From positions 1 through 38,604 of the forward strand of contig CALDDM010000024.1 of assembly GCA_937936355.1 (NCBI GenBank): a stretch of DNA of 38,604 nucleotides, read 5' to 3'. Both the position numbers and the translations under genes were made by a program. Origin of the DNA: Minisyncoccota bacterium (GTDB lineage: Bacteria; Patescibacteriota; Minisyncoccia; Moranbacterales; GCA-2747515). The notes beneath the pieces are model-generated. The model saw nothing but the letters and a program-made list of their open reading frames with translations, searched no databases and was not told where the DNA came from. Below are positions 1-38,604 of the stretch, one piece after another. Within the stretch, counting starts at the first letter, position 1; the number at the start of each line of letters is the position of its first letter.

Positions 1-192
1 AGCAAGGCACAAAGCTACTAATGGCTTATTTTTCATGTGTTTTTTTATTTTTGTTACACCAAACGTTACCACGACTATGTATTCATCTATGGTACAACAT
101 ATTTTGCAAATGATGTAATGAAGTGGCTTTAGTTATCCACAGATTCACCTGAACTTTTGTTTGAACTTCTCTCTTTCATAGGATTACAAAGC

Positions 193-219
193 AAAAAATT
201 GCACTGTGTGCAAATTTTT
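193..219 (-). terminator. intrinsic terminator after the DUF1761 gene
   Basis: A near-perfect hairpin with arms around TTGCAC and GTGCAA and a 3-nt loop is flanked by A and T runs. On the minus strand it ends in a run of six T, as expected for a factor-independent terminator. It lies about 130 bp past the stop of the leftmost gene. The rest of positions 1-352 holds no ORF I can support; a single DnaA-box-like TTATCCACA sits at 133-141. Confidence 0.6.
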
Positions 220-352
220 ATCTATGATTCGTCTCTACAGCAAGAATCTGAGTTCATCTACGATTTTATTTGTGGCACCACCTTCTTTATGCTGATCCAT
301 ATTTTTTGAGTGAATTTCTTGCCAGTGCATTTTTTCATGGTGAATCTTGGTC

Positions 353-754
353 CTACAACGTGATCAAGCTAAATACTAGACCCATTAGCATCATACTTAC
401 AAGCCAATGTGACACCTCTATACCCCATAGTTGCTTGCTTTTGCCACTAAAAGATGCATTAACGAAGCTAGGTATCGCTGTAAATCCAAGCCATATCCAG
501 AATGCTGTCTCTATGTACCCGCGGAGATTGTCGACACCAATCTTTGTTGTAATCACGCCAAAGATGAACGCTGTGAGGGCCGCACCTATGAGAGCAGCAA
601 TCATCGGTACAATCGAACCCTTTTTAAGGTCTTTCTCACTCATGCCAACAAGCCTCATCCACTTCTTCCCAAATAATGGTCCATACCATAACATTCCAAC
701 AATCATATTTGTCAGAATAACTCCAGCTACTGCCAACATGTTAACCTCGGGCAT
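353..754 (-). CDS. DUF1761 family small membrane protein
   Basis: A 133-residue protein with about four hydrophobic segments (near residues 5-25, 47-67, 80-100 and 112-132). The N-terminal block containing WYGPLFGKKWM followed by a basic loop is typical of DUF1761 membrane proteins, and the length fits the family. No catalytic residues are visible and the family's role is unknown. It is the last gene of the lysS-HD-DUF1761 series, starting 46 bp after the HD gene, so it is probably co-transcribed with it. The ribosome binding site is weak (GAGA a few bases before the ATG). Confidence 0.75.
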   Translation of the reverse strand: MPEVNMLAVAGVILTNMIVGMLWYGPLFGKKWMRLVGMSEKDLKKGSIVPMIAALIGAALTAFIFGVITTKIGVDNLRGYIETAFWIWLGFTAIPSFVNASFSGKSKQLWGIEVSHWLVSMMLMGLVFSLITL

Positions 755-800
755 GATTTTTCTCTAGTGATTAATTTTATCATTTTTTGCCTTACAATCA

Positions 801-1418
801 TCATCTCTGCGTGACGAAGTAACCCCTCTGTTGAGTTTCTTCAGAAATAACCGTGAGGTACTGAAGCATAGTTGGAAATCTTTTAATATAGTCGTATTTA
901 ATATTCCAATTCTTTTCCTTGGTGACACCACATAATTTGCAGAGCTCTTTTCCATTTATATCAAAGATGTGGAAATTTGGCTCAAGCTTATCAATAGCTT
1001 TAACAAACTGTGCCTCTATAGTTTCTTGGCCCTCATATTCATCAAGAAGACTTTCACACCTACGCCTTATTGATTCAGGTATTTTCCCTATTGCAACAGG
1101 CACCATGCCTTTCTCATGCTCTCGGTCTCTGTCTGTCTTCTCGTGCACATTTATATCCCCAGTCTCAATCTCTGCAATCTCATGGTAAAGTATCATTTCT
1201 CGAATTTTTTCATGATCCCATTTTTTTTCTGGGTCTTCAAGAACAAGAAAATGTTCTGCGATGATCTGCATTCCAAAGATGTGTTCTGCATCTGATTCTG
1301 AGCGAATTTTTTCGTTTCTTTCACAATCATATCTTATGATCTCCTTTAGTTTGAAGAGGTATTTTAGTTGCTCGATATTTTTCAATACCTCTTTCTCATC
1401 TAACTTCTCTCCACTCAT
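801..1418 (-). CDS. HD-domain phosphohydrolase, YfbR/HDDC2-like
   Basis: A 205-residue cytoplasmic protein with the layout of the HDDC2/YfbR 5'-deoxynucleotidase family: a first metal-ligand histidine in SDAEHIFGM (H46), the central motif LYHEIAEIETGDI (H79-E80, G87-D88), and AIDKLEP (D143), matching the family's DLDKLEM block. Family members remove phosphate from deoxynucleoside monophosphates using a divalent metal. The canonical HD doublet is HE here, which is unusual and may alter metal binding. The ATG lies 11 bp after the lysS stop, implying an operon. The fold is fairly sure; the substrate is inferred. Confidence 0.75.
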   Translation of the reverse strand: MSGEKLDEKEVLKNIEQLKYLFKLKEIIRYDCERNEKIRSESDAEHIFGMQIIAEHFLVLEDPEKKWDHEKIREMILYHEIAEIETGDINVHEKTDRDREHEKGMVPVAIGKIPESIRRRCESLLDEYEGQETIEAQFVKAIDKLEPNFHIFDINGKELCKLCGVTKEKNWNIKYDYIKRFPTMLQYLTVISEETQQRGYFVTQR

Positions 1419-1429
1419 ACATCTTTAGA

Positions 1430-3394
1430 TTATTCGCCTTTACCAAACAATTCTAGTTCACTGAGAAATTCTTTCTCAAAATCCTTGGGGATCACCGCTC
1501 CCACTGCAATATAGTTGATATCTTGTGTCCCATTTGTTGCATAGCCCTCTATCATCTCCTGATCACTGTGCGCGCGGCGCATGATGTCAGAAAAGTCGAA
1601 AACCTGGACGCCTGCCTCGTGACATTTCATGACAAATTGGGCCATTTTTTCGCGGGTACCAGATAGATTGCTCATGCCATAGAGTGCGTCCACATAGTGC
1701 TTACGCTCATCAGCATCTATGAGATGTTTGGTTTTGTATAGTTTTTCATCGCTGAACAGCCCAATCTCAATACCGAGTTGCCCTATCGCATTTGCACTTA
1801 CTCCATAGCCAACATCTTCGTTAGCTATAACAACGATTTTCTTTGATCTGTAGATTTTTTCTGCAGCTTTTTTGGATAGTTTTTCTTCATTGTTTTTTGG
1901 CTTCATCAAAGGAAACAATGTTACCTCCCGCAAAGTCTTATCTTCTAGGAAGGCAAAAAGGCGCTCACCCACACCAAATCCGCACGTTGGTGGCATCCCA
2001 TATTCAAGCATCTCAACAAAGTCCATATCAGGCATCATTGCCTCATCATCACCTGCTTCCAGTAGAGCTTTTTGCTCCATAAATCTTTCTTTTTGCTCAA
2101 TTGGATCATTGAGCTCACTGTAGCCGTTGCCAACCTCAGCTCCTGCGAGAAGGATTTGAAATCGCTCCACCTGACCAGGCTTCTTGGTCATTTCCTTTGC
2201 GAGTGGCGAGACGAGCTTGGGGTGACCTACAAGAAATGCAGGTCCTGCAATGTTTTTGCGGCAGTGTTTCCATAGGCTGTCGATATAACGCTCACGATTA
2301 TTACCGTCAAATTGCACGTTCAGTTCCTCTAATTTTTGCGCAAGTTCTTCTAGTGAGGCTTGTGTCACATCGATATGTACTTGTTTTTTTATCTCGCTTA
2401 CATAATCAATCATCTCCCACTCACCCGCTAAATCAAATACGTGACCGCGCGTAGAAAATTTTGTCGTGCCATAAACTTCTTGAGCAATGTGTCTGTAGAG
2501 GTCTTGCGTCATATGCATACCGTCTTCATAATTTGCATATGCCCAATAAAACTCCATATTTGTGAACTCTTGCAAATGATTTGGGCTAGACCCTTCATTT
2601 CTGTAAGCACGTCCGATTTCAAATGTCTTCTCAAAGCCACTTGCCATAAGCCTCTTTTGCCACAGCTCCCCTATGCTGATGCGTAGAAATACATCCATGT
2701 CGTAGTCGTTATGATATGTTGCAAATGGTCGCGCTTCTGCACCACCCGTTGTCACTTCCAGAGTTGGTGTCTCGACTTCAAGAAAACCCCTATCTTCCAT
2801 AAAGCGACGCATTGATCTCCAAAAATGACTTCTTCGCTCAAATGTTTTACGCTTATCTGCACTGAGTGTAAGGTCAATATACCTTTTGCGAAATTGCTCA
2901 TCCTCATCTCTCAGCCCAAAATGTTCAGCTGGCATATTCCGAAGAGCTTTTGTCAGCAACCTCCATGATGTAGTCATCAGGGATTTCTCCCCGGCTTCGG
3001 TAACAAATGGAGTTCCAGAGCACTCTATAAAGTCTCCCGTATCTATAAGCTTTGTAAATGGCTTGTACTTATCACTGTCTCGCAACTCTTTTTTTGAGAT
3101 GGCTACCTGTATCCGCCCTGACGCATCTTCCACATCACAAAAAGATAGGTTGCCGTGTGTCCGTTTGGAACGAATACGCCCAACTATTGTCACAGTATCA
3201 TTAGTATCTGATAGCTGTTCGAAATCAGTTAGTACAGAGTGTACTATATGTGTACGCTTTGCACTTGATGGATACGTATGAATACCTCTTTCCTCCAGCC
3301 TGCCAATCTTTAGGGATCGCTCACGAAACTCGTTAATTAGCTCATCCTGTTTGCCTGACTCATTCTCTTTTAAATTGGGATTGGAATCTGTCAT
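1430..3394 (-). CDS. lysS: class II lysyl-tRNA synthetase with C-terminal DUF2000-like extension
   Basis: Charges tRNA-Lys with lysine. The N-terminal OB-fold anticodon-binding domain covers roughly residues 60-165 (TIVGRIRSKRTHGNLSF). The class II catalytic core follows, with motif 2 as YRNEGSSPNHLQEF and motif 3 as GFGVGERLFAF before LFPLMKP; bacterial LysRS usually has GIGIDR, so the motif 3 Asp is Glu here. A normal enzyme ends near residue 507. This protein is 654 residues long, and about 508-645 forms a separate domain beginning KKIVVIANEDVGYG with VSANAIGQLGIEIG, which resembles DUF2000 (related to peptidyl-tRNA hydrolase 2). The aminoacylation role is secure; the extra domain's role is unknown. 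First gene of the lysS-HD-DUF1761 series. Confidence 0.93.
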   Translation of the reverse strand: MTDSNPNLKENESGKQDELINEFRERSLKIGRLEERGIHTYPSSAKRTHIVHSVLTDFEQLSDTNDTVTIVGRIRSKRTHGNLSFCDVEDASGRIQVAISKKELRDSDKYKPFTKLIDTGDFIECSGTPFVTEAGEKSLMTTSWRLLTKALRNMPAEHFGLRDEDEQFRKRYIDLTLSADKRKTFERRSHFWRSMRRFMEDRGFLEVETPTLEVTTGGAEARPFATYHNDYDMDVFLRISIGELWQKRLMASGFEKTFEIGRAYRNEGSSPNHLQEFTNMEFYWAYANYEDGMHMTQDLYRHIAQEVYGTTKFSTRGHVFDLAGEWEMIDYVSEIKKQVHIDVTQASLEELAQKLEELNVQFDGNNRERYIDSLWKHCRKNIAGPAFLVGHPKLVSPLAKEMTKKPGQVERFQILLAGAEVGNGYSELNDPIEQKERFMEQKALLEAGDDEAMMPDMDFVEMLEYGMPPTCGFGVGERLFAFLEDKTLREVTLFPLMKPKNNEEKLSKKAAEKIYRSKKIVVIANEDVGYGVSANAIGQLGIEIGLFSDEKLYKTKHLIDADERKHYVDALYGMSNLSGTREKMAQFVMKCHEAGVQVFDFSDIMRRAHSDQEMIEGYATNGTQDINYIAVGAVIPKDFEKEFLSELELFGKGE

Positions 3395-3429
3395 AAAGAA
3401 TCGTTCTAGAAATTTCTAATATTGTATTT

Positions 3430-3458
3430 AGTGTAGCGCTTCTGTGCACAAAAATCAA
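3430..3458 (-). promoter_or_regulatory. candidate sigma70 promoter of lysS
   Basis: Read on the minus strand, TTGATT (3453-3458) and TACACT (3430-3435) are separated by exactly 17 bases, about 36 bp before the lysS ATG. The same -10 hexamer is used in front of greA. Confidence 0.45.
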
Positions 3459-3558
3459 AAAACTACATCAACATTCCATCTCGCCTTTTTCTGTTACTTT
3501 TTTACTTTGCGTCTTAGTGTAGGTATTCATCCTATTTTACATCTTGACATGTCAACAT

Positions 3559-3583
3559 AAAACGCTCCACAGTGGAGCGTTTT
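3559..3583 (-). terminator. terminator between greA and lysS
   Basis: A perfect 12-bp inverted repeat (AAAACGCTCCAC and its complement) around a single central base, with A and T runs on either side so that it can work in both directions. It lies about 30 bp downstream of the greA stop, separating greA from the lysS operon. Confidence 0.8.
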
Positions 3584-3610
3584 GGTTTTGTCTGAGGATT
3601 TGTCTTAAAG

Positions 3611-4066
3611 CTATTTCACCTTGATGATCTCGTATGCTACATCCCCAGCTGGCGTACTCACACTTACTTTCTCTCCTCGATTTGATCCCATAAGCGCCTT
3701 TCCTATTGGAGATTCGTTTGAGATTTTGCGGGCAGCAGGATCAGCTTCGTTTGTTCCCACAATCTCAAAGTCCATTTCCTTTCCTTTCACCTTGACCTTT
3801 ACTGAGGAGCCTATTTGTACTGACGAGTCGTCGTCGTTGTGTTCTGCAACTTCCACGTCTTTGAGTGTCATCTCCAACTCAAGGATGCGCTGCTCATTTT
3901 CTGCTTGACGCTCTTTTGCAGCGGAATACTCAGCATTTTCACTCAAATCACCTTGATCTTTTGCTTCCTTGATTGCACTTGCAATCTCTTGTCTGATTGC
4001 TACAGTACGTTCTTCAAGTTCGTCCTCTAGGAGCTTAAGTCCATCCTGCGTTACTAATCGTGTCAT
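3611..4066 (-). CDS. greA: transcription elongation factor GreA
   Basis: Rescues backtracked RNA polymerase by stimulating transcript cleavage. The 151-residue protein has the family's usual length and order: an N-terminal antiparallel coiled coil with the signature QGDLSENAEYSAAKERQ (including the Asp and Glu that enter the polymerase channel, near residues 38-54), then the C-terminal FKBP-like domain ending ISNESPIGKALMGSNRGEKV. It is monocistronic, with a promoter at 4137-4165 and a strong terminator directly behind it. Confidence 0.97.
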   Translation of the reverse strand: MTRLVTQDGLKLLEDELEERTVAIRQEIASAIKEAKDQGDLSENAEYSAAKERQAENEQRILELEMTLKDVEVAEHNDDDSSVQIGSSVKVKVKGKEMDFEIVGTNEADPAARKISNESPIGKALMGSNRGEKVSVSTPAGDVAYEIIKVK

Positions 4067-4136
4067 ATGTTTGTTTTAGATTATGCTTAAGTAGTCTTAC
4101 ACAAAAAAACTACGAAAACATAGAAGTATGAAATCT

Positions 4137-4165
4137 AGTGTACTATAGCACCAAAATGCTGTCAA
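4137..4165 (-). promoter_or_regulatory. candidate sigma70 promoter of greA
   Basis: On the minus strand a consensus -35 TTGACA (4160-4165) is followed after 17 bases by TACACT (4137-4142), about 70 bp before the greA ATG. The -35 overlaps the last codons of the small reading frame at 4162-4344. Confidence 0.6.
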
Positions 4166-4344
4166 TCTAAACAATAATGTCTCTCCATTATGCTCAAGTT
4201 AAGGAACACAGCTATCAGCGATGTTCCCACTACCAGCACACAGAGAGCGTTGCACACTATTTTACTCAGCTCTTTTTAGCGATATATCAGAAAAAGGGTA
4301 CGTATAACCATAGCAAATCCAATCTTTATCGCAATTTTTGTCAT
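4162..4344 (-). pseudogene. small membrane-protein ORF interrupted by an in-frame TAA
   Basis: An ATG at 4344 is preceded by a strong Shine-Dalgarno sequence (AGGAGGT, 4 bases before the start). Translation gives 22 residues beginning MTKIAIKIGFAMVIRTLF and stops at TAA (4276-4278). The same frame stays open for another 37 codons and encodes a convincing membrane segment (IVCNALCVLVVGTSLIAVF) before TGA at 4162. Either a 22-residue peptide is made, or a roughly 60-residue membrane protein has been lost through a CAA-to-TAA-type nonsense change. Positions 4345-4616 upstream hold nothing else I can support. Confidence 0.4.
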
Positions 4345-4616
4345 GCCTACCTCCTCTCTGATGACCCGAGAACGCTTGCCAAAGAAATTCCTGTCATGAT
4401 CTGTGCCTACTTATCGTAAATACATCATGGCTTTAGGAATACCTTAGCTTGTGTCAAACCCCATTGCGTGAAAATGCCAATCGTAAATAGGGCAAGTCCC
4501 AACAGGTGTGCATATCGGAGTGTTTGGTGTAGTAAATCCGTGCTTGTGCCACATCGTATTGTAGTAAGGAAAATTTTCTGACTACTTTGTTGAAATTCTC
4601 ATTACTACTTAAAGCT

Positions 4617-5813
4617 CTAAAAACTAAATACATCAATCGTCTTACTCCATAGCCCTTGCTGTACATTCATAAAAGATCCTGATTCTGCACTATAAGAAAG
4701 TATGAGTGGTATCTCTACGGTGAAAGCACCAAATAACTTCTCATACTTTGTGCCAGTTAGCTCATACTTCAAGCCACTATCTTCATTTATCTCCATGTCA
4801 CTGACGATATCAATTTGATCCTGTGATTTCGCTGTCTCTACAATAGTATCTGGCAGAGCTTTAAGAGTTAACTCACCAGATCTAGTTACGACCTCAATCC
4901 TTCCAGTTGTCGCATCGACTGTCATGGGGTAATCAGACCTTGCTCCAATGCCTGATCGTGTCAATGTAAATATGTCACCACTTGCTTTAAGTGTGAGCTT
5001 AGAAGAATCACTCTCAGTATCTTCATCTCCTTCAAAAGTTGTTCCATCAGTCCTGATGACAAGTCGATCATGTTGCGCATCATACTTTACTTTTGTGCCC
5101 GCCTCTGTATCAGAAGAGCGTAGATTAACAGTCTGCCCATCAATTGTTTTTAGTTGTACATCTGTCAGCTTTTCACCGTAGACATCATATGTCTTAATAC
5201 GCACTTTTTCCTCACCCTCCCCTCGATTATACTCGCCTCTTTTATCCTCCAACTTATTCCCATCTACATCGCGTGTTATATAGCGCACATTGATGCGTCC
5301 ATCTTTTTTCACATCTCTTCGTACCTCTGTTGTTGTGCCGTCCTGATTAGAGATGATTTCTTGCTCTTTTGATCTCTCTGGTACGTTTGACTCAACAATT
5401 GTAGCCTCTAATTCCCCAACTGTTGCTTGTACTGGTGGAATGACTTTTTCTGCTTTTTTGATTGGTTGTTGTGCTTTTACAGAGGGTTTTGTTGATGCGA
5501 CCGATCTAACTGAAACTTCCGATAGTGACTCCACTGAATCAACCGAATCTTCTGATTTTGAGTCAACAGACTTTGCAGATTCTGCAGATACTTCTGACAC
5601 AGAATCTTTTGATTCTACTGAGACCTCTGATTTTGAATCGACGGATTTTGCGGATTTTTCAGAAGCGGCGCTTTTTTTTGAGTCTTCTGATTTTGCTGCT
5701 ACAGTATCTGCGCCTACAGGGTCTTTTGTGAGAAGCGCTAGCGCAAGGATTAGCGTAAGGGCCCCCAAGCCTAAAGCAAGCACCCTCTCTGTTACCGATG
5801 ATTTTTTGATCAT
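4617..5813 (-). CDS. surface-anchored protein with Ser/Glu/Asp repeat stalk
   Basis: A 398-residue protein of no family I recognise. A basic N terminus is followed by a hydrophobic segment (about residues 10-28, LALGLGALTLILALAL) acting as signal or membrane anchor. Residues about 40-108 are a low-complexity run of Ser, Lys, Asp, Glu and Val in a loose SVDSKSEVSVES pattern, probably an extended stalk. A Pro/Lys linker and a beta-rich C-terminal part (about 130-398) follow, with many Thr, Asp and Glu and repeated strands. Such a layout suggests an extracytoplasmic protein; binding partner unknown. A GGGAG element lies 12 bases before the ATG, further than ideal. It starts 35 bp after the 5849-6538 gene and may be co-transcribed with it. 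Confidence 0.6.
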   Translation of the reverse strand: MIKKSSVTERVLALGLGALTLILALALLTKDPVGADTVAAKSEDSKKSAASEKSAKSVDSKSEVSVESKDSVSEVSAESAKSVDSKSEDSVDSVESLSEVSVRSVASTKPSVKAQQPIKKAEKVIPPVQATVGELEATIVESNVPERSKEQEIISNQDGTTTEVRRDVKKDGRINVRYITRDVDGNKLEDKRGEYNRGEGEEKVRIKTYDVYGEKLTDVQLKTIDGQTVNLRSSDTEAGTKVKYDAQHDRLVIRTDGTTFEGDEDTESDSSKLTLKASGDIFTLTRSGIGARSDYPMTVDATTGRIEVVTRSGELTLKALPDTIVETAKSQDQIDIVSDMEINEDSGLKYELTGTKYEKLFGAFTVEIPLILSYSAESGSFMNVQQGLWSKTIDVFSF

Positions 5814-5848
5814 ATTTATTTATTTCTCCCTTGTCTAGAATACTGTCA

Positions 5849-6538
5849 TTATACTATATCAAGCGACATTATGTTATCCTTCTCTTTTTTGTCAATGAGG
5901 CAGTACGCGTAGATCAGAATAAATGCCATAGCTCCAACTGCCACAGTCTCACTCACCTCCTCCGTCAATCTCAGTATATGTAGAACAGCGTCATGCATAA
6001 ACGGCTCCGGATGAAAAGTTACACCTTTCTTCTGTGTGAAACCATCAATCAAATCAAGGAGTACAGACAGGCCAAGAAGACTTGTGGCTTGTAGAAGTAT
6101 TTTTTTATCCCCCCTCCCTTTCCATAGGGCTTTGATTAGTAGGCCAAATCCACCCAGAAGAAGCGGTGCATAAAGTAGTGGCCATATATACGATGGAAAA
6201 GTGGAAAAAAGTGAGGTGTTATCAATGACTAAGCCGCTTAAGCGCTCGTGAATGTATGTTGCATCGTCAATGCTAAAAAATAAGAAGAGGACAGTTATGA
6301 CATACCATATTTTCTGGCGAGACTTCTGGTAGATTGTCAGACTTGCAAATCCTATCAAAAGAAATGTAACAGCACTCATCCATGTGAGTGGTGTCTTCTC
6401 CCGTGTTGCGAGGAAAATTTCACCCAGAACATGGTCAGGATAAAAAAAGAACGCAAACAAATCAAGAATAACCAAAAGTCCAATAAGGAGGGCTCCGATG
6501 CGGTAAATTTTTTCTAGAAATATTTTGGTGAAATACAT
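5849..6538 (-). CDS. six-helix integral membrane protein, function unknown
   Basis: A 229-residue protein with about six hydrophobic segments (near 14-34, 54-72, 78-96, 117-141, 147-166, 197-216). Acidic and polar groups at membrane edges (FFSIDDATYIHERL; DLIDGFTQKKG; HILRLTEEVSET) could mark a functional site. No family was recognised. It lies 50 bp after the secreted peptidase gene and 35 bp before the Ser-repeat protein on the same strand, consistent with an envelope-related operon. Confidence 0.6.
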   Translation of the reverse strand: MYFTKIFLEKIYRIGALLIGLLVILDLFAFFFYPDHVLGEIFLATREKTPLTWMSAVTFLLIGFASLTIYQKSRQKIWYVITVLFLFFSIDDATYIHERLSGLVIDNTSLFSTFPSYIWPLLYAPLLLGGFGLLIKALWKGRGDKKILLQATSLLGLSVLLDLIDGFTQKKGVTFHPEPFMHDAVLHILRLTEEVSETVAVGAMAFILIYAYCLIDKKEKDNIMSLDIV

Positions 6539-6588
6539 TGAGTGTCATTTTTGAAGTAACATTATAATCAATCTATAGCGAATTTGAT

Positions 6589-7614
6589 CTAGTTTTTTAT
6601 TGTCACGTTTTTTAATAACCCAGCCCGCATATAGTTACGCAATTCTACAAATTCCGGAAATTGATAGTAAAACGAGATCTTCTGATCCGCTATCGTACTA
6701 TTCTCATTTCTTGATTTCATAATAAAGAATGTAAAAGACTCAGCTGCATCCTCCACCGCATTTGTTGCTGCGTATTCGGTCACATATCTTTGTTGATTTT
6801 TATCAAAATTGTCCTGAGAAAACTCATCCTCAGACTGCGTCTGCGCAGCCTCAAATGCCTCTAGACGTAAGTCTTCATCCCAAAATTTTTCAACAAACTG
6901 AGTGAGGTGTGCAGATGCCTTCGCACAACCCTCATCGATAGTTACTTCATCTTCTTCACAGACTACATATTCATCATCCGTTCCTACATGTGTAACTTGC
7001 TCGCTATTGAGCATTGCAATATGGGCATATTCATGAACGATTGTTGTGAGTAATTCTTTTTGATTCTTCATCTTCCCATCAGTGGAAAATGAGTCAGCGG
7101 GATCATATGCCATCTTCCATTTATCCCCCTTTTCATCCATAGGCTCCACATAAGCTAATACACCATCCTCACCATCTGAATCTGCAACAATTTTACCAAT
7201 TTGACTTAGTCGATTTTCAGGCAAGAGAGCTTCTAGAATTTTTTTGATCTCTTGTGTTTGCTCAGCAGAGTCTACACCCCCTACTACCTCCTTATTGCCT
7301 ATATTCAGATCATCATCCGTAGCCTTTGGATTGTTTGATGAATGGCTCTCATGATATGTCCGATCCTCATTCCTGTATTCTTCTGCGAGAGCATCAAGAA
7401 CTTGCCCATACTTTTCATCCACGAGATTGCACTCCTCATCTGTCTCACAATAAAAATCAAAAAAACATGCTCCAGCCTCTGAATCAAATTCCTCTCCCGG
7501 CAAACATTCGGCCTGTGATGATGCTTCGTACTCATAGTAATCAGATGACGAAAAATACCACAGCACAAATCCTGTGAGTAGAAGAGCTCCAAGACCAAAA
7601 AATATTTTTTTCAT
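6589..7614 (-). CDS. secreted or membrane-anchored zincin metallopeptidase-like protein
   Basis: A 341-residue protein with an N-terminal signal or anchor (MKKIFFGLGALLLTGFVLWY). The zinc motif HEYAH (residues 194-198, in TTIVHEYAHIAML) supplies two His ligands and the catalytic Glu. About 90 residues on, EDAAESFTFF has the right form for the glutamate third ligand seen in several HExxH/ExxA-type peptidases. Four Cys near residues 37-72 could form disulphides outside the cell. The Asp/Glu-rich composition fits an exported protein. Substrate unknown. The upstream minus-strand boundary is the terminator at 7637-7664. Confidence 0.72.
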   Translation of the reverse strand: MKKIFFGLGALLLTGFVLWYFSSSDYYEYEASSQAECLPGEEFDSEAGACFFDFYCETDEECNLVDEKYGQVLDALAEEYRNEDRTYHESHSSNNPKATDDDLNIGNKEVVGGVDSAEQTQEIKKILEALLPENRLSQIGKIVADSDGEDGVLAYVEPMDEKGDKWKMAYDPADSFSTDGKMKNQKELLTTIVHEYAHIAMLNSEQVTHVGTDDEYVVCEEDEVTIDEGCAKASAHLTQFVEKFWDEDLRLEAFEAAQTQSEDEFSQDNFDKNQQRYVTEYAATNAVEDAAESFTFFIMKSRNENSTIADQKISFYYQFPEFVELRNYMRAGLLKNVTIKN

Positions 7615-7636
7615 ACGCTCATTCTACCACAAGCAC

Positions 7637-7664
7637 AAAAACACTACGACGTGTAGTGTTTAAG
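7637..7664 (-). terminator. terminator T1 (copy 1)
   Basis: Nine-base arms AAACACTAC and GTAGTGTTT surround a 5-nt loop, followed on the minus strand by five T. Near-identical hairpins occur at 12511-12536 and 13827-13855. It ends the transcript of the small secreted-protein gene (7819-8013). Confidence 0.75.
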
Positions 7665-7670
7665 TGATTT

Positions 7671-7819
7671 GTGAACCCACGTATTGCAGCTTGGAACACT
7701 TTTATTGCAGAATTGAGAAAATGGCAAAGTATTCTGTCATCATAAGCCATCTGAATATCCCAGAAATAATACCTTTTATTGCAATGCCTTTATCTCACTA
7801 ATACATACAGTGCTTAAAT
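7671..7819 (-). repeat. module A, extended copy (3'-UTR repeat)
   Basis: Begins on the plus strand with GTGAACCCAC, then GTATTGCAGCTTGGAACAC, and continues for nearly 150 bp up to the stop codon of the 7819-8013 gene. A second extended copy lies at 15329-15477 and shorter copies at 10225, 12796, 13640 and 20211. In the direction of transcription it fills the space between stop codon and terminator T1. Confidence 0.8.
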
Positions 7820-8013
7820 CATCCGCGTAGATCTGGACGCATATGATTTGCCCACGATGTACAATTAACCTCTCCGTACCTGCAAGGGTAATTATTATTG
7901 GGAGAAGCCATGGAGGTTCCATCGATGTAATTGCAGACTGAGGCTGCGCTTGCTGTCTGGAATAGAAGTGACGAGACTATGAGACTTTTAAAGCATGTTA
8001 TACATAAATGCAT
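7819..8013 (-). CDS. small secreted cysteine-containing protein
   Basis: A 64-residue product. A consensus AGGAGG (8020-8025) lies six bases before the ATG, one of the best ribosome binding sites in the window and the main reason to trust this gene. The N terminus has a hydrophobic stretch and small residues (SLIVSSLLFQTASA) like a signal peptide; cleavage after ASA would leave about 40 residues with three Cys. The mature part contains DGTSMASP, which looks like the subtilase serine motif, but no other protease part is present, so this is probably chance. A tract of nine G (minus strand) lies about 45 bases before the ATG. Confidence 0.6.
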   Translation of the reverse strand: MHLCITCFKSLIVSSLLFQTASAASVCNYIDGTSMASPNNNYPCRYGEVNCTSWANHMRPDLRG

Positions 8014-8059
8014 ACATTACCTCCTGATTGTTAAAATAACATAATGACCAAAGAATATG

Positions 8060-8095
8060 CCCCCCCCCTGAACTAAGAAGGAAAATTCCTCTTAG
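8060..8095 (-). promoter_or_regulatory. nine-base C/G homopolymer and adjacent dyad upstream of the small secreted gene
   Basis: Nine consecutive C (8060-8068, G on the coding strand) lie in the leader or promoter area of the 7819-8013 gene. Just beside it (8073-8095) is an imperfect palindrome (CTAAGAAGGAA with TTCCTCTTAG). That palindrome lies past the stop of the preceding lipoprotein gene but has no T run, so it could be a weak terminator or an operator. Confidence 0.35.
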
Positions 8096-8117
8096 TATTT
8101 GAAGCTATATACGCAGG

Positions 8118-8756
8118 CTACCGAAAACTTTCTACAACCTTATTGAGCATTAATTTGTTATCTATGTACTCTTGCTCATTTCTTGCACTCATCGACAAAG
8201 TCGTTAAATTCGATGTTAAAAGGTTGCTGAAGTCTGCTTGCGTTTCAATTTTTGAAATGCTCATGATGAACTTGTGTGCTGTTGTTTTTTTACAATGCAC
8301 CTCCAAAAGGCTGTCGGTATCCTTCACCACTTCACATGTGTCCATTCTCTCTTTGAGATATGTGATTTGTGATTCCTTTTCTGCGGGGAGTAACTTAGGA
8401 TCCTCATTGAAATCGAGAGCAACTCCATCAAAATTAACTGCCACATCACCACTTAAAAAGGCATCTTGTCGATTCTGCGGCGCATTTGATACGCCCCGCT
8501 CAATTGAATTCCACCCAGGAGGGCACAAAAAAGATGTTGCACCCACGCTGCATCTTTTCCACTGTGAGGTGTCAATTTTTTCATCGTATTCAAATTGATT
8601 AATATCATCTTTGACAACAGGATCAACCTTAATCACTTCAGATCGTTGCTCACTCTCTGAAGAAATAGAGTTCACCTTTTTGTCCTGTACGACATTATCT
8701 CCAGTACAGCCTGTGAGGATGACGATGGTTAGTAATGTAAGAAGGCTTTTTTTCAT
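8118..8756 (-). CDS. lipoprotein, paralogue 1 of 3 (PsbP-like)
   Basis: The start at 8756 gives MKKSLLTLLTIVILTGC, a textbook lipoprotein signal with lipobox LTGC and Cys17 as the lipidated residue; an upstream start at 8810 would bury this signal. After a Ser/Glu/Lys linker, the domain beginning WKRCSVGATSFLCPPGW resembles the PsbP/Mog1-type fold common in such lipoproteins, with two or three extra Cys. N-terminal sequence and layout match the lipoproteins at 15516-16178 and 16525-17175. The product would sit on the outer face of the membrane; ligand unknown. Confidence 0.7.
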   Translation of the reverse strand: MKKSLLTLLTIVILTGCTGDNVVQDKKVNSISSESEQRSEVIKVDPVVKDDINQFEYDEKIDTSQWKRCSVGATSFLCPPGWNSIERGVSNAPQNRQDAFLSGDVAVNFDGVALDFNEDPKLLPAEKESQITYLKERMDTCEVVKDTDSLLEVHCKKTTAHKFIMSISKIETQADFSNLLTSNLTTLSMSARNEQEYIDNKLMLNKVVESFR

Positions 8757-8899
8757 AAGCATTACTTTGAAGTTTGTAATAATCTTGTCTTTGAGTAAGG
8801 CTTTTATCATATGGTGTCAGTAATTCTCTGTCAATTTTTGAGTAGAGTTGGAAGTGTTTTTTCTGCTATCTTCTTCATCCTATACACACCTCAGTTTAA

Positions 8900-8938
8900 T
8901 ACGAGTTCGATTCTCTGGGGGGTGTACGATTTTGAAGA
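8900..8938. repeat. module E copy 1 (tRNA T-arm-like fragment before terminator T2)
   Basis: The string ACGAGTTCGATT followed by a diverged spacer and CGAT-TTGAAGACA leads into terminator T2. The same order occurs at 13558-13594. GAGTTCGATTCTC can fold as a short tRNA T-arm-like hairpin, but no tRNA body is present. Confidence 0.45.
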
Positions 8939-8972
8939 CAAAAAATTCGCTCAACAGAGCGATTCTTTTTTA
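8938..8972 (-). terminator. terminator T2 (copy 1)
   Basis: Stem TCGCTC/GAGCGA with loop AACA, preceded by six A and followed by six T, so it is bidirectional. A virtually identical hairpin is at 13595-13628. In minus-strand order it follows module C copy 1. Confidence 0.8.
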
Positions 8973-8982
8973 AAAAAATGAT

Positions 8983-9099
8983 GTGATCCCACGGAGAAGC
9001 TTAGTCGCTGATTGCTCCTACGAAACCCACGGTTTCATAGACTTCCTCCACGGTGAAACTACCGCTTCCCCGACCCCCTTCCCAGTTCGAATCTCCGTG
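8983..9099 (-). repeat. module C copy 1, cloverleaf-like element
   Basis: A 117-bp element nearly identical to 12634-12750. A perfect 7-bp closing stem (CACGGAG at 8990-8996, CTCCGTG at 9093-9099) encloses three hairpins: AGC/GCT, a 10-bp stem with loop CAC (9018-9040), and CGGT/ACCG (9051-9064). GTTCGAATCT precedes the 3' arm of the closing stem, as in a tRNA T loop, but there is no T-stem 3' strand. It starts with GTGATCCCAC, the variant of the junction shared by all modules. Confidence 0.7.
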
Positions 9100-9110
9100 A
9101 CACAAAAACC

Positions 9111-9138
9111 AAAAATCACCACGTGGAGTGATGATTTT
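9111..9138 (-). terminator. terminator T3 (copy 1)
   Basis: AAAATCA and TGATTTT arms enclose CACGTGGAG. The second copy is at 12762-12790. It separates module B from module C in minus-strand order, downstream of the UbiA-type gene. Confidence 0.6.
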
Positions 9139-9144
9139 GGATTT

Positions 9145-9225
9145 GTGAACCCACAGCATGGCTTTCCGAACTTTGCTCTGAGCGTGAATACATCAGAGAG
9201 AGTATCGAAAAGTTGGAGAAAGTGA
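9145..9225 (-). repeat. module B copy 1 (3'-UTR repeat)
   Basis: Starts GTGAACCCACAGCATGGC and continues TTTCCGAACTTTG; related copies are at 12546, 13864 and, more diverged, 19273. In minus-strand order it lies between the UbiA-type gene's stop and terminator T3. Confidence 0.7.
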
Positions 9226-9284
9226 TGGTGTAAAAATAGAAATCCACCGAGGTAAATCCCTGCGGTGGAATGTGAGTCATATCT

Positions 9285-10082
9285 CTAACTGACATAGAGA
9301 ACGAGTCCAATGCTGTAAATGAGATGCCTCATCGTAGAAAGCGTCTGCACAACATACTGTGCATCATCTCTTGCATGAACCTGATCCATAGCAAGTTTTA
9401 CAATGAGTGTAATTGCTAGTATTTGCAACGATTGATTTGGATGCCAAAAGAGAGTCGCGCTGACAACGTGTAAACTTCCTACCAAGCACAACCACGAACT
9501 CAACCAACCAAGTTCTGTATGGAGAGTCCGCTTATAACCGTGATCAGAACAAACATCTTGTGCATCCTTGTAGCACTCATTCTGCCAAATAACCGCTGAG
9601 AACAATACGAATGTCATAACGACAAACTCACTAAGTGACCCATGATAGATCATTGCGCAAAAAACTGGCGATCCTGAGCAGAAAGCGACAATAGCATTTT
9701 GAGCAATGTACCAGTGCGGTATAAATGAGTACCACAGTCCGATCAGCCATATAAAAGAACAGAACAATGCCAGGTCTGCTGACTCCATAAACAAAAACGA
9801 GATCAGAAAACAGATAATCACTACACCACACAACCAATACCAGAAAAGTATATGCTTGTGATTTGATGCAAACAACTTATTCTTACGTCGATCGTTTTCT
9901 GCATCGATCAGATCATTGAAAGACATGATCGACATAGTAATCAAAGCGAAAAGAACTGCACTCAAAATACCTACGCCCAGGTTGCTCCAGGCGAAAGCCT
10001 TAAAGCCAAGTAAGGTTAGCAAAAAAGCATACAATCCAGTACTTGGACGACTAGACCTGATTAAAACGTGTACAGTGCGCAT
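9285..10082 (-). CDS. UbiA-family prenyltransferase
   Basis: An integral membrane enzyme family that moves prenyl chains onto aromatic or other acceptors. Both Asp-rich Mg-prenyl-diphosphate motifs are visible: NDLIDAENDRRK (near residue 57) and YKDAQDVCSD (near residue 170), separated by the usual helices; about eight hydrophobic segments in total. I chose the ATG at 10082 because AGGGGA (10090-10095) lies seven bases before it; the upstream start at 10109 lacks this. The acceptor cannot be told from sequence, and no quinone or haem genes are nearby. It is followed by module B and terminator T3. Confidence 0.82.
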   Translation of the reverse strand: MRTVHVLIRSSRPSTGLYAFLLTLLGFKAFAWSNLGVGILSAVLFALITMSIMSFNDLIDAENDRRKNKLFASNHKHILFWYWLCGVVIICFLISFLFMESADLALFCSFIWLIGLWYSFIPHWYIAQNAIVAFCSGSPVFCAMIYHGSLSEFVVMTFVLFSAVIWQNECYKDAQDVCSDHGYKRTLHTELGWLSSWLCLVGSLHVVSATLFWHPNQSLQILAITLIVKLAMDQVHARDDAQYVVQTLSTMRHLIYSIGLVLYVS

Positions 10083-10191
10083 GAAGAAATCCCCTATAAA
10101 AGAACCCACGAAGTATTGAGAAAACTCAACATATAATCATACGATAAAAGAAATATATTCGTCAAGACACGAAACTAACTGTCGGGTAATG

Positions 10192-10218
10192 AAAAAATCC
10201 CTCTGTAGAAGGATTTTT
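10192..10218 (-). terminator. terminator after the DUF5519 gene
   Basis: AAAAATCC and GGATTTTT arms around a short loop. It lies just past module A in minus-strand order. A related CCCTCTGTGAAGGG hairpin is at 20176-20204. Confidence 0.7.
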
Positions 10219-10224
10219 CGACTA

Positions 10225-10279
10225 GTGAACCCACGTATTGCAGCTTGGAACACTTTTATTGCAGAACTAAGTAAATGGG
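10225..10279 (-). repeat. module A, short copy
   Basis: About 55 bp, starting GTGAACCCACGTATTGCAGC and identical to the 7671 copy over the first 40 bp or more. It sits between the DUF5519 stop and its terminator. Confidence 0.8.
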
Positions 10280-10300
10280 AGCCTTTTTGCCCATAAAGCA

Positions 10301-10954
10301 CTATATGTTAGTGGCAAATTTAAATGAAGCTTTGATTATATTCATAACAACTCCTAAATCTTTATCATCCCGAGGCGAAAAAACCATCACCATTCCAGGC
10401 ACTCTACCTTCAAGCGCAAAGGGATGATATACCCCCCAGCTCATATCAACAACTGCCGCAGCATCTGACTCAGAAAGCACAAGATGTAGACTGCCTCGTC
10501 CTGGATCTGCATGGATATGTGCAAATTCACGATCAGTGATTATCCCCTGTGGATTTAATGTTAGAGACTCATCGACAGCCAATGATCGTGTGCCAGGGAA
10601 TGATATTGTACTGAGTTTATCAACAATGCCTTCAATCTGGTATGTTTGATCAATTAGTTTGTCATACATAGTATCATCAGATACCTGATCAAGCTGTACA
10701 TGCGGGATACCATCTGTCACTCCCGGAGCCTCTCCAGATCGCTTTTCTAATATCAATCCGTTCTTGGACTGAGTTTTATTAGTCTTTTGTTGATCTGATA
10801 CATCCCTTTGGTTCATGATTTTGTCTTTTGATGTTGCATTGTGACTACCCACCTCATTGTGCTGCACTATACTCTCCTCTGATCCTAAATTAAGCGCAAA
10901 TATGCTGAGTATCAAAATCAGTATAATTCCAACAAAGATTAACCGTTGCTTCAT
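10301..10954 (-). CDS. membrane-anchored DUF5519 (luciferase-domain-like) protein
   Basis: A 217-residue protein with an N-terminal hydrophobic segment (LIFVGIILILILSIFAL) as signal anchor, a polar linker to about residue 100, and a compact C-terminal domain. That domain has the DUF5519 pattern in order: FPGTRSLAV, EFAHIHADPGRGSLHLVL, WGVYHPFAL, VPGMVMVFSPRD and ASFKFA. Conserved His residues (HIH, HL, HP) suggest a metal or ligand pocket, but the family's reaction is not established. It is probably extracytoplasmic given the anchor. It ends with module A and a terminator. Confidence 0.75.
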   Translation of the reverse strand: MKQRLIFVGIILILILSIFALNLGSEESIVQHNEVGSHNATSKDKIMNQRDVSDQQKTNKTQSKNGLILEKRSGEAPGVTDGIPHVQLDQVSDDTMYDKLIDQTYQIEGIVDKLSTISFPGTRSLAVDESLTLNPQGIITDREFAHIHADPGRGSLHLVLSESDAAAVVDMSWGVYHPFALEGRVPGMVMVFSPRDDKDLGVVMNIIKASFKFATNI

Positions 10955-11029
10955 ATATTTTTCTTAGGGAGCAAACTCTAAAATCCATTTTGATACAAAT
11001 ACTTTGGATATCTGTCGCTAATTTAGACC

Positions 11030-12034
11030 CTATTTACTATAGTAAGCTTTTGAAACTGCAAAACTATCTTCCATCCAATTCCAGCTTTTTACTTTGTCAC
11101 CCTCAACCTGCACTCTCACAGCCCACGAAAATTTCCCAGTATCAGCTCCAGAGTTATTTGCAATTGCACTCATTGTACCCATAAATACCGCCTGATCTCC
11201 ATCTGCAAAGCTATGATCGGTAGCCCAACTGGTTACCTTAAGCCCAGCTCCAAAAAGCGGCATAAATTCTCCAAGAACTTTTTCTTTACCTATCCAATCA
11301 CCCTTGACCCACGGAATACTGACATCACCTTCATTGTGCCATACAAAATCATCAGTCATTAAATTGCTAAGTGTCTCTCCATCACCACTACCAGCAGCCT
11401 CTAGGAAAGATTGTGCTACTGCCAATGTCTTCGTTGATTTATCGTCCATTGCTTTATTATTATTTGTTGCATCTCCACTGCCATCAGTGCCCTGCGCTAC
11501 ACGTAACTGCATAATTGCGCCCACCCAATCTTCGACATGGTCTGTATTTACTATCTTTCCATTCTCTATAGTATGAATATCAATTGATGTTGTCTGAAAT
11601 GGTGTTTCTCCGTCAGCAGTAACAAGACCCATCCTTAGAAAGTCACCCTCCACAGGGGTAGCTGTTGCCTTACTGCGTACAATTACAGTATTTCCAGAAA
11701 CATATTTCTCGACTGGCGTCCATTTGAGATCTGGCATTACCTTGTGGTAAATGTTTGCGATTTCATTCGCGAAATCAGCAGCCGTAGACCCCTCACCTGC
11801 ATTCATCCATGTATCTGCAATGATCGGTGAGAGCATTCCCTCGATTGTTGCTTGATCCATCCCAGTTGATGATAGTGCTGTGTAAAATGGATCTACTATA
11901 CTTTGATCGACAGTTCCTTTGTTTGCCGAATGTGCTTTATCACCATATGCACCAGACTTGCCCATGTGCCCCACTTTCCCGGCAAAAAAACCTACTATGA
12001 GCATTCCAACACCTACCAAAACTATTTTTTTCAT
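11030..12034 (-). CDS. secreted or anchored protein with two NTF2/SnoaL-like domains
   Basis: A 334-residue product with an N-terminal hydrophobic signal (IVLVGVGMLIVGFFAG). Two copies of an NTF2/SnoaL-like alpha+beta cone domain follow: about residues 45-178 (FYTALSSTG, ADTWMNAGEG, IHTIENGKIVNTDHVEDW) and about 203-330 (VAQSFLEAAGSGDGETL, DDFVWHNEGD, VKSWNWMEDSF). NTF2-like domains bind small hydrophobic molecules or catalyse isomerase, hydratase or cyclase reactions; which applies here is unknown. It is divergent from the HxlR regulator gene, with a good promoter at 12115-12143 that abuts a dyad, so the regulator probably controls it. Confidence 0.75.
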   Translation of the reverse strand: MKKIVLVGVGMLIVGFFAGKVGHMGKSGAYGDKAHSANKGTVDQSIVDPFYTALSSTGMDQATIEGMLSPIIADTWMNAGEGSTAADFANEIANIYHKVMPDLKWTPVEKYVSGNTVIVRSKATATPVEGDFLRMGLVTADGETPFQTTSIDIHTIENGKIVNTDHVEDWVGAIMQLRVAQGTDGSGDATNNNKAMDDKSTKTLAVAQSFLEAAGSGDGETLSNLMTDDFVWHNEGDVSIPWVKGDWIGKEKVLGEFMPLFGAGLKVTSWATDHSFADGDQAVFMGTMSAIANNSGADTGKFSWAVRVQVEGDKVKSWNWMEDSFAVSKAYYSK

Positions 12035-12114
12035 ATGCGTACTATTATTTAATTAGAGACATCACTTACATAATTGAAGCGACCAATTCTATGTGCTACG
12101 ATTTACGATAGTTA

Positions 12115-12143
12115 TATTTTAAGATATACTAATCTTTAGTCAA
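12115..12143 (-). promoter_or_regulatory. sigma70-like promoter of the NTF2-domain gene
   Basis: On the minus strand TTGACT (12138-12143) and AAATAT (12115-12120) are separated by 17 bases, about 80 bp before the 12034 start. Confidence 0.55.
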
Positions 12144-12166
12144 GTACTAACTTAAAGGTAAGTATC
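12143..12166. promoter_or_regulatory. candidate HxlR operator dyad
   Basis: AGTACTAACTTA is followed by its imperfect inverted copy AAGGTAAGTATC (about 8 of 12 positions symmetric). It touches the -35 of the divergent NTF2 gene and ends six bases before the HxlR start codon, so one bound dimer could repress both genes. HxlR-type sites are often short dyads of the TACT...AGTA kind. Confidence 0.4.
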
Positions 12167-12172
12167 AAATTT

Positions 12173-12484
12173 ATGAAATATAAAGATCTAGACCTGAAGA
12201 ATTGCCCCATCAGAAAATCTCTTGATATACTCGGAAGTAAGTGGTCATTCCTGATCCTTCTCAACTTACAAGAGAAGAAGCGTTATGGAGAACTTAAAAA
12301 GGGTATTCCAGATGTCTCTGAAAAAATACTTATTGAGAGATTGAAATTACTTGAACAGAAAGGGTTTATCATACGAAAAGATTTCAAAGAGATTCCTCCT
12401 AAGGTGGAGTATACTATTACACCATTAGGATCAAAAGCCTTGAATTTAGCACCGACACTTAAAGAAATAGGTAGCGAACTTTAA
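12173..12484 (+). CDS. HxlR-family transcriptional regulator
   Basis: A 103-residue winged-helix protein of the family's usual length. It carries the N-terminal cysteine motif (KNCPIRKSLDILGSKWSFLI), the recognition-helix region (YGELKKGIPDVSEKILIERL) and the wing (YTITPLGSKAL). Some HxlR proteins sense redox or electrophiles through that Cys. It is the only plus-strand gene in this stretch and is divergent from the NTF2-domain gene; the 138-bp gap carries a promoter and a dyad. The transcript ends at the bidirectional hairpin at 12511-12536. Confidence 0.9.
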   Translation: MKYKDLDLKNCPIRKSLDILGSKWSFLILLNLQEKKRYGELKKGIPDVSEKILIERLKLLEQKGFIIRKDFKEIPPKVEYTITPLGSKALNLAPTLKEIGSEL

Positions 12485-12510
12485 CCTTACTACATTATTT
12501 AATTGAAATA

Positions 12511-12536
12511 CAAAAACACTACGAGGTGCAGTGTTT
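12511..12536. terminator. terminator T1 (copy 2), shared by convergent transcripts
   Basis: AAACACTAC and GCAGTGTTT arms with one mismatch. It lies 27 bp after the HxlR stop and also closes the minus-strand series running through modules A, C and B. Confidence 0.65.
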
Positions 12537-12545
12537 AAGCTAAAC

Positions 12546-12630
12546 GTGAACCCACAGCATGGCTTTCCGAACTTGTGCCACAGAGGAAACATATCCACGC
12601 AAGCATCCAGAGTTTGGAAATCGTTGTACA
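12546..12630 (-). repeat. module B copy 2
   Basis: GTGAACCCACAGCATGGC then TTTCCGAACTTGTGCCACAG. It abuts module C copy 2 directly, with terminator T1 on its other side. Confidence 0.7.
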
Positions 12631-12633
12631 GTT

Positions 12634-12750
12634 GTGATCCCACGGAGAAGCTCAGTCGCTGATCGCTCCTACGAAACCCACGGTTTCATAGACTTCCTCC
12701 ACGGTGAAACTACCGCTTCCCCGACCCCCTTCCCAGTTCGAATCTCCGTG
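12634..12750 (-). repeat. module C copy 2, cloverleaf-like element
   Basis: Differs from the 8983-9099 copy at only about two positions, both in the first hairpin (TTAGTC...ATTGC against CTCAGTC...ATCGC). It keeps the 7-bp closing stem (12641-12647 with 12744-12750). The order C then terminator T3 is the same as in copy 1, but the neighbours beyond differ. Confidence 0.7.
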
Positions 12751-12761
12751 ACACAAAAACC

Positions 12762-12790
12762 AAAAATCACCACGTGGAGTGATGATTTTT
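12762..12790 (-). terminator. terminator T3 (copy 2)
   Basis: Eight perfect base pairs (AAAAATCA/TGATTTTT) enclosing CACGTGGAG. It lies between module A (from the 12896 gene) and module C. Confidence 0.65.
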
Positions 12791-12795
12791 GATTT

Positions 12796-12852
12796 GTGAA
12801 CCCACGTATTGCAACTTGGAACACTTTTATTGCAGAACTGCACAAATGGCAG
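12796..12852 (-). repeat. module A, short copy
   Basis: GTGAACCCACGTATTGCAAC and onward. It lies between the stop of the 12896-13543 gene and terminator T3. Confidence 0.8.
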
Positions 12853-12895
12853 TTTATCTTAAAGAGTGTGAGTATATAATAAATACCTAGACATC

Positions 12896-13543
12896 TCAGA
12901 ACCTGGCCATCTTATAGTAAGACTTCTTTCCCATGTATTGCCTGTGAATATCTATATCAGTAATCATCTTGAAAAATGCATAGACAATTACTAAAATATA
13001 GTGATAAGGACTTTGCCCGATCTCCAAACCGAGACTCTTAGCAGCCCACATAATGCCAACAAATATGCTAAATAGAATGATGTGATGAAATTTACTATGC
13101 AGATCAATGCCAATAAGACTATCCAGTCGATCCTCTGTTTCAACTTTACTATTAGACCATCGAAATATTGAGAAAATTACATGATTAGCAAATAGTACAA
13201 GCGTCCACCCTAATGCGATCTTTGCATCTAGATTCATGTTTGGAAATATCATTTGCAAGGCTTGAGATCCCAATAAAAATAGGAAAGAAAGACTCGCACA
13301 TAACAAGGCTATATAAGCAAAAAATCGAGGCAACCTACCTCGAAGTTTTCTTGTGCGAAAGTGATATACAATCAATGGAGACGACTGGACCAGTATGGAA
13401 AGTATGATGTCAAGAAAGTATATAACAATAATTTCTTCAATGGAAATATTTCCACTCAGCGCAGAGATGACTAGAAAAATGTTTACAACAACAAGTGATA
13501 AAATTGTTGGATTGATTTTTTGAAAAATCTTATATATATTCAT
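12896..13543 (-). CDS. multi-pass membrane protein (possibly DUF6498-like)
   Basis: A 215-residue protein with about five or six hydrophobic segments (near 13-31, 37-60, 75-100, 112-128, 155-173, 185-200). The early YFLDIILSILVQ block and the overall size recall DUF6498 membrane proteins, but I am not certain. Charged loop motifs (RTRKLRGRLP; KVETEDRLDSL) lie between helices. No catalytic signature was seen. It is monocistronic, followed by module A and T3, and preceded by E-T2. Confidence 0.6.
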   Translation of the reverse strand: MNIYKIFQKINPTILSLVVVNIFLVISALSGNISIEEIIVIYFLDIILSILVQSSPLIVYHFRTRKLRGRLPRFFAYIALLCASLSFLFLLGSQALQMIFPNMNLDAKIALGWTLVLFANHVIFSIFRWSNSKVETEDRLDSLIGIDLHSKFHHIILFSIFVGIMWAAKSLGLEIGQSPYHYILVIVYAFFKMITDIDIHRQYMGKKSYYKMARF

Positions 13544-13557
13544 ACAGTCTATAATAT

Positions 13558-13594
13558 CACGAGTTCGATTAGCTTTGGATGCATAGTTTTCGAT
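13558..13594. repeat. module E copy 2
   Basis: CACGAGTTCGATT followed by a diverged spacer leading into terminator T2, as at 8900-8938. Confidence 0.4.
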
Positions 13595-13628
13595 ACAAAA
13601 ATTCGCTCAACAGAGCGATTCTTTTTTT
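13595..13628 (-). terminator. terminator T2 (copy 2)
   Basis: TCGCTC-AACA-GAGCGA with flanking A and T runs, essentially the same as 8938-8972. Here it is joined to a module A copy rather than to module C. Confidence 0.8.
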
Positions 13629-13639
13629 GCAAAAATGCT

Positions 13640-13695
13640 GTGAACCCAAGCATTACAATCTGAAACACTTTCGTCCAAGAATTGAGGAAATGGCA
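13640..13695 (-). repeat. module A, diverged copy
   Basis: GTGAACCCAAGCATTACAATC, then GAAACACTTTCGTCCAAGAATTG in register with the other A copies, ending in the shared GAGGAAATGGCAG. Confidence 0.65.
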
Positions 13696-13726
13696 GATCA
13701 TCTTTTCTTGAAGTTCTAAGTAAATC

Positions 13727-13816
13727 CTATTCTCCTAAGAATGTAGCCGACTCAACCATTTCATCGTTTATTTCGTCCAGCATTACATCATCAATATGAG
13801 GAAAGTCCTCCTTATC
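13727..13816 (-). pseudogene. 3' remnant of a lost gene between two terminators
   Basis: An open frame of 29 codons without a start encodes an acidic C-terminal-looking peptide (KEDFPHIDDVMLDE, ending VESATFLGE). On the minus strand it lies after terminator T1 and directly before a module A copy and terminator T2, exactly where the end of a coding region is expected. It looks like a gene whose 5' part was deleted while its 3' end and 3'-UTR module stayed. Positions 13544-13945 otherwise contain only repeats and terminators. Confidence 0.45.
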
Positions 13817-13826
13817 TTATCATAAA

Positions 13827-13855
13827 CACAAAAACACTACGAAGTGTAGTGTTTA
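13827..13855 (-). terminator. terminator T1 (copy 3)
   Basis: Perfect AAACACTAC/GTAGTGTTT arms. It lies downstream of the Fic gene after module B. Confidence 0.75.
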
Positions 13856-13863
13856 AGCTGATC

Positions 13864-13938
13864 GTGAACCCACGGCATGGCTTTCCGAACTTGTACCACA
13901 GAGAAAATACATCCGAGAAAGTATCAGAAGCCTTGGAG
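13864..13938 (-). repeat. module B copy 3
   Basis: GTGAACCCACGGCATGGC then TTTCCGAACTTGTACCACAG. It fills the space between the Fic stop and terminator T1. Confidence 0.7.
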
Positions 13939-13945
13939 CCAAAAA

Positions 13946-15088
13946 CTATAGAGTGAATGCATCAAAGTACCTTCTATAAATATATTTCCTATCATAACCA
14001 TCATTCTCATTGTATATTTCCAGTATACCTAAATCAACGAATCGATCGATAACTTTCAATGCGCCAGGACGAGAAAAATCTGTAACCTCCATAACTTTCT
14101 TGCTAGTAACAATTGGATAACTAAATAAAGCCTTCAGGACTTTCATGCTACTCTCCGATTCTCTTTTTGCGAGAACCTGCAATTTTTCTGTATCCTCATC
14201 CCTAATTCTTCGTATTTCCTTCGCAGCTATAATGCCTTCCTTTGCAGTCTCAACTGTGCCATCAAGAAAAAAATCAAGCCAAGACTGCACATCTCCACTA
14301 TGATAATCATTCAATTTCTGATAGTATAATTTTTGGTTTTTTTTGAAATATGAAGACAAAAAGAATACTGGCTCTTCTATAAGATTTTTCTTCTTCAATA
14401 AAAATGTAATGAGAAGCCTTCCAACTCGTCCATTTCCATCCAAGAACGGGTGAATCGTCTCAAATTGCGCATGAGAGTATGCTATATGTACCAATGACAA
14501 CGTTGAACTATCATCGTACAAAAACTTCTCTAGCTCATCCAAAGGTTTTTGCATGTTCTCAGGAGGCACAGGAATAAATGATGCATCTTTAAGAAGTCTG
14601 GCACCTAGCCAATTTTGAGACTTACGAAAATTACCAGGATCTGCAAAATGTGATGAACGTGCACCATCCATCAACTCTTTGTGAATCTCTCTAAGAAAGC
14701 GTAATGACAGTGGAAGTTTATCCAATCTCTCTAGTCCAAAATTTAACGCTTTTATATAGTAGATAATATCTTCAGCATCATTTTCCCCACCGTCAATACC
14801 TGCAGACTTTTCCAAGGCATCTGCCATTGTGGCCTGTGTTCCCTCTATCTGAGCTGATGATGTAGCATCCTTGTACGAGAACATCTTAAGAAAAAATTCT
14901 ATGTCAGGCAATGTCTGAGTTATGCCATCAAGTTTTCCAATAAGCCTTTCTGCCTCTGTTGCTTTATTTAGAGTCCCTTGACTCAATACAAACATCGCCT
15001 TTGCAGGAAAATCAACAGGAATCCAGGCTGTATACGCACTATCACCAGTCAAAATCCTTTGCTTTTTGCAGACTTCCAATTTGTTCAT
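13946..15088 (-). CDS. Fic-domain protein with N-terminal inhibitory helix and C-terminal winged helix
   Basis: Fic enzymes usually attach AMP to a hydroxyl of a target protein. The catalytic loop HPFLDGNGRVGR is complete (residues 213-224: His213 as base, Asp217 for Mg, Arg221 and Arg224 for phosphates). SAQIEG (residues 78-83) fits the inhibitory (S/T)xxxE(G/N) motif on the N-terminal side (class II), so the enzyme is probably self-inhibited by Glu82. A C-terminal winged helix (VMEVTDFSRPGALKVIDRFV, about 315-350) suggests DNA binding, which is common in this subfamily. Its control region has a consensus promoter overlapped by inverted repeats, consistent with autoregulation. The target protein is unknown. 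Confidence 0.92.
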   Translation of the reverse strand: MNKLEVCKKQRILTGDSAYTAWIPVDFPAKAMFVLSQGTLNKATEAERLIGKLDGITQTLPDIEFFLKMFSYKDATSSAQIEGTQATMADALEKSAGIDGGENDAEDIIYYIKALNFGLERLDKLPLSLRFLREIHKELMDGARSSHFADPGNFRKSQNWLGARLLKDASFIPVPPENMQKPLDELEKFLYDDSSTLSLVHIAYSHAQFETIHPFLDGNGRVGRLLITFLLKKKNLIEEPVFFLSSYFKKNQKLYYQKLNDYHSGDVQSWLDFFLDGTVETAKEGIIAAKEIRRIRDEDTEKLQVLAKRESESSMKVLKALFSYPIVTSKKVMEVTDFSRPGALKVIDRFVDLGILEIYNENDGYDRKYIYRRYFDAFTL

Positions 15089-15122
15089 ATAGTTTACATC
15101 TATTTCTTTATGTTAACTATAT
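15087..15122. promoter_or_regulatory. 13-bp inverted repeat over the Fic leader, likely operator
   Basis: ATATAGTTTACAT (15087-15099) and ATGTTAACTATAT (15110-15122) match as inverted repeats at 12 of 13 positions with a 10-bp spacer. The right arm overlaps the -10 and the left arm the start codon. A third AGTTTAC half-site lies at 15131-15137 between -35 and -10. Confidence 0.5.
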
Positions 15123-15147
15123 TACACTTTAGTTTACTTATTGTCAA
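15119..15147 (-). promoter_or_regulatory. sigma70-like promoter of the Fic gene
   Basis: Consensus TTGACA (15142-15147) and TAATAT (15119-15124) with a 17-base spacer on the minus strand, about 30 bp before the ATG. Confidence 0.7.
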
Positions 15148-15285
15148 ACTCATAAACTAACTTCCGAACCCATCAAGAGACTTTTACCTATCTACAATTT
15201 CGCAAATCTACAGGAAAAAGAGCAGATTAGTCGTATACTTTTTTCCGAACTTTACATTGAGGGATAAACTCTTTATTATAGCGCT

Positions 15286-15319
15286 CAAATCGGATTACAG
15301 TGTCTTGAAAACCGATTTG
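15286..15319 (-). terminator. hairpin after module A, probable terminator
   Basis: CAAATCGG and CCGATTTG arms around an 18-nt loop. It occupies the position where other module A copies are followed by a terminator, but the loop is long and the T run poor. Confidence 0.4.
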
Positions 15320-15328
15320 ATGCTGTTT

Positions 15329-15477
15329 GTGAACCCACGTATTGCAACTTGGAACACCTTTATAGCAGAATTGAGGAAATGGCACAGTATTCTATCACCA
15401 CAAAACATCTGAATATCCCAGAAATAACGCCTTTTATTACAATGCCTTTGTTTCATTAATACATACAGCACTTAAAT
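15329..15477 (-). repeat. module A, second extended copy
   Basis: About 149 bp aligned over its whole length with 7671-7819, including the distal part CTGAATATCCCAGAAATAA and AATACATACAG. It ends about 40 bp past the stop of the 15516 lipoprotein gene. Confidence 0.8.
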
Positions 15478-15515
15478 TTTATAGGCACATAAGAAATATG
15501 AAACTAAAAGAATCT

Positions 15516-16178
15516 TTATAGAAAACGAAAGCTATCAAGCATCTTTCTAAGAGAAGGTGCATGATCACTATTAGTGCAATACACAGAAATTAGACTGTCA
15601 GACACACTCCACGAAGTTGGTGGCTTTGAAATTCTTAATCCTGAAGAGTTACTCGTACCAGCGGGAGGAATTTTGCACTCGCTTCCATCGCTCCCTTGAA
15701 TACTGCCAAAAAGATCTTTATTCGGAAGCTTGGAATCCGTGACGACAGATGCGAACCTGCCAGCAAAGTCAAAGCCATCTGTTAATTCTGATTCGTATAA
15801 AGACTCTTGAAAACGTCCGCTTGGAGATATGCCTATACCATATGCTGATATGCAGTCTGAAGAATCATTGCCACAAAGCTCAATTAACCTAAATCTTGTA
15901 CCTGGACCATCAGGGACCTCTTGAACTTCAAAGCTCTCTGGATGCATAATAGAAAAACCGTACTCCTCATTAGTGTAGGTATTCCAGCCTGTTACATCAA
16001 ATTCTTCTACTTCTTTTATGATTGCATTTATTTTCTCAGTATCATTTGACGCATCAACAGTCTCTGGTTCTTGTGTTATTTTTGGAATGGTATTTACTGG
16101 TACATTATTTACAACATCATTCCCAGTACAACCTGTGAGGATACCCATAACTGCTAGCGCAAGAAAAGTATTTTTCAT
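15516..16178 (-). CDS. lipoprotein, paralogue 2 of 3 (PsbP-like)
   Basis: MKNTFLALAVMGILTGCTGN is a lipoprotein signal with lipobox LTGC (Cys17). After an acidic linker, the segment WNTYTNEEYGFSIMHPESF matches the start of PsbP/Mog1-like domains (aromatic-Gly-Phe-Ser-Ile-x-x-Pro). Four or five Cys in the mature part could pair. The TGCTGNDV start links it to the lipoproteins at 8118 and 16525, but the mature domains have diverged. Its 3' UTR carries the extended module A also found after the small secreted-protein gene. Confidence 0.7.
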   Translation of the reverse strand: MKNTFLALAVMGILTGCTGNDVVNNVPVNTIPKITQEPETVDASNDTEKINAIIKEVEEFDVTGWNTYTNEEYGFSIMHPESFEVQEVPDGPGTRFRLIELCGNDSSDCISAYGIGISPSGRFQESLYESELTDGFDFAGRFASVVTDSKLPNKDLFGSIQGSDGSECKIPPAGTSNSSGLRISKPPTSWSVSDSLISVYCTNSDHAPSLRKMLDSFRFL

Positions 16179-16352
16179 AGAATTTCTTTGAGATTTACAA
16201 TGAAGTACCCTTTAATATAGACTTTATCATACTATATCAATAATTCTGTTTCAATTTACTGTGAGGGATTGAGGGGCTTTTTTTTTAGTCTGGGGTAAAC
16301 TCGCCTTATTTTTGTGAAGGTGGTCAATTTTATGCCCATGATTACTTAAATA

Positions 16353-16452
16353 GACGTTCATGACTTACAACACCCCCACCCTACACCACACGGGGTTTTT
16401 TGGTTTTGTGTGTTCGGGTATAAGGATATGGATAATTTGCAATGGTGCGTAC
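16353..16452. repeat. module D copy 1 and a short repeat F
   Basis: The 345-bp gap 16179-16524 has no supported gene. GACGTTCATGACTTACAACAC (16353-16373) recurs with one change at 19163-19183 and in both places precedes a C-rich stretch and GGGGTTTTTTGG. ATGGATAATTTGCAATGGTG (about 16428-16447) resembles 26145-26164. Short plus-strand frames here (under 30 codons) are too weak to call. Confidence 0.4.
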
Positions 16453-16524
16453 AGCTGATTATCAGCTACGAAAGCACTTAGTCGAGATGATCCAGGATTC
16501 ACTAACACGACAAGGGGAAGTCAC

Positions 16525-17175
16525 TTAGTTCGCTACTTTCATAGATTGTAGCATTGCCATAATGTCTCGATCCTGATCTTGGGTTACTGGATCTGTAAAT
16601 GATACCCATTTTATTACATATATAAATTCGCTCTCTGGAAAAAATACAATAGCCTGACGACCAAATTGACTTCCCTCTTGGCTTTTTGTTGTATTCGTAT
16701 AGATCTTCTTTCCTGGCATCTCGATTATCTGAGTATCTGGAATGTTAGTCCACTTCATTTCTTTCTGTAGAACTATATCATTTGCATTAGCAGAGCTATT
16801 CAGAAATTCTTCAAAATTTGCAAATCTCTCTTTGTTTAGAAGAAATCGTATATTGAAACTTTTTCCATGTATAAAATTAAATTGGACAGCTTTTTCCAAT
16901 CTTGGATTATTTTCAAAGTTGTCGCCTTCATCAAGATTCGCTATTTCGATATTCAAATCTGTTACTTCTGGATATTTAATCTGAAAGTTATGTGATTCAT
17001 CAGTGTACACCTCCCATTCTGTTGTATCTATTCCCTCTGTATTATCAAGTCCAATTGTCACTGGTCGTTGCTCTATTTCTGGAACAAATTTTACAGACAC
17101 ATCTTTTTCAACGTCATTTCCAGTACAACCTACGAGGATGACGATGGCTGGTAAAGAAAGAAGGCTTTTTTTCAT
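16525..17175 (-). CDS. lipoprotein, paralogue 3 of 3 (PsbP-like)
   Basis: The ATG at 17175 gives MKKSLLSLPAIVILVGC with lipobox LVGC, nearly the same signal as the 8118 gene; a TTG nine bases upstream is less likely. The mature part runs through an acidic linker to WEVYTDESHNFQIKYPEV, a PsbP/Mog1-like domain start, then alternating strands. There are no Cys besides the lipidated one. The start lies six bases after the stop of the 17181-17456 gene, implying co-transcription with the small membrane proteins. Role unknown. Confidence 0.7.
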   Translation of the reverse strand: MKKSLLSLPAIVILVGCTGNDVEKDVSVKFVPEIEQRPVTIGLDNTEGIDTTEWEVYTDESHNFQIKYPEVTDLNIEIANLDEGDNFENNPRLEKAVQFNFIHGKSFNIRFLLNKERFANFEEFLNSSANANDIVLQKEMKWTNIPDTQIIEMPGKKIYTNTTKSQEGSQFGRQAIVFFPESEFIYVIKWVSFTDPVTQDQDRDIMAMLQSMKVAN

Positions 17176-17180
17176 AAGAT

Positions 17181-17456
17181 TCAACGATTTAAGAATAAAA
17201 TAACTCTATAATGCCAATCACTTGCACCCATTTTATGTAAGCAAAAATTTGTGGCATCATTTTCTACCAGAGATCCATTGACTACGCTATAACACTCATA
17301 AGCCAATGAAAGATTATAGCCGATATAAAGACTGGTGCATACCATGAATATAGACGTAACTGCGTATGCTGCGTACTTTACACCATACTTTTTATAGATA
17401 AAGAATACTGGGACAATCAAGGAGAATACAGCATATAAAAGTATGTATTTAAGCAT
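17181..17456 (-). CDS. small membrane protein, three hydrophobic segments
   Basis: A 91-residue protein with hydrophobic stretches at about 2-20 and 28-47, then a Cys-containing loop (YECYSVVNGSL and FCLHKMGASDW) and a final hydrophobic end. No family recognised. It lies in the series of small membrane proteins (17181-19052) and directly precedes the third lipoprotein. Confidence 0.5.
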   Translation of the reverse strand: MLKYILLYAVFSLIVPVFFIYKKYGVKYAAYAVTSIFMVCTSLYIGYNLSLAYECYSVVNGSLVENDATNFCLHKMGASDWHYRVILFLNR

Positions 17457-17542
17457 TCTACAGAGATTAATATTATATATCGCAGTATAGCAGAAAGCCA
17501 GATGATTTAATCACTTCCAATTACCCTGTGAAACAGATGTGT

Positions 17543-18037
17543 CTATTCGTTCAATAACCTCCTCAGCGAAAAGTATAAAAAAGAGAGTGATGAGACATGA
17601 AGACCTATCAACGTCATTGATGTGATACTGACATCCTGATAGCTGAGTAATCGTACCACGATATTTCTATAAGCGTTTTCTGCATGAAAAGGAATGTTAA
17701 GTGAGCCAGAGAAGCCTGGGTCAATCAAAAAATAGAATGAGATACTAAAACATATGGCCACATAAAGGAGAAAGTAGTTTCTGATAATGTGCCACCGCTT
17801 CTTTGTGTCAAACAATTTGCCTAGTACAAAAAATACCACAAGAAGTATAAGTGTTCCGATGATATAAGAAAGAGTGAAGAAAACTAAAGGCGACATGAGG
17901 CCCGGAGCTGGATTGTCGTAGCCTAGCACAAAGAAGCTAGATCCTAAGTAAAGTAGCCCAACAAAGGTTGCTGCGCTTACCATCAGAATAAAAGAGAGAA
18001 TGGGATAATAGTTACGTAAAGTAAACATAGACACCAT
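17543..18037 (-). CDS. four-helix membrane protein of a local family, member 1
   Basis: A 164-residue protein with four hydrophobic segments (about 10-32, 50-74, 88-106, 135-155). The loop NIPFHAENAYRNI before the last helix resembles VPFHAVGNPFLYI in the protein at 18510-19052, and the order of helices and loops is the same, so they look paralogous. Function unknown. It starts about 30 bp after the preceding gene. Confidence 0.55.
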   Translation of the reverse strand: MVSMFTLRNYYPILSFILMVSAATFVGLLYLGSSFFVLGYDNPAPGLMSPLVFFTLSYIIGTLILLVVFFVLGKLFDTKKRWHIIRNYFLLYVAICFSISFYFLIDPGFSGSLNIPFHAENAYRNIVVRLLSYQDVSITSMTLIGLHVSSLSFLYFSLRRLLNE

Positions 18038-18067
18038 TAAATGATTACAACACTTATTCTTGAATAT

Positions 18068-18499
18068 TTACTTTTGATTTTTCCACATAAATACAAACAT
18101 CATAAAGCTGAATGCTGGTACTGCAAAATGTGGTACAAATGCATTAAATGATCGACTGTATGACTCTCCCGTAAGGTAAAGACTGCTTACAGAATTCATA
18201 AATACAGACTCAAAAAAGGAAGCTGCCAAGAACAATACTATAGTTGTCGCGTAAGAAATGACTAAGCTCACGCCTTGTTTTTGCAATTTTTTTGCAACCC
18301 ACACTATCAGAAAGCTAGTCAATATAGTTGAAATCATTAATCCAACGATATAATAAGGGAAAGCTGATGCATATTCCACCTCATCACTCACAACTTTAGC
18401 ACTGAGTAGTGCTGGTACATAGCTTGCTACATTTATGAGATGCGCAGAAAAATATACTATAAAAGCGTAGGTTGTGATTTTTATTATTTTTCTAGTCAT
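18068..18499 (-). CDS. four-helix membrane protein of a local family, member 2
   Basis: A 143-residue protein with four hydrophobic segments (about 8-30, 45-67, 78-98, 120-138). FNAFVPHFAVPAFSF before the last helix sits where its neighbours carry their PFHA loop. The ATG is 10 bp after the previous gene's stop. Function unknown. Confidence 0.55.
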   Translation of the reverse strand: MTRKIIKITTYAFIVYFSAHLINVASYVPALLSAKVVSDEVEYASAFPYYIVGLMISTILTSFLIVWVAKKLQKQGVSLVISYATTIVLFLAASFFESVFMNSVSSLYLTGESYSRSFNAFVPHFAVPAFSFMMFVFMWKNQK

Positions 18500-18509
18500 A
18501 ATATGATAT

Positions 18510-19052
18510 TCATCTGTACTTCTTTAAGGCTACGTATATACCAACCAATGAGAGAATATTCATTACTGATAACAAGAATTGAAAGACCGGAGAATTATAT
18601 GGTCCAATATAAAGAAAGGGATTGCCAACTGCATGAAATGGCACCCCTAATGCGGAATTTTGTAGATAGATGAACTTTGTTATCAGGGCGATAAGTACAC
18701 ATATTAGGGTGTATATAAGGAATGCCGTTCGAATACTACTCCAACTTTTATCACTATTACATAGGATAATAATTTTCGAGAATGCCCAGTATATTGCAAC
18801 GCTTACTGTAATGTAGACCATCACAGATAACATCATCCCATAAAATGTCGAGAGTGTTCGTGTTGAAAAATCTGTGATAACAAAAACAAAGGCAAAACCT
18901 GCGAAACCCAGAATAGCTGATGATACACTCATCAGGAAAGAAAGTGTTAATATCTTCTTTATACGCATAGAAACTTTACTTATATCCCAACCACTTCTCA
19001 TTCCTTTCAGCGAAAGGTGTGTGTATCCTACTAGAGACAAAACATTTGTCAA
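18510..19052 (-). CDS. four-helix membrane protein of a local family, member 3
   Basis: A 180-residue frame; the first membrane segment only begins near residue 33, so the true start may be the ATG at 18968 (MRIKKILTLSFLMS) or 19001 rather than 19052. Four helices and the VPFHAVGNPFLYI loop tie it to the two proteins that follow it. First gene of the membrane-protein series; the upstream boundary is the strong hairpin at 19237-19268. Confidence 0.5.
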   Translation of the reverse strand: MTNVLSLVGYTHLSLKGMRSGWDISKVSMRIKKILTLSFLMSVSSAILGFAGFAFVFVITDFSTRTLSTFYGMMLSVMVYITVSVAIYWAFSKIIILCNSDKSWSSIRTAFLIYTLICVLIALITKFIYLQNSALGVPFHAVGNPFLYIGPYNSPVFQFLLSVMNILSLVGIYVALKKYR

Positions 19053-19162
19053 TGTGAAAGATCTCCAAATGTGGATGCACTTTCACTCACTTAAACACCA
19101 GTGTTTTCCACTACCGCTCATACAGCAGTATTTCCTACAGCACAACTAACACCCCTCTTTCT

Positions 19163-19183
19163 GACGTTCATGATTTACAACAC
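19163..19183. repeat. module D copy 2
   Basis: GACGTTCATGATTTACAACAC, one base different from 16353-16373. The gap 19053-19435 otherwise holds only the terminator and module B described next. Confidence 0.45.
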
Positions 19184-19236
19184 TTTCACTCATTCCCCAT
19201 GTGGTTGGATTCTCCTACTCTGTTGTAATTTTCGCA

Positions 19237-19268
19237 CCAAAAAACCCCTCAACAAAGGGGTTTTTTGG
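19237..19268. terminator. strong bidirectional hairpin
   Basis: A perfect 12-bp stem (CCAAAAAACCCC with GGGGTTTTTTGG) around an 8-nt loop. It follows module B copy 4 in minus-strand order. Confidence 0.75.
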
Positions 19269-19272
19269 TAAT

Positions 19273-19345
19273 GTAGCCCCACTCCAAATGCGTATCTTTC
19301 CGAACTTTGTTTTAAGCGAGAATATATTCAAAAATCCGCAAAGGA
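19273..19345 (-). repeat. module B copy 4 (diverged)
   Basis: GTAGCCCCACTCCAAATGCG then TCTTTCCGAACTTTG and AAGCGAGAATATATTC, in register with module B copy 1. No coding region now lies on its upstream minus-strand side, so the gene it belonged to may be lost. Confidence 0.5.
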
Positions 19346-19435
19346 TTTAGCTGCCATTAATTTCCATATTTAGGTCAAGATTGACTAATGCCCCTTTAGT
19401 GCTAGACTGTCAACGTAAAATGCAATTACACATAC

Positions 19436-20152
19436 ATGAGATCTTTTCTGCAATTTCTTCATTTACCATCTTTCATAGCAGTATTCACACTTCTCAGCTT
19501 TCTATACATGCAATTAAGTCATAGTGATGCAGATAACTTCACTCCGTTTTATGAATTACGTCGAGTATTTATTTTTTCACTTTTTGTATGGCTATTTTTA
19601 TCCGCAATAACTTATCTCATATCCAAAAAACTCCCGAAAATTTCTTACATGCGACACCTTCTCAGCTTCTTGAGTCTTATCATTAGCGTCTTTTTCGTTG
19701 TAAAAATCATGGCACTATTTCCCACAATGAGACTCACCACAGGCACATTAGACTTTGAAACTTTTATGACATGTCATACTGGGACGCGTGAGTTTTTTAG
19801 TCATGACGAATTTGCCTATCGAATAACGAAGGATGCAGTCTGTATACCCCGTAATTTTTGTCCAGATTTTGCAAAATACTTCACTTGTGGAGGTGTTACC
19901 ACTTGGCCTCAGAACAGTATGGGATACATGCCGATTATTGGTATAGAGAACTTTTCCGCTGTCCGAAATGAAAGGCTTTCAGACAAGAAGTACCCTCACT
20001 GGATTATTGATATAGATGATCAATCGTATTTCTGGTCTAGACATAGAGCATCTTCTAGGTTTTTCCCGATTGACCCAGGGACTTTTAAGTATCTAGGGGG
20101 TGACAAGTATCAAGACAAAGATGGTTTAATAGTAGGTAACACTCGGAAATAA
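19436..20152 (+). CDS. membrane protein with three N-terminal helices and a soluble C-terminal domain
   Basis: A 238-residue protein with hydrophobic segments at about 8-26, 42-62 and 75-98, then a roughly 135-residue soluble part with five Cys (including MTCHTGTREFF, CIPRNFCPDF and YFTCGGV). The tail DKYQDKDGLIVG resembles DKNHVYYDGKII-type repeats of small envelope proteins, but no family is certain. The Cys-rich soluble part is probably outside the cell. A plus-strand gene converging on the toxin-antitoxin operon, ended by the shared hairpin at 20176-20204. Confidence 0.6.
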   Translation: MRSFLQFLHLPSFIAVFTLLSFLYMQLSHSDADNFTPFYELRRVFIFSLFVWLFLSAITYLISKKLPKISYMRHLLSFLSLIISVFFVVKIMALFPTMRLTTGTLDFETFMTCHTGTREFFSHDEFAYRITKDAVCIPRNFCPDFAKYFTCGGVTTWPQNSMGYMPIIGIENFSAVRNERLSDKKYPHWIIDIDDQSYFWSRHRASSRFFPIDPGTFKYLGGDKYQDKDGLIVGNTRK

Positions 20153-20175
20153 TTTAGAACACTCTTTTGAGTCAA

Positions 20176-20204
20176 CCAAAAAATCCCTCTGTGAAGGGAT
20201 TTCT
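20176..20204. terminator. bidirectional terminator between convergent genes
   Basis: AAATCCCT and AGGGATTT arms with a 6-nt loop. It is 24 bp after the plus-strand stop and just past module A of the minus-strand operon. Confidence 0.7.
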
Positions 20205-20210
20205 GGGCTA

Positions 20211-20265
20211 GTAGCCTGTAAGTTTGCAATTTGTAACATTTTTATAGCAGAATTGAGGAAATGGC
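20211..20265 (-). repeat. module A, diverged copy
   Basis: GTAGCCTGTAAGTTTGCAAT, then TTTATAGCAGAATTGAGGAAATGGCAG identical to the 15329 copy at its far end. It sits between the 20323-20481 ORF and the terminator. Confidence 0.6.
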
Positions 20266-20322
20266 AGTCTGTTTTTAGTACTTAGTCTGAGATTGACTCA
20301 GTTGAGACTATCTTGATTTCTC

Positions 20323-20481
20323 CTATTTTTTTATGCTGAAAGTGATTCTGTCATGTTCATCACGTCCATATTCTCTTTTAGCATCTATTAAAACATATCG
20401 ACATACTCCTGCAATCACAAAGGACGAGAACCATTGCTCGGAGCCGCCCCAGTAGACCCATCTTTCGAAAAGATTATGCAA
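20323..20481 (-). CDS. possible small third gene of the Panacea operon (52 residues)
   Basis: A TTG at 20481 overlaps the end of the preceding toxin gene by eight bases and opens a 52-residue frame beginning MHNLFERWVYWGGSEQWFSS and ending ITFSIKK. Its composition (many Trp and Tyr, then a charged tail YGRDEHDR) looks like real protein and the frame ends just before module A and the terminator, where a coding end is expected. No clear ribosome binding site; translational coupling is possible. Alternatively it is the remnant of a larger gene. Confidence 0.4.
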   Translation of the reverse strand: MHNLFERWVYWGGSEQWFSSFVIAGVCRYVLIDAKREYGRDEHDRITFSIKK

Positions 20482-20938
20482 TCTTACATTTTTCAACTAT
20501 TTTAGCGTGCTTTTTTATTACAAGGTGAGATTGAACAATTTGGCTCTGAATCTGTTTTATATACTCAGCGGAGATTTGCGGTTTACACCTAAAATACTCG
20601 CCATCTTGCTCACATTTATACACAAGCTGATCAATGGAAATCTCTTCGATTTCGCTCACAATAAAAAATGTGTCACATGAAAGCGGCCCGTAATCATCTG
20701 CACCTAACTCGAAAAGGTCACTGGAAAGATCATCAGACTGCATAAATATAGAGAACGACTGTGAAGTTGCACTCAAAACATATAGCAGATCATCTTTATG
20801 AGCAACTATTACCTTGAAGTGTGGCTTATCTCCCTTATAAGTCTCATCACAATACATAAAAACGGTCCCGCAGGGAGATCCGCCTAGATGTTCTTGAATT
20901 GCATTTATACATTCTTCCCTATTCATCAGCTCGATCAT
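20474..20938 (-). CDS. putative toxin of a Panacea-type toxin-antitoxin pair
   Basis: A 154-residue cytoplasmic protein encoded directly behind a Panacea-domain gene; the ATG overlaps the antitoxin's TGA by four bases (ATGA), which implies tight coupling. The N-terminal half (GTVFMYCDETYKGDKPHF, KVIVAHKDDLLYVLSAT) reads like the small beta-barrel opening of PemK/MazF-like toxins, but the match is weak. The C-terminal third (from about 120) is a charged helix. Role as toxin rests mainly on gene order. Confidence 0.55.
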   Translation of the reverse strand: MIELMNREECINAIQEHLGGSPCGTVFMYCDETYKGDKPHFKVIVAHKDDLLYVLSATSQSFSIFMQSDDLSSDLFELGADDYGPLSCDTFFIVSEIEEISIDQLVYKCEQDGEYFRCKPQISAEYIKQIQSQIVQSHLVIKKHAKIVEKCKIA

Positions 20939-21552
20939 CCTTGAGTAAATAACTTCTCTCTAGTCTGAATAAAATACCTCATTTTTAGTGCTAGATCTTC
21001 TTTGTCTGGATTAAAGAATTGATCAAGTTCAGGTGATTGTCCTTTTAAGAAAAAATCAATAATCTCCATTTGGGCATATTTCTTATTCACACCATCTACT
21101 CCATGTCTATACCACTCTTGGAATTTGTGCGTTATTTCGTCACAGAGGTGCCACTTATCTTCTTGACCAAATTTCTGATACACATCGACCAGTGAATCTA
21201 CTTCTGCCTTAGAAAAGTAATCCTCATCAAAATTCATTCTTGAGGTAATATTCCAAGAATCTTCGTCTTCCGCTCCTAGATATTTTTTGCAGTATTCAAG
21301 GGGGGCTGGAAAGTCGTCGCTGTCCATCTCTTGCTTTACTATGCCCTCAGCCATATTCTTAGTCGCAGAAGGAACTGGACCATTTTTCAAGGCCGCATAT
21401 CTATCATTGGTAATCATACGACCATAGCGGCAAAGCATCAACTTATCTGCAAGATAAACAAGCTTTAAGGCCTTTATATAGTCGATTTGACCACCTTCCT
21501 TGATCGCGAAGAAGTTGATAACTTGTACAATCTTTTGCATGTCTATTTTCAT
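20935..21552 (-). CDS. Panacea/SocA-domain antitoxin
   Basis: A 205-residue protein with the Panacea (SocA-like) domain over about residues 5-150: INFFAIKEGGQIDYIKALKLVYLADK, then RYGRMITNDRYAALKNGPVPS, the GPVPS/T block being diagnostic. In known PanAT pairs this domain neutralises very different toxins by direct contact. It is the first gene of its operon, with a consensus promoter immediately upstream, and overlaps the putative toxin by four bases. Confidence 0.85.
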   Translation of the reverse strand: MKIDMQKIVQVINFFAIKEGGQIDYIKALKLVYLADKLMLCRYGRMITNDRYAALKNGPVPSATKNMAEGIVKQEMDSDDFPAPLEYCKKYLGAEDEDSWNITSRMNFDEDYFSKAEVDSLVDVYQKFGQEDKWHLCDEITHKFQEWYRHGVDGVNKKYAQMEIIDFFLKGQSPELDQFFNPDKEDLALKMRYFIQTREKLFTQG

Positions 21553-21591
21553 AGTACTATTCTAGCATAAACAATAATATCTTGACTGTGG

Positions 21592-21620
21592 ATAGTATAT
21601 AAGTATTTTGATTATGTCAA
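21592..21620 (-). promoter_or_regulatory. sigma70-like promoter of the Panacea operon
   Basis: Consensus TTGACA (21615-21620) and TACTAT (21592-21597) separated by 17 bases on the minus strand, about 40 bp before the ATG. Confidence 0.65.
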
Positions 21621-21631
21621 TAATATATAGA

Positions 21632-21665
21632 AAAACCCACCCGACAATTGCTGTCGAGTGGATAT
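21632..21665 (-). terminator. terminator of the 21710-25348 operon
   Basis: A nine-pair stem (CCAC and CGACA with TGTCG and GTGG, one C-A mismatch) around ATTGC, followed on the minus strand by GGTTTTTC. It lies between the large secreted protein and the Panacea promoter. Confidence 0.65.
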
Positions 21666-21709
21666 TTTTACTTCACGTCAGTGCGTTGCACAAAGACGCT
21701 TCACGATAC

Positions 21710-24439
21710 TTACTGAAAGTCGACATAGTCAACAAATACCTCACCTTGAGACTCAATACGAATCTCAAGCTTTAGCGTCACTGCATCACTTGGAACTGTG
21801 ATGGAGTTTGTTGATGTTTGCCAACTGCTGCCCATAGAGAGACCAGTCCACCCACCATAACCAATAGCGTTTCCACTACTGTCATAGCTAATGGGCTGGA
21901 CATAGGCGGTTGTCGCAGTACCTTTTGCATCAATACTCAGAGAGTAGGTCTGATCGCCTGTTACAGTAATTGCGTCACTGACAAGCTTTACCTGACCATC
22001 TGTGTAGCTACTAACATCAATTTTTGCACTTTGTGCGCCATCTGATGCTTCGGAACTACTGGTGATTGTATGACTTGAAGATCCCCATGTGTGGTCACTC
22101 CAATTCGTACTGACACCACTCTCAAATGATCCATTGGGTATAGAGGTCGTGGAACTACCAGTCCCTCCCGAGTTTCCACCTGCACTACAGGATGCGTCTC
22201 TTGATGTGACATTAACCCACACATCATCCACATAGAGATCACCATCAGACTCTGCTCGCACTTCAAGCTTGAGCGTGACTGCATTAGCTGGAATGTCTAC
22301 TATACCAGTAAACTCTTGCCAACCACCACTGAGTCCAAGTCCCATGTAGCCACCGAAACCTACTGCGTTCCCACTACTGTCGTAGCTAATAGGTTGCACG
22401 TACGCATTAGTGACCGATCCTTTTGCGAAAAGGCTCAGGTTGTATGTAGTTCCACCTGTAACAGAAATGTCTGGTGAGACCATTTTTACCTGACCATCAG
22501 TGTAGCTTGAGATTGTTGCTAAACCACTCTGACTCCCCTCACTTGCCTCTGCTGCTGTAGCGATACTTCTTGTAGAGTTACCCCATGATTGATCGCTCCA
22601 TGCAGAGCTTTCAAACGAATGATTTGGGGCAATGGAACATGCCACTGGCGGCACTGGCGCCGCTCCAACGTTCACTACCACAGTTCCCTGTGAGACAAAA
22701 CCATGACCCATATTAATTGACGCTTCAATCGTGTAACTCCCTATTGAGGTGGGTGCATAGAATATACTATGGTCACTGCGAATGTCATCTTGTGTGAGTG
22801 GACTGTTTACTTCTTTGACAACAACTCCACCCTGAGACATTTTCAGTTTCCACGTATGATCTACATTCACATCACCCATGACATGCGTATAGATCGTCTC
22901 ACCAAGTACATAGCTAGACCGCTCATCAAAGACACGATCAGCTACGAATCCTGCACCGACCTCCAAACTCACATTCGTTGCGACTTTCACAATTGCAGGA
23001 GCTTGCGGTACTGGTGCGGGAACTGCCGGGAGAGCTGGAAATGCAGTAAATGCATTACCCTCTTCCACATAATCGCCAGCAATGGCATTTTGATACTCCG
23101 ATGTTCCAATTGAAAAGAAGTGTGCTTTGTTGGATTCTTTCTTCGCCCTCTTCATCCATACGGTTCCTAGCCGCGGTGAAGGGTACGCGTAGAATCCTAT
23201 GCCACCAACTCCCTCTTCTCTCCACCGATCACCACCACGGAATTGCGCTGGTATATCAGTGGTATTTGGAAGCGTCTCGCCAAGTAAAGTAGTCCGCTCT
23301 GTTTCACTGTTTGTGAAGAAGTGACATCCTACCTTGTCATTTAAGACATTGTATCTCTGCCAAAAGCGATAGACAGGGACACTACCTGGCTCTTGTGCGC
23401 TTAGCACCCATCCTTCGGTATGTTCTATACCCCAGTGAGTACCGTGAACACCATTTACCACATCATCCTTCTCTGACTCGCTGATAGTGTAGAAGTGGCA
23501 TTCAAGCTCTGAGCTATAGAACCTATACAAAGGTACGATTGTACCTTGTGATGCAGCGATTGTATAGTCGACGCCATATGAGCCTGTACTTTCAAATTTC
23601 AGCTCTTTATTGACACCAGGACCTACATTTACTGCTTCGAAGTAATAGGTGTGTTCATCGCCATCTCGTAAAACGTCAGGCACTGCCCAATACCACTCAT
23701 GGACTCCACGCTCATCATTGCGATAATGTGTGGTTGTTGTCGTATAGTCAGGTGTACCACCTTCTTCATCTACGTAGACATTGATTGTTAACCCACCTTG
23801 CGGTAGATCGTGATCAATGGCGTATCCTTTGAAGTAATCCCGACCGACAGTCTCATGTGCGCCTTCTATGGGCGGAGCGACTACAGTTAATACCTCATCC
23901 TCACAGTCATCTCGCACTGGTTGGTTGAGGTCTTCGTTGACATCGTGACAGGCGACATATGTTACTTTGTCTCCTGCAGTCAGTCCTGTGATTGTGTGAA
24001 ATACACTTTCTGTGTGCTCACTTCCTTCGCTCAAGTTATACATTTGTGTTTTCTGATAGCGTTCACCGTTAGAGTCTCTGATGAGTTGTAATGGACTATC
24101 GTTCAAACTTACGTAAAATGCTGTTTCAACAGTTTGGAGATCATCTTCAACACGACAATCTTCAGCATCGGAACCCGTCATCTTAAACTTCTTTTCGATC
24201 TCAAATGTTCTACCTGAGTAGATTTTTCGCTCTCCCTTATCGACCTGATTACCCGTTGACTGATCAATAATGGCGAGGCGCTTGTGATCGAGGAAGCATC
24301 CGGTTGGGGTGTGTGTATTACTTGCCCCCGCACCTGAGTTGGTCGCAGGAGGAAGCGCATCTACAAAGTCGTCTACGCAATCCCCAAATGCAAAAAGTGG
24401 CATTGCCGAGAGGGCAATAACAATAATGTTACGATTCAT
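21710..24439 (-). CDS. large secreted protein with DUF5648 region and two carbohydrate-binding-like modules
   Basis: The ATG at 24439 follows GGGAGA with suitable spacing and gives a signal peptide (NIIVIALSAMPLFAF). About 909 residues: a Cys-containing beta-rich N-terminal part (to about 300), then about 305-475 with DUF5648-type repeats (PLYRFYSSELECHFYTISES, PVYRFWQRY, CHFFTNSETE), a Pro/Ala linker, a strand-rich part (about 490-600), and two homologous C-terminal modules (about 603-755 and 770-909). Each module has NxSFE, a SYTDGQVK block, TAYVQPISYDSSGNA, and VTLKLEVR/EIR before the end, as in CBM4/9-like jelly rolls. Probably binds surface glycans. In one operon with the 24452-25348 gene. 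Confidence 0.78.
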   Translation of the reverse strand: MNRNIIVIALSAMPLFAFGDCVDDFVDALPPATNSGAGASNTHTPTGCFLDHKRLAIIDQSTGNQVDKGERKIYSGRTFEIEKKFKMTGSDAEDCRVEDDLQTVETAFYVSLNDSPLQLIRDSNGERYQKTQMYNLSEGSEHTESVFHTITGLTAGDKVTYVACHDVNEDLNQPVRDDCEDEVLTVVAPPIEGAHETVGRDYFKGYAIDHDLPQGGLTINVYVDEEGGTPDYTTTTTHYRNDERGVHEWYWAVPDVLRDGDEHTYYFEAVNVGPGVNKELKFESTGSYGVDYTIAASQGTIVPLYRFYSSELECHFYTISESEKDDVVNGVHGTHWGIEHTEGWVLSAQEPGSVPVYRFWQRYNVLNDKVGCHFFTNSETERTTLLGETLPNTTDIPAQFRGGDRWREEGVGGIGFYAYPSPRLGTVWMKRAKKESNKAHFFSIGTSEYQNAIAGDYVEEGNAFTAFPALPAVPAPVPQAPAIVKVATNVSLEVGAGFVADRVFDERSSYVLGETIYTHVMGDVNVDHTWKLKMSQGGVVVKEVNSPLTQDDIRSDHSIFYAPTSIGSYTIEASINMGHGFVSQGTVVVNVGAAPVPPVACSIAPNHSFESSAWSDQSWGNSTRSIATAAEASEGSQSGLATISSYTDGQVKMVSPDISVTGGTTYNLSLFAKGSVTNAYVQPISYDSSGNAVGFGGYMGLGLSGGWQEFTGIVDIPANAVTLKLEVRAESDGDLYVDDVWVNVTSRDASCSAGGNSGGTGSSTTSIPNGSFESGVSTNWSDHTWGSSSHTITSSSEASDGAQSAKIDVSSYTDGQVKLVSDAITVTGDQTYSLSIDAKGTATTAYVQPISYDSSGNAIGYGGWTGLSMGSSWQTSTNSITVPSDAVTLKLEIRIESQGEVFVDYVDFQ

Positions 24440-24451
24440 TTTCAATTCTCC

Positions 24452-25348
24452 CTAATCTGAAGTGCAATTTTCAAAGTCTGTGTTCGAAAGCGGACACAAA
24501 TTTGAAAGGCTAATGAGACCTGCATTTGACATTTCATTTCCATTACCATCTTTCACGGCTTCGATTGAAAATGAGTAGTGACGTGCGATCTCTTGTGGGG
24601 TTGGCTCATTACTCAAGTCTGCATGGTTGTAGCCGTTAAATCCAACCTGTTCAAATCCTTCCCAGCCTATTCCAAGTCTAAAGTGTTGCTCTATTTGACT
24701 TTTCGTCACACCATACTTTTTTAGCAGACGCACGTCAACATTAAGACGGAATCGAAGTTGAGTATCAATGCTAGAAGGGTTTGTGATCAGAAGCTTTCTT
24801 GGATTAAGATCAATGTAATACGCGACCTGAACGGGTGAGTCTTGAAGGGCTAAACCATAAAAACCAATTCCAATTTTTGTTGGATCTTTGTAATCAACGA
24901 AATCGAGAACTGGTATGTCATGATAAGTCTGCCCTGAATAGAAACACGCGCCATTAGTTCCCATCTTTCCCTCCCAATGAACACCGCGAGTATAGTCATC
25001 TTCTTTCTCAGCTCTTGCTGCCACCCTATTCAATCCTCCCAGTCCATTAATCTGGGCAGCCTTAGGTATTGTAAGAGTAGATTCAAGAACAAATGGAAAT
25101 CGATGTGTTACACCGTCATCATCGATAACTTTCCACGAATCAAACAGTGTACGCCTATTGAGCCAGAACTTAGCTACATATCGACTTAAGCTACCTTCAG
25201 TCCAAACAAATTTAAGCTTTACATCTTCTGGCGCCCATTTAAGAACACTCCCATTTTCAATTAAGCTCTTGTCTAGCACGAGCTCAGCTGCTGATGTGGG
25301 CATAGATAAACCCATTGCACATAGCGCACCCAGTATTTTCTTATTCAC
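24452..25348 (-). CDS. secreted protein of unknown family, partner of the large DUF5648 protein
   Basis: A 298-residue protein with a signal peptide (MNKKILGALCAMGLSMPTSAA, cleavage after SAA likely). It starts with GTG, preceded by GAGGA nine bases away. The mature part is beta-rich, with a middle block CFYSGQTYHDIPVLDFVDYK and the end CPLSNTDFENC; three Cys could pair. No family recognised. Only 12 bp separate it from the next gene's ATG, so the two proteins are made together and may act together outside the cell. Confidence 0.6.
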   Translation of the reverse strand: MNKKILGALCAMGLSMPTSAAELVLDKSLIENGSVLKWAPEDVKLKFVWTEGSLSRYVAKFWLNRRTLFDSWKVIDDDGVTHRFPFVLESTLTIPKAAQINGLGGLNRVAARAEKEDDYTRGVHWEGKMGTNGACFYSGQTYHDIPVLDFVDYKDPTKIGIGFYGLALQDSPVQVAYYIDLNPRKLLITNPSSIDTQLRFRLNVDVRLLKKYGVTKSQIEQHFRLGIGWEGFEQVGFNGYNHADLSNEPTPQEIARHYSFSIEAVKDGNGNEMSNAGLISLSNLCPLSNTDFENCTSD

Positions 25349-25411
25349 TTGTTAAAGTCCTCTTTGATATTTTGTTAGAAATAACAACCTTGTACTCCTT
25401 TCATGAAAAAT

Positions 25412-25445
25412 CATAAAAAGAGCTTTGGGGCTGTTAGCCCTAAAG
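25412..25445 (-). terminator. terminator overlapping the end of the 25440-25805 gene
   Basis: CTTTAGGGCT and AGCCCCAAAG arms (one mismatch) around AAC, followed by CTCTTTTTA on the minus strand. The TAG stop of the gene lies inside the stem. Confidence 0.6.
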
Positions 25446-25805
25446 AGAGTGGAAAAAAATTATTGAACTGATAACTAGTGCGACAATAGAAAATATCAAC
25501 TGAGATTTTGCAATATCAATCTTCTTTTGTGCTGACAAAAATACCAGCAATCCACAAGAAATAAATGCACCGCCGACAATGATGAAGTCAAAGGTATCGA
25601 GGATGTTTATCAAAAGTGATAGCAAGCTATACTCATAGGCAAATCCATTAAATTCTGGCAGGTTAAAATTCACATGAAAGATCTCGGCATGCCAACGTTC
25701 GAAATAGACCAACAAGCTAAAGGGATAAATGATATAGAACATTTGAACCCAGGCAAAAACATTTGCGGTACGAAGTATTTTTTTTTGCAAATTTTCTTTT
25801 AACAT
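25440..25805 (-). CDS. small three-helix membrane protein
   Basis: A 121-residue protein with hydrophobic segments at about 15-33, 70-90 and 98-119, separated by a polar loop with aromatic residues (FERWHAEIFHVNFNLPEFNG). The N terminus is basic. No family recognised. Transcribed alone, ending in the hairpin that overlaps its stop. Confidence 0.5.
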   Translation of the reverse strand: MLKENLQKKILRTANVFAWVQMFYIIYPFSLLVYFERWHAEIFHVNFNLPEFNGFAYEYSLLSLLINILDTFDFIIVGGAFISCGLLVFLSAQKKIDIAKSQLIFSIVALVISSIIFFHSL

Positions 25806-25963
25806 ATAATAGTGTATTTAAGAAATATTACTCACCCTCTCATTGTGGGATGTATTGCATGACAATACAGTGCATTTAAAGCTCTGTCAATAAAGATCTA
25901 ATTAGACCGTCAGACAAAAGACACGAAGGTTAACTTGTTGAAGCAATAGCAGGATTAATATTT

Positions 25964-26152
25964 TTGTTCCAACTAATAGGCTGTGCCAGCGTGGGCAGTA
26001 AGGATGAATTGCCACTAAATCGCGAGCTTCTCATGCGCTATACCTTCGCAGCTATCAATGCTGCTGATGTGGACGGTGCGGTGTGCATGACATCAGTAAC
26101 TGCTAAAGCAGCAGGGGGCTTTTCTTTAAACAGAGAGGCAGTTGATGGATAG
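25964..26152 (+). pseudogene. small lipoprotein ORF, possibly with a decayed start
   Basis: The frame from TTG at 25964 begins MFQLIGCASVGSKDE. Reading further upstream in frame adds VEAIAGLIFL, which completes a lipoprotein signal with lipobox LIGC, but there is no start codon between that and the TAA just before it. So either the weak TTG is used, giving a shortened signal, or the original start has been lost. The mature part is about 55 residues (RYTFAAINAADVDG). The hairpin at 26187-26215 follows. The gap 25806-26233 holds nothing else besides the repeat near 26145. Confidence 0.4.
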
Positions 26153-26186
26153 GTTGCAATGGTGGGCACGTTTCATGAACAAGAAT

Positions 26187-26215
26187 AAAAAGCAGAGATT
26201 TTATGTCTGCTTTTT
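26187..26215. terminator. bidirectional terminator
   Basis: A perfect 10-bp stem (AAAAAGCAGA with TCTGCTTTTT) and a 9-nt loop, 18 bp past the stop of the 26234 gene on the minus strand and after the small lipoprotein ORF on the plus strand. Confidence 0.75.
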
Positions 26216-26233
26216 ATAGACTCTCTAAGTGAT

Positions 26234-27970
26234 CTATAGACTCCTTGGATAACTTGTTCGCCCTTGGTAATACCACACATCACTACCTAATGGATATGTG
26301 ATTTCACAATATTGATCGACAACAAATTCTATAGCCTTTGTACTCCCACCTCCTGCTACATGTCCATAAGCCTCATAAGATCCTTTGTCAAAAATGTTTG
26401 ATGTGATATTTTCGTTTGGCGATTCTCCCTTTCGATATGTCCAATAAGCATCCCCAGCAGTGTATCGATTTGTTATCGTATAGGGCTCTCCTTCGTCATA
26501 TTGCTTATTAGCGTTCAAATCTTCATATTGGCGAAATTCAGGAGTCACACTACAGCTAATTGGGATTGGATAATTTGTTCTACCTGTACGATAAGCCAAG
26601 TAATTCTGAGGATAATGCTCTATTTGACATAAGCTATTTACATCAAAACGCTTTGTCTCAACATAGCTCCCACCAGTACTTAGATGTCGAATTTCGTATG
26701 ACCCAGGTATAACATCCTTGGAGAAATTAACCGATGGATCAGCATATGAGCCTGTTCCATCTGTGTATATGTATATAGCCGTTGATCCGCCAGCAGGAAT
26801 ATCACTTATTGATCCAGTGTCTAAAGGCTCGCCACTATCGTATCGACCATTCATATTATAATCATTGTAGATTCTGAACTGCGGCGTTACATTGCAACGT
26901 GGTGGATTATTTGGATCATATGCAGGCACATAGTTTCTCCCAGGACCATACGCGAACTCTTTACCGTGCGTATATTCAACCTCACATCTATTATTCAACC
27001 GAAATTTTATATCAGATGTGGAGCCATTTCCAACAGTTGAAATTTGATAGTTTCCAGGAACCAAGCTAAATGCTGATCTTAATAATTCTGAACTACCCTC
27101 TCGTACAACATACATTGCCCCGCCAAAATTATTTGTATGACTTCCTAATCTTTGATTTTCCCAACTATCAACCCTTCCATTTCCGTTGTCATCAACATAG
27201 AATAAAAATTCTGAATCAAAATCTGTACAAGTAATATTTTCATTAAATGCCTCCTCCTGATCAGGCAATCCAACCCAACATCCACCAATTCCGTTATAGC
27301 TCCATCCGTCACCATCTGTATCCGAATCTGCTGGACATTCCAACTCTCCACCTGACTGATAACCATTTTCAATAATATTCTCCACAGTAACATTCACAAC
27401 AACATTCTGATCATTATTATTCTCTTGATTGTTGTTTTGTGTATTGCTATTGTTGTTCTCGTTAATATTTGTATTTTGTACCGTCACAGAGTTATCATCA
27501 CCAACATGCCACGCTACACCTTCATACTCCCAGTTTGGGTCATTGTTCTCCAATCTTTCTTTTTCTGTTTCTGATGCAGTATAGAAATGGCCTTTGAAAT
27601 TATCACTCCAAAATCTGTAAACAGGATTTCCTTCTTCGCGCACTGAAAAAGACTCTCCCTCATAAAGCCAGTTGGGATCATTTTTTTCCAATCTTTCTTT
27701 TTCTGTTTCTGATGTTGTAAAGAAATGATGCTTAAAGTTATCACTCCAAAAGCGATGGACTTTGATACTATCTCCTTCTTGCGAGACAGGATATGCTACA
27801 CCCTCATAGACCCAATCGTTATTGAGAGAAACAGCTTCTTTTTCTGAAAGACTTTCTGTGTAGAAGTGACCTTTGTATTTTTCGCTATAGAAGCGGTGAA
27901 GCTCCGTAGCCGATACTGGATACGCTACGAAGAGAAGTGTGAGTGCCGAGAGGACGAGTGTTTTTTTCAT
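26234..27970 (-). CDS. secreted protein: three DUF5648 repeats, Asn-rich linker, Asp-rich repeats
   Basis: A 578-residue protein with a signal peptide (MKKTLVLSALTLLFVAYPVSA). Residues about 22-160 are three DUF5648-type repeats, each with a HRFYS/YRFWS start, GHFYT or HHFFT, SETEKERL and WxYEG. A linker almost purely Asn, Gln and Thr follows (about 165-200). The rest contains a DTDGDGW segment and three repeats with loops such as YVDDNGNGRVDSWE, YNDYNMNGRYDSGE and YEDLNANKQYDEGE, which resemble Ca-binding EF-hand-like or SdrD-B-type loops. It shares the DUF5648 module with the 21710 protein, suggesting a common surface role. Followed by a strong terminator. Confidence 0.75.
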   Translation of the reverse strand: MKKTLVLSALTLLFVAYPVSATELHRFYSEKYKGHFYTESLSEKEAVSLNNDWVYEGVAYPVSQEGDSIKVHRFWSDNFKHHFFTTSETEKERLEKNDPNWLYEGESFSVREEGNPVYRFWSDNFKGHFYTASETEKERLENNDPNWEYEGVAWHVGDDNSVTVQNTNINENNNSNTQNNNQENNNDQNVVVNVTVENIIENGYQSGGELECPADSDTDGDGWSYNGIGGCWVGLPDQEEAFNENITCTDFDSEFLFYVDDNGNGRVDSWENQRLGSHTNNFGGAMYVVREGSSELLRSAFSLVPGNYQISTVGNGSTSDIKFRLNNRCEVEYTHGKEFAYGPGRNYVPAYDPNNPPRCNVTPQFRIYNDYNMNGRYDSGEPLDTGSISDIPAGGSTAIYIYTDGTGSYADPSVNFSKDVIPGSYEIRHLSTGGSYVETKRFDVNSLCQIEHYPQNYLAYRTGRTNYPIPISCSVTPEFRQYEDLNANKQYDEGEPYTITNRYTAGDAYWTYRKGESPNENITSNIFDKGSYEAYGHVAGGGSTKAIEFVVDQYCEITYPLGSDVWYYQGRTSYPRSL

Positions 27971-28185
27971 GGTAGGCTTTTAAATTGTGGATATATTTGT
28001 ATCAAGTATATCTAAAATTGAGTGTTTGTGGAAATATCCTGAGCGTAAGGATTGGAATAGATAATTAATAAAACATGGCAAAACTAAGACTTTGCACTAG
28101 TAAATCTGTTTTATATAAAGAATGTCGCTCATACAAATCAAGATAAATAGATATGTTTATATAGTCAATAATAACTCCATCAAAG

Positions 28186-28539
28186 TTAGCTTATAGCCAT
28201 GTCAACTAGAATCACAAGATCAATTTTGCCATCTTTATCTAAAGATATATTCCATGTACCAGAATCCCCTATGCATGGAACGTCCTCTCCACCACTAAAC
28301 CCACAAGTTAGCAAATAGCTATTTTCAACATCCTTTTCAGCATATATGTAGTGTCCCCCATTACCTTCTTCTATAGTAAAAATCTCCTCCAATAACTTAC
28401 CCTCTTTCAGATCGTCAGCGATGAGCCTCATGGCCATCGGCTTTCTATTTTCCCCAAAGTCTTTAAAAAATTCTATGAGCGCTTTATCAGTGAGCTCTTT
28501 ACGAACTTCTTCTATTCCTTCAAATTTCTCTTTCTTCAT
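28186..28539 (-). CDS. cytoplasmic protein of unknown family
   Basis: A 117-residue soluble protein. An N-terminal helical half (IEEVRKELTDKALIEFFKDF, then MAMRLIADDLKEG) is followed by a strand-rich half with two Cys (LLTCGFSGGEDVPCIG). No motif I recognise. It lies about 55 bp after the HD hydrolase gene on the same strand and could be co-transcribed. Confidence 0.5.
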   Translation of the reverse strand: MKKEKFEGIEEVRKELTDKALIEFFKDFGENRKPMAMRLIADDLKEGKLLEEIFTIEEGNGGHYIYAEKDVENSYLLTCGFSGGEDVPCIGDSGTWNISLDKDGKIDLVILVDMAIS

Positions 28540-28594
28540 ATTGTCTAATTATACTATCGCTACAATGCTTAATATCTATCTATAGTATCTCACA

Positions 28595-29383
28595 TTAATT
28601 TTTAGCGCTTGCAAAGCCTACAACTCTTAGTGCGTCACCACAAAAACGGCAAAGATATTGCACACATGCACTATCAGACTCCATTTCAGGATTGCCTTCC
28701 CATAGACATAATGGACATTTCACCATATCTCCCTGAGTTGTTTTTGAGTCATGTTCTACACTAAAAGCCTGACGAATCGCTATGCCACCCATATCATAGG
28801 TTTTCCATGCAATGTGCTGCAGATCAGCAGCCAAGGGATTCTCAGACCACCTTTTAGTTAGTGCTTGCATCATGCGCAACTGAACTGTGAGCTTCTTTAG
28901 CTTATCAGTATTAAATCTCTCAAATACACTCTCTCCATTTTCCTCAAAATCATGGATAAGCTCTGTCATATTAGCGATGACATCTGCTGACTTTACGAGA
29001 ATCTGGTCATTAGTCATTTCTCTCACATGATCCAGAGCGACTTTCTTCCTTACATCATATGGATCATCTGGATTTTCTTCAGTCACAACCTTTACAAGAT
29101 TTTTCACCTCTACTCCAAATTCTTTTTTTATTTCGTCTAAAGTGACGGGATGATCAGGATGACAGTCCTCCACTGCGTCGTGCAATATTCCTGCCACAAT
29201 CACATTCTCATTGTTTGTTGCTTGTGAGAGAATCAAGCCAACTGTTAGTGGATGAGCGATATACGCCTCATCCTTCCCCTTTCTTTTCTGCTTCTGATTG
29301 ACTTCGTGGACCTCAGTGGCAAAGCGTATTGCTCTTTGCATTTTTAAAGTATATTTTTCTTCGTAGATATTCATAATGTTCAT
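28595..29383 (-). CDS. SpoT/MESH1-type HD hydrolase with C-terminal zinc ribbon
   Basis: A 262-residue protein whose N-terminal 180 residues match the (p)ppGpp-hydrolase HD domain: YIAHPLTVGLIL, then AGILHDAVEDCHPDHP (the HD plus ED pair), and ILVKSADVIANMTEL replacing the family's KLADRLHNM block. The synthetase and regulatory parts of RelA/SpoT are missing, so at most it degrades an alarmone or a related nucleotide. The last 50 residues carry CPLC and CRFC pairs, a probable zinc ribbon not usual for this family. Translation may start at the ATG at 29374. Its leader carries the inverted repeat and branched element at 29401-29510. Confidence 0.75.
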   Translation of the reverse strand: MNIMNIYEEKYTLKMQRAIRFATEVHEVNQKQKRKGKDEAYIAHPLTVGLILSQATNNENVIVAGILHDAVEDCHPDHPVTLDEIKKEFGVEVKNLVKVVTEENPDDPYDVRKKVALDHVREMTNDQILVKSADVIANMTELIHDFEENGESVFERFNTDKLKKLTVQLRMMQALTKRWSENPLAADLQHIAWKTYDMGGIAIRQAFSVEHDSKTTQGDMVKCPLCLWEGNPEMESDSACVQYLCRFCGDALRVVGFASAKN

Positions 29384-29400
29384 TTAGATTTTATAGATGA

Positions 29401-29434
29401 TCGCCTTTTTGTTCTCGACCATACAAAAAAGCGA
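29401..29434. repeat. inverted repeat in the leader of the HD hydrolase gene
   Basis: TCGCCTTTTTG (29401-29411) and CAAAAAAGCGA (29424-29434) form an 11-bp stem with one wobble and a 12-nt loop. On the minus strand it lies about 20-60 bases before the start codon, so it could act as an operator, attenuator or mRNA hairpin. Confidence 0.45.
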
Positions 29435-29435
29435 C

Positions 29436-29510
29436 TGAGAGATTCCACACTGATAGAGCAAAAGCTCTGTATACGATTTAATACCTCGTACTAGGGTGAA
29501 ATCTCCCAAC
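29436..29510. ncRNA. predicted branched RNA or three-way-junction element
   Basis: GAGATTCCAC (29439-29448) pairs with GTGAAATCTC (29496-29505) at 9 of 10 positions, enclosing two perfect hairpins: AGAGC-AAAA-GCTCT (29455-29468) and TACGA/TCGTA (29472-29490). It matches no riboswitch or ribozyme I know. Strand is undecided: on the minus strand it would precede the HD gene, on the plus strand the DUF2779 gene. A tRNA was considered and rejected for lack of acceptor and anticodon stems. Confidence 0.4.
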
Positions 29511-29534
29511 CGCCTAAAAAAATCAAAGGGTTAG

Positions 29535-29644
29535 TCAGTATAACTCATCAGGTATCCATGCAGATTTCCCAGGATCCCATCTATATCTTAATAGAAAAGT
29601 TGTACTGTGCAGTTTCCGTCAGCATTGACGTTAAGATTTTTAAT
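29535..29644 (-). pseudogene. frameshifted 3' remnant of a lost gene
   Basis: Two overlapping open segments join into one protein-like C terminus: NLNVNADGNCTVQL, then after a one-base shift inside a TTTT run, LLRYRWDPGKSAWIPDELY and TGA at 29535. No start codon is present. Like the remnant at 13727-13816, it looks like the surviving 3' end of a deleted gene, here followed by the branched element. Confidence 0.4.
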
Positions 29645-29731
29645 TTACACATATAGTATAGCGTTAAATCGATGCTTTGTCTACTGTTTAGTCATCTGTA
29701 GTAAGATGAATAGATACAATAAACTATATCC

Positions 29732-31201
29732 ATGCACAAACTAACAAAAACTGACTTCATCCAATTGCTCAACTGCCCTCAATCTCTTTGGCTCTTAAAA
29801 AATAAGCCAGAAGCATATAAAGAGTATGAAGCAGAATTTTCCCTCTTTCTCCAAAAGCTGATTAGAGAAGGTTATGAAGTTGAGGAGTACGTGACTCAGA
29901 TGTTTAAGGACGTGAAAGACCTAGAACAATTACCTACCAATAAGTCTCTGTCAGTGATAAATTCTCCAGGATTCTATTCTCAAGTTGCTCTGGAAACCTC
30001 TGAAGGTGTTTACGCTCGCCTTGATCTCGTTGAGTCACTTGGCGATAAGGTGATTGATATTTATGAAATTAAATCATCAACGTCTATCAAAAAAGACAAG
30101 AGACATAACCACCTCAAGGACATTGCCTTTCAAAAATATGTTGCACAGCAAAATGGCCTCACTGTCCGCGATGTGATTCATGTTCACCTCAATAAAGAAT
30201 TTATCAAAGATGGTGCCATAACGCCTGAGCATCTTCTCGTTCTAGAAAATGTAAATGATGCCGTAGTAGAAATCTACGATGCTACGTGTGAGGAGATTAA
30301 AATTGGCACAGATTTCATCAATCAAGATTCTATTAGTGAACATGCATGTGATTGTCTTGATAAGACATCCTCCAATCACTGCGACACATTTCGGTATTTT
30401 AACAGAGATATACCAACACATTCTATCTATGATCTGCAACGTATCAATCAAAAAAAGATTCTCGAATTACGTGAGCTTACTGTGTCTGATATTACAGACA
30501 TACCAACAGAATATAAACTCTCACCCTACCAAGAGCTGCAGCAGCTATCCCTACAAAGAGGTGAGCCGATCATTGATAAGCAGGAGGTGAAAGATGCTCT
30601 TAGCAAACTCACCTTCCCACTTTATTTCTTTGACTATGAGACACTGCCTTTTGCAGTTCCCAGAGTTAATGGTTATGGTCCACATCAACATACTCCAGTT
30701 CAGTTCTCACTCCATATCCTAGAAAAAAACGGTTCCCTAGAGCACAGAGAATACCTTGCCCAGATGCTTGAAGGACCTGAGAAACTCCTCTTAAAGATGC
30801 AAGAATATATTGGCACTACTGGCAGTTTGGTATCATGGTACGCATCATTTGAGATCTCCAAAAATCGTGAGATGAAAGAGCTGTATCCAGAATTTGCCTC
30901 ATTTCTCACAGATATTAATAATCGCACATTTGATCTCATGGACCCCTTTAGAAAAGACTATGTTGATGCAAAATTTCATGGCTCTAACTCTATCAAAAGT
31001 GTACTACCAGTACTTGTACCAGAGCTTTCCTACAAAGATCTAGAAATCCAAGGTGGCACAATGGCAGTTGATGCTGCAGAAAGACTCTACGATATGACTG
31101 ATCCTAATGAAATACAGGAGATCAGGAAGGCAATGCTTGCATACTGTGAACTAGACACACTTGCGATGGTCAAAATTTATCAAAAACTTCTAGAGATCTA
31201 G
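29732..31201 (+). CDS. DUF2779 nuclease: Cas4/RecB-like domain fused to DnaQ-like exonuclease domain
   Basis: A 489-residue cytoplasmic protein. The N-terminal part has a PD-(D/E)XK nuclease pattern: YARLDLVE (Asp98), IYEIKSS (Glu112-x-Lys114), and IAFQKYV (Gln134, Tyr136). Cys15 with Cys206, Cys208 and Cys217 could hold a Cas4/AddB-like 4Fe-4S cluster. The C-terminal DUF2779 part begins FFDYET (Asp301-x-Glu303), continues with LVSWYASFE and ends YCELDTLAM, the order of RNase H-fold 3'-5' exonucleases. It probably acts on DNA ends. Its stop is one base from the stop of the convergent FtsK-gamma gene; the defence operon follows. Confidence 0.8.
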   Translation: MHKLTKTDFIQLLNCPQSLWLLKNKPEAYKEYEAEFSLFLQKLIREGYEVEEYVTQMFKDVKDLEQLPTNKSLSVINSPGFYSQVALETSEGVYARLDLVESLGDKVIDIYEIKSSTSIKKDKRHNHLKDIAFQKYVAQQNGLTVRDVIHVHLNKEFIKDGAITPEHLLVLENVNDAVVEIYDATCEEIKIGTDFINQDSISEHACDCLDKTSSNHCDTFRYFNRDIPTHSIYDLQRINQKKILELRELTVSDITDIPTEYKLSPYQELQQLSLQRGEPIIDKQEVKDALSKLTFPLYFFDYETLPFAVPRVNGYGPHQHTPVQFSLHILEKNGSLEHREYLAQMLEGPEKLLLKMQEYIGTTGSLVSWYASFEISKNREMKELYPEFASFLTDINNRTFDLMDPFRKDYVDAKFHGSNSIKSVLPVLVPELSYKDLEIQGGTMAVDAAERLYDMTDPNEIQEIRKAMLAYCELDTLAMVKIYQKLLEI

Positions 31202-31202
31202 A

Positions 31203-31547
31203 CTATATTTTATCAACGTCTTTCTCTAAAATTTCTCGTGGCTTTGATCCATCCGCGGGCCCGATCACTCCATCATCTTCTAGCTCATCCATAAGTCTTG
31301 CTGCACGAGAGTACCCAATTTTCATTCTTCTCTGGATGTATGATGTTGATGCCTTTCCTGTGTCTTGTACAATCTTTTTTGCATCTTCATATATATCTCC
31401 ACTACTTTCATATAGTTTTCTTGCTTCGTTATCGTCAAATGCCTTTTTCATACTTTTTAGCGCATCATCATACTGCGCGTAAGAACTCACTTTCTTTTCA
31501 AGTTTTTCTATTCTCTCTAGGAGATCTGCAATTTCTTTATCTGACAT
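31203..31547 (-). CDS. stand-alone FtsK gamma-type winged-helix protein
   Basis: A 114-residue protein. After an N-terminal coiled coil (IADLLERIEKLEKKVSSY), residues about 47-114 match the FtsK/SpoIIIE gamma domain: IVQDTGKASTSYIQRRMKIG, YSRAARLMDELEDDGVIG and PADGSKPREIL. In FtsK this domain reads the polar KOPS/SRS motifs and activates XerD; here the motor and membrane parts are absent. The coiled coil may allow dimers or binding to another factor. It lies 40 bp after a second gene of the same type. Confidence 0.82.
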   Translation of the reverse strand: MSDKEIADLLERIEKLEKKVSSYAQYDDALKSMKKAFDDNEARKLYESSGDIYEDAKKIVQDTGKASTSYIQRRMKIGYSRAARLMDELEDDGVIGPADGSKPREILEKDVDKI

Positions 31548-31586
31548 ACTATTTACTTAATCATTATAATTTATTTTGAACTTTTT

Positions 31587-31898
31587 TTAGATCTCAATCA
31601 CATCTCTTACGCCCTTACTGTTGATCTTACCTACAATACCATCAGCCTCGAGAATATCAAGTAGCTCTGATGCATATGATTTTTTAATATAGAATCTTTT
31701 ACTGAGAGCTGTCTTTGTTGTTCTGCCAGATTCTATAACATAACCCTTTACTTGATTGTAGAGAGTCTTTTCTTCAAGAACATCTATCTCATGATCATAA
31801 TGATAACCCTCCACCTCTTCTTCAGGCTTCTTTGCACCACATGCATAGCAATATGTATGCGAGTCCCCCATAAGTACGTCACAGTGTGAACAGTACAT
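31587..31898 (-). CDS. zinc ribbon plus diverged FtsK gamma-type winged helix
   Basis: A 103-residue protein. The N terminus has CSHC and CYAC pairs (Cys3, Cys6, Cys17, Cys20), a zinc ribbon. Residues about 45-103 (LYNQVKGYVIESGRTTKTAL, YASELLDILEADGIVG) align with the gamma domain of the neighbouring gene but have lost most of the basic recognition helix (KRFYIKKS against QRRMKIGYS), so DNA specificity has probably changed. First gene of the pair. Confidence 0.72.
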   Translation of the reverse strand: MYCSHCDVLMGDSHTYCYACGAKKPEEEVEGYHYDHEIDVLEEKTLYNQVKGYVIESGRTTKTALSKRFYIKKSYASELLDILEADGIVGKINSKGVRDVIEI

Positions 31899-31920
31899 AT
31901 GTTTTTTTATCTTTTAACAA

Positions 31921-31950
31921 AAGAAAACACACGGAGAACCCGAGTGTATT
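31921..31950 (-). terminator. terminator of the defence operon
   Basis: ACAC-CGG and CCG-GTGT arms with one A bulge on each side, around AGAAC, followed on the minus strand by TTTTCTTT. It separates the GmrSD-type gene from the FtsK-gamma pair. Confidence 0.55.
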
Positions 31951-32074
31951 TGATAAACAAATTATAGCATGTGTGATTAGTTTTGTCAATTCAAAAAAAT
32001 TTTTTATTGTAAGAAATACTTTTTCCTCTTAAATTCCTCGACAATTTGTTGTTGGTTCTCTATTCTTACCCATA

Positions 32075-34186
32075 TTACACATACTCAAATTTGATACTTT
32101 CTGACCCCAAATCAAAATCATCTACAAGTCCCTTGAGAAAATTTACCTTCTCCTCAGTATTCAAATTCGTTTCCACATAAATACCCGTATCTTCTATTTC
32201 AGATGGACGACGCAGATTTTCCTGTGTATCTGAGATGTACCTTTCATATTTTTCGTTGTGCAAGAAATTCTCTGCCCCATATTTTTCAAGGAAGACCAAA
32301 ATGATGCCCTCATAAGCTGATGTCCAGTTTGAGTGCTCAAAGACATCACCAAACAACCATACTTTTCGTAACTTCCTCCCCTTTAGGGAGCCCTCTAAAG
32401 CATCGTCAATTGAGATGGCTTCACTGACTTCTACAGGTACAAATTTTGTCTCAGGATATACCCACAAATCTGAGATTTCCCGCTTCCACCATGATGCACG
32501 CTCATTAAGGGCTTCCTCATTCCATTCTTCAACATTTTTTATATATTGATTAATGTGAAGTGGACTACTATCAAAACCATTTTTCATCGTCTTTTTATCT
32601 TCAAACTTACGATTAGAGTATTTTGCATTATACCCAGTCAACGTGAGATTTGCCAAAGTATGTAAATACGCATCATGTATCTCATCATGTCTTTCACCGA
32701 GGTGCTCTCGCCATTCCTGTGTGAGGGTTTGTGGCATGATATGCTCTACAGAAAAATTAGTTTTCTTTTGTGCGAAACCTTTTAGCAACTCAGATTCGTT
32801 TTTCTGATGAGCATCTTCCACAGAACTCAGGATATAATTTACATTTGCTATACGTTGCTGATAAATTGGGTTCGACTCAATAGCAGCTTCTAACTCTTGG
32901 CCAGTAGGAAAACGTAGATTCAATCTTTTGTGGATTAATACATATTTCAAATGATCTACATATGCGTGTCCACCATCATCTTTTTTGCCATAGCCTATAA
33001 TATCTCTATGCAAAGAAGCAAACATTTTAGCAAGGCCTGTAGTATTTAGCCTTACGACTAGACGACGGGAAAGGTAAGATTCAATTATATAGAAAATCTC
33101 CGCTACCTCATCCCCTGCTATCTTTTCTTTTTTCCACAATCCTAAAGCCCTCATCAAAAAGGGATACGACACTTCCACGCCTAAGTAGTGAAGTCTGAAT
33201 GCTGCCTCTGCATAACCAGTAAACTTTGCATTTTCATCCTTGAGAAATTTCAAAAACAAGTAACTCTCAAGATGATCTATAATGCCATCATAAAATTTAC
33301 GTACAGATTTTTCGTTACTATGATCATCTCCAATTTTTTCAGCAAAAATATCTTTAAACTCCTTATAAACATCACGAATAACAACATCCCTTTCTCTTTC
33401 AACCGTAATATACGCCTTAAAAAAATCAGAGATGTAGTCTTGATTAACATCTGTAAGATTTTTTTCGATCTTTTGCCAGTACTCTTCAAAAACAATTTTT
33501 CTGATGTCATCGTCATTGAGCATTAGTGAGAAGTTGCGAATCTTATCTCCATCTGTAAGCGGCTTCCCTGTTGAGTTAATACTCTCAAAAACCTTCTGCG
33601 GATTATCATCCCTCTCATCGAGCTTTACCTCCACAATCTGAAATCGATCAAGTGCGCCTATATACTCATGGATATTTTCTTTACCACTGAAGTAATCAAG
33701 GAATGTCTTATATGCTTTATATAGTCGAGATTCTCGCTCAGTTAATGTAAGTTTTTCAGCATTTCCGTTTGATTCATAAATCTTGCGATAGATTTGATTA
33801 TCAGACGTGACAGTTCTCAGTTTAATCCGCTTATCCTCATCACCAAATTCATTTGAAAGATAGGATTTATTGATCTGGTCAGCTGGCATCTCAGACTTTT
33901 CTTCATTAGCAAGGACCACATGATAAATAGCTGTCATCATAAGCAGTACAGTAGTAGTACGTTGTTGGCCATCAATGATCTTTTTCTCATTGATATTTCC
34001 ACTATCTATATAAACAACATTACCAAAATAGTGATTCCTATCACCTCCCTTTGCATTCTCAAGATCACGAAGGAAGCTCTCAATATTCTCTGCACTCCAA
34101 CTATATGGACGCTGAAAATCGGGAATATCAAAGTTTGCATTAGGCGTATAGAGAAATGCTTGAATTGTACTATCTTGGCTTTTCAT
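32075..34186 (-). CDS. GmrSD-type DUF262/HNH (DUF1524) nuclease
   Basis: A 703-residue protein. The N-terminal DUF262 domain shows IPDFQRPYSW (residues 21-30), DGQQRTTT (72-79) and FESINSTGKPLTDGDKIRN (200-218); this ParB-like fold hydrolyses NTP in GmrS. The C-terminal HNH part shows EHIMPQT (481-487), LANLTL (511-516) and N520-AKYSNRKF, the order of GmrD/DUF1524. The last 140 residues (LRKVWLFGDVFEHSNWTSAY and onward) look like a DUF5655-type tail. Such proteins are type IV restriction enzymes that cut modified DNA. It starts five bases after the preceding gene's stop, so it is part of the same operon as the helicase-methylase. Confidence 0.88.
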   Translation of the reverse strand: MKSQDSTIQAFLYTPNANFDIPDFQRPYSWSAENIESFLRDLENAKGGDRNHYFGNVVYIDSGNINEKKIIDGQQRTTTVLLMMTAIYHVVLANEEKSEMPADQINKSYLSNEFGDEDKRIKLRTVTSDNQIYRKIYESNGNAEKLTLTERESRLYKAYKTFLDYFSGKENIHEYIGALDRFQIVEVKLDERDDNPQKVFESINSTGKPLTDGDKIRNFSLMLNDDDIRKIVFEEYWQKIEKNLTDVNQDYISDFFKAYITVERERDVVIRDVYKEFKDIFAEKIGDDHSNEKSVRKFYDGIIDHLESYLFLKFLKDENAKFTGYAEAAFRLHYLGVEVSYPFLMRALGLWKKEKIAGDEVAEIFYIIESYLSRRLVVRLNTTGLAKMFASLHRDIIGYGKKDDGGHAYVDHLKYVLIHKRLNLRFPTGQELEAAIESNPIYQQRIANVNYILSSVEDAHQKNESELLKGFAQKKTNFSVEHIMPQTLTQEWREHLGERHDEIHDAYLHTLANLTLTGYNAKYSNRKFEDKKTMKNGFDSSPLHINQYIKNVEEWNEEALNERASWWKREISDLWVYPETKFVPVEVSEAISIDDALEGSLKGRKLRKVWLFGDVFEHSNWTSAYEGIILVFLEKYGAENFLHNEKYERYISDTQENLRRPSEIEDTGIYVETNLNTEEKVNFLKGLVDDFDLGSESIKFEYV

Positions 34187-34191
34187 GGCAC

Positions 34192-35106
34192 TTACTTTAA
34201 TTGACTAACAAATCTTATAATTTTATCCTCTTTCCAGTTTTTTATTTTTACATATTTACCATTATGTCCTTGAGGTTTATTTTCACGACAGCCCTTGCAC
34301 ACAAGCTCCTCCACACGATCAGACTCTAGGCCAAAGAGCGTGAGCGCACCTGATATAACTCGCCTACTATGTTTACAACTCATGGGGATCACATACTTCA
34401 ATCCATCCATCTGAAAGATGTTCCAACTGATGATCTCAGCAATGTCTTCTTGCATTTTAAGTGTGGGCTTCCTCTCAAACTTATCCGAATAATAATCAAT
34501 GAAAGTATAGAGGAGATTCTCTCGTGCAATCAAAATATTGTCTCCTTGCCACTCATATCCATATGAACTCTGAAATGCAATTTTTGCCCACTTAAGCCAT
34601 TCATTACGCTTATCGCAGTATTTTGAAACATATCGCATCTTCTTATCCAGAAACCCAACTCTTCTCTTGAGTGGTAAGACCTCTCTACTGTCAGAGACAG
34701 GATCATAACGTGAGACGACATATGGCGCTTCTCCACAGGTGATTTCGAGGCGTAACTCACTGACATAATCTTGCCAGTTAAACTTGGTAATTCTTCGTCT
34801 CTTATCCACAGAATCATTCATCTGCTTTACGATATGAAGCGGAGTAAACACCTCTGCCTTGTCTCGTGTACGGCGGATTTGCTCCTCACGACTTTTGGCA
34901 GCACGAGGTTGTATGACTTTTCCGTATATATCTGTCACAAGCCTAGGTAAAATCTGTTTACCAGACTCAAAAGCATTCCCTCTATTCTCATATGAATCAG
35001 TACACCACAAAATGTTCATTTTAGTAGTTTGATCCCTGAGTAACAAATCGAGAATATCACCTTTTTCTAATAGTCGATCTTCTACAATATCAATGTGGCT
35101 GCTCAT
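34192..35106 (-). CDS. restriction 'subunit M'-like protein
   Basis: A 304-residue protein. It carries AEVFTPLHIVKQMND (about residues 87-101), the segment that normally opens N6-adenine methylases of type I/IIG enzymes, then EITCGEAPYVVSRYD and AFQSSYGYEWQGDNILIAREN, and IISWNIFQMDGL. There is no FxGxG or NPPY motif, so it is not a full methylase; database entries of this type are usually named restriction subunit M and sit beside helicase-methylase genes. A late CxxC-like pair (CKHS, CKGC) may bind metal. It lies between the helicase-methylase and the GmrSD-type gene and probably belongs to the same complex. Confidence 0.65.
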   Translation of the reverse strand: MSSHIDIVEDRLLEKGDILDLLLRDQTTKMNILWCTDSYENRGNAFESGKQILPRLVTDIYGKVIQPRAAKSREEQIRRTRDKAEVFTPLHIVKQMNDSVDKRRRITKFNWQDYVSELRLEITCGEAPYVVSRYDPVSDSREVLPLKRRVGFLDKKMRYVSKYCDKRNEWLKWAKIAFQSSYGYEWQGDNILIARENLLYTFIDYYSDKFERKPTLKMQEDIAEIISWNIFQMDGLKYVIPMSCKHSRRVISGALTLFGLESDRVEELVCKGCRENKPQGHNGKYVKIKNWKEDKIIRFVSQLK

Positions 35107-35115
35107 CTTTTTTTT

Positions 35116-35355
35116 CTAAACGTCCTGAAAGTTTACAATATTACTTTCATTTTTAACCTGGACATTGCTCATAACGAAATCTCGTATACCCGTATCAACC
35201 TTATATTTCTCAAAAAGACATTCGTCAATTTCTGAAATAGTACCCTTCCACCACATCTCTGTATAGTCCTGAATCGGGACAGCGCCCCAAGCTGTTGTTG
35301 AATGTTGTGAATGCTTATTCAAATATAGAAGCGCCCTTGCAAAATTTGTCATCAA
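35116..35355 (-). CDS. C-terminal continuation of the helicase-methylase in another frame
   Basis: This 79-residue frame is not an independent gene. Its in-frame upstream extension reads EDAKYLMTNFARALLYLNKH, then VPIQDYTEMWW, CLFEKYKVD, which is the conserved tail of Eco57I-type methylases after the ExYxVxGxFD block (family pattern: sequence of A-x-x-x-YL-x-T-K-F-x-R, then VP-x-QDF). The preceding frame ends GVFDTYDLAQKTQST and stops at 35352. A one-base loss (or two-base gain) near 35370 splits the protein. No slippery heptamer is present, so this is a mutation or sequencing error. Confidence 0.7.
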   Translation of the reverse strand: MMTNFARALLYLNKHSQHSTTAWGAVPIQDYTEMWWKGTISEIDECLFEKYKVDTGIRDFVMSNVQVKNESNIVNFQDV

Positions 35356-38300
35356 GTACTTTGCGTCTTCTGTGCTAAATCATATGTGTCAAATACTCCA
35401 CTCTCTTGCCATGTTTCAGTAGTTGCAACATTTGGTCCCGCTATGATTATGTCGGCGTATGCTCCTCCCAGTCCTGATTTTTCAGACCAATTCCCCCATG
35501 CATATGGCACAAATACCTTATACTTTTTTAGCGCTTTTGTAACTTTTGGAAATGGATAATCTAATGGCACAAATTTTACTACTCTCCCACTTTTTCCACC
35601 AGTCCACAACTCAATATCGCTATTTTTTTTGCGCTCGTTCTGCACTTGAGGCAATTCACACTTTTTTGGATTTTGAAGGAAATCTGTGTGCAGGCCATAT
35701 GGCTTACGTGATGATGTAATTTTTTGTACAGGCTTAAAATTGGGAGTCATCTTCACGGTCTTTGCCAAATCCTCTATCTCTTTTGGTTTCTTTACCTCTT
35801 CCTTTCTCCAAACTAGTTTTTCATTTTTTTCACTTGTGCCATTAGTAAGAATTTTTTGCTTACCATTGAGCTTGTTATCATAGCCCTTTTTCCAGAAAAT
35901 AATATTAGTCCACTCTGCGCCAACTACTCCCGGAAAAGCATTTTGTACATTATCAATCTGTACTATTTGATGATCAGTTTTTATCTCTTTAGTATTTAAT
36001 TTACTCAAGTTATTTCCATCTTTAGGCTCTTGCCATCCAGTAGGAAAAATCAGCGAAACCACATCTCCCATCTCTCTCGCAGCCAGGTAGAAAAAGGGAT
36101 ATATTTGCTGATGATTGTCTCCCTGATATGGCGGATTTCCAATTATTGCGTCAAACTTCATATCACTTAGATTAAACTTCTTTTTTAATTCTGCATGGAG
36201 ATCGTAGTCTTTGTACCCATCAACTTTCTGCAATTTTTGTACAAGATCCTTTATGTAGATAATATTCGTCTGAGTACCAGAATATCCAGCTAGCGTCCGC
36301 TGTGTGATCATCTTTGCCATCGGACTTTTGCAGATGACATAGATATTATTTTCTATCACTGCAGACCAGAGACTTTCAAAGACATTTTCTTCACCATGAA
36401 ACTCACCAGAGAGGAGTTCTCTGTAAAAATTGTATGCTGCAAGCAATGGATACAGACCTGATTTACTGTTAATCTCCAGGACACGCGCATCCGTATCACT
36501 CCAGATTTTAGTAACATTGCCTTGATCTATCCACTTGGGTAGACCTGTTTCATTATTCATCTCACGAAAGTCACTCCCGCCAAGAGTACTACTAATATGA
36601 CGATTGACTACATCCCACGGTGTGAGGACTGTTTCTTTGTCGGGATTCTTAAACGTTTTGAAGATTTCAGCAATTGCTTGGATACGCTCATGTGGTGGTA
36701 GCTGATCACAATCATACGCCTTTGCTCTAATACTTCTCGTTACACCTCTGAAAACCTCTTCATCATAGTATTTTATGAACTTGCGAAATTGTTTTTTCGA
36801 GAGTCCTTTTGGCATAAACTCCTCCCATGATTCTGAGTCAACAAGATCAATGAAATCGTTTATGCCTACACCTTTTTCGACAGAGATTTTTGCTCCATAC
36901 ACAAGCATAGGCATACGAATACTCACAGCCCTAAGAATATCAATTGCCGTTTTCTTTTGTTTCCTAGCTTCTTGTAGTTGCTTTAGTACTTCCTTTTCTT
37001 TTTCCGTAAGTGATTTCTTTTTTCTTTTTTTCTCTTCTGCTTCTTCAGCCTTTTTTCTCTGCATTTCATCCATGCCGTGCTCATTGATTTTCACATCTTT
37101 GACGGATTTAGAGGATTGCGTACCCACTATCTCTTTTAAGTCACTAAATTGATTGAGGTCAACCTCCTGTAATTCTAGTAACTGATCATTGTATAATCGT
37201 GGATCATCAAAGCCATTTCTTGCAACCCTCTCTATTGCAGCCTTTTTGAGGCGCTCTAGCATATTATTTACATCAAAGGCCTTCATAGAGCCTTCGCTCG
37301 CAGCCAAGATAGGACAGAAATTAAGAAATTGCGCCATCTTTTCTTTTTGTTCTGCGGAATTCTTTTTACCTGCCTTGTGGTTGATCTCAATTGCTTCCGC
37401 TACGAGTCTGAGTGTGCGATCGGGAGCAAAATCAAAAACGTAACCTTTAGTCTTAATCTTTCCATCAATACGAGCAGGCGTTTGACACCGAAATGCAGTT
37501 TGCAGATAAGACGATGCAGAGTTTGTGTCAGATAGCATGAATACTGCTGTCCACTGCTTAATCGATGCTCCTGTTGTAAGTCTTTGACCTGTCAAAGTAA
37601 TAGTATAGTCATTTTTATCTATAGCTTTCTCTACTCTTTTTTTCGCATCCATATCTAGATCATCATCATTTTTTGGTGATCCAGAAATATTTACAATGCC
37701 AAAAGTACTGAATACTGGATGCTTATTAAGCAGAGACTCCATTGCTTCTATAATTTTTACCCTGTTCGGGAGTAGCCACATCACGTGCTTATTATACGAA
37801 CGATATTCCTCTGTTGCATACGGGAACTTTGTTTTAAGTCGATCATTTACAAGCAAATCCAAGAAACGATTTACCATATCCTCGTGCCTGAACTGCGGTA
37901 AATCATTACCTTCATCATCTTTTAGCACTCGGAAGAACTCATGAAACTTAAATGCCCCGTCAAGAGCATCACAAAACTCACCATTGCCAAAACCAATATC
38001 AGCGCTGAACTTGTCTATGTCATACGTAAACATTGAGATCTCTGGGAGATCAGCGTAAGGATTTGGAATGCCTGAGCATTTACTTTCCCATTCTTTTTTG
38101 GCGGCTTGTTCCATCACATAATCCCAGGTGTAAATCTCACTCTCATGGTGCTTATGCAATATATTAAAAGGTGTGCCAGATAATCTTAAAGCAAAACTCG
38201 CTGGCACTTTACCCAATGTAGCCATTCCTAAATCACTCTCTGTTCCCTCATGCGCCTCATCGATGATCATCATATCCCAATGATTCTCAAAGATTTCTTT

Positions 38301-38604
38301 GTTTTTTTCAAAGCCAGCAGCATTTGATTTTACAGACTTGTCGCCAACAACATCTTTAGAAAGTCGCAAATCTTGCAAAGATACAAAGTACACAAAAGGG
38401 TTATTATTTTCTATATGTGTAAGCGCATCTTCTCCAAGATGTTTTGAGCAAAATTGATACTCAGTATCCTTAAAGATCTTATCAAAATCTTCTTTCCAGT
38501 CTGTACTCACGCTTGGGCGATGTGTGATAATCAATATCTTTTTATACTGATTATCTTTAGCCACCTGCATAGCAGCTACTGTTTTACCAAAGCGCATCTT
38601 AGCA
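35352..38604 (-). CDS. SF2 helicase-N6-adenine methylase (Eco57I-type) fusion, open at window edge, frameshifted near C terminus
   Basis: At least 1081 residues; the 5' end lies outside the window (frame open to the last base). From the first visible Met: Walker A end RFGKT (residues 2-6), DEAH box (113-116), motif III LSGTPF (139-144), and motifs V/VI as TGQRLTTGASIKQW and QTAFRCQTPAR (366-376). A charged coiled coil (510-550) follows. The methylase has motif I as VLEINSKSGLYPL (706-718) and catalytic NPPY (821-824), then a target-recognition region. This layout resembles single-chain restriction-modification enzymes that translocate DNA. No nuclease motif is visible in the part shown. It ends early through a frameshift (see 35116-35355). 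Confidence 0.88.
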   Translation of the reverse strand, partial: AKMRFGKTVAAMQVAKDNQYKKILIITHRPSVSTDWKEDFDKIFKDTEYQFCSKHLGEDALTHIENNNPFVYFVSLQDLRLSKDVVGDKSVKSNAAGFEKNKEIFENHWDMMIIDEAHEGTESDLGMATLGKVPASFALRLSGTPFNILHKHHESEIYTWDYVMEQAAKKEWESKCSGIPNPYADLPEISMFTYDIDKFSADIGFGNGEFCDALDGAFKFHEFFRVLKDDEGNDLPQFRHEDMVNRFLDLLVNDRLKTKFPYATEEYRSYNKHVMWLLPNRVKIIEAMESLLNKHPVFSTFGIVNISGSPKNDDDLDMDAKKRVEKAIDKNDYTITLTGQRLTTGASIKQWTAVFMLSDTNSASSYLQTAFRCQTPARIDGKIKTKGYVFDFAPDRTLRLVAEAIEINHKAGKKNSAEQKEKMAQFLNFCPILAASEGSMKAFDVNNMLERLKKAAIERVARNGFDDPRLYNDQLLELQEVDLNQFSDLKEIVGTQSSKSVKDVKINEHGMDEMQRKKAEEAEEKKRKKKSLTEKEKEVLKQLQEARKQKKTAIDILRAVSIRMPMLVYGAKISVEKGVGINDFIDLVDSESWEEFMPKGLSKKQFRKFIKYYDEEVFRGVTRSIRAKAYDCDQLPPHERIQAIAEIFKTFKNPDKETVLTPWDVVNRHISSTLGGSDFREMNNETGLPKWIDQGNVTKIWSDTDARVLEINSKSGLYPLLAAYNFYRELLSGEFHGEENVFESLWSAVIENNIYVICKSPMAKMITQRTLAGYSGTQTNIIYIKDLVQKLQKVDGYKDYDLHAELKKKFNLSDMKFDAIIGNPPYQGDNHQQIYPFFYLAAREMGDVVSLIFPTGWQEPKDGNNLSKLNTKEIKTDHQIVQIDNVQNAFPGVVGAEWTNIIFWKKGYDNKLNGKQKILTNGTSEKNEKLVWRKEEVKKPKEIEDLAKTVKMTPNFKPVQKITSSRKPYGLHTDFLQNPKKCELPQVQNERKKNSDIELWTGGKSGRVVKFVPLDYPFPKVTKALKKYKVFVPYAWGNWSEKSGLGGAYADIIIAGPNVATTETWQESGVFDTYDLAQKTQST

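Follow-up and report, generated by a model that had tools for sequence, protein, structure and literature searches.

A probable tandem array of small serine-integrase elements at the 3' end of tRNA-Glu in a Minisyncoccota genome

The nearest known system is that of the ssrA islands of Dehalococcoides. In the part of the report drawn on here (PMC3146451), these islands lie in tandem downstream of a tRNA-like gene and are bounded by copies of its 3' end, with a 540-residue serine recombinase beside attL and a conserved motif at each direct repeat. One base differs between the gene and the repeats, the integration module comprises six genes and 15 islands are without it. Serine-integrase islands at a tRNA-like gene have thus been described (in the same part of PMC3146451), and the original prediction's view that the pattern studied here is not a known one does not hold as to kind. 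Accretion of CIMEs, ICEs and IMEs gives elements that keep att sites, have lost their integration genes and stand in tandem at one target (the portion of PMC5704250 used here). Tycheposons employ a tyrosine recombinase and measure 4–200 kb (likewise a portion of PMC10872708).

The window analysed here is a 38,604-nt stretch from a Minisyncoccota bacterium of a genus close to Ca. Pacebacteria. Its 7.6–20.3 kb interval is very probably a tandem array of small elements at the 3' end of tRNA-Glu(CTC), with serine integrase half-sites. To our knowledge, gene gain in the very small genomes of Patescibacteria is little understood.

Core sites, modules and cargo in the window

The core GTGGGWTCAC has nine exact matches, always on the minus strand and always at a module copy. 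Allowing one mismatch adds two sites, 13640 at a module and 23787 not at a module, and the total of 11 compares with a mean of 2.67 and a maximum of 7 in shuffled sequence. The modules were counted correctly at the outset: six of A (7671, 10225, 12796, 13640, 15329 and a degenerate one at 20224–20269), four of B (9145, 12546, 13864 and 19273–19334) and two of C (8983 and 12634). The features are listed below; hairpins come from the hairpin scan and cargo from the Pfam scan, with further evidence in brackets.

7639..7661, minus: terminator-like hairpin T3, left end type
7671..7680, minus: att core GTGGGTTCAC, array end (motif scan; matches tRNA-Glu 3' end)
7681..7820, minus: module A1, right half-site and flank (repeat comparison, profile search)
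8118..8810, minus: cargo, 230 aa, no Pfam match
8947..8962, minus: terminator-like hairpin T2
8983..9154, minus: core-to-core unit, T1 terminator and module C1, gene-less (repeat family; C fits RNA model R1)
9112..9138, minus: terminator-like hairpin T1
9145..9233, minus: core and module B1 (repeat comparison, profile search, codon-position count)
9285..10109, minus: cargo, UbiA-like prenyltransferase
10225..10290, minus: core and module A2 (repeat comparison, profile search)
10301..12484, no single strand: cargo, Luciferase-domain protein, SnoaL-like protein and HxlR regulator (plus strand)
12514..12536, minus: terminator-like hairpin T3, copy 2
12546..12633, minus: core and module B2, adjoining the C2 core via spacer AACTGTAC (profile search)
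12634..12805, minus: core-to-core unit, T1 and module C2, gene-less (repeat family; RNA model R1)
12796..12860, minus: core and module A3 (repeat comparison, profile search)
12896..13543, minus: cargo, 215 aa, no Pfam match
13603..13618, minus: terminator-like hairpin T2, copy 2
13640..13705, minus: variant core TTGGGTTCAC and module A4 (motif scan, profile search)
13832..13854, minus: terminator-like hairpin T3, copy 3
13864..13945, minus: core and module B3 (repeat comparison, profile search)
13946..15088, minus: cargo, Fic protein (PADLOC SoFic, E 4e-101)
15154..15336, plus: large serine integrase gene of C14 type, decayed 3' end with one internal TAA (tblastn)
15329..15480, minus: core and module A5 (repeat comparison, profile search)
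15516..19052, minus: cargo, longest unit, six ORFs (91–220 aa; ORF list, Pfam)
19245..19259, minus: terminator-like hairpin past B4
19273..19334, minus: module B4, core GTGGGGCTA (profile search, E 2.9e-9)
19436..20152, plus: cargo, 238 aa, no Pfam match
20185..20197, minus: terminator-like hairpin past A6
20201..20269, minus: module A6, degenerate core (profile search, E 2.1e-8)

By eye a further pair of A-like copies was suspected around 16357 and 19163; the profile search did not confirm it. At the array end (7671) the neighbours are the genes at 6589–7614 and, farther out, GreA/LysRS.

The statement that every module runs into the core and then a terminator stands in part. Nine copies carry the exact core, while 19273 (GTGGGGCTA) and 20224 (CAGGCTACTAG) are without it and 13640 (TTGGGTTCAC) is a variant; a terminator-like hairpin follows 8 of the 12 copies in the scan, and hairpins recognised by eye behind 10225 and 12796 raise this to 10. 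Module B follows directly after 12634, and the end of the decayed integrase gene after 15329. Hairpins are abundant in the region (17, against a shuffled mean of 7.2). The ‘terminators’ are the left ends of the neighbouring cassette; hence the free combination of modules with terminators on the two sides of the core, a mixture that the region comparison bears out. That they always travel as one block, which the original prediction had named as evidence against itself, does not hold in general but does for the T1–C unit, which moves as a single 172-bp block: 8983–9154 and 12634–12805 are 98% identical, bounded by cores and set between different neighbours at the two places. No common half-site beside the core was seen by eye at the left ends, which counts against the reading, because a serine integrase should need one.

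The 12 junctions (nine with the exact core) delimit tandem islands by copies of the target's 3' end. Units measure 0.09–3.9 kb, and nine of the 11 core-to-core units hold one gene or none and no integrase. Five of the six ORFs in the longest unit were scanned with Pfam and gave one weak match, AveC_like, below the cut-off. Among the 13 array proteins only two lipoproteins are alike; these 13 and that of 6589–7614 matched nothing in 17 other stretches at E 1e-5, so no unit was seen in two places except the gene-less one. Neither Pfam nor homology searches found an intact integrase in the window. No tRNA gene or Rfam family lies inside the array at threshold, the only Rfam match in 7500–20500 being a sub-threshold RNAI one (19236–19292) on the hairpin behind B4.

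Link to tRNA-Glu and to serine integrases

GTGGGTTCAC/GTGGGATCAC is the core of an att site, GTGGGATCAC being the 3' end of the genome's own tRNA-Glu(CTC) (contig C30, 51051–51122). None of the 36 tRNA genes detected in the genome terminates in GTGGGTTCAC itself, a point against the reading; the GTGGGGCTA core of B4 is tRNA-Glu(TTC)-like. In the congener G002 an intact tRNA-Glu(CTC) runs on into GTGGGATCACAACTGTAC, module B, GTGGGTTCAC and a T1-like hairpin; the same spacer, AACTGTAC, leads into B in the window (12634–12546). Such array starts behind tRNA-Glu are found at G002:C95 and G001:C35. The contig ends of C24, which contains the window, and C30 do not overlap; that the array and tRNA-Glu(CTC) share no contig counts against the reading. 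Contigs C14 and C31 overlap by 25 nt; on C31 there are two B sites and two A-like ones, the latter weak.

In whole-genome BLAST one A copy as query retrieves module A from C24 alone, and one C–B stretch as query retrieves module B from C24 and C31 alone. The profile search, run on 18 chosen stretches, adds the weak A-like sites of C31 and, on C14, one that is B-like. G002 has both modules and the congener G001 has A-like ones. Copies are thus present on C31, C14, G002 and G001, and the confinement to the window that had been named as evidence against the original prediction is not found. Exact A and B patterns matched no stretch among viral contigs, where the C30 integrase has no relative either. 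In ten stretches fetched to place the array by LysRS–GreA synteny, BLAST (E up to 1e-3) detected no module. In G002, GreA lies at a contig start.

PF00239 genes number nine, in three of ten genomes, and eight overlap a convergent tRNA. The C30 integrase (PF00239, PF07508 and PF13408) overlaps tRNA-Glu(CTC); its type is represented by 11 genes in 128 genomes, our own included, nine of which abut or overlap a tRNA gene (Glu in seven). On C14 an integrase gene (PF00239) overlaps tRNA-Glu(TTC) and is convergent with it; further ORFs follow, then a half-site that is B-like (nhmmer E 1e-6) and a terminator. The shared core is a weaker case here (GGGCTACA in the tRNA versus GAGGCTGCA). In Ca. Nomurabacteria fen_1327, module B, an integrase with 47% identity and the tRNA-Glu into which this integrase reads all lie within a single 3.3-kb stretch, with the core GTCACAA at the tRNA end and at the B end on one contig. 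These two (C14 and fen_1327) are the B-type integrases at tRNA-Glu with module B on the same contig. The reading frames agree: the C14 integrase ends V-C-S-P and B reads C-(S/E/D)-P-xAWLSEL. Pairwise differences at antisense codon positions 1/2/3 are 114/98/169 for B, a modest signal, and 110/89/125 for A, a weak one, neither corrected for kinship. The B count omits the copy at 19273 and those of C14, fen_1327 and nzgw440; the A count omits the weak C31 sites along with 13640 and 20224.

The decayed gene at 15154–15336 matches the C14-type integrase in tblastn (47.5% over 61 aa, E 2e-8; 48%, E 3.3e-8 in a second search) and runs exactly into the core at 15329–15338. It is of the type linked to B, yet adjoins module A5. 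The searches turned up no intact-integrase element that ends in module A, and no PF00239 gene in G002 despite its A and B sites; both points count against the reading. G000, G001 and G002 have one PF00589 gene each, that of G000 (338-aa frame) being presumably Xer-like. Within the paper collection searched, nothing joins serine recombinase, tRNA gene and candidate phyla radiation, or Nomurabacteria, integrase and tRNA gene, and among the titles listed none is on Patescibacteria islands.

Origin of the array

Module B is very probably the right-hand attP half-site of a large serine integrase acting at tRNA-Glu. Module A may, by analogy, be the half-site of another such integrase, its reading frame suggesting the C30 type. 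GTGGG(A/T)TCAC would be the crossover core at the tRNA 3' end, the T form being the elements' own version, with strand exchange probably within TCAC. Followed in the tRNA direction, a unit would start with one core and a left end, in many cases a terminator; cargo, where there is any, would come next, and then the right half-site, which is module A or B, and a second core. In the predicted circular form the integrase gene would read over the core into the module, which would thereby also encode the last residues of the integrase; on integration this tail would be exchanged for codons read from the tRNA gene, and the tRNA would stay whole. Newcomers would enter at the tRNA and push older elements outward, and most units would have lost their integrase or never had one, being perhaps mobilised in trans. 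Behind this scheme stand the identity of the core with the tRNA end, the overlap of integrase and tRNA genes, module B behind integrases, the decayed integrase at a core and the exact core-bounded repeat. The att core and half-sites would mark genes sitting as units (SoFic-type Fic, UbiA, luciferase-domain, regulator, lipoprotein-like) and their tRNA, and integrase frames entering tRNA genes could offer a simple test of the integrated versus the circular state.

That the repeats are 3'-UTR RNA signals multiplied by duplication, for termination or, as was also suggested originally, for processing or stability, fits their usual place on the gene strand, after the stop codon and before the hairpin, yet is highly improbable: a core identical to a tRNA 3' end, modules that BLAST places on one contig (A) or two (B), and a B that looks protein-coding antisense and stands behind integrases at tRNA-Glu all speak against it, and we rejected an mRNA 3'-UTR signal on the restricted distribution of the modules and the antisense coding of B. 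The suggested exchange point and mobile elements are instead supported, as a tRNA-Glu core with half-sites, directly for B and by inference for A. Growth of the array by homologous recombination or unequal crossing-over after one or two old insertions, with integrases now idle, would account for the decay of the sole integrase copy in the window, the 98% identical unit at two places and the lack of an integrase gene found in G002; we consider it unlikely, since homology ends at a 10-bp core, short for such exchange, only two lipoproteins among 13 cargo proteins are alike and different half-sites (A, B, C) alternate.

Compatible with insertion by serine integrases at tRNA-Glu, and a stronger form of it, is integron-like capture, in which integrase-less cassettes are inserted singly and in trans by a tRNA-resident serine integrase. 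The nine of 11 units with at most one gene and no integrase, and the serine integrases adjoining tRNA-Glu in the same genome, make it possible though doubtful, as the window cassette proteins matched none of the 17 other stretches and units without an integrase may be what is left of decayed elements, a possibility also weighed for Dehalococcoides (the part of PMC3146451 used here).

Module C and comparison with known systems

Module C is a different, widespread structured mini-element at gene 3' ends, situated between inverted and direct target copies; it is about 90 nt long, and its core is structured. Sequences of C were collected from 23 tRNA repeats (20) and elsewhere (4), and 19 of the 24 were aligned after leaving out three long ones, then L049 and win8983; 30 fetched loci were examined from a longer list of matches to the C model. 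Rfam matched only tRNAs at five C loci, and a protein-coding role was rejected on reading frames that differ between copies. If mobile, C would represent a new type of minimal element. A more far-reaching proposal, which we regard as rather unlikely, takes the locus as the serine-integrase counterpart of the integron, with in-trans capture at tRNA and A/B cassette half-sites, and C as a separate new class of ~90-nt structured mini-elements inserting behind tRNA and protein genes alike, at their 3' ends, with inverted and direct target copies and acting like a foldable site whose stem is target-derived.

Integron arrays are rows of small units, mostly in one orientation, with recombination sites between them and a fixed entry point; the window array resembles them in its small-unit rows, prevailing orientation and fixed entry point. 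Integron attC ends are RYYYAAC/GTTRRRY and the integrase is the IntI tyrosine type, whereas here serine integrases stand at the entry point and, by direct reading, GTGGGWTCAC contains no GTTRRRY. Casposons target tRNA ends and, in the features considered here, module C resembles them in target duplication at a tRNA 3' end and differs in its ~90-nt size, structured core and inverted target copy. Tycheposons share with the window array cargo-carrying elements that start at a tRNA gene. Compared with CIMEs, ICEs and IMEs, as portrayed in the portion of the source used, the units are far smaller, and the array proteins covered by the Pfam scan include none for conjugation or mobilisation. The likeness to the ssrA islands, on the features in the part of that report cited above, lies in tandem units at a tRNA-like target, copies of its 3' end, a serine recombinase, a conserved motif at the repeats, a base by which gene and repeats differ, and some integrase-less units; on the same features the window array differs in its target (tRNA-Glu, not tmRNA), its phylum, its 0.09–3.9 kb units that mostly hold a single gene or are gene-less, its different end types side by side and an integrase frame running into the tRNA. 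What is new is the preponderance of one-gene or gene-less units (9/11), the occurrence of several end types together within the array, and the C family.

Module copies and the units between their cores

Six copies of module A, four of B and two of C are present in the window (repeat search plus profile search). Aligned in the gene direction, the copies are alike as far as the core, GTGGGWTCAC, and divergent beyond it. A core of this type ends 10 of the 12 copies (as TTGGGTTCAC in one of these); the two with different ends are one B copy (near 19.3 kb) and one A copy (near 20.2 kb). The window has nine exact and two one-mismatch sites for GTGGGWTCAC, all on the minus strand (shuffle mean 2.67), and the one-mismatch site at 23787 lies away from any module. 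A scan places a hairpin after eight of the 12 copies, with two further hairpins recognized by eye; module B directly follows copy 12634 and a decayed gene follows copy 15329. The A/T variant of the core goes with the module side: behind the C copy at 8983 the T2 hairpin comes after GTGGGATCAC, and behind the A copy at 13640 it comes after TTGGGTTCAC. Since the variant keeps to the module side, we infer an exchange point within TCAC.

Each unit would run from a core through a left end, cargo and a right half-site to the next core, the module closing one unit and the next terminator opening its neighbour; with this core-to-core plan, modules and terminators look shuffled. The 12 junctions delimit 11 units, between 88 and 3944 bp long, of which nine have one or no ORF taken as a gene, one has three and one has six. 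The unit at 8983-9154 and its copy at 12634-12805 (98%) have a core at both ends and differ in their neighbours on both sides. The unit from 7671 to 8983 contains an intergenic run of nine C residues (8060-8068).

Between 7.7 and 20.2 kb, 12 of the 14 ORFs taken as genes are on the minus strand. Pfam matches in the array are UbiA, Luciferase-domain, SnoaL, HxlR and Fic (the Fic protein matches SoFic), and several proteins are unknown. The proteins at 15516 and 16525 are 39-40% alike across ~80 residues. Past the array are SocA-like, DUF5648, GmrSD-like and restriction-modification genes, and the presumed tRNA would be further out on the SocA-like/GmrSD-like gene side. A lysyl-tRNA synthetase gene (1430-3394) encodes 654 residues with a C-terminal DUF2000 domain; the homolog in the congener G002 aligns to residue 651, nine other family members end at 500-527 and one further member stops at 477, at a contig end.

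Other features of the window
8683-8759, 16105-16181 and 17102-17178: three lipoprotein-like gene starts, alike in DNA
32075-38597: defence-like cluster of a GmrSD-type restriction gene, a type II methyltransferase and an Eco57I-type restriction-modification gene

The tRNA-Glu end and serine integrases

The 1.21-Mb genome has 14 exact core matches, nine of them in the window. The match at C30:51114, on another contig of this genome, is the end of tRNA-Glu(CTC), and the core is this tRNA end. The T form, GTGGGTTCAC, is the majority form in the elements and is absent from the ends of all 36 tRNAs found in the genome. In G002 (Ca. Pacebacteria R4_Bin_Bin_21_sub_1) the sequence goes from an intact tRNA-Glu(CTC) through the spacer AACTGTAC, module B and GTGGGTTCAC to a T1-like hairpin at the contig end; this spacer recurs, again with B, at window 12634-12546. 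In another genome, G001, tRNA-Glu(TTC) leads into a hairpin, C, a core, an ORF and then A-like modules whose cores end in CTACA. Integration at the proposed TCAC exchange point would leave the tRNA complete.

A frame of 541 codons that carries Resolvase, Recombinase and zinc-ribbon domains converges on the tRNA-Glu(CTC) of our genome, passes GTG ATC CCA (the tRNA end in complement) and enters the tRNA. Eight of the nine PF00239 genes, found in three of 10 genomes searched, overlap a convergent tRNA (Glu 2, Gln 2, Ser 2, Asn, Gly; the exception is C20:33817). Among 128 genomes of the order, our own included, nine of 11 genes for the C30-type large serine integrase abut or overlap a tRNA, which is tRNA-Glu in seven cases and tRNA-Ala in two; the exceptions are in G086 and G114. 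Because the frame enters the abutted tRNA, the integrase C-terminus would change upon integration. In G086 the C30-type gene continues into a ~160-bp stretch that begins with a tRNA-Glu 3' fragment and has a second copy, 71% alike, 6.5 kb away, which suggests that similar arrays exist in another family.

Integrase features in stretches (L) from genomes of the order
L105:6086-7711; L136-L142, L144, L145-L154: large serine integrase frames entering the abutted tRNA
L158:5990-6149 and 12520-12680: G086 ~160-bp repeat, before and behind the C30-type integrase

Modules B, A and C

On contig C14, read in the tRNA direction, tRNA-Glu(TTC) is followed by a convergent integrase (C14-type), then by several ORFs, and finally by a half-site resembling B (E 1e-6) and a terminator. 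The ends of contigs C14 and C31 share 25 nt, so that the C31 sites come to lie behind this integrase. Ca. Nomurabacteria fen_1327 has a 47% identical integrase whose frame enters tRNA-Glu(TTC), with module B ~1 kb past the integrase start; one 3.3-kb stretch holds B, integrase and tRNA. Integrase and module have a common frame (...CSP vs C(S/E/D)P-xAWLSEL in B), and differences among seven B copies fall 114/98/169 by codon position, most at the third. Module B is, on this evidence, the right end of C14-type elements. The A copies have a weak pattern (110/89/125), and an integrase is tentatively assigned to A by frame alone.

Window 15154-15336 matches the C-terminal 61 residues of the C14 integrase (47.5%, E 2e-8, with a single TAA) and stops matching in the core of the A copy at 15329. 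The remnant connects the window's own array with a serine integrase; it is of the type linked to B, yet the neighbouring module is A.

Module C, present behind many tRNAs of the order and also at protein-gene 3' ends, often has inverted and direct copies of its target on its flanks. It forms a GTCG/CGAC stem and two hairpins, with compensatory changes in seven of 16 pairs; an RNA model of it has matches in 38 of 118 genomes of the order, and Rfam gave no match to the family in the pieces scanned.

Module C family, ~90-nt structured element
L183-L212
L213:4449 and 10204
L214:3389
Window 9000-9089 and 12651-12740

At least 14 nt of the tRNA's own 3' end is repeated downstream of 23 of 74 tRNAs, taken from loci mostly chosen for C resemblance or for holding a tRNA, and a C core lies in between in 20 of the 23. 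The T-arm is present in inverted form at the start of many C copies, and the window copies bear the tRNA-Glu arm and end. In a set of 30 C loci, a same-strand tRNA stands within 200 nt upstream in 20, an exact copy of at least 12 nt follows C in 14, and an inverted run of at least 8 occurs in 10; these counts are partly circular, as such a copy was the reason for choosing 16 of the 19 model sequences. At least seven of the 30 lack a tRNA within 1.5 kb upstream. Protein genes have C at their 3' ends in several loci, sometimes in tandem, and here too the target is present as both an inverted and a direct copy.

Comparison with known islands

The array has its plan in common with the Dehalococcoides ssrA islands, for which the published account describes islands arranged in tandem, 20-bp repeats of the 3' end of the target and a 540-residue serine recombinase, with some islands lacking integration genes (PMC3146451). 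Accretion of CIMEs is described in a review of IMEs, which presents serine-recombinase IMEs as disrupting dispensable genes, not as sitting at tRNA ends (PMC5704250). The usual makers of tRNA islands are tyrosine integrases, according to the Islander paper (PMC4383910). By these three comparisons, the array is best regarded as a variant of an already known island plan, the variant itself being apparently new.

Follow-up and report, generated by a model that had tools for sequence, protein, structure and literature searches.

Why a helicase-methylase gene, a seemingly partial methylase gene, and a gene for a GmrSD-type nuclease should lie packed together on one strand is the question raised by the locus described here, which occupies one end of a contig (G000:C24:1-38604) of the 1.2-Mb draft genome of a Minisyncoccota bacterium. 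This contig was analysed at its full length of 38,604 nucleotides and is referred to below as the window. An earlier note, made from the letters and their translations, had seen here a restriction-related cluster in which an NTP-driven methylase might cooperate with a type IV-like nuclease rather than being attacked by it. In the explanation favoured here, which we consider probable, the core of the locus belongs to an ATP-dependent restriction-modification system with a Type ISP-like layout, a T5orf172 nuclease, and an adenine methylase split over two chains, which has spread horizontally and next to which the GmrSD enzyme likely acts independently. This explanation builds on the observed domain order, motif complementarity, and gene adjacency, on natural fusions of the two methylase halves, and on the predicted fold of such a fusion. 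The features of the locus, given in the order of transcription on the minus strand (helicase/Eco57I-type methylase gene, subunit M gene, GmrSD-like gene), are as follows:

35352..38604, minus strand: R-MTC gene in its main frame (the open reading frame 35352-38603 is open into the contig end and has its stop at 35352), with an SF2 helicase (Walker A GKT, DEAH, SGTP, QxAFRxQ), a coupler, an altered SAM-half, 'MTN' (ETVLTP; EINSKSG replaces GxG), and finally 'MTC', the catalytic half, which contains NPPYQ and the greater part of the target recognition domain
35116..35379, minus strand: C-terminal ~87 codons of R-MTC in a shifted frame, encoding the end of the target recognition domain
34192..35106, minus strand: 'subunit M' (SUBM), 304 aa, the SAM-binding N-terminal half of a gamma-class adenine methyltransferase (MTase), without NPPY
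32075..34186, minus strand: GmrSD-family (DUF262 + DUF1524/HNH) protein, 703 aa, an optional type IV accessory

The Pfam scores obtained in the window were 6.4e-35 for GmrSD_N, 4.6e-23 for GmrSD_C, 4.8e-12 for ResIII, and 1.4e-15 for Eco57I. The three minus-strand genes delimited in the earlier note (GmrSD-like at 32075-34186, subunit M at 34192-35106, and helicase-methylase at 35352-38603) are all in place, and so is the 5-bp gap that it gave between the second and third genes; the gap between the first and second genes, given as 10 bp, measures 9 bp and exists only when the first gene is read through a frameshift. A DNA alignment with the intact homologue from G033 places this frameshift at ~35364, where a single base is missing (intact homologue for comparison, L012:1997-6007, 1336 aa). 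In addition, gene 1 starts at its Walker A motif, which is the contig end, with ~170 N-terminal residues missing, and this 5' end was not found among the other contigs of the assembly. The window copy is therefore a damaged example, 5'-truncated and carrying a one-base frameshift, of a wider enzyme family, and it may be inactive, unless the frameshift is an assembly error. Decay could also extend to the entire locus, which would then be a functionless remnant in this genome, the frameshift at ~35364 deleting the end of its target-recognition domain. The base missing relative to the intact homologue and the lack of any subunit M match in the two same-genus genomes searched are in line with such decay, but we judge it unlikely, given that ~1170 codons of gene 1 contain no other stop, that neither gene 2 nor gene 3 is interrupted and both retain every motif, and that a one-base error in a draft contig suffices as an explanation.

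The part of gene 1 that is missing from the window is present in its full-length homologues, which measure 1336 aa in G033, a relative from the same taxonomic order, and ~1410-1420 aa on lactobacillus plasmids. The G033 homologue consists of a T5orf172 domain (residues 14-125), ResIII (147-319), and Eco57I (928-1067), followed by a target recognition domain; NPPY and the target-recognition domain are present in the long chain of relatives. The T5orf172 match is over the Pfam cut-off in G033 (E = 5e-6) and in P0002, is weaker elsewhere, and falls short of the threshold in the N-terminal domain of some relatives, while L115 gave MUG113/T5orf172 matches. We take T5orf172 to belong among the GIY-YIG-type nucleases. 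No Pfam match to an Mrr-family nuclease was found in the relatives, which show T5orf172/MUG113. Judging by these domains, the system would have a nuclease of its own, as seen in the full-length relatives, with the window copy truncated before the nuclease region. The lack of a nuclease motif in the first gene, on which the earlier note had remarked, is an effect of this truncation, and the N-terminal nuclease that the note itself had named as speaking against its reading is found as T5orf172 at the head of full-length relatives, the N-terminus of the window copy being missing.

The succession of nuclease, SF2 helicase, coupler, gamma-class MTase, and target recognition domain in the long chain, as seen in full-length relatives, is the layout of Type ISP enzymes such as LlaGI and LlaBIII (PMC4666363), and LlaBIII/LlaGI are among the structural matches described below. 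However, the nuclease of Type ISP enzymes is Mrr, whereas that of the relatives is T5orf172, and Type ISP enzymes have all functions in a single polypeptide, whereas the sequences here suggest a K-x-G-containing long chain operating with a separate SAM-half subunit. Neither for subunit M nor for the long chain did sequence or profile searches of solved structures (PDB) return any relatives. Because neither an Mrr nuclease nor a single self-contained chain was found, the system is not filed as Type ISP and is regarded as ATP-dependent restriction-modification of a form set apart from it.

Subunit M has no match in Pfam but matches the PADLOC profile MTase_II (3.5e-99). Its motifs in the window are AEVFTP (X), LEITCGEAP (I), YGYEWQGD (II), and QMDGL (III), and the family alignment shows AEVFTP (X), LEITCGEAP (motif I region), YGxEWQGD (II), and QMDGL (III), with many invariant positions. 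Each of motifs X, I, II, and III is present in 98-113 of the 118 family members (83-96%), and NPPY is present in none of them (0/118). The description of this protein as devoid of catalytic motifs is thus correct with respect to NPPY and incorrect with respect to motifs X, I, II, and III, whose retention across the 118 relatives also speaks against a 'partial' leftover. The long chain, which has NPPY, shows a changed SAM loop: K-x-G, in the pattern (D/E/N)xxxKxG, was found in 82 of the 82 chains that could be resolved in the MTN motif search (4 further chains were unresolvable), and the canonical G-x-G in none (0/82). The Lys is also carried by 7 nuclease-helicase chains without NPPY, and 40 aligned proteins show no variation in motif I of this altered half. 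As far as such motifs can indicate, each chain would supply what the other lacks, subunit M the SAM half and the long chain the NPPY half.

The three genes do form a restriction-related cluster, and the helicase-methylase and subunit M belong together, as had been proposed in the earlier note: subunit M adjoins the helicase-methylase in nearly all relatives, which come from many phyla and include plasmids (the loci were collected via subunit M, and adjacency was the quantity tested). On a 10-kb Pediococcus plasmid (L011), subunit M and the long chain are the sole restriction genes. In those systems of Patescibacteria and Lactobacillales that seemingly lack subunit M, it is substituted by a neighbour of 220-260 aa, whose loop is usually canonical (EPACGTGNF, EPAAGDGNF) and which never has NPPY. 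All 11 annotated plasmid pairs combine a K-x-G long chain with a small partner devoid of NPPY, several of these partners containing EPAAGDGNF. Since a search with the profile of these small partners also retrieves subunit M proteins, both types are considered to form one family. Two Patescibacteria genomes lacking subunit M at E 1e-10 had suggested that a K-x-G chain might act without any partner; this possibility was rejected because both encode a divergent canonical-loop partner beside the methylase.

In the natural REARRANGEMENTS, the two methylase halves have been both joined and separated in evolution. Subunit M and the NPPY/target-recognition half are encoded in one open reading frame in L009, L107, and L115 (one Fusobacterium phage and two IMG/VR loci), and a like fusion with an internal stop is found in L108. 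In L107, L108, and L115, the fusion is followed by a separate nuclease-helicase gene that ends in the K-x-G half near the point where NPPY would start, and in L101 there are three separate genes. Bare catalytic halves, at xxFDxxIGNPPY, lie beside a separate subunit M gene in L008, L093, and L101. In the Tenacibaculum phage PTm1 and in L093, the catalytic half starts with MKF(D/N)xIxGNPPY and subunit M is separate; in PTm1, a recognisable N-half sequence upstream of the catalytic half is interrupted by in-frame stops. In phage and provirus relatives, the two halves form either a single fusion or a pair of genes that lacks the motor. Ten IMG/VR records contain a solo subunit M, with a strong catalytic-half match elsewhere in 2 of them (E 1e-49 or better), a weak match in 2, and none in the same record in 6 of the 10, where it should be considered that the records may be fragments. 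The idea that solo subunit M proteins of phages serve as decoys is weakened by the two records that encode a strong match to the catalytic half.

AlphaFold2 modelled the natural fusion from L115 as one confident unit (pLDDT 87, pTM 0.85). A Foldseek search with this model gave PDB matches to BrxX/PglX, BpuSI, MmeI, LlaBIII/LlaGI, DrdV, and M.TaqI with E values from 1e-9 to 1e-5 and modest TM-scores (up to 0.46 by query length). The model suggests that the L115 fusion is one gamma-class adenine MTase fold. The motif order X-I-II-III-IV(NPPY)-TRD (TRD being the target recognition domain), which is present in the fusions of L009, L107, and L115 and is divided over two genes in the window, is shared with the gamma-class N6-adenine MTases (BrxX/PglX, MmeI, BpuSI, DrdV, M.TaqI, CamA), as is the predicted fold of the SUBM-MTC fusion. 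In the known enzymes, the SAM and NPPY halves are in one chain, whereas here they are in two chains, the catalytic half being on the one with the motor and nuclease.

The K-x-G half, when combined with the same catalytic half, also gives a methylase model, full-length and CamA-like, of the gamma class, with less confidence (pLDDT 81, pTM 0.69). Along with the strong conservation of MTN, this model is consistent with an alternative in which MTN-MTC constitutes a complete methylase with K-x-G as a variant SAM-binding loop, and subunit M is a non-catalytic pseudo-methylase that aids in DNA binding or forms a heterodimer in the manner of METTL3-METTL14. Active gamma-class enzymes with non-canonical motif I loops do exist, as exemplified by M.TaqI, which tolerates AxAxG in its SAM loop (PMC8187626). 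Nevertheless, such a role for subunit M appears rather improbable: the phage and provirus enzymes consist of SUBM and MTC without MTN (L009, L008, L093), the MTN region of L008 has in-frame stops while its SUBM and MTC remain open, the SAM loop is canonical in several partners (EPACGTG or EPAAGDG), and every resolvable MTN has the Lys. The split-methylase reading, which is preferred here, has to contend with two counterpoints, namely, that the K-x-G half, being strictly conserved and CamA-like in the model, might still bind SAM and that two N-halves cannot share one catalytic half simultaneously. The invariance of motif I in the K-x-G half and the fact that this half models as a methylase point to some conserved role of the altered half, which constitutes the main uncertainty of the split-methylase reading. 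A speculative possibility, which we put forward with considerable doubt, is that two SAM-half folds compete for one NPPY-target-recognition half, which would form the methylase with subunit M and a SAM-blind restriction site sensor with the K-x-G half, so that the exchange between them would decide between methylating and cutting.

According to the split-methylase reading, the motor polypeptide would have the T5orf172 nuclease, presumably of the GIY-YIG type, at its N-terminus (lost past the contig end in the window copy) and would hold the catalytic half (NPPY) and the target-recognition domain behind the K-x-G-altered N-half of an MTase, while subunit M would contribute the intact SAM-binding half that is without NPPY. 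Docking of subunit M on the NPPY half would produce a complex that methylates the sites of the host, and unmethylated foreign DNA, along which the SF2 motor would translocate starting at the site, would be cut by the N-terminal nuclease. The GmrSD protein would most likely be an independent type IV enzyme acting against phage DNA whose modification evades the first system. Physical assembly, methylation, translocation, and cleavage, as well as the independence of the GmrSD layer, are the parts of this scheme that we infer.

The GmrSD protein of the window has its motifs intact (QRPYSW, DGQQR, FESIN, EHIMPQ) and both Pfam domains over the cut-off, and in PADLOC it matches Orf5 (5.6e-110) and HEC-06 (1.6e-56), the latter being among its best matches there. 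When ~116 loci, with ~1.16 Mb of flanking DNA in total, were searched with a DUF262 profile, 13 matches were obtained (L028 and L030 among these loci seem to be near-duplicates), all of them no more than 1.03 kb from a core gene and 12 no more than 150 bp away, with just 18% of the flank located within 1 kb. This crowding near the core indicates that the GmrSD association is real and, in support of the earlier note, that the presence of the gene here is no coincidence. The DUF262 neighbours are found upstream or downstream of the core, mostly on the same strand; where alignable, the adjacent proteins are 22-33% identical to that of the window, and some are without an HNH-like motif. The association is recurrent but loose and optional, and the conserved three-gene order that had been envisaged was not found, as DUF262 is present in a minority of loci, on either side of the core, and in diverse subfamilies. 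Genes for RhuM, DUF1016, and Fic proteins occur in the same neighbourhoods, less tightly placed.

The earlier note had also regarded a GmrSD gene beside a methylase system as unusual, which is contradicted by several published cases: GmrSD homologues are enriched beside Type I restriction-modification genes (PMC4619093), BrxU within BREX is a separate complementary layer that spares host N6mA (PMC8565348), and TgvAB is found inside a Type I operon and HEC-05/HEC-06 in Hma (PMC11411939). These embedded enzymes resemble the one in the window in having DUF262 + DUF1524 beside or inside a modification-based system and differ in the identity of that system, which is BREX, Type I, or Hma in the published cases and a T5orf172/split-methylase system here. 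The GmrSD pattern matches the repeated capture reported next to these other systems. Because the layers of BREX act separately and BrxU spares host N6-methyladenine, an independent second layer is favoured, and by this comparison the likeliest role of the GmrSD gene would be that of an independent type IV defence layer.

A different precedent is SspE, a DUF262-HNH effector that depends on a host modification, phosphorothioate (PMC9646914). If the GmrSD protein likewise functioned within the system, it would either be recruited by the motor or, like SspE with phosphorothioate, recognise the methyl mark that genes 1 and 2 set. The location of the DUF262 genes solely near the core, though ~82% of the flank is more than 1 kb away, and mostly on the same strand is compatible with such cooperation. 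Still, it seems very unlikely, considering that the majority of loci are without DUF262 and the 10-kb plasmid L011 has the pair alone, that the position of DUF262 varies, that its adjacent representatives have such low identity to the window's protein and in some cases no HNH-like motif, and that the closest published parallels are independent layers, with host N6mA spared by BrxU (PMC8565348, PMC11411939). As for the Ssp comparison itself, the neighbours in the window are of the methylase type, and there is no phosphorothioation gene among the genes scanned in the window.

In one genome collection, the family is represented by at least 555 loci. Among the matches listed, the closest subunit M proteins belong to MAGs with Bacteroidota titles, where identity reaches 66%, and to scattered Patescibacteria; none was detected in two genomes of the same genus that were searched, and subunit M is missing from nearly all of 333 members of the phylum. 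This near-absence points to horizontal spread. Viral contigs gave no relatives when scanned with single sequences, and the viral relatives were recovered with profiles. No description of the gene pair, of the T5orf172 and Eco57I combination, or of a natural split adenine methylase was found in the open-access literature, while REBASE may list the genes; the enzyme family is apparently widespread and unstudied. If the proposed reading is true, proteins annotated as 'restriction endonuclease subunit M' and 'Eco57I methylase' would be the subunits of a single heteromeric enzyme, in which an adenine methylase is naturally divided in two and has its catalytic half on an ATP motor. This would account for puzzling 'partial' methylase genes, make the split of SAM binding versus target recognition directly testable, and provide embedded GmrSD enzymes with another host that is neither BREX nor Type I. 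The recognition module of such an enzyme would also be naturally swappable, and one relative has recombination repeats located exactly at the NPPY codons.

At L143, a locus that lies on the same contig as L096 (IMG/VR UViG_2524614553), the gene for the long chain, which carries the catalytic NPPY half of the proposed split methylase together with its target-recognition domain (TRD), is followed on its 3' side by additional copies of that half:

L143:9591-13744, two extra NPPY+TRD modules and a tyrosine recombinase gene, downstream of the long-chain gene

One of the extra modules is oriented like the long-chain gene and the other is inverted. Inverted repeats of 33 nt (97% identity) and 160 nt (76% identity) coincide with the xAIIGNPPYQ codons, so that recombination between them would exchange the catalytic/recognition half precisely at the split point. 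On small Gram-positive plasmids (L150, L151, L152, L153, L155, and L157), a site-specific integrase is often encoded within a few kilobases of the subunit M and long-chain gene pair; by analogy with the type I hsdS shufflons, these integrases could possibly serve recognition-domain switching.

Several other IMG/VR contigs (L105, L109, L110, L114, and L116 to L118) encode subunit M, the putative SAM-binding half, alone and distant from any catalytic half. Strong matches to the catalytic half were found elsewhere in the record in two cases, one of them as part of a larger protein.

The window also encodes the following proteins:

29732-31201, + strand, DUF2779 protein (match at 1.8e-34)
31203-31547 and 31587-31898, - strand, two small tandem proteins

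The DUF2779 gene adjoins the defence genes on the opposite strand, and another lies 3.3 kb from the restriction core in a relative (L024). Both small proteins have C-termini that, by eye, resemble the FtsK-gamma-type winged helix, and one has an N-terminal CxxC zinc-ribbon-like stretch.

Three further genes of the window are as follows:

1430-3394, - strand, class II tRNA synthetase (D/K/N type)
13946-15088, - strand, Fic/DOC-family protein (Fic_N, 6.7e-19; Fic, 3e-18)
28595-29383, - strand, stand-alone RelA/SpoT-like HD hydrolase domain

In some relatives (L018 and L063), Fic genes are found beside the restriction core as well. The polypeptide of the tRNA synthetase includes a DUF2000 domain at its C-terminus, and the HD protein ends in a cysteine-rich tail.
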